From: Bryum argenteum
Taxonomy: Eukaryota > Streptophyta > Bryopsida > Bryales > Bryaceae
Assembly (NCBI GenBank): GCA_037043015.1
Contig: CM073321.1
Span: forward strand, 24,255,510 to 24,319,509
Length of the DNA stretch: 64,000 nt
Reading direction: 5' to 3'
Shown: positions 1-64,000 of the stretch, piece by piece
Position numbering within the stretch: the stretch's first letter is position 1
Layout: the number at the start of each line of letters is the position of its first letter
The notes under the pieces: model-generated
Databases searched by the model: none
Told to the model about the DNA's origin: nothing
Seen by the model: the letters and a program-made list of their open reading frames with translations, nothing else
Position numbers and translations under genes: made by a program

Positions 1-203
1 TATATCCTATGTTAGTATTCTATGTTTTTTTAAGGTAGTTTTTATTATTAGTGTACCATATATTTGATTTTATTGATTGTGCGTTATTAAGTAAAGTTTT
101 GTCAATGGAGTGCTCTCAATTACTCTAGTTACTCTAATTTTGTACTTATTATACTTATTCAATAAATATATGAATACGAATTTGTATTTTTTTTCCACTA
201 GTC
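1..203. other. AT-rich flank, no gene seen
   Basis: AT-rich sequence with T-runs lying beyond the 3' tail of the LINE. I see no coding or RNA feature. It is probably the target-side flank of the LINE insertion. Confidence 0.5.
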
Positions 204-700
204 ATATATATATAAGAACTCCAATTTCCATCAAGAGATTGGAGTGAATACAGAGTCTGTTCGTAATGTCTTTACCTCAACGGCCACATGACAAAGTGGT
301 AAACGAACAAAACTACTTACCCCTTACGGGAATAGACACTAAACTACACATACAAAACTGACTACACAAACTAACCGAGACTAGGCTAAACTAAAGTAAC
401 CAAGACAGAACTATTTAGAGTGCAAGTGCTTGACAAATGGATGTTTTAATGGGGATTTGGGTGGGTTCAAGGTCACCAAGCCGTGCAGTCCTAGGGTGGT
501 TGAGGTGTAGGATGTTTGTAATCGTGCTGGTCCGAGTTCGAACCTTGTTGGGCTCGTTTGAGCAGTTCGCATGGCTTGGGGCTGTCTATAAGTATATGGC
601 AGGAAAAATAAATCAACCACCCGGCCCCTACCCGAGAAGCTGAGATTGAAACAGTGCGCTGCTAACAACACTGGTTCGTACCACTACCCCCCTATTTGTT
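204..700 (-). repeat. LINE (or LINE-dependent SINE) 3' tail with stem-loop and (TA)n end
   Basis: The end of the tail contains a perfect 8-bp stem (218-225 pairs with 238-245) followed by AGAACTCC-side sequence and a (TA)n run at the extreme 3' end. The same layout, with shared blocks such as CATTACGAAC and a GGGGTAAGTAGTTTTGTTC-like block, ends the SINE at 9786-10148. Such shared 3' tails are what LINE reverse transcriptases recognise in stringent-type LINE/SINE pairs. A tRNA-like B-box (GGTTCGAACTC) lies on the minus strand near 540-550, so part of this stretch could itself be a SINE inserted at the LINE end. Confidence 0.55.
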
Positions 701-1831
701 TGTCATGGTGGTTCGAGATTGGTGGGGAGGGTTTGGTGGTTTTCTAGTTTGCGTTTATATAGGAGGATTAATGCTGCATATTGTATGGCTATCATGTTAA
801 TTGTTTTGAATGCGTTTTTGATTTGTTTTTTGGTTAGTTTGAATGAAGTTTCCAATGAGGTCATTGATGGTGTGTGAGTAGTGCCTCTAGCACCTGAAGT
901 AATGACTATCAGGGGGTTGACTTTCCAGCCACGGGCAGCTATTGAATCGAGTAATGGTTGGTATTTATTGGTTTTGTTTGTGATGGTTTCTTGTGGAAAT
1001 CTGTCGTTACAGTATGTGAATTCAATATATTGAATGGCAATGCTGTTGTTGGGGTGTTGTGGAGGTGTGCCTTAGTGTGGGAGGCCGATTACACAAAGTG
1101 AGTCAGGTCAAAATTTTGCATTGCAGTCACATCTACGTGTGTCGCAAGTGCAAGGGAGGAGCCAACTGGGTACTGTGTTATCCGGGGGTGCGCTGAGGTG
1201 CCTTCCGGCATTTATAAGTGTGTAGCATCTAGACTTGGTGTTGGACATGATGAGTTGTTTAATGGTTTTAACCGCCTGACTGTGCCTGGTAACTCTAAGT
1301 GCGTGGATGTTTGGGTGTCGGCATTTAAGTAAGACGTGTAGCCATGTGTCTACGTTTGTCGAGTTGCAGATAAGGCATGTTTTTGTTGGGAAAGAATAGT
1401 TGTTTATGTGCGTTACCCATGTATTGTCTTGTGCGGAATTTTAGTATGCTAGTTATTTGGGTGTCTGTAATTTTTGGGTTTTACCAGAAGGCATTTGAAG
1501 ATTTTGCATGTATATCGGGATTGGAGGACCATTTGTTTATGTTGGGAAAGGTTTGTGCTAGAATTGTGATGTTGTTTTCACGGTTGTATGTGGTGAGGTA
1601 TGTAGCTAGGTTTCTAACTGGTCCCTTATCTCGTCTGTGGTGCGGTCCAGGCCATATATATTTTTGGTAATAGAAAGGGGTGATGTGTGCAAATTCGTGG
1701 TTTTTTCGGGCAAATTTATAGTTTTTCTCGTTTCCTGCTTTTGCTAGGTTATCTGCTTTATCATGTCCGCATATGTTAACATGAGCTCTTACTTTGTGGA
1801 ACGTGGTGGGTTGAGTACGTATTTTTAACAT
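700..1831 (-). pseudogene. LINE ORF2 C-terminal part (end of RNase H, zinc-binding motif)
   Basis: Minus-strand reading starting at 1831 gives the last RNase H block (KVRAHVNICGHDKADNLAK, the H...AD signature). Further downstream, after one stop or frame change, comes a CxxC...HxxxxxC-type motif (CLICNSTNVDTWLHVLLKC, near 1300-1390) and a second Cys-rich block (LPCTCDTRRCDCNA, near 1110-1160). Beyond that is a C-terminal region ending near 750. Several in-frame stops break it. The region continues directly from the RNase H segment at 2612-2995; the MITE at 1844-2517 and some flanking bases separate the two. Confidence 0.7.
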
Positions 1832-1843
1832 ATTTGTAATTGG

Positions 1844-2517
1844 TTAACCCCTGAGCGCCCCCTCCAAAAAGCCCGAAATGTTGATATGGAGACCGTGCCC
1901 AAGAGTATTGGGTGGCAATTCTGCAAAAATAAATTATTTTCGATTTCACCGTTGAAAAACATGAAAAACAAGGAAATGAACGTGTGGGGAAAATTTGGAT
2001 GAATCTCACCGCGCGGATCTGGTTTCTATAATGGTCAAACAATGGTTGACTTTTGAAATGTACTGAATTGTGAGGAGGCTCAGGCCTTTATCAAGAATTA
2101 TCAAGAATTGTGACATAGTCCAATTTGGCTGAAATTTTGAGATCACGGAGCTGGTGTGGTAGTGACTTACCCTACCAAAATTCATATTTGTTGCATGCTC
2201 CGAACACTGTAAATTGACTGCCGAAATATGGGATTGAAGATTTACTTGGGAGGGACTGACCGAGTCAAGGCAGTTCATGAGTCCGGTAGCCACTCTGACT
2301 AATTTTCCACCAACGCATGTGAAACAACTACAAATCCATCAATTCAGAGCTCAACAAGCCACGACGTGGGCATCCACTACTACTACTCACTCAGCCTACC
2401 CCGGCCCTACATACGTACTTCAACAGGTACGGTTTTCAATCCAGATTACACTTTGATTTTTGGGCTCAAAGAATTCCCGGCGGACACATTCAGTCCGCAG
2501 GGGCGCTTAGGGGTTAA
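1844..2517. mobile_element. piggyBac-like MITE (TTAA-flanked)
   Basis: Inside the RNase H domain of the LINE, a roughly 670-bp segment is bounded by TTAA on both sides. Its ends are inverted repeats: CCCCTGAGCGCCCC on the left, and CCCCTAAGCGCCCC when the right end is reverse-complemented. TTAA duplications with C-rich termini are typical of the piggyBac superfamily. It has no coding capacity that I recognise, so it is a non-autonomous element. It interrupts the RNase H domain between a DCINCLYVL-type block (right) and the HDKAD block (left), but about 90 bases to its right also do not fit the LINE frame. Confidence 0.6.
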
Positions 2518-2611
2518 AGCTTCGATGCCCGATCACCTTCGATATGCTAAAACCTTATTGGGGGCTAGATCACAAGTCAATGAGGACGAGTATGATTAGC
2601 TTGATTTCTAA

Positions 2612-2995
2612 TCATAGGCATTCAATGAGAATGTTTAGATCAGGGTGGCTGTTTTGTAGAGTAGCATGTGTTAGGTGTATTTGTAAAACGTACAAGCAGT
2701 TTATGCAATCTGTAAATATGTATGCGGGTTTGTCTATATACCTAGTTGTGAGGATTTTGAGTGTTTTGTATATGGCCATAAGTTCTGCTCTAAAGATGGT
2801 TTGTAAGCGCGGTAGTCTTTTTGATATTTGTATTTCTGGTTTTTTTGGGTTATAAATGCCATAACCTGTGGTTTTTGGGAGCATATTGCCAGCTGCTGTT
2901 TTTTGTGGTGGTATGAAGGATGTGTCTGTATAATAGCTGTACTCTGGAGGGTATTTGATAGGAAGATGTATGGTGTAATGTGGGAGTGGGAGTGT
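2612..2995 (-). pseudogene. LINE RNase H domain (5' two thirds)
   Basis: The minus strand encodes three ordered RNase H acidic motifs: YYTDTSFIPP (first Asp), IFRAELMAIYKTL (Glu) and YIFTDCINCLYVL (second Asp). The frame stops at 2612, just before the MITE, and the final His/Asp block resumes at 1831. The domain sits C-terminal to the methylase-like region and would remove template RNA during retrotransposition. The upstream methylase frame and this frame are offset, with the switch near 2995, so the copy has at least one frameshift here. Confidence 0.75.
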
Positions 2996-3653
2996 GCTTG
3001 AGGTTGGGTGTATGCATTGGGGGATATAGGAGTTTGGTCCAATTTTTGTTTTTGTTGACCTTGGTGTTTTCAGGTGTGGGGGGAATTTCTTGAAGGTGGA
3101 ACTGAGTAACAGATAGATTTCTAAGAGTGGTTGTGAGATTATGTGTGTCCGTTGTGGTAGTGAGATGGTGTTGTTTGTGGTGGATGCAAAGGGTTTGGAT
3201 TGTGTTTGATTCGATGCGGGGTTTTCTGTGGTCAGTGGGGACGGTAGGTTGTTTGTATGTGATTGTGTCAACGGCAAAGTGTGCTAAAACGTGTGTATCT
3301 GGCAACTCAATTGAGTATGGGGTTGGATTGTGGAACCATTGCTTGTCTCGCATGACTACAATGCTTATAGCATTGGGGTTATATTGTGCAGCTAACCTGG
3401 CCCAGTGAATAGTTTGTTGAGCAGTTTCGTCGTTGTGTGGATGGGCATAACCAATTCCTTGCCATTTATAATGAAAGGCAGGGCCATTGGAGCCAAATAT
3501 TTTGTCACGTGGAAATGTGGAGTAGTATTTGGTGATTTGTAAAGGGCATGTTAGTGGGGAGGAGAAATACGTGTGTGTTATGCGGAATGATGTATTGAGA
3601 GTGTCTATAATGGTTGTGGGGAGCGTATGGTGGTCTGTTATTTTGGGATGCAT
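2995..3653 (-). pseudogene. LINE-encoded adenine-methylase-like domain (degenerate)
   Basis: The segment contains FGSNGPAFHYKWQGIGYAHP followed about 15 residues later by HWARLAAQYNPNAISIVVM and a DKQWFHN block. The order (aromatic/Gly strand, Y-x-x-P-x motif, helix, hydrophobic strand, W-F) resembles Dam-type N6-adenine methyltransferases, in which a Y-N-P-P-Y/F motif is catalytic. Here the corresponding YAHPH lacks the Asn-Pro-Pro core. It is followed directly by the RNase H domain. I infer the relationship from pattern only; it could be another alpha/beta domain restricted to this LINE clade. Confidence 0.45.
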
Positions 3654-3844
3654 TTTGAGAGAGTGTGGTCGTATTGTTTATATAATAGGATGATTTATGC
3701 TTCAAAAGATTGGGTTGGGGGGGTTAGACCGTGGTTAGTGTCAAGGTATGTGTGGTATTGTTTCTATAGCCATTTGAGTCTTGATGTGGGGATGGTAAGG
3801 AGAAAGTGGCCATTTTTATCGAATAATGTGCTGTTTCATTTAGG
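3654..3844 (-). pseudogene. LINE ORF2 linker beside the insertion site
   Basis: Minus-strand reading just inside the LINE from the left junction gives ILNETAHYSIKMATFSLPSP and onward, in frame with the ORF2 segment that stops at 25470 when the 21.6-kb insertion and one ATTT copy are left out. A TAA follows about 45 residues later. This short stretch is the key evidence that one LINE was split. Confidence 0.7.
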
Positions 3845-3848
3845 ATTT

Positions 3849-3879
3849 AACCTCAATTCCGTTAAAATGGCAATATTCC
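3849..3879 (+). repeat. Left terminal inverted repeat of the giant element
   Basis: Starts AACCTCAATTCCGTTAAAAT and continues to ATTCC at 3879. It matches the reverse complement of 25435-25465 with two mismatches. TAAAATGGC-like copies follow inside (3881-3890, 3933-3942), suggesting subterminal binding motifs. Confidence 0.8.
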
Positions 3880-4600
3880 GGTAAAATGGCAGACTTCTGG
3901 GTGAGAAAATGAGGAAAACATGAAGAGATATACGTAAAATGGGGACATTGTGGGGATAATATGGAAAAAAGGGAGTCATTTTACCAGAATTGTCAAGCAA
4001 ACACCAGAAAACATAGAAGGAATTTGGCCAAAAAGACCAAGATTCAACTGAGATTCGCTGCAAAGCATCGAAAGTTTGTGCAGTATGTACGAATTATCAA
4101 CACATTATTGAGAATCATCACCAAAGTATTGAACTGCAGTCCTGAAACAACACACAGTACTTGAACTTTCAAGTTGTATTTCCTAATATAAGTGGTAGTT
4201 CACCTGCCCTCCTCTATCCTATAATAACACCCTCCATCAGAATTCATGAACCCAACAATGTATTTAAGAATATCGCAAAGATAAGCTGAATTCCAACACA
4301 TTCTTCAGGATCACTTCACCAACAGCATTTCCGAATTGCAGTCCTGAAACATGATTACACAGTACTCGAACTTTCAAGTTCTATTTTTTAATATAAGTGC
4401 TACTACATCTTCCTCGCTTCCTCCTCGAACTACATCTTGTACTCCTACCTACAAGGACGTTGTCTCATAAAACAACTATGAATGATCACGGATGTCGAAG
4501 TGCATTGCTTGCAAAAGATCGTCCGCCCTTGCGAAGAGTGCACTTCAACAATTGGATACAGCACAGGTGTCGAATGTAGGAACCTCCTTATCACTAATCT
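3880..4600. repeat. Left subterminal region with a ~200-bp-spaced direct repeat
   Basis: A block of about 65 bp beginning GAACTGCAGTCCTGAAACA at 4131 is repeated at 4333 (GAATTGCAGTCCTGAAACA), including ACAGTAC-TCGAACTTTCAAGTT and TAATATAAGTG. The same core (GAACTGCAG-TC-GAAA) recurs near the right end at 25152-25170. No gene is recognised. Subterminal repeats at both ends would fit transposase-binding arrays. Confidence 0.5.
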
Positions 4601-5071
4601 ACCCTAAACCATTCTTACCTACCGAGTGATAGATGGAGGGGATCTAAAGAAGGACGCTTTTCGCTTGAGCGACTGCAAAGTCAGAGGATCTGAATGCAAA
4701 TACAATGCAACCTCCTCGGCTCGCAATGAATCTTTATTATCCCAAACTCGTACGAGAGCCTTTTGATTCCACAACCCGTGTTTCAGTTTGCTGGACAAAC
4801 GCAAGAGTGATACAACAGATAAATCTCCTTTTTCCCCTTAGTTTCATTGGTGGGTTCCCCCACATGTGTGTATCGCTTCATTGTTCCCGGCCTCGTTAGT
4901 CCGTACTCCTCGACGAACTTCGCCCCCTTGCTCTTCTTCCCGTAAGTGTTGGGGCAGAAATTCGATGCGTGGAATGCGAAAATAATGCACTTGACAGTGC
5001 CCCTTTCAACTTTCTTTATTTATTTCCCCTTCAATTCATACAATCTACTCCCCACACATGACATGCGGAGA

Positions 5072-5253
5072 GGAATGAAACGAAGGGGAAATAAAAGTAG
5101 AGAGTCGAGGCCATGGTACAGACGAACTATGTTCTGGAGTTATCTCTTGGGATGTATAAAATTCATTGATTCATGCACCGAAAGAGATGACCCAAGAGCA
5201 TTGTGTTTGTTCCATGGCCTCAGCTCTCTACTTATATTCCCCCTTCGCTTCAT
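5072..5253. repeat. ~180-bp foldback (hairpin) copy 1
   Basis: The left arm (GGAATGAAACGAAGGGGAAA, AGTAGAGAGTCGAGGCCATG) pairs with the right arm (CATGGCCTCAGCTCTCTACT, CCCCTTCGCTTCAT) along nearly its whole length, leaving a loop of a few tens of bases. A second copy is at 5993-6174. The size and pairing would suit a foldback transposon or a small-RNA hairpin precursor. Transcription is not shown. Confidence 0.55.
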
Positions 5254-5992
5254 ACCGCTGCGCTTTCATGTTATGAAGTTTCCGATCCCACAACCCGTGT
5301 TTCCGCCTGGTGGACCGACGCAAGAGTGATACCACGGATGAACCTTGTTTGGTGGAAGCCCTTATTCTTTTTCTCCTTAGTTTCATTTGTGGGTTCCTCC
5401 ACATCTGCGTATCGCTTCATCGTTCCCAACCTTGTCGTTCCGTACTCCTCGACGAACTTCGCTCCCCTGCTGTTCTTGCCGTAAGTGTTGAGGCGGAAAT
5501 CGAATTCGTGGAATGCAAAAATAATCCACTTGACAGTGCCACTTTCCACTGTTAATTTTTATTTCCCCTTTAATTCGTACACTCTACTCCCCACACATGA
5601 CCTGCGGAGAGGATTGAAACGAAGGGAAAATAAAATCTTCTTCGGTGCAAAGAGAATCGACACATTGCTCGGAACCCCATTGTAGTTTCGTGCCTGCAAG
5701 CAAATCCTGTTCACATGAACTGATACTGTTCAACCCTTTCGCATTTTTGCTCATTCTCCATCCTGCGTCATTTTTATTTCCCCTTCGTTTCATTGGTGGG
5801 TTCCCCCACATCTGCATCCCTCTTCATCCATCCCGGCCTCGTCAGTCCAAACTCCTTGATGAACTTCGCTCCCCTGCTCTTCTTGCCGTAAGTGTTGCGG
5901 CAGAAATCCAATGTGTGGAATGCAAAAATAATCCACTTCCTATTTTTATTTCCCCTTCGCTTCATACAATCTGCTCTCTACATATGCGGAGA

Positions 5993-6174
5993 GGAATGAA
6001 ACGAAGGGGAAATAAAAGTAGAGAGTCGGGGCCATGGTACAAACGAAATATGTTCTGGACTTATCTCTTGGGATGTATATAATTGAGTGATTCATGCACC
6101 GAAAGAGATGACTCAAGAGCATTGTGTTTGTTCCATGGCCCCAGCTCTCTACTTTTATTCTCCCCTCGCTCCAT
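5993..6174. repeat. ~180-bp foldback (hairpin) copy 2
   Basis: Same organisation as the foldback at 5072-5253. GGGGCCATGGTACAAACG on the left arm pairs with TGTTTGTTCCATGGCCCC on the right arm, and the GAGTTATCTCTT-like inner stem is kept. Several differences from copy 1 occur on both arms (AGG versus GGG before CCATGG, matched by CCT versus CCC), so pairing is preserved. Confidence 0.55.
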
Positions 6175-6349
6175 ACCGCTGCGCATTCATATTATGCAGA
6201 TTCAGTCCTTCATCTAGAGAGCTACTCAATGAGCGAACACTCCATAGTCTCCTTTTTTCCCCTTAGTTTCATTGAATGGCTTTGCGCTCTCCACCTCAGT
6301 AGCCTTGTTTTTTTCCCTGAGTTTCATTCATCTTAAGAGATGAATCAGG

Positions 6350-6977
6350 GGGAAAAGCCAGCGAAAGACATCCACCCTCCAATTGCGCTCCGATATTCGC
6401 AGTGGCGTCAGAAGCATGCGAGTGTACTTGCGAAACATTCTCGTGAGGAAACCTTTAATCACACATCGTCTCTTGAATAATCCTTCTCCAGTAGTCACAA
6501 CATCATCACAAATCTCAACGGCCGCTCGAAAACTGTGCCAAGTTGAAGCGAGGGTCACAGTACTGCTAGTTTAAGGTCGTTCCAGACCCCGGATCTGAAC
6601 GACGGATCGGAACGTGAACCATGAAAATCCCGCGATTGAATAGTAGGTACCGATACGCCAACTACGCGACGTCAGACATGTCTTTTTTTTCCCTTAGTTT
6701 CATTCAAGTCGTGAAACGTCTCTACCTCCTTTGCCAGCGACCGATTAGCTTCGTACCTGAAAAGATATGGCTTCGAGCTTATTCCTGTCACGTTGGCTTC
6801 CCTTGAGGTGCATCACCTTGGTGGAGCACTGCCTGACTGACGAGATACCCATTCCCCTCCCCGGAAGAATTGAGGGAGATAAAGAACGTTGTTACCGCCA
6901 CCGGTCCGTTCCTTTGCCATCTTGTATCCATCATGGAACTAGGACGGCTTCAAACTCTACAAACGAGACGGAGTAAC
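6350..6977. other. No gene recognised
   Basis: Mixed-composition sequence with short open frames on both strands, none resembling a known protein. One more TTTCATT motif lies at about 6690. A degenerate relative of the 92-bp repeat (GGTCGTTCCAGACC) begins near 6575. Confidence 0.4.
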
Positions 6978-7430
6978 CGCAACACCCGAGCTTCTGAACG
7001 ACCGCCGAGAACCATGTATCAAGGTTGAATCTACAAGGGCGTGGTAGTTTAGGGTCGTTCCGGACCGCAACACCCGAGCTTTTGAACGACCGCCGAGAAC
7101 CATGTAAGTCAGCAGAGATGAATGTAAGGGGGGTGCTAGTTTAGGGTCGTCACGGACCGTGGCACCCAAGCTTCTGAAGGACCGTCGAGAACCATGTAAG
7201 TCAGCATGGATGAATCTACCGGGGCGTGCTAGTTTAGGGCCGTCCCGGACCGCAACACCCCAGCTTCTGTACGACCGTCGAGAATCATGAAAGTTAGCAA
7301 GGTTGAATCTACGAGGCCGTGGTAGTTTAGGGTCGTCCCGGACCAAGTCACGGAAGTCCTGAACGACGGTGGAGAACCAAGTTGCTCATAAACTATGACT
7401 CATGCCGGCGTCTTAGTTCAGGGTTGACGC
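6978..7430. repeat. Tandem repeat, ~92-bp unit, about five copies
   Basis: Units start near 6978, 7066, 7158, 7251 and 7344. Each contains a CGCAACACCC-AGCTTCTG block, GACCG(C/T)CGAGAACCATG and TAGTTTAGGG(T/C)CGT-CCGGAC. Lengths vary from 88 to 93 bp and divergence is visible. Open frames in this region come from the repeat and I do not call them genes. Confidence 0.75.
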
Positions 7431-8265
7431 AGGAGCACACGACCCATGATCTGAGCGGCCGCTCAAAAGATTTGACTGTCGAGACTCGGGTATTGGGCGA
7501 CACGGAAGCAATATACAAGCAGAGACGAGCAGAAATGAGACCAATATGCGAAGAAATCCACTCCTCGTGTGCGGGATGGGAGACCAAATTTATTAGAAAT
7601 CACCAAGTCCAACTTCAAGGTAATGCGTTTGGGACTAGACAAACATAGCTGTTCATTATTGATCAACATGAATAGAAGTAAACTCCCAATCACTCCGAAA
7701 TAGTCTGAGTGACCAATCGCTTTCTCTAAGTGATTATTGCTGACAAGTACGGTGCAGAGTAATGTCGCCGCCAAAGACGACGGAGGCCGCAACTAGAGAA
7801 GCCCGGTCGACCTCGTGCGTGCCCAATTGATTACTTCTGGGTGGCGCACCGCCACACAAAGTTCCAGGCTATATCGAGCAGCCGCCACGCCAGAGTGTTT
7901 GTGTGGCCTCCCTCGCTCATGTAAGATCCCGTCCCACGAACTTCTGCACGGCCGTCCGAAACCATGGCAGTCGACCGCACCAATACCCCCTGGAGAAACG
8001 AGGTCAAGACAAAAGTCAGATTCATAGAAGAGAGAACAATGCCGCAGTTATGGCCACCAAAGCTGGAGAGGGGGGGGGGAGGTGTGGGAGGGTTAGGCAA
8101 CTCACCGTCAGCGAGGACCATCCGATTGTTTCGACGTCACGTCTCCATGTGCATCCAAAGCCGACCCGTCATACTCACAGGACCCGACTCCCTCTGACGT
8201 GTCCCGCACGGGCAAACCTCGGAACTTTCGATAGCGAATATAACGACCACCACGTGCTGCAGGCT
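7431..8265. other. No gene recognised between the tandem repeat and the HAD-like gene
   Basis: Contains short frames on both strands and a run of G at 8068-8080. Phrases of the upstream tandem repeat recur (ACGAACTTCTGCACGGCCGTCCGAAACCATG near 7940), so part of this is degraded repeat. Confidence 0.35.
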
Positions 8266-8268
8266 GCA

Positions 8269-9201
8269 TTAGATACGTGGCATCAACTTACTTGCAACCC
8301 TACGGCGAGTAAAATAGTCGTCCCCTGTCTGATAGTGCTTCGACGGAACATATAACGGGTCGGGAATGAGAAGAGACGGGTCCATGTATGTGGCACAAAT
8401 CTTGACCCTGGATTCAAGACCGATGGCTCGAGGCGAACGGTGAGGCCGTTGCCCCGCAAAATCAACCGCCTTCACATACTTTGGAACACTAAGATTCATC
8501 TTCACGATGTGTTTGATCAGTGGTGCCACCGACATCCAGAGCACTGTGTCGGTGTGATTGCCGTCGTAGACGGTTGGAAATATTGCGCTGTAACGGGGGG
8601 TCAAAATGGCGGACTCGAGGCTCGAATCCACGAGCAGTGTGTTGGACGCGTTGAGAGTTATGAAACGGGTGGAGAACATGGGCTGCCCCCACACCGTCTT
8701 GAGGAGCACCTTCAAGCGGAGCTTACCTTCCGGGTGGTCGGCGCGACGAACAAAAGTTCGATCTGCGGTTAAGTTTGGTCGGGTGCTAACGGGGTGACCG
8801 GGGCAAGGATGGAACAGGAGGTGGCAGTCGACAACCGGACAGGGTCGCTCTGACTGCGGCCACGACTCGATGATCACAATGCAGTCCTCTATAGACAAGA
8901 TCTCCCTCGGCTGGGGCAGTCCCCGGAACATGAACTGAACCATTTCCGTCGTGACAGACTTTGGTAATCTAGTCCAGACAGTGACATGACACACACTGGT
9001 GACGAACTTAAGAAATTCTCGCACGCCCGGTCGACAGCTCAGGACGTAGTCCTGAAAGATTGTCCGAGTCTGGGGACTGTAACTGCGAGCGTCGCAGCCG
9101 GATGGCTGCACGCAGTCCTTGGGCGGTTGCCGGATGCAGCCTTTGTCAAGTTCGATCCGGCCGAGGACACCGTCCAGCTCCAGAATGACGCAGTACTTCA
9201 T
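8269..9201 (-). CDS. FCP1/SCP1-like HAD-superfamily protein, probably catalytically altered
   Basis: Starting at the ATG whose complement is 9199-9201 gives about 310 residues beginning MKYCVILELDGVLG; an upstream in-frame ATG at 9321 would add 40. HAD phosphatases of the FCP1/SCP1 type carry DxDGT(L/V) as motif I. Here it reads E-L-D-G, so the nucleophilic first Asp is replaced by Glu. GVREFLKFVTSVCHVTVWTR matches the motif II region of the family (hydrophobic strand, W-S/T), and LLVDSS may be motif III/IV-like. The middle is longer than usual. It lies on the minus strand in the giant element, away from the shared promoter modules. It resembles the HAD exons at 58.8-60.3 kb only in the family motifs. 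Phosphatase activity is doubtful. Confidence 0.6.
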   Translation of the reverse strand: MKYCVILELDGVLGRIELDKGCIRQPPKDCVQPSGCDARSYSPQTRTIFQDYVLSCRPGVREFLKFVTSVCHVTVWTRLPKSVTTEMVQFMFRGLPQPREILSIEDCIVIIESWPQSERPCPVVDCHLLFHPCPGHPVSTRPNLTADRTFVRRADHPEGKLRLKVLLKTVWGQPMFSTRFITLNASNTLLVDSSLESAILTPRYSAIFPTVYDGNHTDTVLWMSVAPLIKHIVKMNLSVPKYVKAVDFAGQRPHRSPRAIGLESRVKICATYMDPSLLIPDPLYVPSKHYQTGDDYFTRRRVASKLMPRI

Positions 9202-9321
9202 GGCCTGGGCCCCGAGTACTGGGTAAGGCGGGTATAAGACCTGCCAATACTCTCCTCGTGTGAAAAGAGGGACAACAGGCTCGAATGCGAAACACAATGA
9301 ATGATTGTAATGACGAATCAA

Positions 9322-9773
9322 ACATGTCGGACAAACCCAGCAGGTGTGACTTATGAATCCGACACGGCGGTCCGGAAATAAGAAGGCACAATGACCTTCG
9401 TGAAATATATGTGGAGGTCAATATTCCAGGAGTGTGAGTCCTGAAACGTGAGGGCTCCAGATTATCAGGAGGGTTAAGTCGAAATGCGATCATCATATTC
9501 CTGATCGACCAACCTAATCTATCGAGCATCGACGGATGCATTGGGACGACGTACTGAAGCCATTGAGGAAGATGGACGTTTCTGCACGGCCGCTCAGAAT
9601 GGTCCGGGCGCAGTGGTCATCCGTATAGATGGCCAGAGAGCCGATGCCCGGGCGGGAAGGCATCGCTAGCATCTGGACGATCGCTTAGATGCCTACAGCC
9701 CTTGGACTGATCTCATCGGCCGACCAGAAATGACGAGGGTAGAAGGTGGAGGGGCATGCGTGCGGAGTGACTA
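9322..9773. other. Upstream region of the HAD-like gene, no other gene seen
   Basis: About 450 bp without a convincing frame. It would hold the minus-strand gene's promoter. No TATA module of the kind seen at the other three genes is visible here. Confidence 0.35.
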
Positions 9774-9785
9774 CACTCCATCATA

Positions 9786-10148
9786 GATAGATAGATAGAA
9801 ACTCCGGTCCCTTTCTAAGGGGCCGGCGTGAATGAAGTGTCCGTTCGTAATGCTAATATCCCGATGGCGACCGGACAAGGGGAAATTGGAACAATACTAC
9901 TTCCCCCTCTTGAGGGTGGACACTATAACTACGCTAGTTTCTAGCCTAGTTACTAGTGCCTTGAGGATACTTGACATAGTATCCCCCCAAAGGACTTTGA
10001 GGTACCCAAACAACAAGGTCCGAGGACCCCCCACAATAGTTGGGTGGACTATAGTGGTGAGCACCACGCCGGCATGGAGAATGGAACCCACGACCTCCTC
10101 AATGGGGGCCATGAGCCCCAACCACCAAGCCAAGGCTTGTGGTGCCTT
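9786..10148 (-). mobile_element. tRNA-derived SINE with 12-bp target duplication
   Basis: The segment is flanked by CACTCCATCATA at 9774-9785 and 10149-10160. On the minus strand the head has a tRNA-like A-box region (TGGCTTGGTGGTTGGGG) and, about 40 bases on, a B-box-like GTGGGTTCCATTCTCC. The 3' end has a stem-loop (ACTCCGGTCCC with GGGGCCGGCGT on the plus strand) and a (TATC)n tail. Blocks of the tail (CATTACGAAC, the GGGGGAAGTAGTATTGTTC-like block) match the 3' end of the LINE at 204-700. It is therefore a non-coding retroelement, and I infer it was moved by that LINE family after or while the giant element existed. The 92-codon open frame across it is incidental. Confidence 0.75.
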
Positions 10149-10160
10149 CACTCCATCATA

Positions 10161-10730
10161 TAGAAGACTAGACACCGTAATTGAAGAATGGAATTCAATG
10201 CTCGAATAGAGGCCTCACCTTTGGGCACTGATACGCAGACGGGGCAAGCGCAGGCGGGTCCTCGACCGGCAAATTGTTTACAAGTGAGACTCCCGGTATA
10301 CCTTTCGACGGAAATTCTAACGTAGTTGCCGGTGCTACCTGGCGAACCTTGGTGCCTAGTCGTTGTGCATTACAGGACGCTATCCCCTTATTCACATCCA
10401 CGCCCTAAAGGAAAGAAACCCCACCAAAGTGAAATTGGAAACTGAGTTGCAGAAAGCGAGGACGACGACAAACCAGACAAAGGCAAATTTTGAAATTATT
10501 TTATATACCTCGATCAAAACTTTACAAAATGGATCCGACAAGCCCAAGGTAAAGAGGGGCGTGTCCATCCTTCGGATGGACTCCCATTTTCTCGGGCCAG
10601 GGTGCCACACTAATGTGGTTGGGAACCCACCAAATCATTCCTATTGACTACGACTAACTCCACGAGTTCTGTCGTAGTGTTCGCCTGCAAGTGACACAAG
10701 AAGAGCCCCCACATCAGAAAACCATGGTCA
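10161..10730. other. No gene recognised
   Basis: Between the SINE and the Pro-rich gene. Contains only short frames without recognisable similarity. Confidence 0.35.
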
Positions 10731-11615
10731 ACCGATTCGCAATACGACTTCTAAACGGAAAGGCTTTCCCTCATCAGGACGGGGAATGGTCACCTTCTCA
10801 TCATCGAGCAGTAGATCATATTGGTTGAGCTGGAGATCATTCGGGTTCGAGTCAAGCGGAAGACTCACTACGGCAGGAGCTGTAGACTCGAGGGCGACTG
10901 TGTCGGCACTGGGATCCGCCACGACTTACTCGATCGTATGAACATCCGGCTCTGCTGTCGGGACGGATGCAGTCACTGGCTCGGTGTTGGGCGGCTGCTC
11001 AGATTCTGGAGCCACGGGTGTGCTCGAGTCGGCGGGCAGAACCAGCGGAGAAGGTATAGGGGTGCTGCAGGTGGGATGGGCCGTCGATTGGTCGGACGTT
11101 GGGATATCTGAGGGAGCAGCGATCTGCGGTTCCTCAGGTGCGGCAACGTTTGGGATGGGGCCGACCATCGCCTGCGTTCCCGCGGAATCTGGCTGCAGAG
11201 GGGGCGGTGGAGGCACACCCGCAGTCGGATATCCAGGGGGCGGGGGGTACATGGCCACAAATAGCGGATAGGGAGGTTGCGGAGGGTACAAGGCCGACGC
11301 CTCTAGGAGCACCGACGCCGGAGGGTGCATGGCTGCAGGTTGCTGATATGAATTGTGCGGAGGGTACATGATTGTCGCATCCGGGAGCACCAGGGCCGGA
11401 GGGTGCATGGCCGTCAAATTCTTAAACGGCGGGGGCGGAGGGTGCATGCTCGACTGCCCCGGAAACACCGGTGGCGGAGGGTGCATGCCTGACTGACTTG
11501 AGTACGTCGGATGCGGGGGCTGCATGCCCAAGCCACCCGGATACGCCCCCGGATGATAAGCGTACTGGGGGTAAGGGCCTGGGTGGTAGGCGTATGGGGC
11601 CTGCCCAGGAAGCAT
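10728..11615 (-). pseudogene. Proline-rich protein gene with one in-frame TAA
   Basis: Two minus-strand open segments in the same frame (11615-10926 and 10925-10728) are separated only by a TAA at 10926-10928, so I read them as one gene of about 295 codons. The first 130 residues are low-complexity Pro/Tyr/Met-rich with repeated MHPPP or MYPPP blocks. The middle is Pro/Ser/Thr/Glu-rich, and the end (NDLQLNQYDLLLDDEKVTIP) is more ordered. I recognise no enzyme domain. It is divergent to the kinase-like gene, with GC island A between them. The TAA could be a decay mutation. There is no clear splice signal around it. Confidence 0.45.
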
Positions 11616-11699
11616 CTACATGTCAACAAGCGACTGCATCATCGACTGCCAGGGTTGTCAAATCGGTAAACATTCGAGGTAAACCTAGTCCGCGGACGT

Positions 11700-12234
11700 A
11701 GTCCGGACTATGTCGACCGGGACCATAGTCCGGACCATGATCCGGGGGGGGGTAAATGCGAGTTACCCCGGTCCCTGGTAACTTATGGGGCCGTTGGATC
11801 ATCCACCTGGCCACATCTCAGCCGTCAAAATTTGATCCTCGGTCTGGCCGACCGACCTCCGGTCGCTCCGTCAGATCGGACGGCGGCCGACCGCAGCAAA
11901 TCCTGGCCGTCGGATCATTTGTAAGCGCTTGCGGGCCGTTAGATCGGGCCTTCGTCCGCATGCCCGACGGCCATCGGATCCGGGCGCGGCCGACGGATCG
12001 GTCGGCCAAGCGGTCAGGCCGTCCGATCGATCGGATCGGTCGGCCAGGCGAGCGGGCCGTCCGCATGCCCGACGGCCGTCGGATCCGGGCGCGGCCGACG
12101 GATCGGTCGGCCAGGCAGCCGCGGCCGACGGATCAGTCGGCCAGACGGATTGGCCGTCGGCCATCCGGGCGGACCGTCCGATCGGTCGGCCAGGCGACGG
12201 ATCGGCCGTCAGATCTAGGGCCGGCCGTCCGCCG
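11700..12234. repeat. GC-rich repeat island A (GGCCGACCGATC-type)
   Basis: Markedly GC-rich compared with the AT-rich sequence after 12.27 kb. It is built of degenerate short units such as CGATCGGTCGGCC and GGCCGACGGATC in both orientations, hence highly palindromic. It ends directly at a TATA box feeding the kinase-like gene. Similar islands lie at 16860-17270, 20365-20580 and 23540-23815. Open frames across it arise from the absence of AT-rich stops and are not called genes. High CpG content in an otherwise AT-rich neighbourhood suggests recent mobility, active homogenisation or protection from methylation decay. Confidence 0.7.
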
Positions 12235-12261
12235 CTATAAAAGGCCGACCGGCCTCCATTT
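12235..12261 (+). promoter_or_regulatory. Core promoter module of the kinase-like gene (TATA + GCCGACCGG)
   Basis: CTATAAAAGGCCGACCGG followed by CCTCCATTT. The TATA box (12236-12242) is 233 bp before the ATG at 12469. The same string order, TATA then (A/G)GCCG(A/T)CCGG then (C/T)-CATTT, occurs at 23817-23842 and on the minus strand at 16868-16893. That points to a shared core promoter rather than chance. Confidence 0.7.
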
Positions 12262-12468
12262 CCTCGACTTCTTTTCTCCATTTCTCACGAAGAGAGGATG
12301 CGGAGTGTCTCTGGCTGGGAATTCCTGTAATTCCTGTCCACTGGCTCCTTGTCTTTTGGAGGAAGGAAGTGACTCATTATACAGGGGGAGTTTTTGTTGT
12401 TTTTTTTTGAAAAGTTTTTGTAAAAACTTACTACACTTTCTTTACATATTTCCTTTTCTGGGATCAAG

Positions 12469-13956
12469 ATGCCAAAGGAGAAGAAGAGGAAGGCTGGTGT
12501 AGCCAACTTGTTTGAGAAGTTCGACGCTCATGAGGTCCCGGGTGACGCTTGTAAGGCATTCTTGATAGAATTTACCGTCAAATTCTATGAGGCCAATGAT
12601 CTTCGAGCATTGGAAAGCAAATATGTGAGATATCAGGAGGAGGGCATCGAGAAGTTCAAGCTCGAAATTAGAGAACTCATGATAGAAGTGCTTCAGCATC
12701 CGAGGTGGGTAGCAGAGACAGAGAAACGGGGGTTCATGTGGTGGATGGATAATAAGGTGAAGGATGCACTCTGGAATCCCAAGGTTGTAATAGCCAAATA
12801 TGGAAGGATGTTTCGGGAGGGTGATGAGGATTTTGTTGACGTGGTGAATAGGGCTGATTGTTTTTCTGCCCAAATGAGGGCATTTTCAAAGAATTCACAC
12901 CGTCGAGGCTCTGGAACATGGTGGCAATCCATTGAGGGATGACAAACTCAAACCATGCGATTGACTCATTTGGTTACCATTCCGGATACAGTCCAAATCA
13001 TACGAGTTGACAACACGAGGTTGAAGGGACGGTATGGTACTATTATCAAAGTTCGCTTTGAAGGTGTTGCAGGCATTAAACCATTTTGGGAATTTGCTGC
13101 AAAAACTTCCATTCACTTGTTGACACGACCGGAGTTGGCAAAATTGGAGCATATGAATGAGTCTATGGCGATAAGGATTAGACACCCTGGTGTGATCCGC
13201 TTTGTGGCCATTCATCCAGTGAAGAATGAAGGCTATGCGTTTTGGTGGAATGGCGGGACTATTTGAGAGATGCTGAACCGCGATATGGATTATGGTGACG
13301 ATGTCTTTGTACATTTGAACTTTGGGAATTACCCCGATGACGAGGTTATTCGGGCTCATCAACTGATTCGATTCCGTAAAAAACGGACAGAGCTTGCTTG
13401 GGCGTTGTTGCATATCATGAACGAGGTCCACAAGAGCCACCACCTCCATAACGATATATCTCTAGATAATATCCTTCTCCACTTCCCTGCTGATGAATCA
13501 CGAGTGTATATCGGAGTATGCGATTGGGGCTTTTCCACAACGGTTCACGAACCAATGCAATCCCTTTATACATTCACAAAACGTGAGGACATGGTGGAGA
13601 CCCTGCGAAAACGTTATTGGGTAGATCCACGAGTGGCGTTCTTGTACAAAGCGGGTGAGGATTTACAGATTATTCTAAAATACTCGATTGCTTCGGAGGA
13701 GTTTGCCACGGCCCGCATAGCACAAAGAATTAATGGGATGACCATGTCTACGGCGTACGAGAGCTTGCAACTTAGAAACCGAAATACTTCGGTATTCTCC
13801 AATCAAGACCTTGCACAAGCTTTCCATCTTTACATCTATAGGATATGCAACGAGAGCCGTGACGGCGCTGGAGGGTTGTCCCATATCATCTCACGCTTTA
13901 GCGAAATGTTTCATTGGCCCACGCCTCATGAGCATTTTCGGACGAATTACGAATAG
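12469..13956 (+). pseudogene. Protein-kinase-fold gene interrupted by two in-frame TGA codons
   Basis: Three open segments (12469-12942, 12955-13266, 13270-13956) lie in one frame, separated by TGA at 12940-12942 and 13264-13266. Together they span 496 codons. The second segment has a Gly-loop-like GRYGTIIKVRF and a possible VAIK-type lysine (EFAAKTS). The third has HHLHNDISLDNILL, a catalytic-loop HND variant of HRD with the usual downstream Asn, and VCDWGFS in place of DFG. The N-terminal 157 residues are not recognised. HND and DWG variants occur in atypical kinases, so activity is possible in an intact copy. Both TGA codons could come from CGA by cytosine deamination, consistent with methylation-driven decay. 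Expression could use the promoter module at 12235. Confidence 0.6.
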
Positions 13957-15160
13957 GAAAACGTAGAATTTGTTTTACTCATATCAGTTTTATTATAGTT
14001 TATGAATTAGTATGCATGTTCTATTTTCACTCCAACAATACTCTTTGTTTCAAATGTATTGCATGCCTTTCAAATTTTGGCCCACCAAGTACACTTATGT
14101 TTATTATAATATTTTGCCCCTTTGCACCATTTGGATGAGGCCTTTAGGGTAAAGCCCAAAAAAACCTATTGATTCAATTTTTAAGTGTTGGTTGGGTAAT
14201 TCAAAATTAGCGATTTATCTTCTATTTTTCTTCTAATATGTTTATAAGCCAATCACTACTGAAATTCCAAAAATATTTAAGTCATAATATTTACCAATTT
14301 TACGATGGCGACCTCCGTAAATTACCAACACAAGCTCAAAATGTATTAGTAAATTATGAATTATATATTTCAAAATTTGTCAAAATTTTAGATTATGGAA
14401 AACTTTTAGAAATAAGTTACATCAAAAATCACAAACTCCTACACTCACATAACCCACTTTAAGTTCTTTATAATACGAAATATACGTAACGACGTGCATG
14501 TTTTACTATAGTATTGTTTTCGGGACGCTTTTAGAAAATAACTTGCATGAATGTCAATCAAGAGGAATGAGGCTCCCAAATTTTGCATGAATTTACTACA
14601 CTTGATTACATACATGGGAAAAAATATGACCAAAATTTTGTTGGTAACAATCTCCAACTCCCCCTTTGCACCGTGGAGACACTGCCTCCGGAGCAAATCC
14701 CAAATAAAGTTTTAAACAAAATTTGGATGTTAGGATCTCGCAAATGATAAACATCCTAAGGTCACTTTTTAAAATAGTAACTTAAAATAGGCTTCGGTTC
14801 ACGATCTTACGGTTGAATGTATTAAATAGATAAAAATAATTTGTACATACTCCGAGAGTACATAGACATAGGAAATCGTAGTTTGAAGCAGGAGGTTTCA
14901 ACTTTCAAGCTTCCAAAAACACTAAAATTCTTAGTGGTTAATAAATGGAATTATAACATATTTACTCAAATAAATGTGTAATATAGGTCATGGTCCTACA
15001 TTCCTTATATCATTCATATGATGTCCGTTTACCAACAAAACATGGTTAAGAAGGTCTTAAAAAATGACCTCTACCATATGGAGAATAGAGTTCTCATCCA
15101 AATACTACATCTACGTACAGTACATTACAACGTGCCTATATGTAAATGTATAATTACTTT
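13957..15160. other. AT-rich stretch without a recognised gene
   Basis: Follows the kinase-like gene and probably includes its 3' end. Open frames are short and AT-biased. I see no RNA gene or clear repeat. Confidence 0.4.
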
Positions 15161-15165
15161 GCATC

Positions 15166-16706
15166 CTAGTCCTTATCATCATGTGTTCCACTTGGCCCTG
15201 CTTGGTTTGAGAACCGCCCTCGCGAATAAGCATCATACAAGCGCTGCTCGTCGTAAATACGATCATTTTCAAGCTTGCGGATGTACTCCGCTTGACTTTG
15301 AATTGTTGCCTCTCGTAGTTGTCTTTCAAACTCTGCATCTTCTTCTTCACGAGTTCGGAATGGTGGCGGGGGAGTGTCGTTACTCCCATATGCATATTGG
15401 CCATACCCAGGATATGGGTACTCAGTGATATGCTCTTCACGATCCTTGTTCGGGTAATTCCAACTGGGCTCGTATTCATCTCTTGCTTGACTTTGGAGAG
15501 TACGGTACTCGGGATTGGTAATAGCTCTACCGTACTCGCCGTGATGATCATGCGTATCTCTTGGATACGTTGGTCTAAAGCTATCGGAACCTCGGGTCTT
15601 CTACCGTATTGGTTGTGAGCATCGTATGATCCGAAGAGGATACGTTGTGGGGTACCTTTCTCGAATGTTAGGTCCTCTCCCATATCGGCCTCGAGACTCG
15701 TATGTGTCCCTTGGATGTGTTGGGATATGGTACTGACGGACTCTTGGTACCTCTACCATATTGGCCGGGGACATCGTTAGATTCCCGAGGATATGTTGGC
15801 GTATAGCTCTCCGGAGCACTCCTTCCACCGTATCGGCCTCCTGACTCGTATGTATCCCGAGGATATGTTGGCATATATCTTCCTCCAGCATTCGGACTTG
15901 TATCGTGTTGGCCTCTGGATTGGTACGTATCCCTTGGATGCTCTGCCCTATATGTCTCAGGAGTAGTGGTTCCTGGACCGTATATATTGCTACCGGGATA
16001 ATACCCACCACTTCCTATGCCAAAAGATATTGGTGCCATACCCCTGTTATTGCTGCGATTATAATTATCTGTTGTGTGACCCCCATATCTCCTCGGAGGT
16101 GTATATTGTTGATGTTCAGTTTGACCCTCGTATCCCCTCGGAGGTGTATCTTGTTGATGTTCTGTTTGACCCTCGTATCCCCTCGGAGGTGTATCTTGAG
16201 AAATTTGAGTTTGACCTCCATATCTCCTTGGAGGTGTACTTTCTTCATCTTGAACTTCCGACATCTCCGTATATGTCCGATTCGACCAAAGGGGCATACA
16301 ATCACTGGGTCCAAGCCAACTAGTTGGTATGAAATCATTGCTCCGATCCAATTCGGCAACATTCAAACCTGCCACGATGCTCCAATTCACGTTCTTATGT
16401 AGAACGATTTCTGCCCAAACCATAGCCATGTTGGAATATAACATGATTTCCGGCCTAGTATTCCGTACTCCAACGGCAATGGTCACTTCATGATATCAAA
16501 GCGTGAAATGTTGACTTGTGCAACTGCTGGCTAGACCTTCGCGTCGTGGCGCCAATATAATCGCTTGATTTCTTGGCCATAACTTCATGAGGTGTTTCAT
16601 CTTCACATATCGCTTGCACATGGTGCAATTCCAAATTCTCGCCGGTTCATCTTCCCATCCATCTTCGGCGACACAATTTGGATCATCGATTTGCTACCTG
16701 ATCCAT
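15166..16706 (-). pseudogene. Cys/LWP-motif protein with Tyr-Pro-Arg repeats (family copy 1), frameshifted
   Basis: Read on the minus strand, the N-terminal part (16550-16680) gives WNCTMCKRYVKMKHLMKLWP, matching WTAQICKKYVKMFHIGKLWP of the 24-kb gene. Next comes MAMVWAEIVLHKNVNWS, matching LAMVYAELISQRKINWS there. The rest is a long repetitive tail (TPPRGYEGQ and TYPRDTYESRGRYG units) and a charged, probably helical C-terminus (FRTREEEDAEFERQLREATI) ending with TAG at 15166-15168. Several frame changes are needed (near 16500, 15740, 15650 and 15590) and the start is uncertain (ATG at 16706, or further upstream with a stop). It has promoter module B upstream. Function unknown; the C-x2-C-K-(R/K)-Y-V-K-M core may bind metal with other residues. 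Confidence 0.55.
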
Positions 16707-16867
16707 CTCCGGGGCCTTGCCCTTGGGTGCACTAGTACGTCGTTCCTCGGCATATTGTTTAGCCACAAGAAAAAAAGCGCAAAAAAAGGGGTCGATTATC
16801 AAGAGGGGACTCGAGGAGCGCATCGACATGGATAACCACAAATGACAGGGCGCACGTGAGTGAAGGG

Positions 16868-16893
16868 AAATGAGCCCCGGTCGGCTATTTATG
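16868..16893 (-). promoter_or_regulatory. Core promoter module of Cys/LWP copy 1
   Basis: The minus strand reads CATAAATAGCCGACCGG followed by GGCTCATTT. The TATA box is about 187 bp before the proposed ATG at 16706. It matches the modules at 12235-12261 and 23817-23842 in order and spacing. Confidence 0.65.
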
Positions 16894-17275
16894 CCGATCG
16901 GGGCGGTCGGCGATTCGTCCGTGGCCCCGGCCGTCCGATCTCGGTCGGCAGCGGTCAATTCCGCCATCGGTCGGGCTGGATCGGTCGGCCAATCCGATGC
17001 CGCAATGGCGACCGATCCAGCCGCCCAATCGGCCGACAGATCCAGGCCGCCCGATCGGCCGACAGATCCAGGCCGCCCGATCGGCCGACAGATCCAGGCC
17101 GCCCGATCGGCCGACAGATCCATCGCGGCTGTCGGATCTGGCCGGTCCATCGCGGCCGACGGATCCGACGGCGGCCGTCTCCGACGGGTCGCGAGCGGCG
17201 GTCGGCTGGCCGCGATCCGTCGTCGATCGCCGGCCTCAAGCGATCGGCCCCCCCCCGCCCGTCGGCAGTGTCTTA
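16894..17275. repeat. GC-rich repeat island B
   Basis: Degenerate GGCCGATCGG and GGCCGACAGATCCAGGCCGC units, the latter in about four near-identical tandem copies at 17025-17130. It sits upstream of Cys/LWP copy 1 on the minus strand, just as islands A and D sit upstream of their genes. The open frames through it follow the 24-bp unit and are not genes. Confidence 0.7.
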
Positions 17276-17279
17276 TTTC

Positions 17280-20130
17280 GGTTTTTTTTTCAAACATGGG
17301 GCATGCTTTCCCATGGCCCACGAAGAAAGGAATTTTTTTAATAGTTTAGGTCTTGGATTATTTTGCAATGATGTTCTATCTTGGAAAAATTAAAATAATA
17401 CATGGTTTTTTTTTGAAGTTTCTCATTCATCCATCGTTGGATTTCAATTTTGTTAGTTCGGTTGTATTTGAATTTAGGTACGTTCGCACTTGGCCTTAGA
17501 GGTGGTGTTAGAAGGTGGTCTTATCTCCTTAGAAGAGTGTGTGTCCACACCTTCGTTCTTTAGTAATTACCAATCCTACATGGATTCCCACATGGCACAC
17601 TCTAAAACTTGGAGGACAAAAAAATATTAGCTAATATTTGGGAGGACAAAACATAGTTGAGCATTAGTAGGCAATTCTTGAGGAAGCACCTCATTTAGAA
17701 AGATTCTCTAGTTTTCACCACTTAGAAGTGGTCTTAGTTAATGAGGCCTTTGAGGGGCCATTATCTAATTGAGCCCATAATTCATGGCCCTTTCCCAAGC
17801 CTCATTGATGACACCTTTCCTAGGAAAAGGGATTTCCCGATTTTGTGGAGGTCTTAAGTTTTAGTGTACGTTCTTAACAAAGGCCAAGTGTGAAGGGACC
17901 TTTTGGAACTTGTTTTTCTACTGGAAACCTTACTTCCATCCAAGATGCGACGAAGATATGCCATTCACTTTTGAGCAAAGGACCTACTTTTCGATCCACG
18001 CCAATACCTATGATAATTGCATTCTCACTTCAAGGTGAATATGATGAAATTTTATGATCTTTGTTGAGTACTAATATGTTATGATCTCGCAATCTATGGG
18101 GCTTCATGAGTCCAAATTTCCTCCACATGACCTAAACCAAGTCTTCTACAATGTTGTACGGTTGAAATCTAGATAGCTAACCTTCATTTTCATCTCTCGC
18201 ACTTTGCAAAACGTGTGTTTCTAGGCTCTAGAGTCTACACCCCCCTTGGGCATTTGAGGTTAAGGGTTACAAACTTACAATGAACATGTATTAGCAAAAA
18301 AATAAACTTTATCATGAACTATAATAGAAGGCTATTGGCATTCATGAAAATATGTGTAGGTATAAAACATATAACATATAAATTCCATTATACATACACG
18401 CATCCCAAATTTAGAACCAAGGATGATAGAATCTAGTGTATCCTAATTTGTGTCTTCCATGTGACCAGTAGGTTTAAAATATTATATTTCTATAAGACTC
18501 TTATGGATATAAATTAACTTATGTAGAGGTAATGTTTAAGCATAGAGAATGCATATAAATAATATAAAATGCGTTTGATCATTACTCCTAACTCCTACAT
18601 TATAATGAATCTTTCTCACATTCATGCTTTGTATTCTTTTGGCTTCCTGTATGAATTATATGTACTTATTGGATTTCATTCTAGCATTTCGTATTCTTAC
18701 AATAGTATTGAGTTCAAACATTCATTATATGTATACTGAGAATATTAAACTCTACAACCTACATACTATATTTAGATTTTTTTTTTAATTCTAAAAGCAA
18801 AATTTCATCATTTACTTTCATCATATACTCTTTAATTTTATTATCATATATGTTTCTTTCAAATTCGTTGAGTCTAACCCACTTGAATTTTATGTAAATG
18901 GACGTGGTTTTATTTATACCGTATATAATAATTACTCATATTTTCTAATATCATTCTTATTCACATTATAATTAGAATACTTCAAAATGACTTATAGGAA
19001 CAAAATAAGTTTTTTTTTTTTTTGCAATAGGATCTAAGATTATATACTCCCCAAACGTAGTGCCTATTTTTAACCAAATGACGCATTTCCAAAATAAGGG
19101 TCCTATATTAAAATGAAGATGCACAATTTACATTCTCAACCATGTAATATTGTAATAGAGTTATAGAGCATGTGTGACCATTTAGTTTCATAACTTTGGT
19201 ATTACCGTGTTAGGCCTTAAGTTGACCACATTTAGACATAAGAATACTCTTAACTTAAAAAACATTGTGCTTAAACAACGCATTCTATTATTGGCTATTT
19301 TTGTTTGACACCCTTGAACTAAGCTAGGAGTATATTTATATTGTAGTACATATAATTGTACTTAATTTGCACATATTCTTTTTAAATAATTATTAGTAGC
19401 ATTTTTATTATTGTATTTATTTGAATAATTATTTATTTACCTCTTACAAAAGTAATAGAAACACGATTCTATTGTTTTCTATTTCGCGATCACAAATAAA
19501 GAGAAGTAAAAAGGGAGACAAATAAATTTTTGAAAATATCCCACTCTATAAGTTCTTAACATATGGCATCAACTTATAAAGATTGGTGTTGGAAATCTTT
19601 GGAAACTCAATTGTGTGTGGAATGAAAATAATGGATTCGTGTATGTATGGTGTAGTATTGAATTATATTTTTAATCGATTACAATGCCACTTTTCTCCAT
19701 CGCATTGTTATTATTTGCAAAATAATCTATTTTTTATTTATTTTTGTTTGAAGATGTTATTGACATGGAATAAATCACGAGTTTATTGCAAGGAATATAT
19801 TGGTAGTATTTTCAACATTCAACATAGGATCTAAGATTATAGACTCCCCAAACTTAGTGCCCATTTTTAACCAAATGTCGCATTTCCAAAATAAGGGTCC
19901 TATATTAAAATGAGGATGCTCAATTTACATTCTCAACCATGCAATATTGTAATAGAGTTATAGTTGTAGGTCATGTGGCCCAAAGTTGAGTCATATAGCC
20001 TCATAGATTACGAGATCATAATATGTTAGTACACAAGAGAATTTACGAAATTTCATCATTTCCAGATTGAAGTGAAAATTCATATAACAAAGCTACTACA
20101 ATTATGAAATCTCCAAGTAAACCATAAACC
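17280..20130. repeat. AT-rich non-coding half of the giant element with internal duplications
   Basis: No gene is recognised. Direct repeats: 19035-19175 with 19822-19965, and 19255-19580 with 21417-21745, both closely similar. Around 17995-18130 there is an inverted relative of 19965-20090 and 23145-23275, all containing GAGATCATAA-ATGTTAGTAC and AATTTCATCAT. These look like old segmental copies inside the element. Confidence 0.6.
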
Positions 20131-20132
20131 TA

Positions 20133-20168
20133 AATCCTAAACCCTAAACCCTAAACCACTAAACCCTA
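20133..20168. repeat. Short plant-type telomere-like run
   Basis: Three to four imperfect CCCTAAA units (CCTAAACCCTAAACCCTAAA). The motif supports a green-plant lineage. It is interstitial and too short to be a telomere. Confidence 0.7.
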
Positions 20169-20364
20169 TCCGTCAATAAAGAATATATAGCATTTCACAA
20201 ATCAACATAGGGTTCCTTTTTTCATTGTGTAATAATCACTGAGAATCCAATAACAGAAATCTGAGAGGGATTAAAATATAAAAAGGATCCTATGAAATTT
20301 TGAAAGATTTCAGTAGTACATTGGAAACTAAGAATTAAAAAAAAAGAAAAAAGAAAAAACCCCA

Positions 20365-20580
20365 AGCGGCCGGCTCGATGGCGATGTACGATCGGTCAAT
20401 CTGGGCCGCTCGTGCCCGGCCGACGGATCTGAGGGACCGCATGACCGGCCTACCGACCGACCAGCGGACAGGGGACGGCCCGGAGATCGACAAGGCGACT
20501 GCGGTCGGCCTTGCGCGACCATGGTCGGCCTTGCGACAAGCCGGTCGACTATCGATCGGTCGGCCCGCGTACCTCCTTCC
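20365..20580. repeat. GC-rich repeat island C (no gene attached)
   Basis: CGATCGGTCGGCC-type units as in islands A, B and D, lying in AT-rich sequence. It is followed by a pyrimidine-rich stretch and CTATATTTAG near 20660, but no open frame resembling the other genes follows. It may be a promoter island whose gene has been lost. Confidence 0.6.
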
Positions 20581-20589
20581 CCCTCCTCT

Positions 20590-22130
20590 TCTTGCCTCTC
20601 CCAAAAAACCCCGTTTCCACAACTTCTCTCACTTCCCCGCATTGCATATTTGCATTTCTATATTTAGCGTCTCTCGTCCACGTGGCGTCTAAATCAGGGT
20701 AGGGAATGTTCTGACAAGGGAATGTCGGGAAGATTTCTTTGTCGGAAACAAGAATGTTTTATGACAAAGATACTCTAGGCTCTAAATAATTCTATAATAA
20801 GGGACTCTTTACAAGAGGAGTCAAGGCCAACATATCTCCCATGCCAATTCCCCCATTTGTGAAGGTGTTGGGAGTTGGTGCCCATTTCTAGAAGGAAAAC
20901 GAAGGTTATGGGGCCAATTCTTATTATTAGCTAGAGTCCATGTTTTTGATTTGTTCTCATTGATTTTATGTTTTAAAAATATTCCTTCTTAATTTGAATC
21001 AAGAAAACGCTTTTAGGCCATGAATTGACATTCATTTCTTGAATCTCCCAACTTTTGTCAAAAATTGATCCATTCTCACAACGAGATGTTCTCATGTATT
21101 GGCCCCATTAATGGCTTGGCCCCTATTGTGCACTTTGAGGTGGCCCTAAATCCTCTCATATCACGTTCGAGACTTTTTAGCTATTCCTTGATGAGAGTAT
21201 ACTTATGTCTAACATTGGAGAGATCTAAGTATATATTAAATGTAGGTGAGCATGTGTGAGTATCTTGTCTTCATAACTTTGGTATTACCGTATTAGTCAA
21301 TATTTAAACTTCCTATTTAGCCCTTAAGTCATCCACATTTTATGGTCTATATTATTTGATGTGCATTTAGAAATAACTCCATCGTTGTGTATCTAATTTA
21401 GTAGTACTTATTATTAAAAACATTGTGCTTAAACAACTAATTCTATTATTGGCTATTTTTGTTGGACACCCTTGAACTAAGCTAAGAGTATATTTATATC
21501 CTAGTACATATAATTGTACTTAATTTGCACATATTCTCTTTAAATAATTATTTGTAGCATTTTTCTTAGTGTATTTATTTGGGTAATTATTTATTTACCT
21601 CTTACAAAGGTAATAGAAATACAGTTCTATTGTTTTCTATTTTGTGATCATAAATTAAAAGAAGTAAAAAGCGTTACAAATAAACTTATGAAAATATCGC
21701 ACCCTATAAGTTTTTAACATATGGCAATAATGGCATCAACTTATTAAGTTATAATCATATTTGATCTTGTACACGTATAGTACTTCGATTTTATGTTAAA
21801 AGAAGTTGATTATTCTTATATTAGAAACTTCGATTGATTGATTAGGGAATAGAATATTTTGAATAGCCATCGCTTTTTCATTTAGAGTATATTGTGGATA
21901 AAATCACTTGTGGATAGGATTTAAGGTTTATGGTCTAGGATTTATTAATTTTTCCTGGCTAATTTTTTTATTTTTCCATATCCAATAGATTATTTTACAA
22001 ACCTTTGTAGGCTAATTCCTTTATTATATATTGGACATGTTATAGTCTCATCCCAGATGCTGGTTCTGAACTCGGGTCCCCTCTGAAATGAAAAGAATTA
22101 AATAAATAATATATATACACTATACGATAA
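20590..22130. repeat. AT-rich non-coding sequence, second copy of the 330-bp duplication
   Basis: No gene recognised. 21417-21745 duplicates 19255-19580 (shared TGTGCTTAAACAAC, ACACCCTTGAACTAAGCTA, CTTACAAA-GTAATAGAAA). The short open frame at 21065-21259 has no recognisable similarity. Confidence 0.5.
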
Positions 22131-22325
22131 AGATAGAGCAGTTTTTGCTAAAAACATATTTAGAGGTAAAGTCACTCTACATAAATAGCGGTTTTCGCTA
22201 AAAACATAGTTAGAGGTAAAGTCACTCTACATAAATAGCGATTTCAGGCTAAAAATATATTTAGAGGTAAACTAGTTCTATATAAATAGTGGTTCTCTTT
22301 AAATACATATTTAGAGGTAAAGCAA
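22130..22325. repeat. Tandem repeat, ~60-bp unit, about four copies
   Basis: Each unit contains GCTAAAAACATA(T/G)TTAGAGGTAAA and CTACATAAATAGCG-type sequence. The copies diverge toward the right. Confidence 0.7.
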
Positions 22326-23535
22326 ATCAATTCTACTTTGTGTGCTAGAACTATAAATTAAAAAGTAAATAGATAAATATACATACTATACATGTATATA
22401 GTAAATAATATATGTATTATATATTCAACCATAATACAATACAATTATAATATATATTATATATAATAAATACCTTCATATACATATTCCACTTTGAAAA
22501 TAGAAAGTACATACATAAATATACATATTCTAATTTATTAATACATAGTATATACATAAATATACACATCCTACTTTAAATATAAATAGTTTAAATACAT
22601 AAAGAGTTAGATTTCTCTAATTGATTTATTGATAAGATTTATTTTTAGAAATAGGAAAGTAAAAGACTAGAGAAAGACTTTTAGGTGGATATATAAACTC
22701 GTGGGTAAGAAGGTAGAGACTATTTTTTGTTGTGAGTTCTTTGGTTATATTTATATACAATTGTTATATTCGATATGAAAATTGGAGTTCTTATCTATCT
22801 ATCTTGTTGAAGAACAATAATTACCAGTTTATAATTATCCTATTAGTATAATAAATTCGTTCCAAGGGAGACGGTTAAGTAGGAACTTTTAAGCAACTAG
22901 GTCTAATTTTTAAAAAAAACCTAAAAAAAACCTAAAAAAAACAACTTCAAATTGGTAGAGAAAGTTTACTCAATTTGGGAAGAAAGTTTTATCCACATAT
23001 CTTTTTTCTTGAGATCTATCTCACGCTTATTTACATGCGCTTCTAACGATGGTAATTGTATTTTCTAATTCAAAATCACTCAAAAGATAGAATTTGGTAC
23101 AGAGGGCGTTTATTTAGTGTCCATTGAGGATGCCCTAATACACATACTGTTGTAAGTCATGTGGATAAAAGTTTGATTCATAAAGCCTCATAGATTGCGA
23201 GATGATAAGGTATTAGTACACAAGAGAATTTACGAAATTTCATCATTTTCAGATTGAAGTGAAATTCATAACAAGGTGGTTTTGAGGGGTTTTGGCACTT
23301 TTTACGGCCACTTTATATTAGAGGCCATTTGAAGTTGGGCCCATTTGGAGCTGAGCCCACTTGGACTTGAAGTGGGCCTTAACTTTAGCTCTACTTTACA
23401 AAGTGGGTCATAGAGTGGATCTTGCAATATAAAGTCCTAATGCCCACTTCGAGGGCCCAAATTTAAAATTTTAGAGAGAGATAGATTCTCATTGGTTGAT
23501 GCCTAGGGTTTGTAAACGGGCCCAAGAAATTTTTG
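22326..23535. other. AT-rich non-coding sequence with a possible LINE/SINE tail
   Basis: No gene seen. At about 22770-22803 the plus strand has AAATTGGAGTTCTTATCTATC, the same GGAGTTCTTATC-type end as the LINE and SINE tails, probably a strongly truncated copy. 23145-23275 is a third copy of the GAGAT-ATAA/AATTTCATCAT repeat. Confidence 0.4.
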
Positions 23536-23539
23536 GGTT

Positions 23540-23815
23540 AGGGTTTAGAGCGGCGGCCGGCGGCCGGTCCGCCAGGCCCGACGTGCGAAGGTTCGGCGGT
23601 CAGGGTCGGTCGGCCAGGCCCGGGCGGTCCGGGCGATCGGTCGGCCGGTCCCGAATGGCCCGACGGCCGGTTCGGGGGATTGGTCGGCAGGTCCGGGGGA
23701 TCGGTCGACCGGTCCCGAATTGCCCGATGGCCGGTCCAGCGATCGGTCGGCCGGTCCGGGGCTTCCGACGGCCAGGCCCGGTCGGCGGTTCGGTCGGCCG
23801 GTCCGGCATGAGGGC
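23540..23815. repeat. GC-rich repeat island D
   Basis: Units such as CGGTCGGCCGGTCC and GATCGGTCGGCC, closely related to islands A-C. It ends at a TATA box that precedes Cys/LWP copy 2, so island, TATA and gene are ordered as for the kinase-like gene. Confidence 0.7.
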
Positions 23816-23816
23816 A

Positions 23817-23842
23817 CTATAAAGGGCCGTCCGGCTTCATTT
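23817..23842 (+). promoter_or_regulatory. Core promoter module of Cys/LWP copy 2
   Basis: CTATAAAGGGCCGTCCGG then CTTCATTT. The TATA box is 180 bp before the ATG at 23998. Same order of elements as at 12235-12261 and 16868-16893. Confidence 0.7.
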
Positions 23843-23997
23843 TGCACCACTTTCTCTCCTCATGGTAACCCAATTCGAATGTTCTCCAGTTGCTAAGGCG
23901 CCTGCTGCATTCTAGTTGGAGAGGAGAAGGGGGTCGGTTTTTTTTCTTATTTCTTGCGACTACTTCGTCCCGTGGATCTTTCGGTGATACTTGCACA

Positions 23998-24525
23998 ATG
24001 ACGTCGACTGAGAACGTGAACACGAGTTTGGAGGTGGAGAATTCGATGATATCAGCAGAGGCTCCTAAGAAGAGGAATAAACAAAAAGGTGCAACTCATG
24101 GGCTGAATTGGGAGATTTTAGAGGATGAAGACATTAAAGCGGAACGCGGTTGGGAACTGGAGGTGACGGAGTATTGGACCGCTCAAATTTGCAAGAAATA
24201 TGTGAAGATGTTTCACATTGGCAAACTTTGGCCTAAAGAATGTCATACAGTTCATACCAGGAACTTTTCTTGCAACCCGGCAACATGCAAGGATGATCAC
24301 TTTATCCACCGTGCAGAGGAAGTATGGCGGGCCTTGTTCGGGGATCGTGCCAAAACAAAAGGGTACTTTTGTTACCAATTGTTGGCAATGGTGTATGCTG
24401 AGTTGATATCGCAGCGGAAGATAAATTGGAGCCCGTACCAAACTAATACTCAACATCCGCGTCGAATTGAGAGGAAGCAGAAGCATGCAAATACAATTTG
24501 CTTTGGACAACTTACGCCGAATTGA
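23998..24525 (+). CDS. Cys/LWP-motif protein (family copy 2), 175 residues
   Basis: Starts at ATG 23998, the second Met of the longer open frame, chosen because it lies 180 bp after the TATA box in a normal leader. The N-terminus is Lys/Asn-rich (KKRNKQKG). Residues 55-100 hold WTAQICKKYVKMFHIGKLWP and then CNPATCKDDHFIHR, a possible Cys/His cluster. Residues 115-145 hold LLAMVYAELISQRKINWS. Both cores are shared with copy 1 at 15-16.7 kb, but this copy lacks the long repetitive tail and ends 34 residues later, so it may be truncated. No known family recognised. It could be an accessory or DNA-binding factor of the giant element; that is inference. Confidence 0.55.
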   Translation: MTSTENVNTSLEVENSMISAEAPKKRNKQKGATHGLNWEILEDEDIKAERGWELEVTEYWTAQICKKYVKMFHIGKLWPKECHTVHTRNFSCNPATCKDDHFIHRAEEVWRALFGDRAKTKGYFCYQLLAMVYAELISQRKINWSPYQTNTQHPRRIERKQKHANTICFGQLTPN

Positions 24526-25150
24526 GGTTCACGAGAGTCTCGGCATGTGAAGAATATGAGCATTTCTAAATGGTAGGGAAGTTTGAGGTAGCTGCCCAGA
24601 AAGACGTGTTGACTAGTCCAAGTTAGGACAAGACTGTGGACATCATTGGAGAAAACTTCAAGCAAGTTTGAGAAATCCTTAAAAATTGTCGGCAAAGTGT
24701 GGTAAGAAGTGAGTGAATATACCAAGAAGAGATTGTGTGAGGTACATTCCGCACGGTTATATGAGTAAGTTATAGCAATGATACACCACGTTATCTAATG
24801 CGCATACCAAAAGACGGAAGCAACGTGTGAACATAACGTAGTGTACCATAGAAGGTTTATATTCCACATTTCCGGATGTAGTAGATTACAATCATGCTTA
24901 ATGTAAACGTTAGGTAAACAGTAAACATTTCAGTCCTGCCGGTAACATGACAGGAGGTTTTGTATGTAATAAGTAAAATGAAGATGAATATTACAAAGCT
25001 TGTTACTAGTGTTTGACTCTCAATGAATGTAATGTACAACACAATGGTCCAATAGTTACTTTCACTATTGGAAACCAAGTCTTGTGTATTCCCATGTCCC
25101 ATGTGCAGGCATCACTTCCCACATTGAAATTCTTCTCTATCACATGGTTT
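24526..25150. other. No gene recognised
   Basis: AT-rich sequence between Cys/LWP copy 2 and the right subterminal repeats. Only short frames. Confidence 0.35.
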
Positions 25151-25151
25151 C

Positions 25152-25334
25152 TGAACTGCAGCTCAGAAAGTTATAGTGTGACATTACAGAGTCCCTGTGA
25201 TATTACAGAGTCTCTGTGATATTATAGAATCCGTGTGATAATATGAAGTCCATGTGATATTACAAAGTCCGTGTGATATTATGAAGTCCAACTTAGATTA
25301 CAAAGTCCTAGTGATATTACAGAGTACACAAAGC
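25152..25334. repeat. Right subterminal tandem repeat, ~20-bp unit
   Basis: About eight units of GATATTACAGAGTCCCTGT type, alternating TTACAGAGTC/TTATGAAGTC with (C/G)TGTGATA. It lies 100-290 bp from the right terminal repeat. An array of short subterminal repeats is typical of transposase-binding regions of TIR elements. The left end instead has two 65-bp repeats sharing the GAACTGCAG core found at 25152. Confidence 0.65.
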
Positions 25335-25434
25335 ATTCCCAACTAGCTCCTACTGTGCCATTTTGCAAGAATATGTCACCACAATGCGACGTTTTCGCAA
25401 AAACTCAATTTTGCCCCTTATCAAAATGGCACAA

Positions 25435-25465
25435 GGAATGTTCCCATTTTAACGGAATTGAGGTT
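25435..25465 (-). repeat. Right terminal inverted repeat of the giant element
   Basis: Reverse complement begins AACCTCAATTCCGTTAAAAT and matches the left terminal repeat in 29 of 31 positions. It is followed by ATTT, the same four bases that precede the left repeat. Confidence 0.8.
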
Positions 25466-25469
25466 ATTT

Positions 25470-26990
25470 GTATTGTGGAGGAGTTTGTGAGGATGTCTTT
25501 GTCAAGGTTGCAGTCTTGTAGATGGATTTGCGTAAGGGGTATATTTGTTGGGGGTGGGATGAATCGGGTGTCTCTTGATTGTGGTGTTGTGAAGTTAGTA
25601 TTAATGATGTGTTTATATAATGTGTGTTTTTGTTGTGTGTAGTATTTGGTTAGAAGTTTAAGGTTGTTTTGTATGACGGTTGGATGGTTGAGTGGGAATA
25701 GTTCTTTGAAGGATAACCAAGTGTGGTATGTGAGTTGATTGTTTATTTCCCAGTGGCACATGTATTTGTTTGTGGAGTGCGTGATTTTGTATTTGTCCTT
25801 TTTGGTGTCTTTTTTGTGTGCGGATATGTGGTGTATGGGGAAGTCAATCGAGTTATTGATGATTTGTTTGGGCGGGGGTATTGTTGGTGTGGGTGGTGGG
25901 AAGGTTAAATGTGCTAGAGGTGGAGGAGTAGGTGGGGATATTTCGTGGTCATGTGTTATGTATTCGTTGTATAGAAGATGGGATGGTGAGTGTCAGTTGC
26001 AGGGTTGTGAACATTTGGGGGTGCATATTTTTTGGCAAAATAGTTGTTGAGCAATATTGAGAGCGCTGCGTTCTAATTTACTGGGATTTGTATAGTATAT
26101 TTTGAAATCTATACGTGACATGAGGGTGGTTCCATTTAGGTGTGTAAGGTGGCTTATTTTGGTTATTTTGAGAAGTAGTAGTTTATGTAATAATTTGAGG
26201 GAGACTTTGGGATTTAGGTGGGGTAGGAGAATTGATGCCTGGGTCAGCCATCGCGTTTCTAATTCGGTGGCTTGGAGTTGGAAGTTGTCAAGTGTGCATT
26301 TGAGGTGTAGGCCACCAGCTTCTTTAAGTAGGAAGATTGTTCTTGTGATTGGAGAATGTATGCAATCGTTGTATTTTATTCGGGGGATTTCTTGGAATCC
26401 ACCATATTTTGCTAGAATGTGTTGAATGAGACCTTGGTAGATTGGGCCAAGTTTACCTTTGTCATTTAGTGCATTTGTAAGTTGGTCTCCAATGCATTTG
26501 AGGTAAGCATTTTTAAGGGAGAAAGCTTCGAGGCCAAAGTCTTCATGTGGTAATTGAGCAATAATATTTGCCGTACATTTAGGTAGTCCACATATTGTTT
26601 TTTGGATGCTGGTGATTTTCTTATCTAGTTTTTTTATCCTTGGTATTGAGTAGGGTACTGCATAGAAGCTATATGCAACGCCTGCGCGTATGACTGTATC
26701 CACCATTTTGATTTTTTGTTTCATTGTGGCAGGGCAGTTAGAGAGTTTTTGACATTGTTCAGTAAGTTTTTTGGTGGTTATGTGTGTTTGGAGTTTCCAC
26801 TTGAGAGTTGGTACCATTCGAATACCGAGGTAGGGGTAGGCTTCATTTTGGTGTAGTGTTGGTAATGGTTCATTATTGTAATTAATGTTTTGTGTTTGAA
26901 AAAGGGTTTTAAAGGCCGTCGGTGTGAGTTTGGATTTGTTTGGGCAGCCGGTAACTGCGCATTTTTGTGTACCTACTTCGAGTCCAGTCT
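25470..26990 (-). pseudogene. LINE ORF2, thumb and connector region
   Basis: Minus-strand open segments (26817-25993 and 25761-25470) encode the part between reverse transcriptase and the methylase-like/RNase H region. GVAYSFYAVPYSIPRIKKLD followed by TICGLPKCTANIIAQLP is the type of sequence that follows the RT in L1-like LINEs. The frame reaches the giant element's right end at STIQI and continues in the 3849-side LINE part. At least one frame break lies between the segments. Confidence 0.7.
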
Positions 26991-28055
26991 AGTCACTGAA
27001 TCTTTCAATTTTATTCATTTGTGTTTGTAGCGCTTGAAGGGTAGCAATGAGAGCACCTATGTCATCAGCATATGCAACAGAGTTAATCATTGTTTTTGAT
27101 GTACCAAATTTTGTAACCATGGTTCCCTAATTGTAGCCATCTCAGAAGTGGTTCTAGGAATATGATAAAGAGATATGGGCTTAGTGTGTCGCCTTGGATG
27201 GTGCCTCGTTGGATTGGTATTGGTTTCGTTTTTCCAAAGTGTTCTCGAGTGTATATGGTGGTGGAATGTGAGTAGATGTTTCCAATTAGTGCAACATCTA
27301 TTGGGTAACCTAGGTTAGTCATTATTGCTAGTAGTCTAGCATGGTCTAAGGATCCAAATGCATTTTTGAAGTCGATGTACATTATGTAAATGTCTTGGTT
27401 TGTGATTCTGACATCTTCAAGTGTGGCCGTAAGAAGTTGGATTTGTCTAGAGGTACTTCTTTCAGCTCGAAAGCCTTCTTGGCTGTCATTAAGGATTTGG
27501 TGGCGTTCGCCGTATGCTTGATAGAATGAATGTAAGGGTACTAGTAAAGAGTTTGTATATTGTATTAGCGAGGGCAATGGGTCTATGGTTGGGGAGAAGT
27601 GAGGGGTCACCTTTCTTGTAGAGAAGTATAGTGAGGCTGGTTTTCCAAGATGCACGTATTTTTTTTTGTTTATAGCAGTGGGAGAAGAAGAGGTGTAGAA
27701 GGGTGTGGAATGAGTCAGACATATTTTTGAGAATGGAGTTAGGGATTTTATCTGGGCCGGAAGCTTTGTTTTGTGCGAGATTTTTTAGGCAGATGTCAAA
27801 AGTTTCCCGATTGGAGTATGTGTGTAACGGAGTTTCTGGGGTACCTCTCTTTTCAAGGATAAATCCATCTAAATCATGCCATGGCTATTGGTGGACTGCA
27901 CATGTGCAGTTTTGGGGATGTTCTAGTAGATAATAGCATGTTGGGATGGTTGGGCGGTTGGTGATGGACTGCTGCAAGAAGATTTCTTGGGCTATGTCGG
28001 CTGGGCTAGTCAGGATTTCATTGTTGTGAGTGGTGATGTAGTCTAGTGGTGGGGT
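26990..28055 (-). pseudogene. LINE reverse transcriptase
   Basis: Ordered RT blocks are visible on the minus strand: ILLYKKGDPSLLPNHRPIAL (fingers), GFRAERSTSRQIQLL, YIMYIDFKNAFGSLDH (first catalytic Asp), IQRGTIQGDTLSPYLF, and YADD (complement of 27061-27072) as the catalytic pair. Frame changes occur near 27500-27650 and 27085, with a stop near 27890, so this copy is inactive. It is downstream of the endonuclease in the same ORF2. Confidence 0.85.
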
Positions 28056-29615
28056 TTATAGGTTTTTGAAGACACGGTTGTTTATTTTCTTGGGGCTAGT
28101 GTTATGAAGTTGTCTATATTTTGTTATGGCCTTCTTGATGGATTGGCGGGTGTATGTCGTGGTAATGGCCCTTGCTTTTTTGTTTGTGGTTTTGGCTAAA
28201 TCTGCTAGTGTGTTTAGCCAATCTTTTTTAGTGTCATCTGTGTCCGGCGGGGGTGGTATGCTTGCATGTGTGTGTTGTTGTGTTTCTTGTATTATTGGGT
28301 GTGTTCTCCAAGTGTCGTTGTTGTTGGCTATGTAGATTGTTTTGCGAATTAAGTGGTATGTAGAGAGGTGTCTCTTCCAGTCTTTTGGTGATTTTCTTGG
28401 TATAAATCCACCCTGATGGTTAGTTTGTAGTGTGAGAGTGGGGATAGGGGGGGCGGTACAAGTTTTTAGCAATGTTTTTGTGGTGCAGTTTATGAGGAGG
28501 TCTAATTGTGTACATGCAATGGTCCATTCAGTGCGAGTGAGTTGTTCTTGTTTTAAAATAGTCGTAAGGTTGTTGATAGAGAGTGCGTTTTGTTCAGAGA
28601 ATGCATTATTAAATGAGTCTAAGTTGGCTTGGGGGATGGGGTTTAGAATACGAGGGGTTGTTTTAATTGATATTGGTGGAAGGGGGGCTATTAGTGTTTG
28701 TTGAGGTATGTGAAGATTTACTGGCAAGTGGTCTGAGTTAAGGTTTTGTGTGTGGTTGGTAGTGGAGGTGAGAAGATGGTGATTGGTGGAATTTATGTAG
28801 TAACCGTCAATAAGGCTCGATTCTGTATAGTTGGATCCGCCTTGTCTCGAGAATGGGCTGTTTGTAGGAATGTAGTTTAGATTGAGACTATCGGTGAAGG
28901 TGTGCCATTGAATGTCTTCGTCTTGTGGTGGTGTTGTGGTATGTTTGTTTTGTCTGCCTATGAGTGCGATGTCCCTGTTAAAATCATGTCCCTGTCCACA
29001 AAGAATATGGGTGTGATTTGGATGCGTTTGTATTTGGGTGGTAATTGTTTGCTGAATGGAGGGGATTAGTCCTATATCTTTGGGATGGGACGACATGTAG
29101 AGATGGATAAGAATCCATGGTATGATTGGTTTGTTCGCATTATGTATGATTTGTAAATATGGTGAGATGTTTGTTGGTGTTGGGATCTTGGTGACATTGC
29201 CTGAGGAAGCATATTTGTAGTGGATTAGGGTGAGAAGGCCGCCTCTAGTGGGTGTGTATCTTAATCTTTGTTGTATACATCTAGTGAGGGCGTGTGTATT
29301 GTTGAAGATGAGTTTATATTGTGGAAGCATGCGTTGTATGTGTTTTGTGGATTTATTTGCAGTGAGTTTTGTTTCTTGTATGGTAATGATGGCGGGAAGG
29401 TTATCCGCGAGCTGGTGGATGTTGGGAAGTGCAATATTGAGTGAAGCTGCATTCCAGGTAGTCATAAGTGTGCTTTGGTATGTAGTAATTTGCGGTAGGG
29501 GTTTTAGAGGGGGGGTGGGTGGAAGTGGTGGTGGGTGTGAGTACTCGGGAATGTGTGTTTTACATTTTAAGGCTTTGATTAGTAGTTCTTTTGGTATGTA
29601 TGGGAATTCAACCAT
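28056..29615 (-). pseudogene. LINE ORF2 N-terminal APE-type endonuclease
   Basis: 519 open codons. After a Pro-rich start, TTWNAASLNIALPNIHQL and IITIQETKL give the first two APE endonuclease motifs (Asn and Glu). ILCGQGHDFNRD occupies the GDFN position with an altered Gly-Asp, SLIDGYYI is the D-x-(I/Y) motif, and LNSDHLPV is the catalytic SDH. The enzyme would nick target DNA for target-primed reverse transcription. The segment itself is open, but the ORF is broken downstream. Confidence 0.85.
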
Positions 29616-30600
29616 TAATGTTTGTACTAGGTTTGCGTTGTTGTTTATGTTTGTGATATAATTATATAATTAATTGTGTATCGTGCGAGAGGGTGTAATA
29701 TTGTGTTGGTGTGTTTCTAAAAATTTAGTATAGGGGTGAGGATTATTTAAGTGACGGGAGGGGATGTTTGGTAAACGGGAAAGTTTTTTAAGTAATGATG
29801 TAGTCCATTCAGGAGTTGGGTTTGATAATATATATTGTTCACACATTGTTAGTAGAGGACCAATGGTGGTAATTAGTGCGTATAGAAAATGTGGCGGTGG
29901 GTATTGGGGGTGGTTATGTATGGAACGTGTTAGACATGGGTATTTGTTCATACTTGTTAGGTGGTCGGGGTGTGTGGTTTGGATTGTGGAGGAGAATATA
30001 TTTGCGAGGGGTTTGTATTCTGGATATAATATGATTGTGCTGGGAATGAAGAATGCTTTGTTGTGTCTTTTATGTTTGGCGGGATGGGTGTGTAGGATAT
30101 TTGGCATGAGGCCTGGGTTTGGTTTGACGTCACCACAGAGTAGGAGGAATAATCAGTTTGGGATGAATTTGCCTTTGGTAGTTTTGGATTTTGGTCTCTC
30201 AAGATGTGATATGGTGTTTGTTTTAGGATTGGGCATTTAAGGATTTTCAGGTTTTGATTGTGTTTGGGTATAGGTTGTATGTGTTTGAGAGGGGGACCAA
30301 TTTGTTTTGTGTATCTTGGGATTTTCCATTTGTTTGGTGTATTTATCTTGTTTTGTTGGATTGGTTTTTGTTGTATTATTTATGAGATGGGGTGTGTTTT
30401 GGTGTATTAATTTTTTGGCGAGGCCGGGAGGCCGAGCTCCGTTTGGTTTGTGGGGGAGATAGGTTTGATTTTGGTGTAATGTGTAGATTTGTGTTCTTGT
30501 TGTTTTGTTTAATGGGTTATCCCCAAGTAGCTCAAGTATAAACTTGAGATTTCTTAGTAGCGATAGTATGAGCTTGGGGTTCCCAAGAAGTTCAAGTACA
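29616..30600 (-). pseudogene. LINE inter-ORF region or ORF2 N-terminal extension
   Basis: Pro/His/Thr-rich minus-strand open segments at 29670-30107 and 29957-30202 have the same codon composition as ORF2 (many CC/AC codons) but no recognisable domain. They probably represent the start of ORF2 or the spacer between ORF1 and ORF2, broken by frameshifts. Confidence 0.4.
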
Positions 30601-30609
30601 AAAATATTT

Positions 30610-30708
30610 GTATTTATGATTGTGTATGTATTTTTATTTGTATGTGTATGTGTATGGGTATGTGTATGTGTATGTGTATGGGTATGTGTATGTGTATGTG
30701 TATGGGTA

Positions 30709-30757
<49 letters not shown>

Positions 30758-30905
30758 GGGTATATTATACGTATGCTAATGCGTATGCGTATGTGTATGT
30801 GTATGTGTATCTGTATTTATATCTGTATTTGTATTTTTATTTGTATTTGTATTTGTATTTGTAATCGTATGCATATGCGTATAAATATGTGTATTTGTAG
30901 GATAA
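30610..30905. repeat. TGTATG/TGTATT microsatellite
   Basis: A long run of TGTATG with occasional GGTATG units, grading into TGTATTT. It lies between LINE ORF1 and ORF2. Open frames through it (Val/Tyr or Cys/Val repeats) are artefacts of the hexamer. Confidence 0.9.
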
Positions 30906-31101
30906 TATTTAGTATATAAATATACTAGAAAGTATATGTATTCAAAAACCATATATATGGAGGTATACCGTGCATAATCTACTATAAATACTATAAAATA
31001 CTTATATGTGTGTACTATACTGTATACCCTATATCTACCAAGGGTAATATAGAATCTACTTTTACCATATAAGTTTATAAGTACTTCCCTTTCATCTTCT
31101 A

Positions 31102-32727
31102 TCAATCCACATTTTTTGAGCTTTCAATCAAAAGTGGAGATTTGGTCTTCATGATTTGTTGAATGGTTGAGAGAGTCATTTGAAGGGTCTCTTTAATAGA
31201 ATTAATTTGTTGTCTCATCTCATCATTCTTCTCTTCTATCAATTCCTTAGTCTCCTTTCGCATCTTCTTGTTGCTCTCCTCCACCACCTCTTCCATGAGA
31301 TTCACAATTTCCTTCTTAGTAAGAGGTTTGCTGTCAAGCATCTTGAATGTCTCAATGGTGTTTACCATTGCAACATTCACATCTTCGAAGCCAAAACTCT
31401 TGACTTGCTCCAAGGTTGGAGGCTCCACACCTTCCAAGCTCCTCCTATGTGGAGCAAACTCCACGGAAAACCCTCCAATTTGGAGGGTTTTTTTCACAAA
31501 TTGTCTATAGACAATTGGATTGGAACAATGCACATTGAAATTACCATTGTGCCTTGTTCCATCCTCTTTGTGCAACCAAATAGACAACACATTGTTAGAG
31601 CCCATTACTTTCAAGATTTCTTCCTTTGTCTCCTCTACTTTCATGAGCATTGGAAGGTAGGAGAGTGTCAAAAACAAGGCGTCCTTCTTAGCTTTGGACT
31701 CCTCCGTCATCTTCTCTCCTCTAATGGCCTTTTTTGCTTCCACAATCTCACTCCCTAGAGTGATTTGAAATTCTTGGATCTTCAAAGCTTGTGTTGGTGT
31801 TGTTGCCACCAAAATGGCAAAGCTCTCTTCTTTGCCTTTTTGGACTCCCATGATCTCCAAGGTATGGCCCCTCTTGAAGCTACTCCAAAGCACCTCCTTG
31901 AAAACTTGTGCTCCCATCAATCCCTTCAAAGAGTCACTCTTAATTTTCACACTTAAATTAGTGTTGGTGGATATGTTGTGAAAGCTTTTGCAAACTTTTC
32001 CAATCGTATGCACCTCATCAATAACAAGAATGAAGGGTCTAAGACCTTTCAACAAAGCAATTGCATCCACTTCCGGTTTTAACAAGTGTAATTTAATGAT
32101 GCCGGCCCAAACACCTTTCCTACCACCTTGCTTAACACTTAAGCAAACTATGTTGATGGAGTCTATGAGGTTCTCTCCTAATGATATGTCCAGGGCTTTA
32201 AGCCTCAACAACACCAATTCTTTCACTTGATCATGCAACAATTGAATTTTGGGTTGTTCAAAATGAATTGCAACATGGAAATCAAAAGCCAAACCCGTTT
32301 CCTTGTTGATGCTGATATCTTGGGGGAGTTGGGTGACATTGTAATGTTGCCCTTCACCTCCACTCCATGTGCTAGGATACAATGCTTGAGGGATTCTTAG
32401 ATAAGCCATTCTTGCTCCTCTAGTCTCTTTTGCTTCTTTTTCCAAGAAGCCTCTAGTAATCATATCTTTGATGGGCTCCTCCCATGCAAGTTCCTCCAAT
32501 CCCTCCTCCTTGGCAAGAGTCTCCAAGACATGAAATCCCATCCAAAATCTAAATCCCTCCGCCTCCGGGTTAGTAGAGTACAAGTTAGAGCTTAGATCAT
32601 TGGTTGTTCTTTTTTTCTTAGCCTTGTTGGTTTTCTCATTTGTGAGTCTTTTCAAACTTTCAACGGGTGTCTCAATATCCATTTTATCCACAAAGACAAG
32701 GTTCTTTTTAGCACTAGAGTGATCCAT
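31102..32727 (-). CDS. LINE ORF1 protein
   Basis: 541 residues from the Met at MDHSSAKKN (32727) to the TGA at 31102; an upstream Met would add a hydrophobic leader that looks like untranslated sequence. The N-terminus is Lys-rich. The middle contains two hydrophobic/basic regions with the spacing of nucleic-acid-binding folds (GVWAGIIKLHLLKPEVDAI; SNPIVYRQFVKKTLQIGGF). The last 90 residues (KKEIVNLMEEVVEESNKK and following) are a predicted coiled coil. Position just upstream of ORF2 and the coiled coil fit a LINE ORF1 RNA-binding chaperone. This is the only intact reading frame of the element. Confidence 0.65.
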   Translation of the reverse strand: MDHSSAKKNLVFVDKMDIETPVESLKRLTNEKTNKAKKKRTTNDLSSNLYSTNPEAEGFRFWMGFHVLETLAKEEGLEELAWEEPIKDMITRGFLEKEAKETRGARMAYLRIPQALYPSTWSGGEGQHYNVTQLPQDISINKETGLAFDFHVAIHFEQPKIQLLHDQVKELVLLRLKALDISLGENLIDSINIVCLSVKQGGRKGVWAGIIKLHLLKPEVDAIALLKGLRPFILVIDEVHTIGKVCKSFHNISTNTNLSVKIKSDSLKGLMGAQVFKEVLWSSFKRGHTLEIMGVQKGKEESFAILVATTPTQALKIQEFQITLGSEIVEAKKAIRGEKMTEESKAKKDALFLTLSYLPMLMKVEETKEEILKVMGSNNVLSIWLHKEDGTRHNGNFNVHCSNPIVYRQFVKKTLQIGGFSVEFAPHRRSLEGVEPPTLEQVKSFGFEDVNVAMVNTIETFKMLDSKPLTKKEIVNLMEEVVEESNKKMRKETKELIEEKNDEMRQQINSIKETLQMTLSTIQQIMKTKSPLLIESSKNVD

Positions 32728-34735
32728 GATAGAGAAAATCAATGCAAACTGTGCAAGCAATACAAAATAATGCAAACAATAAAGACAATGCAAAACAATG
32801 CAAAGCAAATAAAGGATTACAAACAAATGAAATTATACAAAACAAGGACAAATTATGATTTTCAAAATCTTAGCAATGCAGTTTTTGTCAAAAATAAGAT
32901 TATTATGATAAGATTGAAAGGAGTTAAAAGAAAAAAAAAAAAAAAAAAAAAAAAGAAGAAGAAGAAGAAGAAGAACAAGAAGAAAGAGAGTTTCAGTACC
33001 GTACCTGCGAGCATTTACCTTTTCGTTCTATAACAAAGCGCAATCGATCGTGGTTGTTGCAGGTGACCGTTCGGTTTCGAGGTAATAACAAGCAGCACCA
33101 AGGGGTGTTGTTCTCACTTTTGTTTCTTCTCGCTCCTAGACTGTTGATCCTCTTCACTCTCAGGCTCTTCACAAAGTATGCCTCGTCTGGTGCACTCTGA
33201 GGCTGATGGTTTTTGTCGTTGGAATTTTCCGAGAGTCTTCAACTTGAAAGCAAATACAGATAGAAGTAGAAGGTTGGCTTGTTCAATTACAAGCTTTACC
33301 AGGGTCGGTGAGGGTTTTATGTCGGAAGCCGCTTCAATTCGCGAGTTGTTTTCGCCTGCTTCTTTCAACTCTACGTTCTTGTGGGCAAAAACTCTTGAGC
33401 GGCCACAGTTTTGGTTTCTCCTGCGATTCTCTTGTGATCTGCTCTTTAAGGTTTGTGCTGAAACCCTCCACCCACGCTAGAAGTTGAGGTTACTATTTCA
33501 CTTTTTCAGCTGCTTCTCACGTTTGTTGTATTCTCTTGCCTGCAAATCACGAGAAACAGAGAACCAACCAAACCCTAGCGTTTGAAAAAACGGCAGGAGA
33601 TTAGCGAATACTTGACTTTAAAGCTATTTACAAATCTAGTGGGCTTTGATGCAGAGACTGTGGGCAACTTGTGAGAAGGCAGACGCTTCAAGATATTTTC
33701 TCGATACTCGAATGCACGAGATACAGCGCTGTTGTGCTTTTGGGTTTTGGTCTTCACTTCGGCTGTGTTCTTCTTCTCTGGTACGGCTCCACAGAATTGT
33801 TGTATTCTTTTGCCTTGGAACAAGCAGACTTGCTGTAGATGTGTGGTCAAAGCTGCACACTTGTAATATTTGCAGCAGTAGTGTTGGAAATTGCAGATCG
33901 CTTCAACTTCATTGATTATGATTTGATGTTGGAACAACGTTGGCCGCTCCAACTCCTTGGTGCAGGAATGTGTACAGATTGTGTCGCTCCTGCTTCAATC
34001 GATTACTCCAACTTCAGATCGTTCCTCTGCTCCAATGTCAGATCGCTCCAACGCTTCAACTTCAGATCGCTCCAACGCTCCAACTTCAGATCGCTCGAAC
34101 GCTCAAATTTCAGTGAGCAGGTTCTGAATGCAACAATCTCCTAGTTTGATTGTTCTGCAATCTGCAAAATGTGTGCACATACAGGCGAATCGGCTGGTAT
34201 GCTTGTGAATGCAGATGGTTAGAAGTAAGATGGATTTTTGGCATGGAAATGCATGTGCTCAAGGTTATATCAAGATCTCTACGACGAGCAATCAAAGCAA
34301 ACGGAGTATTGAGTTTTCAAACAATCGTACACAACTGATCATGTAATGAGAGAGAGTTTAGGTGAGATCAGCTCCCTGGTTGTTTGTAACTTGCTCCTTC
34401 GACCTTGATTGTTGTGCCAAGTGGCTAATGTGGTGGAGAAACCGTGAAATGTTGTAGGCATGGTGTTACCAGACTGACGTCATCGGGTAACCACGGCGGC
34501 CAGAGCGGAAGCAACAGCGGCAACAGGGATAGCTCAGCAATTTCGGCGGAGGCACCAGCAGTTAACTGCAGATGCCTCGGCAGTCGATAAGGGCACCGTT
34601 CGGTTTCAAGGATATCCGCGGCAGCCGTAGTATAAGAGGAAGTAGAAAATAGGAGAGAGACTCGTTCTTGGGGTAGTCACCGTAGAAGCATAGTTTTGTC
34701 ATACACTAAGCACACACACTCACATATGCCACATT
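32728..34735. other. LINE 5' region and unannotated sequence, with A-rich/GAA microsatellite
   Basis: A-run and (GAA)n at 32928-32985. Beyond it are frames up to 125 codons on both strands with no recognisable product. 34005-34120 has short tandem repeats (AACTTCAGATCGCTCCAACGC). The LINE 5' end should lie near 32.8-33.0 kb but I cannot fix it. Confidence 0.4.
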
Positions 34736-34736
34736 T

Positions 34737-34785
34737 AACTAAATCTGGACTTTGAAAAGTCCAGAATTGTCAAAGTCTAGATTTA
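34737..34785. repeat. Imperfect palindrome
   Basis: ACTAAATCTGGACTTTG pairs with CAAAGTCTAGATTTAGT, one mismatch, with the loop itself containing AAAGTCCAGA. Related text (AGTCCAGAATT ... ATTTACTTAAATGTGGCATA) occurs at 60650-60700, just before the gypsy element. Confidence 0.6.
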
Positions 34786-34789
34786 GTCA

Positions 34790-35586
34790 ACAAGATAATG
34801 TACAAAACATACGCCATAAAGGTACATCGGGAAATCTATCGAAGAAATCAGAGATGGTGAAATTCTTTTGAAAGCAAGGAGCTTATTGGAAGAAGCGGTA
34901 ATGGATGTGAAATAGTACCACGTGCCCTTGTTAAAAGACATAGGAGGATCTTCCGATGTGACCAACTGTACCTGGAGAACTAAGTGAATTCCTCGAAAGT
35001 ACGAGGAAAGAATATTGATGATATATAAGGGCGAATGGATCGATTCCTTTACAAGGAAACAAGTGTAGCATACAGGCGGATCTAATAGACACAAGAAGCA
35101 TTATTGAAAAGAGCCGATACATTAAAGATAAATTATGACAGCAACAGACAAATCAATAGTAGTATGAATTGAGATGTGAAAATCTAACACATGCAGATGT
35201 AGAGGGATAGGGAGATCTTCCTGTGTCCTGGACTGGTTCACTAATGACATCAACATGCAAATTAATAACCAAATGTATCACATTACGCAAAATCAGAAAC
35301 ATGCTCGTATAGGTGGGATCGATAGATCTTTCTATCTCCTACACTCAAGAGCGCCAACAAACATTACATACAATCGGTTCCAGTAGGCACAAAAGACTTA
35401 TCCGAAGAGTACTGATTCACTGAAGACAGTTCATGACAACAACAAGTGATTCAATATCGTATGTATTAAGATGTGAAAATCTTACAAATTCAGATAGAGT
35501 AGGGATCGATAGATCTTCCTATCTCCTAGACTCAGGGTTGATAGAGGATATCGCCTGAGGATCGATAGATCGTCCTGTCTTCGAAC
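34790..35586. repeat. Downstream flank of the DUF7869-like gene with AGATCT palindromes
   Basis: No coding sequence recognised. Copies of the dispersed palindrome lie near 35206, 35311, 35490 and 35551, in forms such as GATCGATAGATCTTCCTATC. Confidence 0.6.
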
Positions 35587-38500
35587 TCAAGGATCCGCCG
35601 CGTTTGCAGCTTCAAGGTTTGTCATTGCTGCTTTTCGATCCCTTCGTGGAATTGTTCGAGTCTGAGGATTCAATGTACTTGACCAAAAAGAAAATACGAC
35701 AGAATGAGCATGAATGTGCACCGGACGTCGTTTCTCCGGAACCCACGTCGCCGACCAACAGTCCTCGTACTTCTTCTTGTGGTTCTTGAACGCATTCCTT
35801 GGCTCCCAGAATTGGATAATGAACATTCCATATTGCTCATCACCAACTACTCTATTGACTGATGATTGTGCTCTCCCTAACCAGACAGGATAAATATCAA
35901 GGTCAGATGGACGGAGAAGGACCCAAGATCCGGAAATGACGTCTCGCCATGGATTCAAGGCAACCTTCAGTCTGCTTGAACGTGGGCCGCAGTAAGGTTC
36001 AGGGTCCTCATCTTCAGGTGTGACATCTCCTCCAGTAATAAGGCTCAATGGAGCAGAAGTTGTCGCAATCCAATCGTGAATCGGCCAGAACCCTTTGACC
36101 AAGGCCGGAGGTGTGGAAGGAAGAGGTTTCTCAAGTTCTTCAAGAATTGCATTCCAGTATGCAATATATGGTGGAAAATCACGTCGAAAGCCCTCGCATT
36201 TTTCCATCCCCTTTTCCCAAAATTTTATATAACCTCGAATTCCAGAGTTAATGAAGGACTTCTTATCAATTGCTTTGGAAGCCTTCTCTCTTGCCTTCTC
36301 AATTGCCTTCTCTTGATTGCTTCTTTGAGAAGGAATCTCGTCTCCCCACACTCGCCTGAAAGGCACTGGCTTCGGAAGTCCGGAAGGTATCTTGGGATTT
36401 CCTTCGGGATCCGGCTTCCAAATCCGTATGCCAGAGCTGTTTCGGGGCAGCCAGTGAGCATCAACTACGTTCTCCTTGTAGCGCATGACGGGCCAACCGT
36501 CGTCATCTACATAGAATTTGAAGAGGTGCATATCTCCTAAACCAGTAAGTGTATTTTGGCCGTCACATAGAAAGCCTTCGACAAATGATTTGAAATCCGC
36601 AACCTCCTGAACAAACTCGGGCATAAAGCCCATCTCCTGTGATTCCATAAAGGACCTCATTAAATCCGCTACCACATAAGTATTCCGATTCTTTAGGGCC
36701 TTGGATAAGTGGCTGAAGTAAGCATCAATATCCTCATGCGTGTGGCCCACTAATAAAAATCCAACTTGGATTTCCTTGAACACCCTACGATAAGTCAACA
36801 TCGATAAGAACGCCATGAGAAACTGATTCTTATTGTCCTTTGCGGAGTTGTCCAACTGCAAATACAGATTTTTGGGAAGTGGGACGAGTGCAGTTGAGTG
36901 GTTTGGTACCACCGTAGGTAAGAGGTTCATACATCTGGACTTTCCTTTGAGCATCGCCTCAAAAAACGAGTTTGCTGGCTCGTGAGGAAAAAGTTTACCC
37001 GTAACTCGAATGGGAGGTTCTTCAAGACGACGAAGCAATCTCGCAAGGGATGAGATTGTGTAATTAGAGTCCCCTGGCCACAAGTCGGTGGAATAGTGGG
37101 CGTAGGCACCATCTCCATGTCCATGAGTCACCATACCAGTGACATTCATTGGGAGCTGACCAAGAGGTGAAGTGAATTTGGTAGAAACACGCATGCGCGG
37201 GATCGCGGTCTTGGCTGTATCCATTTCATCATGGATAATGCAAAGAATCTCCCCCTTGTTGCGTTTCGACTCCTCTCTCCAGCTATGGTACACACGCCTA
37301 CATGAAGCTTGAAGATTCAAGTGCTGACTCCGCTGTTTCACGAATGATACATACTCGGCAGAGCCCTTCACCGATTTGTTGATGAACTGTTGGAGAGTGT
37401 CGCAGACGGTGCACTTGGCAAAGGAACTCCCAACAGGCTTAACGGCAACATTGTTGAAGAACTCCTTCTTCATCCTACTTACAGTAGATTGCGAAACAAT
37501 GGGCACCTCGTACTGTAGGTTTGTCTACAAACAGAGCCAAACAACATATATCAGGAAACGTGTCATTGTGCACATTGTTTTCATGAGTAGGATAGGAAGA
37601 TCTTCCTATCTTCAAACGCACTCAAATGAGAAGCTAAACAATAACTCATGAGTAGGATAGGAAGATCTTCCTATCTTCAAACGCACTCAAATGAGAAGCC
37701 AATGAAACAATAACTCGTGAGTAGGATAGGAAGATCTTCCTATCTTCTAACGCACTCACATGAGAAGCCAAACATAACTCATGAGTAGGATAGGAAGATC
37801 TTCCTATCCTCTAACGCACTCACATGAATGCGTCAAAGACAGAACTGCGATGAACTGGGTCGACTAATACCTCTATGGCGTCAGCTTGGATCCTCTTCCA
37901 ACTATGCCCAGAAGGCAGAAACTTCAGTGTGTCCATCCGCCCTGGTACAGTCGTGCGCATCTGATGAGGCATGTGATCAGCGTTCTCACTTATGATAGCC
38001 GAAATCGTACCCATGGCTTGCACGGTTCCGAGGCGTGGACGTTTGACGCCTTTGTTCCCGTGCGTTGACGAAATGATGCCCTCCTTGTACTGGTCGATGT
38101 AGGTGTGGAACGTTGACTTTGGAATACCATGGATCTGATACCATGCAGTTGAGCACACATCTCGTCCAAGCAGAGTCACAAACTTTCGTTTCCTATTATT
38201 TCCCAAGTAACGCAATTGCCTACCGACGGCTCTACCATAATCCCGTCGATCGTCAAAATCTTTCAGCCAGAACTTCTGCCGAATGAGGAGGGTATCTTGG
38301 GGCCGGAATAATCTCACGCATTCGTCAGGACAACATGACAATGAATTGACCGCATGAATTGCTTCGGAGAGAGTCTTCTTTGCATAAGAGGTGAGTTTCT
38401 CCTCGATTCGCGGTTTGCGACGAACAAAGCGGTATGATGCTTTCGGACGACCACCAAGGTGGGCGTCAGGGTCCACAGGAGGAGGAAGTCGGATGAAGTG

Positions 38501-39133
38501 GTCCATAGTCTCGCTAAGACCAAGCCCTCCATCAAATCTACAATCGAGAATGGGCCACCTCTGATGGCCCATGATGTCGTTATGGTCTCCAATGAATACG
38601 TCAAAGACAGTGACGCCAATGTTCCCCTCTCCCAATGTACTGTCCTGGAAAGGTTCAGAAGGCAGGGCGCAATTGATGCGACCAGATGCAATCGGAAGTC
38701 CTTCGCTATTGTAGTGTATCACCACCATCCCCACCCATTCGTCCTGCGGAACGAACGAACGAGAGTCAGCAGATTCGGAACTGTCATCAAGTTCCGGGTC
38801 CACCGATACTGGCTCATGAGGAAGGACAACGCATGCTGACACCCATAGAACAGTTCTATCGATTGAATCAGCCAATAAAGTGACACCCTCCTGAATCGGA
38901 TGAATCAGGAGACATCGAGCCGCAGGACAAATTTCTACAGGTCGGAGAAGAGTCATCTCTGGCATGTGAACGTTGATGTCAACGCCCAGCCAACGACCTA
39001 AGGGGACTGCTTCAATAACAGTCGCTCGTCCCACAACCCCATGGCCGGCATAGCAAAGCAAAACAGCCATTCCGGGCGCCAGTTCCGCTCGGCGGTCTTG
39101 CATGCCATTGTCACGGGCAGGTGAAGAAAACAT
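35587..39133 (-). CDS. DUF7869-type protein, probably transposase-derived, two exons
   Basis: Exon 1 runs from ATG 39133 to 37871 (donor GAG|GTATTA), exon 2 from about 37524 or 37512 to the TGA at 35587; both joins are in phase 0. Exon 1 ends with the family's N-terminal pattern: CCPDECVRLF, then FVTLLGRDVCSTAWYQIHGI and HGNKGVKRPRLGT. Exon 2 begins FAKCTVCDTL and carries three acidic blocks: ILCIIHDEMDTAK, LYLQLDNSAKDNKN and VGHTHEDIDAYFSHL. In DUF7869 proteins these blocks look like an RNase H/DDE-type core, as in transposases. The first 150 residues (PGMAVLLCYAGHGVVGRATV) faintly recall the plant Ptta/En/Spm domain. The product has about 1060 residues and no internal stop, so it may be functional. 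The intron and both flanks are full of AGATCT palindromes. Nuclear DNA transaction is my inference. Confidence 0.65.
37525..37870 (-). other. Intron with four tandem palindrome units
   Basis: Four ~68-bp units, each with ACTC(A/G)TGAGTAG then GATAGGAAGATCTTCCTATC and CAAACGCACTCA-ATGAGAAGCC. The perfect 20-bp palindromes are at about 37585, 37653, 37721 and 37788. Splice signals are GTATTA and TTTGTAG or CTACAG. Confidence 0.7.
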
Positions 39134-39163
39134 CCTATCTGGTCCGATAATCTCTCTGCGCAA

Positions 39164-39950
39164 CCATCAAAACAGTCGGTCAACAACCCGACAAGAACAC
39201 TAGCAGGCACAGAAGAGAGATCAACAGATCAACATATCCCTCAAATTCCACACTCACCCCGAGAGACAATGTCAACAATGAGAAAGATCGAAATATATTC
39301 CTATCCAATATATCCCTTAGCTCACTCAGTAGCCATAGTAAACCATAACAGGGATCGAAAGATCTTCCTATCTACAGGGTCTCCCTAGACATGACCGGAA
39401 CATGAAGCATATCAATCATCTTCAAATCCGCATAAACCCTCACTAATCGAACTTAACCATGAGAGAGATCGAAAGATCTTCCGATCCTCGGGTCTCTCAA
39501 ACACATCAAAATAGTCTAATGTCATACCTCCAGTCCACGGGGTCTCGCCAGAATCCAAGATGAACATAAGAGGTATCGAAAGATCTTCCTATCACAAGGG
39601 CCGATGCGGAATATCATCATGGGCCTAGGAACATTAATTGGATCGAAAGATCTTTCCATCCACAGCGTCCCACTCTTACCAAATATTTAGGAGCGATCTG
39701 ACTATCAAATAATTGTAGAAGATCGAAAGATCTTCCTATCCTCAAGGTCCCCCGCTCCTAGAAGTTGCCATTGAGGAGATCAATAGATCTTTCGATCCTC
39801 AAGGACAATGAGAGGGTACGGTGGTTATTTTCAAACCACGATTAAGTGTGTTCTAACGGAATGGAAAACAACATTGACACTAGTAAGAAACCGATAGGAC
39901 TGTGCAAAGTATGAATCCATATCACAAGCTTATTTAAATTCACAAATAAA
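39164..39950. repeat. Upstream flank of the DUF7869-like gene with palindromes
   Basis: At least seven palindrome copies (about 39283, 39353, 39466, 39574, 39641, 39721 and 39780), for example GATCGAAAGATCTTCCTATC, and one with an AATATATT core. No further exon is certain, though a splice acceptor just before 39133 is possible. Confidence 0.65.
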
Positions 39951-39952
39951 TT

Positions 39953-40285
39953 GTGAGAGGCTTGGAATTTGAGGCATACAACATAATATTTCAATTCTAC
40001 TTGTGTACTGTGAGAGGCTTGGAATTCGAGGCATACAACATAATATTTCAATTCTACTTGTGTACTATGAGAGGCTTGGAATTCGAGGCATACAACAATT
40101 CAATTCTACTCGAATATTGTGAGAGGCTTGGAATTCGAGTCATACAACATAATATTTCAATTCTACTCGTGTATTGTGAGAGGCTTGGAATTTGAGGCAT
40201 ACAACAAATCAATTCTACTCGTGTACTTTGACAGCCTTGGAATTCGAGGCATACAACAATTCAGTTCTACTTGTATATAGAAAGA
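39953..40285. repeat. Tandem repeat, 45-60-bp unit, about six copies
   Basis: Each unit holds GTGAGAGGCTTGGAATTCGA and GGCATACAACA, then either ATAATATTTCAATTCTACT or a shorter AATTCAATTCTACT. The open frames across it are repeat-derived. Confidence 0.8.
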
Positions 40286-41700
40286 AAAAGTACGTAGATG
40301 ATAGACGCTGAAGTTCAGGAGACAGCATCAACCTTATTACATCGGATGTACCGCATCATGGGCATTTCCTAATGTTTCAGATAACAAGTACACTGCAGAA
40401 GAAAAAGTGACAGAGGAAGGCGACGGTACCGTTGTTTGAGGTGAAACCGAGCAGAGATAGATCACGATCGCGCTCCGCACGCTAGAAGTTATGAACACGG
40501 TCCAACTCCAGGCACGAACATCCACGACCAAGCTTGCGCTTAAGGCGCCAGCATCCACTAACGCTTCAGTGCTCACACTCCAACACCACACTCGATAAAA
40601 CGCATGCTCAAGATCTGCTGCCTTAAACACGAACACCCAGACCACGTCCCTCATGTTCTCCCTCTCTTGTTCGCTCTAACGTTCTGTAACTAAAGTGACC
40701 TAATTGCGCCTTACTAAAACAATGCCGAAAACATGCAAGGCTGAAAAATAAAACTTGAAGTTGCTTCAAGTCGGAGATGGAGAGTCTGCTTTCAAACTTA
40801 AGCGGGAAATTTTACGTTGAATCATTGGCGGGATGGAATGCTTAACTATTTTGGCGGGGGTTGGCGAGGGAGAATCGCATGTAGTTGTAATGATTGCTAG
40901 ATGAAATGGATTTACTGTAACGGTTTCTTGACGAGTGAGTGGTCGGACTTTAATAATGAAGATCCTACGGTACATGTGCATCAGCAGTTGCCATGTGCAT
41001 CCGACGGTACACCAGAAGTTCTCATTGAGATTCGACGGTTCATAACATTTTTTATTATTGGATGTTAATCGAGGGTTCTGGATTGAGGGATTCGAGCGTT
41101 TGAAGTTCAGGGTTTAGGTTTTTGGTCATAGGTTTTCGGTCTTTTGGGATTTTAGGGTCCACGGTTTAGGGCTCACAATGCATTCATTATGATTCAGGTT
41201 ATCCTAAACCATTAACCCCTTATTAAAAAAATCTTTCTCTATACAAAAACTATCTTTCCTCAAAATTGGAATAACAAGATTTGAATAACTTTCCCTAATA
41301 CCTTGTTAACTTTCAGAAGATACTAGATTACTCACTTCAGAAAATTAAGATAAAAATTCTTAATAAGAAATACTAAAATTGCTTCATAGTGAAGTACTAA
41401 ATAGAAATAATTAGAATAAAAACTTACCAAAAAAAAACAGAATAAAAATTAGAATAAAAACTTACCCACAAAAAATAGAATAGATAATTAGAATAAAAAA
41501 CTAGAATGAAAATAAATTACAATAAAAAATAGAATGAAAAACTTAAAAGAAATCTTGCTTCTTAAATATAAAGAATAAATATATTAAAGAATAAATTACA
41601 ATGCATAATTGATGAAATGTAATATATGTAAATAATAACAATTATAATAATGTTTACAATTTTTTACTTTGATCTCCATCATCACTAAATAATAGGAAAT
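40286..41700. other. No gene recognised
   Basis: Contains a 105-codon minus-strand frame (40654-40337) with no recognised similarity, degenerate TTTAGGG-like words near 41105-41170, and an AT-rich stretch (41230-41690) with repeated AGAATAAAAA words. Confidence 0.35.
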
Positions 41701-41714
41701 TTGCAAAGTCTATC

Positions 41715-43287
41715 TTATTCCCATGTTATTGGTGTCCCATCTATTACTTGATTTTCAATCCGGGTACAAATTGCACTTTTATTTACAAGTGCAGTACCTA
41801 ACTTGAAGCTATTTCCTGAAATAGAATTTGAGTCGAATCCTAATGTGCCATGACTAACGTATTTGCTTAACACAAATATTCCGGCACCGCTATTATTTTC
41901 AAATTTTAAACAATGCTGGAATATTCCAAAATCACCTCCCTTTGGATTTCCTCTTGCGAACCACGATATGAATGAGGCATCAAAGTCTGCCTTATCAACA
42001 TGAGGCTTAATGTATGCATTTTTGGAAATGTGTAGTTGTTGTACCGATGTTTTGAATCCCTCCAAGCCAATGGATACGCATGTCATTGGACGAAGTTGAT
42101 CTTCAAAAAAAGTCTTCACAGAATCTCCAAACATATTCAACTGCTTCCAAATTGCTGAAGCTATACTACCTTCAACATGTTGGAATGCTACTTGTAAACT
42201 CTCTGATACATTCTTCTGGTGGTATCTTACAATGTTTCCTTGAGAATTCATTCCTCCGTGAGCTGTATAACCATGACATACAGATTTATATTTTCCTCTT
42301 TTTGGATCTTCCTGATTATCTTTTGCTTTGTAAGGGGAGGTTTCATAATACAAGTTGACTTCGGAAACTGTTCTTTCATAATCTAGATTAGATTCCCACA
42401 TGTTGGGTATATAAATCAATAAAATATTCTTGAAAACCACATCTTCTGGAGTTTGTATTTTGTACTCTAAGAAAAAATTACCATCCAATAATAACATAGG
42501 TGATGTTATCTTAGAAATTATATTTGAGTTCTCGAACATATCATTCCAATTTTCTTTGTAATGACTATTTTCCCAAAAAGGTTGTAAATCACCTTTATTG
42601 TTTTTGTCATTTGGTACTTCTGAGTATCCTATGACAACACGCATAGATGTTTTGATATTGAACTTTTGTAAAATCAAGTGTTCAAAATATCCTCTTTCAA
42701 CAAAGGTGCATTGGAAAACAATACGTTGAGAGATTGATTTTTTTTTTTTTTTTTGATTTTGTATGTGAATCTACAAAAGTTTTCAAATCCTTAAAAAGAG
42801 CATGGAATTCTTTTAGAGACTCAATCTCGAACCCTTTTGAGATAGACATATCCAATACATATTTTGTATGTATGGAAAAGTCTACCTCTTTCTTTTCAAC
42901 ACATAGTGGGCAATGTATACAAATAGGCTTCTCTATAGCTTGTTTATCTAAACACTCTTTACATATTCTATGACAATAATTTACATAGTATTGTTGTTTT
43001 TCCAAAATGCCAAGTTCCATTCTTGCTGATTTGTTAAAAAAAATATGTTTAAAATATGGCTCATTTAAAGTTTTTTTGCAAGGTATAACATAAAACTTGT
43101 CACATCGTTTTTGCAAATGACCAACACTTTTACAACCCTTCACTTTGGAATCATAAATTAATTCTAGAACGTTGAGTGAATCAATGAACTTCACATCTAC
43201 AACTTCTTGGTATTTACGTTTCATTGTTGATGATAACATCTTGTTATTAGCCATCTTAACAACAAAAATGCAAATGCTATTGAACAT
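41715..43287 (-). pseudogene. RING-type zinc finger plus Tet/JBP-like 2OG-Fe(II) dioxygenase, frameshifted at an A-run
   Basis: The first frame (43287-42697; an ATG at 43254 is also possible) has CHRICKECLDKQ...CIHCPLC, the C-terminal half of a RING-like finger, then a Lys run coded by an A homopolymer (42738-42755). The reading continues in another frame with QRIVFQCTFVERGYFEHLIL and onward to 41715. That second part has HVDKADFDASFISW (HxD iron ligands), GGDFGIF and SKYVSHGTL (distal His), the order found in Tet/JBP-like 2OG dioxygenases. Such enzymes oxidise methylated bases, or amino acids in relatives. A homopolymer frameshift may be an assembly error, so the gene could be intact. AT-rich codon use differs from the GC-richer DUF7869 and ParB genes. 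Confidence 0.55.
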
Positions 43288-43785
43288 TAAAGCATGAAAA
43301 ACCTCCTCTCACAATTATTAAGAAAAAAAATTCATACACATCAACACCAACATTAGCAATTTCAAACTATGTCAAATACAAAAGACAAGCTCATTCTCCT
43401 ACAATGAGTCTCAAAAAATGCATACCCTACTTCCATTCAAACATCTCATATGAAGTGATTAATAACCGCTTTTTGACAACACTAAATACAAACAATAACA
43501 CTAATTATCAACAAGGATAATCCCTAAAAATCCAGGAAAACCGATTCGATTTTCTGAGATTTCGGGCAACTCATTTTAAGCATTTAAACTGATATTTTTG
43601 CCTAAGATTTTTATAGGGTGCTCCCCATATAGTAATGACTATGTGGTAGAATTTTCAAAGTCAAATTTTAATTTTATAACCTTTACCTAGAAATTATAGG
43701 TTTAAAGTCGAAATTCCAAAAAGGGCAGTCTAAGATATTTTTTTTTTAATTTTTTTTTTTGAAATATGATTATAACCAAATCACT
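43288..43785. other. AT-rich spacer, no gene seen
   Basis: Upstream of the dioxygenase gene and left border of the satellite. T-runs near 43738-43760. Phrases here (TATAGGGTGCTCCCCATATAG, GATTTCGGGCA) recur in inverted form near 50900-50980 on the other side of the satellite. Confidence 0.4.
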
Positions 43786-43789
43786 ATTC

Positions 43790-46700
43790 AAATTTCAAAG
43801 TACTTCCGAAGTTTGCACTTACGGATCCCAAACTCATAATTATGGGTCCGAAGTTCGTACTTAGGGCTCTGAAGTTCGAACTTCGGGTCCCAAGTTCGTA
43901 CTTGCGGGTCCCAAGTTTGTACTTGCGTGTTCCAAGTTCGTTCTTGCGGGTCACAGGGTCGTACTTGCGGGTCCCAAGTTCGTACTTGCGGGTCCAAAGT
44001 TCGTACTTAGGGGTCTAGGGTTCGTATTTATGGGTCCCAAGTTTGTACTTCCGGGTCCCAAGTTCGTACTTACGGGTCCCAAGTTCGTACTTCCGCATCC
44101 CAAGTTCGTACTTCCGCGTCCCAAGTTCGTACTTGCGAGTCCCAAGTTCGAACTTGCGAGTCCCAAGTTCGAACTTGCGGATCCCAAGGTCGTACTTGCG
44201 GGTCCCAAGGTTGTACTTGCGGGTCCCAAGTTCATACTTGGGAGTCCCAAATTTCATACCTGGGGGTCCTAAGTTCGTACTTAGGGGTCTAAAGTTCGTA
44301 TTTATGGGCTCCAAATTCGTACTTGCGGATCCCAAGCTCGTACTTGGGGGTCGCAAGTTCTTACATAGAGGTCCCAAGTTCGTACTTGGGGGTCCCAAGT
44401 TCGTACTTGCGGGTCCCAAGTTCGTACTTGCGCGTCCCAAGTTCGTACTTGCGGGTCCCAAGTTCGTACTTGCGGGTCCAAAGTTTGTACTTGCGGGTCC
44501 AAAGTTCGTACTTGCGGGTCCCATGTTCATACTTGGGAGTCCCAAATTTCATACTTAGGGGTCCAAAGTTCGTATTTATGGGCTCCAAATTTGTACTTGC
44601 GGATCCCAAGCTCGTAGTTGGGGGTCCCAAGTTCGTACTTGGGGGTCGCAAGTTCCTACTTAGGGGTCCCAAGTTCGTACTTGGGGGTCCCAAGTTCGTA
44701 CTTGCGGGTCCCAAGGTCGTACTTGCCGGTCCCAAGTTCATTCTTGGGAGTCCCGAATTTCATACCTGGGGGTCCAAAGTTCGTACTTAGGGGTCTAGAG
44801 TTCGTATTTATGGGTCCCAAGTTCGTACTTGCGGGTTCCAAGTTTGTATTTGTGCGTCCCAATTTCGTACTTCCGCGTCCCAAGTTCGTACTTCTCCTTC
44901 CCAAGTTCGTACTTGCGAGTCCCAAGTTCGAACTTGCGAGTCCAAAGTTCGTACTTGCGGGTCCCAAAGTCGTACTTGCGGGTCCCAAGGTCGTACTTGC
45001 GGGTCCCAAGTTCATACTTGGGGGTCCCAAATTTCATACCTGGGGGTCCAAAGTTCGTACTTAGGGGTCTAAAGTTCGTATTTATGGGCTCCTTAGTCGT
45101 ACTTGCGGATCCCAAGCTCGTACTTGCGGATCCCAAGCTCGTACTTGGGGGTCCCAAGTTCGTACTTGGGGGTCGCAAGTTCTTACTTAGGGGTCCCAAG
45201 TTCGTACTTGGGGGTCCCAAGTTCGTAGTTAGGGGTCCCAAGTTCGTACTTGGGGGTCCCAAGTTCGTACTTGCGCGTCCCAAGTTCGTACTTGCGGGTC
45301 CCAAGTTCGTACTTGCGAGTCCCATGTTCGTACTTGCGGGTCCCAAGTTCGTACTTGCGGGTCCCAAGTTTGTGCTTCCGTGTTCCAAGTTCGTTCTTGC
45401 GGGTCCCAAGGTCGTACTTGCGGGTCTCATGTTTGTACTTGCGGGTCCCAAGTTCGTACTTGCGGGTCCCAAGTTCGTACTTCCGCGTCCCAAGTTCGTA
45501 ATTGCGAGTCCCTTGTTCGTACTTGCGAGTCCCAAGTTCGTACTTGCGAGTCCAAAGTTCGTACTTGCGGGCCCCAATGTCGTACTTGCGGGTGCCAAGG
45601 TCGTACTTGCGGGTCCCAAGTTCGTACTTGGGAGTCCCAAATTTCATACCTGGGGGTCCGAAGTTCGTACTTAGGGCTATGAAGTTCGTACTTCGGGTCC
45701 CAAGTTCGTACTTGCTGGTCCCAAGTTTGTACTTGAGGGTCCCAAGTTTGTACTTGAGGGTCCCAAGTTCGTACTTACAAGTCTCAAGTTCGTACTTGGG
45801 GGTCCCAAGTTCGTACTTGCGGGTCCCAAGTTCGTACTTGGGGGTCCCTGGTTCAAACTTGCGGGTCCCAAGTTCGTACTTGCGGGTCCCAAGTTCGTAC
45901 TTGGGGGTCCCTGGTTCAAACTTGCGGGTCCCAAGTTCGTACTTGCGGGTCCCAAGGTCGTACTTGCGGGTCCCAAGTTCGTACTTGCGGGTCCCAAGTT
46001 CGTACTTGCGGGTCCCAAGTTCGTACTTGCGGGTCCCAAGTTCGTACTTGCGGGTCCCAAGTTCGTACTTGCGGGTCGCAAGTTCGTACTTGGGGGTCGT
46101 AAGTTCGTACTTGCGGGTCCCAAGGTCGTACTTGCCGGTCCCAAGGTCGTACTTGCCGGTCCCAAGTTCATTCTTGGGAGTCCTGAATTTCATACCTGGG
46201 GGTCCAAAGTTCGTACTTAGGTGTCTAGAGTTCGTATTTATGGGTCCCAAGTTCGTACTTGCGGGTTCCAAGTTCGTATTTGCGCGTCCCAATTTCGTAC
46301 TTCCGCGTCCCAAGTTCGTACTTCTCCTTCCCAAGTTCGTACTTCTCCTTCCCAAGTTCGTACTTGCGAGTCCCAAGTTCGTACTTGCGAGTCCAAAGTT
46401 CGTACTTGCAGGTCCCAAAGTCGTACTTGCGGGTCGCAAGGTCGTACTTGCGGGTCCCAAGTTCATACTTGGGAGTCCCAAATTTCATACCTGGGGGTTC
46501 AAAGTTCGTACTTAGGGGTCTAAAGTTCGTATTTATGGGCTCCAAATTCGTACTTGCGGATCCCAAGCTCGTACTTGGGGGGCTCAAGTTCGTACTTGGG
46601 GATCGCAAGTTCTTACTTAGGGGTCCCAAGTTCGTACTTGCGGGTCCAAAGTTCGTACTTAGGGGTCTACAGTTCGTATTTATGGGTCCCAAGTTCGTAC

Positions 46701-49700
46701 TTGCGGGTCCCAACTTCGTACTTGCGGGTCTCAAGTTCGTACTTCCGCATCCCAAGTTCGTACTTCCGCGTCCCAAGTTCGTACTTGCGAGTCCCAAGTT
46801 CAAACTTGCGGGTCCCAAGGTCGTACTTGCGGGTCCCAAGGTCGTACTTGCGGGTACCAAGTTCATACCTGGGGGTCCAAAGTTCGTACTTAGGGGTCTA
46901 AAGTTCGTATTTATGGGCTCCTAATTCGTACTTGCGGATCCCAAGCTCGTACTTGGGGGGCTCAAGTTCGTACTTGGGGATCGCAAGTTCTTACTTAGGG
47001 GTCCCAAGTTCGTACTTGCGGGTCCAAAGTTCGTACTTAGGGGTCTAGAGTTCGTATTTATGGGTCCCAAGTTCGTATTTATGGGTCCCAAGTTCGTACT
47101 TGCGGGTCCCAACTTCGTACTTGCGGGTCTCAAGTTCGTACTTCCGCATCCCAAGTTCGTACTTCCGCGTCCCAAGTTCGTACTTGCGAGTCCCAAGTTC
47201 GTACTTGCGGGTCCCAAGGTCGTACTTGCGGGTCCCAAGTTCATACTTGGGAGTCCCAAATTTCATACCTGGGGGTCCAAAGTTCGTACTTAGGGGTCTA
47301 AAGTTCGTATTTATGGGCTCCAAATTCGTACTTGCGGATCCCAAGCTCGTACTTGGGGGTCCCAAGTTCGTACTTGGGGGTCCCAAGTTCGTACTTGGGG
47401 GTCCCAAGTTCGTACTTGGGGGTCCCAAGTTCGTACTTGGGGGTCGCAAGTTCTTACATAGGGGTCCCAAGTTCGTACTTGGGGGTCCCAAGTTCGTACT
47501 TGGGGGTCCCAAGTTCGTAGTTAGGGGTCCCAAGTTCATACTTGCGGGTCCCAAGTTTGTCCTTCCGTGTTCCAAGTTCGTTCTTGCGGGTCCCAAGTTC
47601 GTACTTGCGAGTCCCAAGTTCGTACTTGGGAGTCCAAAGTTCGTACTTGCGGGTTCCAAGGTCGTACTCGCGGGTCCCAAGGTCGTACTTGCAGGTCCCA
47701 AGTTCATATTTGGGAGTCCCAAATTTCATACCTGGGGTCCTAAGTTCGTACTTAGGGGTCTAAAGTTCGTATTTATGGGCTCCAAATTCGTACTTGCGGA
47801 TCCCAAGCTCGTACTTGGGGGTCTCAAGTTCGTACTTGGGGATCGCAAGTTCTTACTTAGGGGTCCCAAGTTCGTACTTGGGGGGCCCAAGTTCGTACTT
47901 GCGAGTTCCAAGTTCGTACTTGCGGGTCCCAAGTTCGTACTTGCGAGTCCAAAGTTCGTACTTGCGGGTCCTAAGTTCGTACTTGCGGGTCCCAAGTTCG
48001 TACTTGCGGGTCCCAAGTTTGTACTTGCGGGTCCCAAGTTTGTACTTGCGGGTCCCAAGTTTGTACTTGCGTGTTCCAAGTTCGTTCTTGCGGGTCCCAA
48101 GGTCGTACTTGCGGGTCCCAAGGTCGTACTTGCGGGTCCCAAGTTCGTACTTGCGGGTCCAAAGTTCGTACTTAGGGGTCTAGAGTTCGTATTTATGGGT
48201 CCCAAGTTCGTACTTGCGGGTCCCAAGTTCGTACTTGCGGGTCCCAAGTTCGTACTTGCGGGTCCCAAGTTCGTACTTCCGCATCCCAAGTTCGTACTTC
48301 CGCGTCCCAAGTTCGTACTTGCGAGTCCCAAGTTTGGACTTGCGAGTCCAAAGTTCGTACTTGCGGGTCCGAAGGTCGTACTTGCGGGTCCCAAGTTCAT
48401 ACTTGGGGGTCCCAAATTTCATACCTGGGGGTCCAAAGTTCGAACTTAGGGGTCTAAAGTTCGTATTTATGGGCTCCTTATTCGTACTTGCGGATCCCAA
48501 GCTCGTACTTGCGGATCCCAAGCTCGTACTTGGGGGTCCCAAGTTCGTACTTGGGGGTCGCAAGTTCTTACTTAGGGGTCCCAAGTTCGTACTTGGGGGT
48601 CCCAAGTTCGTACTTGGGGGTCCCAAGTTCGTAGTAAGGGGTCCCAAGTTCGTACTTGGGGGTCCCAAGTTCGTACTTGCGCGTCCCAAGTTCGTACTTG
48701 CGGGTCCCAAGTTCGTACTTGCGAGTCCCATGTTCGTACTTGCGGGTCCCAAGTTCGTACTTGCGGGTCCCAAGTTTGTGCTTCCGTGTTCCAAGTTCGT
48801 TCTTGCGGGTCCCAAGGTCGTACTTGCGGGTCTCATGTTTGTACTTGCGGGTCCCAAGTTCGTACTTGCGGGTCCCAAGTTCGTACTTGGGGTCCATGGT
48901 TCGTACTTGGGGGTCCCAAGTTCGTACTTGCGGGTCCCAAGTTCGTACTTCCGCGTCCCAAGTTCGTAGTTGCGAGTCCCTTGTTCGTACTTGCGAGTCC
49001 CAAGTTCGTACTTGCGAGTCCAAAGTTCGTACTTGCGGGCCCCAAGGTCGTACTTGCGGGTCCCAAGGTCGTACTTGCGGGTCCCAAGTTCGTACTTGGG
49101 AGTCCCAAATTTCATACCTGGGGGTCCGAAGTTCGTACTTAGGGCTATGAAGTTCGTACTTCGGGTCCCAAGTTCGTACTTGTAGGTCCCAAGTTTGTAC
49201 TTGAGGGTCCCAAGTTTGTACTTGAGGGTCTCAATTCGTACTTACGAGTCTCAAGTTCGTACTGGGGGGTCCCAAGTTCGTACTTGCGGGTCCCAAGTTC
49301 GTACTTGGGGGTCCCTGGTTCGTACTTGCGGGTCCCAAGTTCGTACTTGCGGGTCCCAAGGTCGTACTTGCGGGTTCCAAGTTCGTACTTGCGGGTCGCA
49401 AGTTCGTACTTGGGGGTCGTAAGTTCGTACTTGCGGGTCCCAAGATCGTACTTGCGGGTCCCAAGGTTGTACTTGTGGGTCCCAAGGTTGTACGTGGGGG
49501 TCTCAAGTTCGTACCTGGGGGTCCAAAGTTCGTACTTGGGGGTCCCAAGTTGGTACCTGGGGGTCCAAAGTTCGTACTTGTGGGTCTAGAGTTCGTATTT
49601 ATGGGTCCCTAGTTCGTACTTGCGGATCTCAAGCTCGTACTTGGGGGTCCCTAGTTTGTACTTGCGGATCTCATGTTCGTACTTGGGAGTCCTAAATTCG

Positions 49701-49960
49701 TACTTGGGGTTGTGAAGTTCGTACTTGTGGGTCCCAAATTCGTACTTGGTGGTTCTAAGGTTGTACTTGCGGGCCTCAAGTTCTTGCTTGTGGGTCCCTA
49801 GTTCGTATTTGTAGGTCCAAAGTTTGTTCTTGCAGGTCCCAAGTTCATACTTGGGGGTGTGAGGTTCGTACTTGCGGGTGCCATGTTTGTACTTGCGGGT
49901 TCCAATCTCGTATTTTTGGGTCCCAAGTTCGTACTTCTGGTCCCAAGTTTGCATTTAGAG
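43790..49960. repeat. Satellite array, 21-bp unit, about 290 copies
   Basis: Unit built around GTCCCAAGTTCGTACTTGCG. AAGTTCGTACTT is nearly its own reverse complement (AAGTACGAACTT). Because 21 is a multiple of three and the unit lacks stops in several frames, frames of 100-450 codons run through on both strands (GPKFVLA, ASTNLGP, TRKYELG heptads); I do not call them genes. Variant units (AATTTCATACCTGGG, TTCGTATTTATGGGCTCC, GGATCCCAAGCTCG) recur in fixed order every few hundred bp, a higher-order structure. Units at both borders are more diverged than those in the middle, as expected for unequal exchange. Confidence 0.95.
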
Positions 49961-51680
49961 GTCCCAAATTTGCATTTAGGCTTGTAATCAAGTATAGTAA
50001 AGATTTCTTTTTTATTTAATTTTTAGATAAAAATTAGCGTATTCTTAGTGACCTTGTTTGGACTTTAGTTCTATGCACTCACTTTAACCCCTAAACGACC
50101 ATGGTGTTTTTAGAGCTCCAAACTCTACAACTGCGATTTTATACCTCCTTGTAAACTTTGGAGTATGAAAATTCTTTCCACAATTTTTTGAGATTTTTAA
50201 CCGTAGGATCTTAAAGATAACTACCATCAAAATTAGTGTTCAAAATTTCAACTGTTGGATCTTTGCCATTTTTAAGATTATAACATTCAAAGTCAATGCA
50301 AACGTTTTTTCAACAGACATAGTCTACTTTGTGCAAAGGATAACATGATGCTTAACATCTCAAACATCTTGCTTCTATTTTTTTCCATGTAGATAACTTA
50401 GTTGAGCATTACCATGCAAAATTTTAGACACCCATTTGGCTTTTTGATCCTTCATGCAATTTATTGACTAGAAGAAGGTATAAATCAAGGATTTAGTAAA
50501 CCATGCACCACATTTGTTGTATTTGGTTTAGGGGGAAAATGAATGGTGAGTAGGTGCCTTCATGAGTTTGTGAATTTTGAGAGAAAAGAAATTCAAAAAA
50601 TTCCTAAATCCCAAATTTTAGCAAATTGTGAAAGAAAAAATTGTAATATTACAGAAATTTTTGATCTAGTTCTTGTAATATTTTGAAGGGTGCCCTTGTA
50701 GAATTGGTAAAAGTTTTGACTTGGGTCACTTAGAAAACTAAGTATGAAATCAGTCAAGAAAAGATTATTTTTTTAAAAATCTCAAAAAAAAGTTAAAAAT
50801 ATAAAAAAAATTTCTGCCCACCCCAAAGCTGAAAAAACAAAAATTCGCGTTTAAAAACTCCAAAAGTGGAATTTGACTTTGCAATTTTTCCCACATACAC
50901 CTTGTAGTATAGGGAACATCCAATAAAAATCTTAGGCAAAAATATTGATTCTAACCCCTTCATCTAAGCTGCCCGAAATAGCAAAAGCCCAATTTGATCC
51001 TCAAGGATCTTTAGGGGTTAATAAAGTGAGAAAATTAGATTCCTAAATTTAGTTGGGATTTCAAGTTAGTACTTGGGGGTCCCTAGTTTGCACTAGTGGA
51101 TCCCAAGTTCGTACTTGCGGGTCTCAAGTTAGCAAGGCATTTGTTTTCATACAAGAGCTTGGAGAATTATGTAAATAGAGGAGTAAGGAAGTATGTTAAA
51201 TATATATACCAATTTTGCAATCTAAATTTATAAATAAATTTCACAAATTAAATATATAATTTAAATTTGAAAATTAAATATATAAGTTAAATTTGAAAAT
51301 TAAATGTGTAAAGTAATGAAAATAATTTTAGTAAACTAAATGTCTAAATCAAAAATCAAATCACGAAAAGAAGTTTAGACTAAAGAAAGTAATGAAAGTA
51401 AAGAAAGTAATAAAAACTCACAAAAAGAAAGTAATGAAGAATCATCATTAATTTTCATCATCATCATCATCATTAATTTTCATCATCATCATCATCATTA
51501 ATTTTCATCATCATTAATTTTCCCATCGAGTTCCTAACGCCACCTCCCCCAACTCCTCCAACTCCCCCATTTCTTGATTTTTGAATGCGTCTTGATTTTT
51601 TAGCTTCCCCGCCTTCGTCTCTCTCTTCCCGCGTGTTGTTCTCTTCCTGCGTTGTGTATGGAGCGTGAGCGTTACTGCGA
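49961..51680. other. AT-rich spacer with isolated satellite units
   Basis: No gene recognised. At 51055-51130 a few satellite units reappear (GTACTTGGGGGTCCCTAG, CCCAAGTTCGTACTTGCGGG). (ATC)n runs lie at 51435-51510. Confidence 0.5.
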
Positions 51681-51682
51681 GG

Positions 51683-51945
51683 TCTAATTGTGAGTAGCAG
51701 CAGCAGCACTGGGAGTGCGAGGTCTAATTGTGAGTAGCAGCAGCAGCAGGAGTGCGAGGTCTAATTGTGAGTAGCAGCAGCAGCAGAAGTGAGAGGTCTA
51801 ATTGTGAGTAGCAGCAGCAGCAGGAGTGCGAGGTCTAATTGTGTGTAGCAGCAGCAGCAGGAGTGCGAGGTCTATTTGTGAGCAGCAACAACAGCAGGAG
51901 TGCGAGGTCTATTTGTAAGTAGCAGCAGTAGCAGGAGTGCGAGGT
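51683..51945. repeat. Tandem repeat, ~37-bp unit with CAG runs, about seven copies
   Basis: Unit GAGTGCGAGGTCTAATTGTG followed by AGTAGCAGCAGCAGCAG. It sits about 420 bp before the first coding exon of the ParB-like gene, in its probable promoter or leader. Confidence 0.8.
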
Positions 51946-52397
51946 ATTAGCATTTGTAGAAAGGGGTTTAGAGAGCGCGATCAGGAGCAACGCGATCAGG
52001 AGCAAGCAGTTAATTTTTCTGAGCGAGCGAATGCAGCTAACGGGTGCGACCAACGGCGCAACCTCAGTGCTAACCAGCAGGTGTGGACGACGCGCTGATT
52101 CGTATAAACGAAGGTAATTTCAGCTTTCATTCTTATTCCGGAGCTATCTCTTGCATGCCTGAAGGTTCTTAGAACCAAAACAGCGTACTAAACCTAGGTT
52201 ATCTCTCCAGTTCATTTCTTTTTCACTTCGCATTAAGTTCCTCAAACGAATAACAATCTGCCTATACTAGTTCTGTAATTTATCATGTAACTAATTAGTT
52301 ACGACTTATTCCAGCATGTTTTCTTGTGATTTTCAGCTTGCACACTGTTTTGGACGCGCAGCACGATGTCCGAAACTGGCTCAGACACTCCCGCCAA

Positions 52398-53227
52398 GTA
52401 AGATTTTATGCTTCGAAATGCTTTGTGCTGTAATACACACGAACCAAGCTCAGTGATAATATCATATGAATCATAGCTTAGTTATATTATACATTGCAAT
52501 TCAAGGTGCAGGGATGCCCGGACGACAGTAGGGCTCTTATAATTCGAAATTTCTTTGTATCTCTTCCTGAGTAGTGCTTTGTTGAGGGTCGATCCGTTAG
52601 ATAGGAATATATAATTGCTATCCCACCTTGCTTGTGAAAGGGTCGTGACATGTGGGACTTTTCTGTCATTTTATGTAAGTATATGTCATTTTTTGTTTTT
52701 TTTTGTAGTGCCGCGTATTATTGTAATGGATTCTGACAATAGGAATATCTTCCTATCCCTCCTCCTGAATGAGCAGAATTCAGTAGATCGGAATATATTC
52801 CTATCTCTCAAAATCCAGTAATAGGCTTGACAGAAGTTTTGAGGATCGAAAGATCTTCCCATCCCTGCTTGTGAGGTCATCGGATTAGGATTTAATCAGA
52901 GGGATGAAGTGGATAGGAATATATTCCTATCCCACTCCGCGGTGGGCTTGAGTTGCTTAAGAGTTTGTGGATCGGTAGATCTTCCTATCTCTCAAAATCC
53001 AGTAAAAGGCTTGACAGAAGCTTTGAGGATCGAAAGATCTTCCCATCCCTGCTTGTGAGGTCATCGAATTAGGATTTAATCAGAGGGATGAAGTAGATAG
53101 GAATATATTCCTATCCCACTCCGCGGTGGGCTTGAGTTGCTTAAGAGTTTGTGGATCGGTAGATCTTCCTATCCCTCTTCCCATCATGCCGTTTGATCTG
53201 ACCCTTGAATTCTGGTTGGATGAGCAG
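52398..53227 (+). other. Intron 1 of the ParB-like gene with palindrome duplications
   Basis: Palindromes at about 52734, 52787, 52843, 52911, 52971, 53029, 53096 and 53155. A ~185-bp block (52790-52980) is repeated at 52980-53165, copying three palindromes with their spacers. GATAGGAATATATTCCTATC is a perfect palindrome with a different centre from the AGATCT type. Confidence 0.7.
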
Positions 53228-54581
53228 TGACAAGTGCATTCCGTGGTCGAAAATGAACAAGGATTGGCGTCCTCACAGCCTCCGTGATGCGGTGTCCTAC
53301 GGTATCAAGGCCGCCGGCCGCACATTCAATGACCCCAAACCGAGTGCCTTCTTCCTTGCAAGTAATGTCACCGAGTGGGGACTTGCTTAGGTACGGGATG
53401 ACGCAAAGCGGACAATCCACATTGCGCCAGTTATGTTTGTAGCCGATATCACCGAGGGGCGTGATGAAGCGATTGCGCTCACGATTCAGAACCTGGAGGT
53501 GTTGGATGTGGTGGACGTGCCCGGAGTTGATGAGAGTGTTGTTCTTGTTATTAAGGAGTTCGTTGCAAGTGCGAAGTGTTCGAGGATCTACGGCCTTTTC
53601 ATATCAACTAAGAATATGGTCCCCCGTCTTTGTGACTCAGTCAGAGATCACGGTTTTACTGTTGCTAGGACGGGACCAGACGTTGAACGAGTTATTAACA
53701 GTTGGGCGGAGCTTCGAGCTTGTTGTGATGGCGCCAATAGCGAGGTGACCAGGCAGGATCCGCCTACACTTCCCCCAAAGAAGAAGAGACCGTCAAACGC
53801 AGCCGGGGAGACTTCAGCACCTCGTGACATGAAGAAACAGCGAAAGAAGTCTGATCCGAAGACGGAAGAATTCTCATTGGCGCAGGCGGTGATGTTGTCG
53901 AGCAATTCAGTTTCAAAGTATTCGGCACAGGACCTGCAGAAAGTGAGGGCGTTGTACGAGAAGGAATTCTCGAGTCTGCATATATTTGGTACGCGCCCGG
54001 TGAAGAGACTTGACGATGCGAAGACTGACCTCGTCGTCGGCATTGACCGTCTGCATAGGGCCACACCCGGGGTTGTGGTGTATCGGAAGCTTGAGAAGAA
54101 GCGTGTTGCAGACATCGTTGACCACAAGCGGACGATACCTTTTCAGGCTTCGCTCCAGCATCTGTACGTTATGCCAATTAAAAACAAGCCCGCTGGCGAC
54201 GATTATAGTGTGGATCCCGTCGACAGTTCATTCGAGTATTTTGTGACGAAGCCGAAGAGACAGGACATTACAGATGATACGCACTACGTTATTATCGGTG
54301 GGCAGCACTGCGTCGCTGCGCATAAAGTCCTTATTGCCGAGAAGTCTCTTAGTCATGATGAACTAGCGGACGCACAGAGCTTCATAATTACCATCGTTTG
54401 GGCAGATCCACCCAATTTTGGAAAGCTGTGCTATTACTCGAGAATCCTCAATCAAGATCTGGCCGGTGTTAGGGCGGAGAGCAACTACCTTACTCAACTG
54501 GGACTTGCACGGAAGAGTTGGACCCAGGCGGGGTGTCCCAGGCCGAGTCCAAATGGTTTGGCGCACTCGCCTGAATTCAAT

Positions 54582-54946
54582 GTAAGTCTGAAAGCATTTG
54601 TTAAATTTCATTCTCATCTCCGCGTTGATTTTTTGTTTACCGTGGAATCGATCGAAATATATTCCTATCCCCAGGGTCCCCCAATCACCTCATTGGTTAC
54701 TACTAGGGATCGAAATATCCTCCTATCCGCAGGGTCTTTGAAGTCTTTTACTGTGGTTGGATGTCGTCGTTGTAATGATTTTCCCCTGCACCTTTGGACC
54801 CAGTTGTATTAGCGTATGTTCTAACTTTTCTCCCTCTAGACTTTGGGTTATTCATATAGATCGAAAGATCTTCCTATCCTCAGCATCTCAGTAGATCTCG
54901 ATTGCAAATCTCTCTTGATGTTCTTTGGATCGATTATTTTGTGCAG
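54582..54946 (+). other. Intron 2 of the ParB-like gene
   Basis: Donor AAT|GTAAGT, acceptor TTTTGTGCAG. Contains three palindrome copies: GATCGAAATATATTCCTATC at 54649, a degenerate one at 54708, and GATCGAAAGATCTTCCTATC at 54860. Confidence 0.7.
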
Positions 54947-56976
54947 GCTTGGCTAGATAAGATTCCCGCTGTTTTCACCAAGAATGACTTCACAAAAGAT
55001 GATGCCACTGGGCAGCCAAAGCTGCCGCTTCTCTTCGTCGATGAGCGGATTTATCAGACCTGGTTGAGCATCCAGGAGAATTGGATAAGTGGTCTACTAC
55101 CTGACCCATACGGAGTGCAATGTACTTTTCCTGGCGGGGCGGACGGTGAATCTGGCGACGAGGCCGAGGATGCAGATGCTTTGGTAAAGAAGGAGAGGGC
55201 AAAGCAGAGGCGCTACCAAAGTAGGGCTTTGAGAAAGGCCGATCTTCAACCGCTGTATGCTATGTGGGAGACCGACATCGAGAGGATTGCTAAGCTGGTC
55301 ATGGAGAAGAAGTGCTCGATTAAGTCGACGAAGTCCACAAAGAAGCCCCCTGTTCTTAAGGGAATTGAATATTGGTGCAACATCGAGAAGAAGAAGAGAC
55401 TCATCAAAAATGAGTTTATGCACTACTTCAAGTCGAAGCCACTCAAGTCAAAGACTCAGAAGGATGTGTCCTATACGGAGAAGGAGTACGGTGAAGCGGT
55501 CAAGGAATTTAAGGTTTCTGAGTTTGTCGTTGAGTCTTGGTATAACAGGTTACTGAAGGATATGGCTGGCATTAAGTTCTTTGCAAAGCGAGGGAATAAC
55601 TTGGCCCCGTCGTCCAAGCCGGAAGACTTTCCACCCATTCTCAAGGTGCTCTTCGAGCAGCAGAAGCAACTTTCATCAAAGGACCCTCTACCGGAGCCGT
55701 CGACTGCCGTTGAGTTGTTTTCCGCCTTCTATAAGTGCAACACTATGGACAGGCTTACTGGGGTTGTTGAGAAGTCTGCCCACTTGTCCTCGTTGGTGGA
55801 GAAGCAATGGTTGGCGATAGATGCGAACGTGGTGTTTGTTTACTGCTTCGTTAATCGGGAGACTGGCGGTGAACCCGATTTCAACGGTATCTATGAGCGG
55901 GTCGTGAGAACTTTGCATGGCATGGAGTACAAGGATGAGCATCAATTCCGGAGGGCTCGTAATCCTGGCGTGTTTATCACCGACCGCGATGGTATGGTGG
56001 AGGTCGCGAACGCTATTGCGGAGAAGGGTTCCACGGTTCACCAGATAAAACCATGGAACCTTATATCAACTTTATATATTACGGAGGGTACTGAGGGCTT
56101 CAAGAAACTCCTGAATTGACGCTTCCTGTGTACTTCAATTTCGTCTACGGGAATGAGCAGGGTTACCAGCCTACGGCATCCTTTCGTCGATTCTTTGGCA
56201 ATGACATGCCATTCAAGTCTGTGGTATCCGCATCGGATTTCAAGAATGCGACGACGCAGTGGAATCAGCCCAAGTGGGCTAATTTCAATATCGACGCGGT
56301 TGATAGTATTATTGGAACACTTGCGGCGGCAAATAATGTCATTGTGAACATTGGTGGGGGCCCTGCTATAACCTGGCTCGGTTTGGTAAGTAGATTGGAA
56401 TATATTTCGATCTCCCCAACGTATGCACTGATGTGTGTGATCTCGTTGTACGCATTGTGATTGTTGGCATTCCGGGTTTACATTTGTGTTGCTGGACTTT
56501 GCTTGCAGACGAAGGGCGCAAAAGTCATCAAGGTCGTCTCTTCAAAGGACGAACGTCTTTCTGCCATAAGGACGGCCGCAGGTATCTGGGACTCTCGAAA
56601 AGTGGCTACAGTAATGGTTCCTGAAGAAGAGAAAGTATCCAAGAAGAAGGAGCCTAGGAAGAAGGAGCGGGCCTCGAAGAAATGGCACGATCGTTCGAAT
56701 GTAGACCCTGCGGACGAGCAAGAAGTGATTGAGACGTTCATGGTGACGCAGAGGGAGAAGGAGATGGAAGTGGTTGAGGCGCAGGAGGAAGAGCACGAAA
56801 ACGACAACACGGCGGAGAAGGACGACGAGGAGGAGGACGACGACGCGGAGAAGGAAGACAACGACAAGGGCAAGGGAATACAACAGGATTCATCTGATGA
56901 AGATGCCTCAAACGCGGAGTCGGACAGCGATCAGAGCAAGACCTCCACTGAGAGCGACGAGGAGATGGACGCTGAG

Positions 56977-57041
<65 letters not shown>

Positions 57042-57192
57042 GGAGGAGGTCCGAGTTCGCCAACCCCGAAAGAGGACGTCTTTGAAGAAGAAGAAAGCCT
57101 CAAAGGAGGCGCTACACCAGATGCATGACGAGATTATTCCGACTCAGACTCTTGCAGGAGAAGGCTCCTCTCCGACCAGTTCTCAAGTATGA

Positions 57193-57486
57193 TGCAGCGG
57201 CTAACTCCAAACTCTATCACCAAAACAACTAATCTTCGGACGGTCTGTAAAATGTTGTTAAATACTCGGTAATCTAATAGGGTCAATTCTGTGTTCGTTC
57301 TTTGTTTGTGTACGTTTTAGACGTTCCTTGGTGAGTCTTTGTGGATTGGGAGATCCTTCATTCCTCAGTGAATACTGGAGGATAGGAGGATCTTTCGATC
57401 CACATTGGGCTTACGCTGGGCCCGTTATCCATACAAAGATCTGAGCACCCTAATTCTATCGTGTTCTAGTTATCTATCCTAAATCT
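57193..57486. other. Intergenic region between the ParB-like and HAD-like genes
   Basis: About 290 bp containing two palindrome relatives (GGATTGGGAGATCCTTC near 57345 and GATAGGAGGATCTTTCGATC near 57382). It must hold the promoter of the HAD gene; no TATA module like those in the giant element is visible. Confidence 0.5.
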
Positions 57487-59502
57487 ATGTCCTCGGGGTT
57501 ATGTGCGAAGGGAGAACCCTCCATCTGGCAAGGTCGACTGCGGCCTAATATCCAGGATGTGAGTGCATGCCTTGGTAACGACGTAGTGGCACATCCTGCT
57601 GCTAATACCAGGGCGATGGATGAGGAGGCGTCGCTATGTGACTTTGAGCATGGGGATGTGAGTGCCACGATCGATGAAGGTATCAAAGACAATTCTATTG
57701 AGGCCCTTGTTGAAAAGCTGCCACAGAACATTTATGCAGTTGTTGCGCCGTTCCCGAAACCGTCTCTTCCGCAGTGGAAGAAGCCAGTATTCACATTCAC
57801 GACCGAGTATACCCCGGGCAAATCTGGAGGCTCTAGGACCAGGGCGACATTTCCGATTAGGCGTTTAGCTCCACCCGAAGTTCCTTTGGTTGATGTTCCG
57901 GGTTCTATGTCCGGCCCGATGCCAATGGAGGTAGATGCATCATCTCAGCCTACTTCCAGCACCGCAATGGACTCTACCTCGGATCGTGAGCAACACTCGG
58001 CTGCAGATACACTTGCCAGATTTCTTGCTACTGAGCGCCCTGCGTCTTCTCCACCTCATCAAGCGCGGGCTACTTCCCCAGATGGCGTGGAGGTTGCGGA
58101 AGAATTGCTGACCGGGATATTCGATGAGGCCAGCGAATCCCTACACGCCTTCAGTCCTCCTGCGAAGCTATCAAAGTCTGCGGGGAATGATGCTGATTCA
58201 GACTCGCTGAATTTCAGCCAAGATTATAGGGTCAATTCGGAGTCGCTTCATGTTGATGCTACTGTTAGGGAGAAGGCTCATACTGGTGGTCGACCCTCTA
58301 CTGAAGGTACATCTCTAGGATTTTGAATCTCGACCTTCACTACTCTCCTCTTTGATGATCTATACTTCTAGATTTTGAAGATCTTCCGATGCTCTAGCCT
58401 CCTTCTTTTGGTGCTCTATAGATCTAGATAGAAAGATCTTTCGATGTTCTTGCCTGCTTCCTTTAATGTGCCATAGATATAGATAGGAAGATCTTTCGAT
58501 GTCCTAGCCTCCTCCTTTTAGTGCTCTATATTGCTAGATGGACAGATCTTTCGATGTCCTAGCCTCCTCCTTTAGTGCTCTATATTTCTAGATAGGAAGA
58601 TCTTTCGATGTCCTAGCCTCCTCCTTTTAGTGCTTTTTTTTTCTAGATAGGAAGATCTTTCGATGTCCTAGCCTCCTCTTTTTAATGCTCTATATTTCTA
58701 GACAGGCAGATCTTTCGATGTTCTAGCCTCTCCCTTTAGTGCTCTGTATTTCTAGATAGGAAGATCTTTCGATGTCCTTCCCTCTCTACTAACGCTTGCT
58801 CTTTGGTTCGTTGCAGCTGAAATACTTCCACCTGCTCTGACTGTTGCCCCTTGCTCTGCCAAGGTAATTGATCCGATGTACACGGTCGTCCTGGACTTGA
58901 ATGGATTTTTGGTCCACAGAACTGATAGCGGTCGCGGTTGTATGCCTAGACCCGACTGTGTTCCGTTTTTGAACTGGTTGGCGAATAAGGCTAATGTTGT
59001 GGTATGGAGTTGCGCCCTTCCGAGAAACATAGAATTCATGTTAGACTCTGCTCTATCTGGTTCTTCTCTCATACGAGAGCAACTGCCGGTTTTGTCACAG
59101 AACAATGTGACGTTTTCTTCTTTTCCAAGAAGCAAGGTCAAGACAGACAAAAAGTACATGTTGAAAGATCTTAGAAAACTAAGAGGTGTTCTTGAGCATG
59201 TGGACCTTGATTGGACATTGCTTGTTGACGACAACCCGGAGAAGAACCTCCTCAACGGGGAGTTCAACGCTGTTCATCCTATGGAGTGGACTGGTGAATT
59301 GCAGGACCGGTTCCTCATGAACACCATGCTTCCGTGGCTGCAAAATATGATTGCCTCTAAGCTTCCTGTTGCTGATTTTGTTCGAGAAAATCCTCTTTCT
59401 GGAGGTGGGATTAGTACTGCTTTTAGGAAGTCTGCGATCGCCCGTAATATCGTGCTAGGGTGTTCTAAACTATGGGATCCCAAGCATGGCGGATTTTATT
59501 GA
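57487..59502 (+). CDS. FCP1/SCP1-like HAD protein with long disordered N-terminus, two exons
   Basis: Exon 1 57487-58306 ends in phase 1 (GAAG|GTACAT). Exon 2 58817-59502 starts after TTGCAG and keeps the frame (A-EILPPALTV). The product has about 500 residues. The first 270 are Ser/Pro/Glu-rich and unrecognised. The HAD domain begins MYTVVLDLNGFLVH, where motif I DxDG is D-L-N-G, followed by PDCVPFLNWLANKANVVVWS (motif II) and LLVDDNPEKNLLNG (motif IV, two Asp). Asn in place of the second Asp removes the usual general acid/base. Family members dephosphorylate proteins such as the RNA polymerase II tail. A second HAD exon at 59624 is in the same phase. Confidence 0.65.
58307..58816 (+). repeat. 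Intron with about seven tandem ~58-bp units carrying AGATCT
   Basis: Unit TCTAGATAGGAAGATCTTTCGATG followed by TCCTAGCCTCCTCCTTTTAG and TGCTCTATAT. The palindrome is imperfect here (GGAAGATCTTTCGAT). It fills nearly all of the intron. Confidence 0.85.
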
Positions 59503-59623
59503 CTAAGCACTGCTATCGCGATTTGTATATTTATTAATATGGCTTAAATATATCCATGTCAATGTTTTTCGACTACCACATGTAACATGCTTCACGTCCT
59601 CTCTTGCTCTGATGCCTGCACAG

Positions 59624-60303
59624 GAATATCTGCCGATCTAACTTCCAACTCTTCTCTTCTGGTATGTTCGCAGCGGGTCCGCGACGACTCAATGAAAGCC
59701 ATCGTATTGTCTGTGAACGGATTGCTTTGCTTTGAGAAATACGATAACTGCACCCCCCGCCGCTTCAATCACAACAACATTACTGTTCGACCTGGCCTAA
59801 TTGAGTTCTTCAAAACCCTTCTGAGGTCCTTCCATGTTGGTATATGGTCGTCCATGGTCCCTGCACGGCTAAAGAAGGTTCTTCAAGTGCTCCTTCCCGA
59901 TGACATAAGGTCAAGACTTCTCTTTGTTTATGGACGAAACAAGTGCTCAAGGCCACAATCTTATCCTTACTGCGACAAGGTTCTTCGAAGACTATCAATA
60001 GACCAGAAGACGAAGCAAATATGCTTTTCTGACAAAGTGTTGATGGTTGATGATCAGCCAATGCGGCATGTCTTTAACGGAGACATGGCTTGTTACTTTC
60101 CAAAGCCGTGGCGTGGTGAAATGGTCTTACCCAATGCGTCCAATGTCATACCAAATATTGCTACAGCATTGCTTCCGTTCATCCTTCCGCTGCGATCTTA
60201 TGCCTCAGTGAAAAACTATCTACGTCGAAATCAGATGGATGGAAAGTACAAACGAAGACTGCTTGAATCATGGCACTTTGACCGAGTACTGCGAACTTTG
60301 TAG
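59624..60303 (+). CDS. Second HAD exon, probable alternative terminal exon of the same gene (or a separate gene from 59587)
   Basis: An acceptor CTGCACAG at 59616-59623 puts the next base in phase with the donor at 58306 and with the open frame that also has an ATG at 59587. The domain reads MKAIVLSVNGLLCF, where motif I has become S-V-N-G, then GLIEFFKTLLRSFHVGIWSS (motif II) and LMVDDQPMRHVFNG (motif IV). It ends at TAG 60301-60303 after a Lys/Arg-rich tail. It aligns in layout with the first HAD exon but is strongly diverged. Lacking both motif I Asp residues, it is predicted to be a pseudophosphatase. If not spliced, it could be an independent short gene. Confidence 0.5.
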
Positions 60304-60690
60304 AACTAAACTGCAATACATAGTTGATTTTACCATTTTTGTTTTGCCACAGTTTCTCAATGAATTTCTCAATGACATTCTGTTTTGATCTATGAATAAA
60401 TTCTTCAATGGGTTTTACTGTCTTTCTTCGCGTGCACTTGAATACCTATAACTTTCATGCTTAATCATTGGGGTTCATGGATCGGCAGATCTGTCGATGT
60501 ATCTATTCGTTTGACACGTTTTTATGAGTCGTGCATACTTAATCGTCACAATTCTCGCTAAACATTCTTCATTGAATGTATTATTTTGCAATACTTTGCC
60601 ATAACGGTAACATTGCTAGATCTTACGATCTAGCATTTAGTACATAATAATGTGTCAGAGTCCAGAATTCATCTTAAAGTCTTAATTTAC
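60304..60690. other. 3' flank of the HAD gene
   Basis: No gene. Two last palindrome relatives: ATGGATCGGCAGATCTGTCGAT near 60478 in shortened form, and GCTAGATCTTACGATCTAGC at about 60614. Confidence 0.5.
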
Positions 60691-60692
60691 TT

Positions 60693-61213
60693 AAATGTGG
60701 CATACATGTATTTCGGATCTGATGTTTTGAATACGAAGGCCAAGAGCCGAAGCTTTCCTCTCCCATGTCTGTTTTCTGAAACTCTCTCTCTCATTCACTC
60801 CGACTGCTGCTGAGGATTGCAATAGTCAGCCTCGGATAAACCCTAACACCCCTCCTTGATTGTATGTCCCTGGTGTCTCTGGCTTTGCTGGGTCTCCGCG
60901 GTTTTCCTCGTTTGCATTGTCGAATCACCGAGCCAGGGATACAGCCTCGGTAGAACTCGGCAGCCTGAGCTTCGGGACTTCTACATACAGACTGCAGGAC
61001 ACTGTGCCTACACCTCACCTCCACGGTATCAGTATTAACCGTGGTCTCTGTATTCCACGAATCTCAGCCGGTACCACCGAAGTCAACTCCTGCCCCCTGG
61101 CTTAAACTGAGCACGGCTCAGCCCTCTTACCGATTGCCTAAAAATCACAGAAAAGTTATCTTTGGTGTCTTGAGCTCGTAAAGCATTCCATCCCTCGTTA
61201 ACCCAGGACAACA
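60693..61213 (+). repeat. Probable 5' LTR of the Ty3/gypsy element
   Basis: TGTGGCATAC marks a possible start and GGACAACA a possible end just before the primer-binding site. The start is a guess, since the 3' LTR lies outside the window. A pyrimidine-rich CTCTCTCTC segment and a possible transcript start lie near 60780. Confidence 0.4.
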
Positions 61214-61216
61214 TTT

Positions 61217-61234
61217 TGGCGACCATGCTGGGGA
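61217..61234 (+). promoter_or_regulatory. Primer-binding site
   Basis: TGGCGACCATGCTGGGGA, a form commonly found just after the 5' LTR in plant Ty3/gypsy elements and complementary to a tRNA 3' end (tRNA-Arg-like sites read TGGCGAC). Fixes the LTR end within a few bases. Confidence 0.6.
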
Positions 61235-61288
61235 TGGAATGTTGAGTCAGCCCGAAGAACAGGAAAGAAAAACACCAAACAGAACACA

Positions 61289-62608
61289 ATGCCTGGACGA
61301 AAAGCAACAGAGAAAACTACGGAACCTGAGGATGCCGCACCCCAAGATGACCAAGATACCACTAGAGAATTGCTCCAGTGGATGAAACAACAAATGACAG
61401 ATTTGGCGGCGAAAAACGACGCCACCAATGCCAAGATCGAATTACTAAACTCACACTATCTCCAAGGGGTGGGAACCTCTACAACTGTTCCACCCATTGT
61501 CACCATGGCCGGACCATCACAGCTACCACCGATTGATCCAGCCATGGCCGCTTCTATGGCATCTAGAGAAAGAGACCGGCTCATCAAATTGCCAAAGATA
61601 CCTTACCCAGTCTTTGATGACTCCGGTGACCTTGATTGGCACGTACGCAGATTTAAGGTAATAGCGCGGACCAACGGTGTCACCAGCACCGAAGACTTAC
61701 AGAATATCTTCGGAACCACGCTCCAAGGCAACCACATCAATTGGTACATCGATTTTGAGACCGAGCATTTGTTACTAACATGGGAAGAAATGGAGCGTAG
61801 TTTTTTACAAAAATTCCGAAAGCTGAAAACAAGCTCGGAAATACTTCGAGCTTTAGGAAACATACAGCAAGAAAGAAACGAACCTGTCGACAAGTTTTAT
61901 GACAGATTCAAGCAGCTGGCCGACAAACTCAGTCAACGGCCTGAAGAAGACTACTTATGCGAATGGTTCAAAAAGGGCTTGCTACCGCGGATACAACAAG
62001 GCATCATTATCCGCGGTGTTAAAAGGTTGCAGGACATACTCACCGCTGCCAATGACATCAGCAGGGAATTCAGCGTCATCGATAAAACGCCGACACAGTT
62101 GCTTCCGCTACCAAGGATGCCTATCCGGGTAACAACAACACCATGTGCTACTTGCGGCAAACTACATGCAAGACGTAGTTGGTTTTCCAATGCACCCGCA
62201 AGAACGGAAGATACTCGGCCCGAGCGAACTAAAGCAGCATCCATGTATCCAGAGGAAGTCGACGTGGACGCGTTCCAACCTGGCAGAAACGATGGATGTT
62301 GGGAATGCGGATCCCCGCACCACCGACGAGGCCAATGCCCGGTGTTGAGACAGCGCTGGGCCAACACCCGTGCTACCGCGGAGACCAAGGCACACCTCGG
62401 CAGCACTGAAGCTAATGTAGGCAACAGAAGGGGGGGAGTTACACTTACCGAGGTCCACGGCACCAACGTGGCTACCATAAGCACCGCCGCGGTAACCACA
62501 AGATCTAAGGCTACCTTGGATAAAGCCGATAAACATGTCATAGAACATCGCAAGCCTTTCGCAGAACAACATTGGGAAAGATTAAACAATCTGCGAACAC
62601 AAATCTAA
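61289..62608 (+). CDS. Ty3/gypsy Gag polyprotein
   Basis: 439 residues. Residues 95-260 match the retrotransposon gag domain: YPVFDDSGDLDWHVRRFKVI, then WEEMERSFLQKFRK and NEPVDKFYDRFKQLADKLSQ. A CCHC knuckle CWECGSPHHRRGQC (C-x2-C-x4-H-x4-C) follows at about residue 340. It ends in TAA at 62606-62608, and pol continues in the same frame. Forms the cytoplasmic particle that packages element RNA. Confidence 0.85.
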   Translation: MPGRKATEKTTEPEDAAPQDDQDTTRELLQWMKQQMTDLAAKNDATNAKIELLNSHYLQGVGTSTTVPPIVTMAGPSQLPPIDPAMAASMASRERDRLIKLPKIPYPVFDDSGDLDWHVRRFKVIARTNGVTSTEDLQNIFGTTLQGNHINWYIDFETEHLLLTWEEMERSFLQKFRKLKTSSEILRALGNIQQERNEPVDKFYDRFKQLADKLSQRPEEDYLCEWFKKGLLPRIQQGIIIRGVKRLQDILTAANDISREFSVIDKTPTQLLPLPRMPIRVTTTPCATCGKLHARRSWFSNAPARTEDTRPERTKAASMYPEEVDVDAFQPGRNDGCWECGSPHHRRGQCPVLRQRWANTRATAETKAHLGSTEANVGNRRGGVTLTEVHGTNVATISTAAVTTRSKATLDKADKHVIEHRKPFAEQHWERLNNLRTQI

Positions 62609-64000
62609 ATTGTCCTCGAAACAGCGGTGGTCCCAGACCTGCAACAGGTATTGGAAAAAACCGATGTACGCATTACATTAGCCGATCTGCTGAAGATTAG
62701 CCCGGAATTGCAAACATACCTGCAAAATATGCACAAAACCACAACCACGGCCACGACAACCGTGGAAATTAATGCGACAACCATAGACACCGATGCCGCT
62801 GTCATACATGTCCGATTAGGACAACACCAATTGGCCAATGTATTAGTTGATGGAGGCTCCGGAGTCAACGTTATCAGCAATCACCTACGACAACAGCTAG
62901 GACTACCACACCCAACAACAGCCCAGTTCGTCGTAAGGATGGCGAATGATGCTACGGTGACCCCATTGGGGATACTGTCCACCGTGGCCATCACTACTCA
63001 CGGAATCTCTACACCGGCAACCTTTGTTGTCATCGATGTGCCGGATAGCAGCAATTTCCCTATGATTTTGGGCCGACCTTGGTTAAGAGACATGAATGCA
63101 ATTCATGACTGGGCCAGAAATCAGATCAGAATTCGAAGATACGGGAAAACTATGATTATTCCCGTGGACAGCTGTATCACTCGAGAAAGAGTCAAACAAA
63201 TCAGGAATCAGGCTGGTACGGCCTGGGGGAGAGGTCTCACGCACGAGCAAGAAGCCTTGGTGTTCCACGCCGACCCCGATCTGATCCCGCTGGCAGAAAT
63301 TTACTTGGCCAGCGTAGTCTCAGAAGAAGATACCCTCGATATCCCTCCCAGGTTCACCACCGAGGTTTCCGAAGCAGTCATCATTGATAAAACTCCGGCA
63401 ACCGAAGCTTTAAGTAAACAAGTAGTAACCGGGTGGACACATGGCTCCACAGAGCAGGTACAGTTGGTCAACCTTGGCACCGAAAACGAACCAAAGAATG
63501 TCAAGATTAACGCCGACGCACCTCATGATATCAAACAAGCAACCATAGCTCTCTTCAAAGAATACCAGGATATTTTTGCCTGGACGCATGAAGACTTGAA
63601 GGGGATACCGAGGACTATAGCCGAACACACCATAGATCTGGTACCAAATGCTCACCCGGTGCAACAACGCAGATACCGCATGAATCCAAACTATGCTGTC
63701 AGGGTCAAAGCAGAGCTGGACAAGCTGCTCTGTGCCAAGTTTATATCCCCGGTAGACACGGCACCATGGCTGTCTCCGATGGTCATCATCCCCAAAAAGA
63801 ATGGCGCCTTGCGAATCTGTGTGGATTTTCGTAAACTTAATGCGGCAACCAAAAAGGATCACTATCCTTTACCTTACATGGAAGAAATCATTGACGAAGT
63901 AGCGGGACATGAGATGTACTCATTTCTGGATTGTTTTTCCGGCTATTATCAAGTCGCCATGGCAGAGCAAGACAAGAGCAAGACCGTGTTTTCCACGGAG
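62609..64000 (+). CDS. Ty3/gypsy Pol: protease and start of reverse transcriptase (partial)
   Basis: Open from just after the gag stop to the window end with no further stop, in the gag frame. VLVDGGSGVNVI is the retropepsin active site, with DGGS where DTGA or DSGA is usual. The flap and ILGRPWL motif (MILGRPWLRDMNAI) follow. The RT starts with SPMVIIPKKNGALRICVDFR and YSFLDCFSGYYQVAM. The protein is cut at 64000; the RT catalytic YxDD, RNase H and integrase lie outside. Gag and Pol would need TAA readthrough, or the TAA is a mutation. Confidence 0.85.
   Translation, partial: MVLETAVVPDLQQVLEKTDVRITLADLLKISPELQTYLQNMHKTTTTATTTVEINATTIDTDAAVIHVRLGQHQLANVLVDGGSGVNVISNHLRQQLGLPHPTTAQFVVRMANDATVTPLGILSTVAITTHGISTPATFVVIDVPDSSNFPMILGRPWLRDMNAIHDWARNQIRIRRYGKTMIIPVDSCITRERVKQIRNQAGTAWGRGLTHEQEALVFHADPDLIPLAEIYLASVVSEEDTLDIPPRFTTEVSEAVIIDKTPATEALSKQVVTGWTHGSTEQVQLVNLGTENEPKNVKINADAPHDIKQATIALFKEYQDIFAWTHEDLKGIPRTIAEHTIDLVPNAHPVQQRRYRMNPNYAVRVKAELDKLLCAKFISPVDTAPWLSPMVIIPKKNGALRICVDFRKLNAATKKDHYPLPYMEEIIDEVAGHEMYSFLDCFSGYYQVAMAEQDKSKTVFSTE

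Follow-up and report, generated by a model that had tools for sequence, protein, structure and literature searches.

What is the 21.6-kb segment that lies between two parts of a LINE in contig CM073321.1 of Bryum argenteum (GCA_037043015.1), and what brought it there? The initial annotation of the window (the whole 64,000-nucleotide stretch that was analysed, positions 24,255,510 to 24,319,509 of the forward strand) had proposed a giant TIR element carrying its own cargo genes, either non-autonomous or moved by an unrecognised enzyme. The insert and its borders, in window positions, are:

3849–25465, plus strand: giant TIR element with replaced interior, 21,617 bp
3845–3848: left TSD, ATTT, present as a single ATTT in empty LINE sites
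25466–25469: right TSD, ATTT, pairing with the left one and likewise single in empty sites
3849–3879, plus strand: left 31-bp TIR
25435–25465, minus strand: right 31-bp TIR

The observation of a TIR element inserted in a LINE is confirmed. The 31-bp inverted ends that had been claimed are real and identical at 29 of 31 positions, with about 2e-6 such inverted pairs expected by chance per 64-kb window when equal base frequencies are assumed; AAAATGGC of the left TIR is repeated at element position 35. The borders read ...GGATTT/AACCTC on the left and GAGGTT/ATTTGT... on the right, which gives the ATTT duplication. The empty site was sought with a query joining both flanks, 300 bp each with one ATTT kept, and the best 40 of 145 candidates were scored. 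The junction is spanned by 30 LINE copies at 92–95% and a further 8 at 80%, the remaining two matches being the window's own LINE halves, and all eight LINE loci that were fetched have no gap at the junction and one ATTT only. The initial annotation had suggested looking for such copies, and at least 30 (92–95%) are uninterrupted. The flanks are halves of a minus-strand LINE with an RVT_1 domain at 27086–27784, an RNase_H match slightly below the curated cut-off at 2615–3283 and a PCIF1_WW match within 2850–3653. With the insert removed, the claimed ORF2 read-through STIQ/ILNETAHYS is continuous in one frame; elsewhere the split LINE copy contains stops and frameshifts.

The same ends recur across the genome. 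A 22-bp end sequence occurs 3,869 times in 258.8 Mb (control, 3), and the genome-wide check for inverted pairs that had been recommended returned pairs 21.6–52 kb apart with matching 4-bp TSDs. TSDs of 4 bp and variable sequence flank 10 of the 14 giants with paired ends and 13 of the 17 relatives of MITE size; they include CCAC, TTGG, GTAG, AAGG, GGGA and CATG, while TTAA is absent. A TA or TTAA target was rejected because the TSD sequences vary across their 4 bp. All 19 of the other right-end loci that were fetched share the right arm of the window element (up to 979 bp) and then continue into a DUF7869 gene, whose catalytic part is present in 18. Two TSD-bearing relatives, at C5:13757805–13787019 (TTGG) and C8:1094639–1123833 (TTGA), are 29.2 kb each, and the arms of the nearest sibling are 92–97% identical to those of the window giant. 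Family members are bordered by 31-bp TIRs (AACCTCAATTCCGTTAAAATGGC...) and 4-bp TSDs; a NIF-like gene lies some 4.0–4.9 kb in from the left edge, further genes occupy the middle, and a DUF7869 gene adjoins the right end (two ORFs in one sibling read). Of the shared TIRs and arms, the 4-bp TSD, the NIF-like gene towards the left and the DUF7869 gene at the right, the window copy lacks only an intact DUF7869 gene. The insert belongs to a giant TIR family with an un-named transposase and a conserved extra gene set in its relatives.

The DUF7869 protein is modelled as an RNase-H-fold DDE/D transposase, with conserved residues D148, D273 and D313/D315 in the predicted fold. DUF7869 is the sole Pfam match of the sibling enzyme region at E ≤ 0.1; neither its name nor any of five motif strings was found in the open-access literature searched. 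The assignment would give a mobile-element role to an un-named Pfam domain and tie it to thousands of short elements having the same ends. Some 9 kb away from the first element, the same window holds a distantly related giant of this type, which was overlooked in the earlier account:

34726–60703, minus strand: second giant element, 25,978 bp, with 28-bp TIRs (24 of 28 identical) and an ACAT TSD at 34722–34725 and 60704–60707
35587–37506, minus strand: C-terminal ORF of the DUF7869 transposase, 639 aa
37820–39163, minus strand: N-terminal transposase ORF, sharing 28% identity with the ORF located upstream of DUF7869 in one of the first element's siblings
58876–59502, plus strand: first NIF-like gene, motif DLNGF
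59587–60303, plus strand: second NIF-like gene, motif SVNGL

Within the 21.6-kb element, shared and foreign segments can be told apart:

3849–9785, plus strand: left arm common to sibling giants, a repeated 5′ part followed by the NIF-like gene
8269–9201, minus strand: NIF/FCP1-like HAD gene (PF03031), ATG at 9201, stop at 8269–8271
9786–10149: nested repeat with the direct repeat ACTCCATCATA on both sides (9775–9785 and 10150–10160)
10142–11649, plus strand: giant-specific sequence containing a Pro-rich ORF (10929–11615, minus strand), matched in 22 other places
11650–24486: foreign insert or replacement starting with CAGGGTTGTC, with kinase-like ORFs and other repeats
24487–25465, plus strand: right arm common to sibling giants, 979 bp
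24488–24550, plus strand: 3′ stump of the siblings' DUF7869 gene, 20 codons (QIQFALDNLRRIEVHESLGM) and a stop

Sharing of the left arm was tested by searches with 3849–4848 and 8000–9700, and in fetched loci to about 2.5 kb inside. The nested repeat at 9786–10149 has 17 other places at 97–99% over the part searched. Homology of the 10142–11649 segment stops at 11649 or before in all 22 other giant places among the best 40 of 2816 candidates. The sequence after 11649 is part of a repeat that recurs at 93–99% identity in 39 other places scored; its start, CAGGGTTGTC, looks hAT-like by eye, and copies at two other places begin at 11649 and 11650. The kinase-like ORFs lie at 12424–13953 (plus strand), and no right end matching the hAT-like start was found within the window. 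In this copy other repeats, among them a young nested kinase-like element, have taken the place of the middle and the transposase, so that the 'cargo' consists mostly of nested transposons. Its own sequence survives as the left arm, which holds the NIF-like gene, the stretch that follows as far as 11649, and the right arm of 979 bp. The insert is thus a genuine, though disrupted, member of a family of plant DNA transposons that reach tens of kilobases.

These results refine the earlier description. A giant TIR element, non-autonomous in this copy, was correctly recognised. None of the 48 ORFs of at least 100 codons in the window element matches a transposase family, and a DUF7869 protein profile finds no match in its six frames. 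The missing transposase is accordingly a property of this copy and not of the family, since relatives with the same ends encode one that this copy has lost; the unrecognised enzyme that had been postulated would be the DUF7869 protein of those relatives, which is not generally recognised. As for own cargo genes, the NIF-like gene lies in the element's own left arm, but much of the supposed cargo (11650–24486) is foreign; the nested elements at 9786–10149 and from 11650 onward had escaped notice.

The NIF-like gene of the window has a frame open upstream to 9417 and matches in 22 other places. Its motif I reads ELDGV and not DxDx(T/V), and its omega is 0.20 as computed against a divergent family. 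Conserved pseudo-phosphatase-like genes of this kind make the cause of DNA-transposon gigantism directly testable.

Very probably, then, what split the LINE is a member of a family of giant cut-and-paste TIR transposons, with DUF7869 as the proposed mover, and this copy was gutted after insertion. The sequences themselves show that the element entered the LINE with a 4-bp TSD, that empty sites exist, in which order siblings carry the shared segments, and that DUF7869 has been lost here save for the stump. The DUF7869 protein would cut at the TIRs using D148, D273 and D313 or D315 of its RNase-H fold, join the cut ends to target cuts staggered by 4 bp, and may also mobilise the MITEs that share these ends. 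Probably the window copy was a fuller element when it entered the LINE and was gutted only later by nested insertion and deletion (11650–24486); it would now be movable only in trans. It illustrates how a transposase-less giant could originate by nested insertion and deletion, and the family indicates giant multi-gene TIR transposons in a moss genome, beyond algae and fungi.

Two other histories were weighed. The 22-bp end is common enough, at one per ~67 kb on average, for the two ends to be imagined as separate MITE-size elements spaced by coincidence, but this is vanishingly improbable: the ATTT TSD and LINE empty site fall precisely at these ends, both arms are giant-specific over ~1 kb, and there is one left and one right arm, properly oriented, with paired siblings at other sites. 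Chance pairing is rejected on the empty site, which contradicts it. Alternatively, it may be the 21.6-kb arrangement itself that moves: a giant without its own transposase would have picked up kinase-like and other genes before its jump and been trans-mobilised by a sibling's DUF7869 protein. Intact TIRs and a perfect TSD do enclose the whole, and in Ectocarpus giants transposed on after nested insertions and transposase-less giants also occur (PMC12477816). Against this, the junction at 11650 is in no other copy (0 of 22 matches extend beyond 11649 among the best 40 of 2816 candidates), that at 24487 is equally unshared (no other right-end match extends beyond base 979 among the best 40 of 866 candidates), and the nested element is up to 99% identical to copies elsewhere, against 92–97% for the giant arms and their nearest sibling. 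We consider this history improbable, and the arrangement is rejected as the ancestral form because siblings differ internally. Gutting after insertion is preferred.

The wider affinity of the family is less settled. Sola elements, a superfamily reportedly defined by Bao et al. in 2009, combine a 4-bp TSD with a DDD-type transposase. Here 4-bp TSDs flank 10/14 giant and 13/17 MITE-size end pairs, and the predicted RNase-H fold of DUF7869 with its conserved D residues is consistent with a DDD-type enzyme. On TSD length and predicted fold we lean towards Sola1; the resemblance, compared by description, extends to occurrence in moss, as a plant TE review tabulates 'Physcomitrella Sola1' (PMC9033089). 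That the DUF7869 elements form a separate un-named DDE/D superfamily prone to gigantism seems rather unlikely given these shared features, although the searched literature is silent on the DUF7869 name and motif strings and the TSDs are not AT-restricted (CCAC, TTGG, GTAG, CATG), as against the AWWT of amoebozoan Sola2 (PMC3627910). Also less likely than not is that DUF7869 marks a land-plant (moss) giant lineage, perhaps a superfamily in its own right, whose layout has long been conserved, with NIF/HAD-like genes near one end and the transposase at the other. The layout recurs in families whose transposases are only ~35% identical, and the NIF/HAD-like genes have degenerate catalytic motifs. 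If so, the extra proteins would aid transposition or counter host silencing and would not be captured cargo.

Other known systems fit less well. TSDs are 8 bp in KDZ, 8–11 bp in MuDR/Pack-MULE and 6 bp in Polinton/Maverick elements, and usual Pack-MULEs are much shorter than the window element. Membership in KDZ was rejected on the 4-bp TSD, and in MuDR/Pack-MULE and Polinton/Maverick on the 4-bp TSD together with the empty site; Polintons are likewise giant, with TIRs and several genes, and neither PolB nor a retroviral-type integrase was found in the 48 ORFs of at least 100 codons of the window element or in 8 ORFs from the central 10 kb of one sibling. Kolobok and piggyBac were set aside on the absence of their TTAA target among the TSDs, and Sola2 on its AT-rich AWWT target, which CCAC, TTGG, GTAG, AAGG, GGGA and CATG do not match. 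Sola2-Fanzor chimeras of social amoebae resemble the window copy in having a 4-bp TSD and one near-identical arm with a wholly different remainder, but differ in their AT-rich targets and Fanzor genes (PMC3627910). Pack-MULEs are also plant non-autonomous TIR elements with foreign sequence, trans-mobilised (PMC6431247), whereas nested TEs, rather than gene fragments, make up most of the foreign sequence here. KDZ/EnSpm giants of algae and fungi share size (KDZ up to 30.3 kb), accessory genes and nested TEs (PMC12477816), but the sibling enzyme region matches DUF7869 alone in Pfam; its lists of structurally similar proteins leave room for a KDZ transposase. Closest in description is Ectocarpus Sola1-1_Ec32, a giant Sola-1 family of 21.5 kb with an accessory gene on the opposite strand to the transposase; nested TEs and transposase-less giants are reported there too, the accessory genes being ParB-like and DNA methyltransferase in Ectocarpus and NIF-like and zinc-finger-like here (PMC12477816).

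The window lies at C1:24255510-24319509, and the genome searched comprised 258.8 Mb in 25 contigs. All three features described in the initial annotation, namely 31-bp inverted ends, an ATTT duplication and a LINE split in two, were found in the sequence as claimed there. Joined LINE flanks were used as a query, and the best 40 of 145 candidates, which were scored, gave 40 matches. Thirty LINE copies (92-95%) and 8 further ones (80%) cross the junction, and the remaining 2 of the 40 are the window's own LINE halves. All eight LINE loci that were fetched align over the junction with no gap there and one ATTT. Uninterrupted LINE copies do therefore cross the proposed junction with a single ATTT, and this empty-site result delimits the element (element 1) as follows:

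3849-25465, element 1, 21,617 bp, giant TIR element with a 4-bp TSD (ATTT), delimited by its TIRs and by empty LINE sites

The LINE also carries a PCIF1_WW domain (PF12237, 1.3e-10) at 2850-3653 (-), between the reverse transcriptase and RNase H; to our knowledge this is unusual, and one literature search listed no other LINE carrying this domain.

The 22-bp terminus of element 1, with up to 3 mismatches, occurs 1919 + 1950 times genome-wide (reversed control, 2 + 1). The first 30 loci fetched contain 17 distinct MITE-size inverted pairs of 216-513 bp, 13 of which have identical 4-bp flanks of varied sequence. Full-length matches to the left 1 kb were found at 18 other places (81-93%; best 40 of 579 candidates), while for the right 1 kb, among the best 40 of 866 candidates, 16 others match at least the first 976 bases and four additional places match nearly over this length. 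Pairing of left and right ends, with partnerless ends excluded, bore out the expectation that the ends recur elsewhere as inverted pairs, giving 14 giant pairs including the window copy, 10 of which have identical 4-bp flanks (ATTT, TTGG, TTGA, ACAA, CCAC, GTAG, CTAA, AAGG, TTAG and TAGG). These TSD-bearing pairs span 21.6-52 kb, two of them 29.2 kb; the range reaches 55 kb when measured from the outer left end on contig C10, and 65 kb when measured from the outer one on C4. Four giant pairs are without identical 4-bp flanks:

C5:22106036-22130300
C5:21959732-22007930
C2:34439012-34497136
C1:28588170-28619895

At both the C10 and the C4 locus a single right end faces two left ends, whose outer flanks are almost identical, and the C10 inner copy, which has homopolymer losses within its end sequence, looks like an assembly duplication; the counts of places given here are therefore not counts of independent insertions. 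Three giant copies (L047 on C4, L049 on C10 and L069 on C7) have many small gaps or homopolymer losses, the outer flanks of two of them recur beside a better copy, and all three are probable assembly duplications.

Right-arm homology of all other right-end matches ends at or before base 979 (window 24487). All 19 of the other fetched right-end loci have the 1.5 kb inside this point in common (comparison of L052 with 18 others, L058 matching in two pieces and L065 only over ~395 bp). Pfam DUF7869, a domain modelled as an RNase-H-fold DDE/D transposase, was found in both loci scanned (L061, 2e-42; L053, 8.5e-39). A profile built from 59 aligned DUF7869 proteins matches all 19 loci, with the catalytic part present in 18 and only the C-terminal part matched in L065; the same profile gave no hit (E <= 0.001) to any of element 1's six frames. 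In one sibling the full C-terminal DUF7869 ORF has 673 codons and a 350-codon ORF lies upstream of it, homologous (28%, 8e-29) to window ORF 37820-39163, which is likewise upstream of a DUF7869 gene. What is left of the gene in element 1 is:

24488-24550, DUF7869 gene remnant, last 20 codons (QIQFALDNLRRIEVHESLGM) and stop

The earlier description of an element with no recognised transposase thus holds for the window copy, in which none of the 48 ORFs of at least 100 codons matches a Pfam transposase family, but not for its siblings, which carry the DUF7869 gene. The source genome contains at least 151 DUF7869 matches (150 of 1811 candidates scored), and 14 control genomes gave no match. The protein database searched gave 165 homologues; among the 120 listed, six carry species names, all of mosses (Ceratodon purpureus and Physcomitrium patens). 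The term 'DUF7869' was not found in the open-access literature searched.

The giants also share other genes. The NIF/FCP1-like HAD (NIF-like) region (window 8000-9700) recurs over most of its length at 22 other places (84-95%), at a distance of ~4.0-4.9 kb from those left ends that are known, and region 10142-11649 also matches 22 other places, two only partly. Two regions of a sibling are absent from the window copy. One, from its middle (L079:100-2500), has hits >1 kb at 23 other places, two of which probably represent a single copy in halves; the other, holding a zinc-finger-like gene (L079:7800-9800), was found over most of the query at 13 other places. A second set of places has weaker matches (66-71%) to the NIF-like gene and L079:100-2500, and includes three giants:

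C1:11280937-11309542, 28.6 kb, TSD TTAG
C1:35135735-35164449, 28.7 kb, TSD TAGG, matching the NIF-like gene alone
C1:28588170-28619895, without TSD, matching DUF7869 as well

Comparison of the window NIF-like frame with the last of these gave dN 0.36, dS 1.77 and omega 0.20 over 342 codons; four in-frame stops interrupt that copy within the part aligned, and the low omega accordingly reflects past selection. In the HAD phosphatase motif DxDx(T/V), the first D is the nucleophile. The element 1 protein has E at this position, invariant in six sequences, and may therefore be a pseudo-enzyme. Only 5 homologues of it, none of them named, were found among 5.8 billion proteins.

The window copy contains sequence of other origin:

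9786-10149, nested repeat between two copies of ACTCCATCATA
from 11650, foreign sequence starting CAGGGTTGTC, hAT-like by eye

Elsewhere the nested repeat recurs nearly unchanged (97-99%) at 17 places, and at one more with 89%. Two copies elsewhere of the 11650 sequence start at the same point, give or take one base; no matching right end was found in the window, and giant sequence starts again at 24487. Its kinase-like ORFs match PF00069 with a score that falls short of the curated cut-off (1e-4), and its 12300-14000 part matches 39 other scored places at 93-99% (best 40 of 314 candidates). Giant homology does not go past 11649 in any of the 22 matching places. The proposal that the element carries its own cargo genes survives for the shared NIF-like region but probably not for the kinase-like part, a repeat with copies elsewhere. 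The stretches 11650-17268 and 23500-24486 consist of units rich in repeats, with ORFs, TATA-like boxes and GC-rich runs (GATCGGTCGGCC), and part of these units is a high-copy kinase-like nested element; ORF 23869-24522 (+) shares 34% identity with 16690-16379 (-). A short interstitial run of TAAACCC, the plant telomere-type repeat, lies inside the insert at 20118-20168. The nearest sibling to the element 1 arms (C1:38324754-38377006, 92-97%) retains the DUF7869 region, interrupted by stops. The nested part is more similar to copies elsewhere than the arms are to this sibling, which suggests, but does not prove, an order of events in which a fuller giant would first have inserted into the LINE and nested insertion and deletion would have followed in the window copy.

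A second giant, recognised by its ends, TSD and genes, is present in the window:

34726-60703 (-), second giant, 28-bp inverted pair (24/28), TSD ACAT
35587-37506 with 37820-39163 (-), DUF7869 gene
58876-59502, NIF-like gene 1 (1.7e-14), motif DLNGF
59587-60303, NIF-like gene 2 (7.5e-9), motif SVNGL

In the two stretches searched for its ends, two 19-bp windows have 18 matches and one of these has an identical 4-bp flank; eight mononucleotide shuffles gave none. Both NIF-like genes adjoin the end opposite DUF7869, on the opposite strand, and their catalytic motifs are degenerate. As read from the sequence, the element 1 family and the second giant have the same layout, with predicted transposases 35% identical. 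What links the NIF-like genes of the two is membership of one Pfam family, together with weak matches to a divergent-family copy (L089); the element 1 protein itself has no match at E 0.001 to the second giant's NIF-like genes. The second giant also contains a 21-bp tandem repeat that forms a 6.1-kb array (43805-49949, ~292 copies), in which long ORFs are probably repeat artefacts, and a 459-aa ORF at 53433-54812 (+) with a stretch, IIGGQHCVAAHK, that is ParB-like by eye, a likeness not supported by searches of Pfam, NCBIfam and PDB. A retrotransposon gag/Ty3 capsid-like ORF lies just beyond this giant at 61289-62608 (+).

Sola elements are defined by a 4-bp TSD and a DDD-type transposase, and the 4-bp TSD and predicted DDD-type enzyme of the DUF7869 giants agree with this definition. 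We consider it reasonably probable that the family is Sola1, a placement to be read as a probability rather than a finding. The AWWT preference of amoebozoan Sola2 elements, as given in PMC3627910, is not seen in the TSDs of the giants, and a review table in PMC9033089 includes a Physcomitrella Sola1. The literature searches made turned up no comparable conserved module in a land plant. Giant size and accessory genes per se are already precedented in algae and fungi, and PMC12477816 describes, in Ectocarpus, a family of 21.5-kb Sola-1 giants that has an accessory gene.
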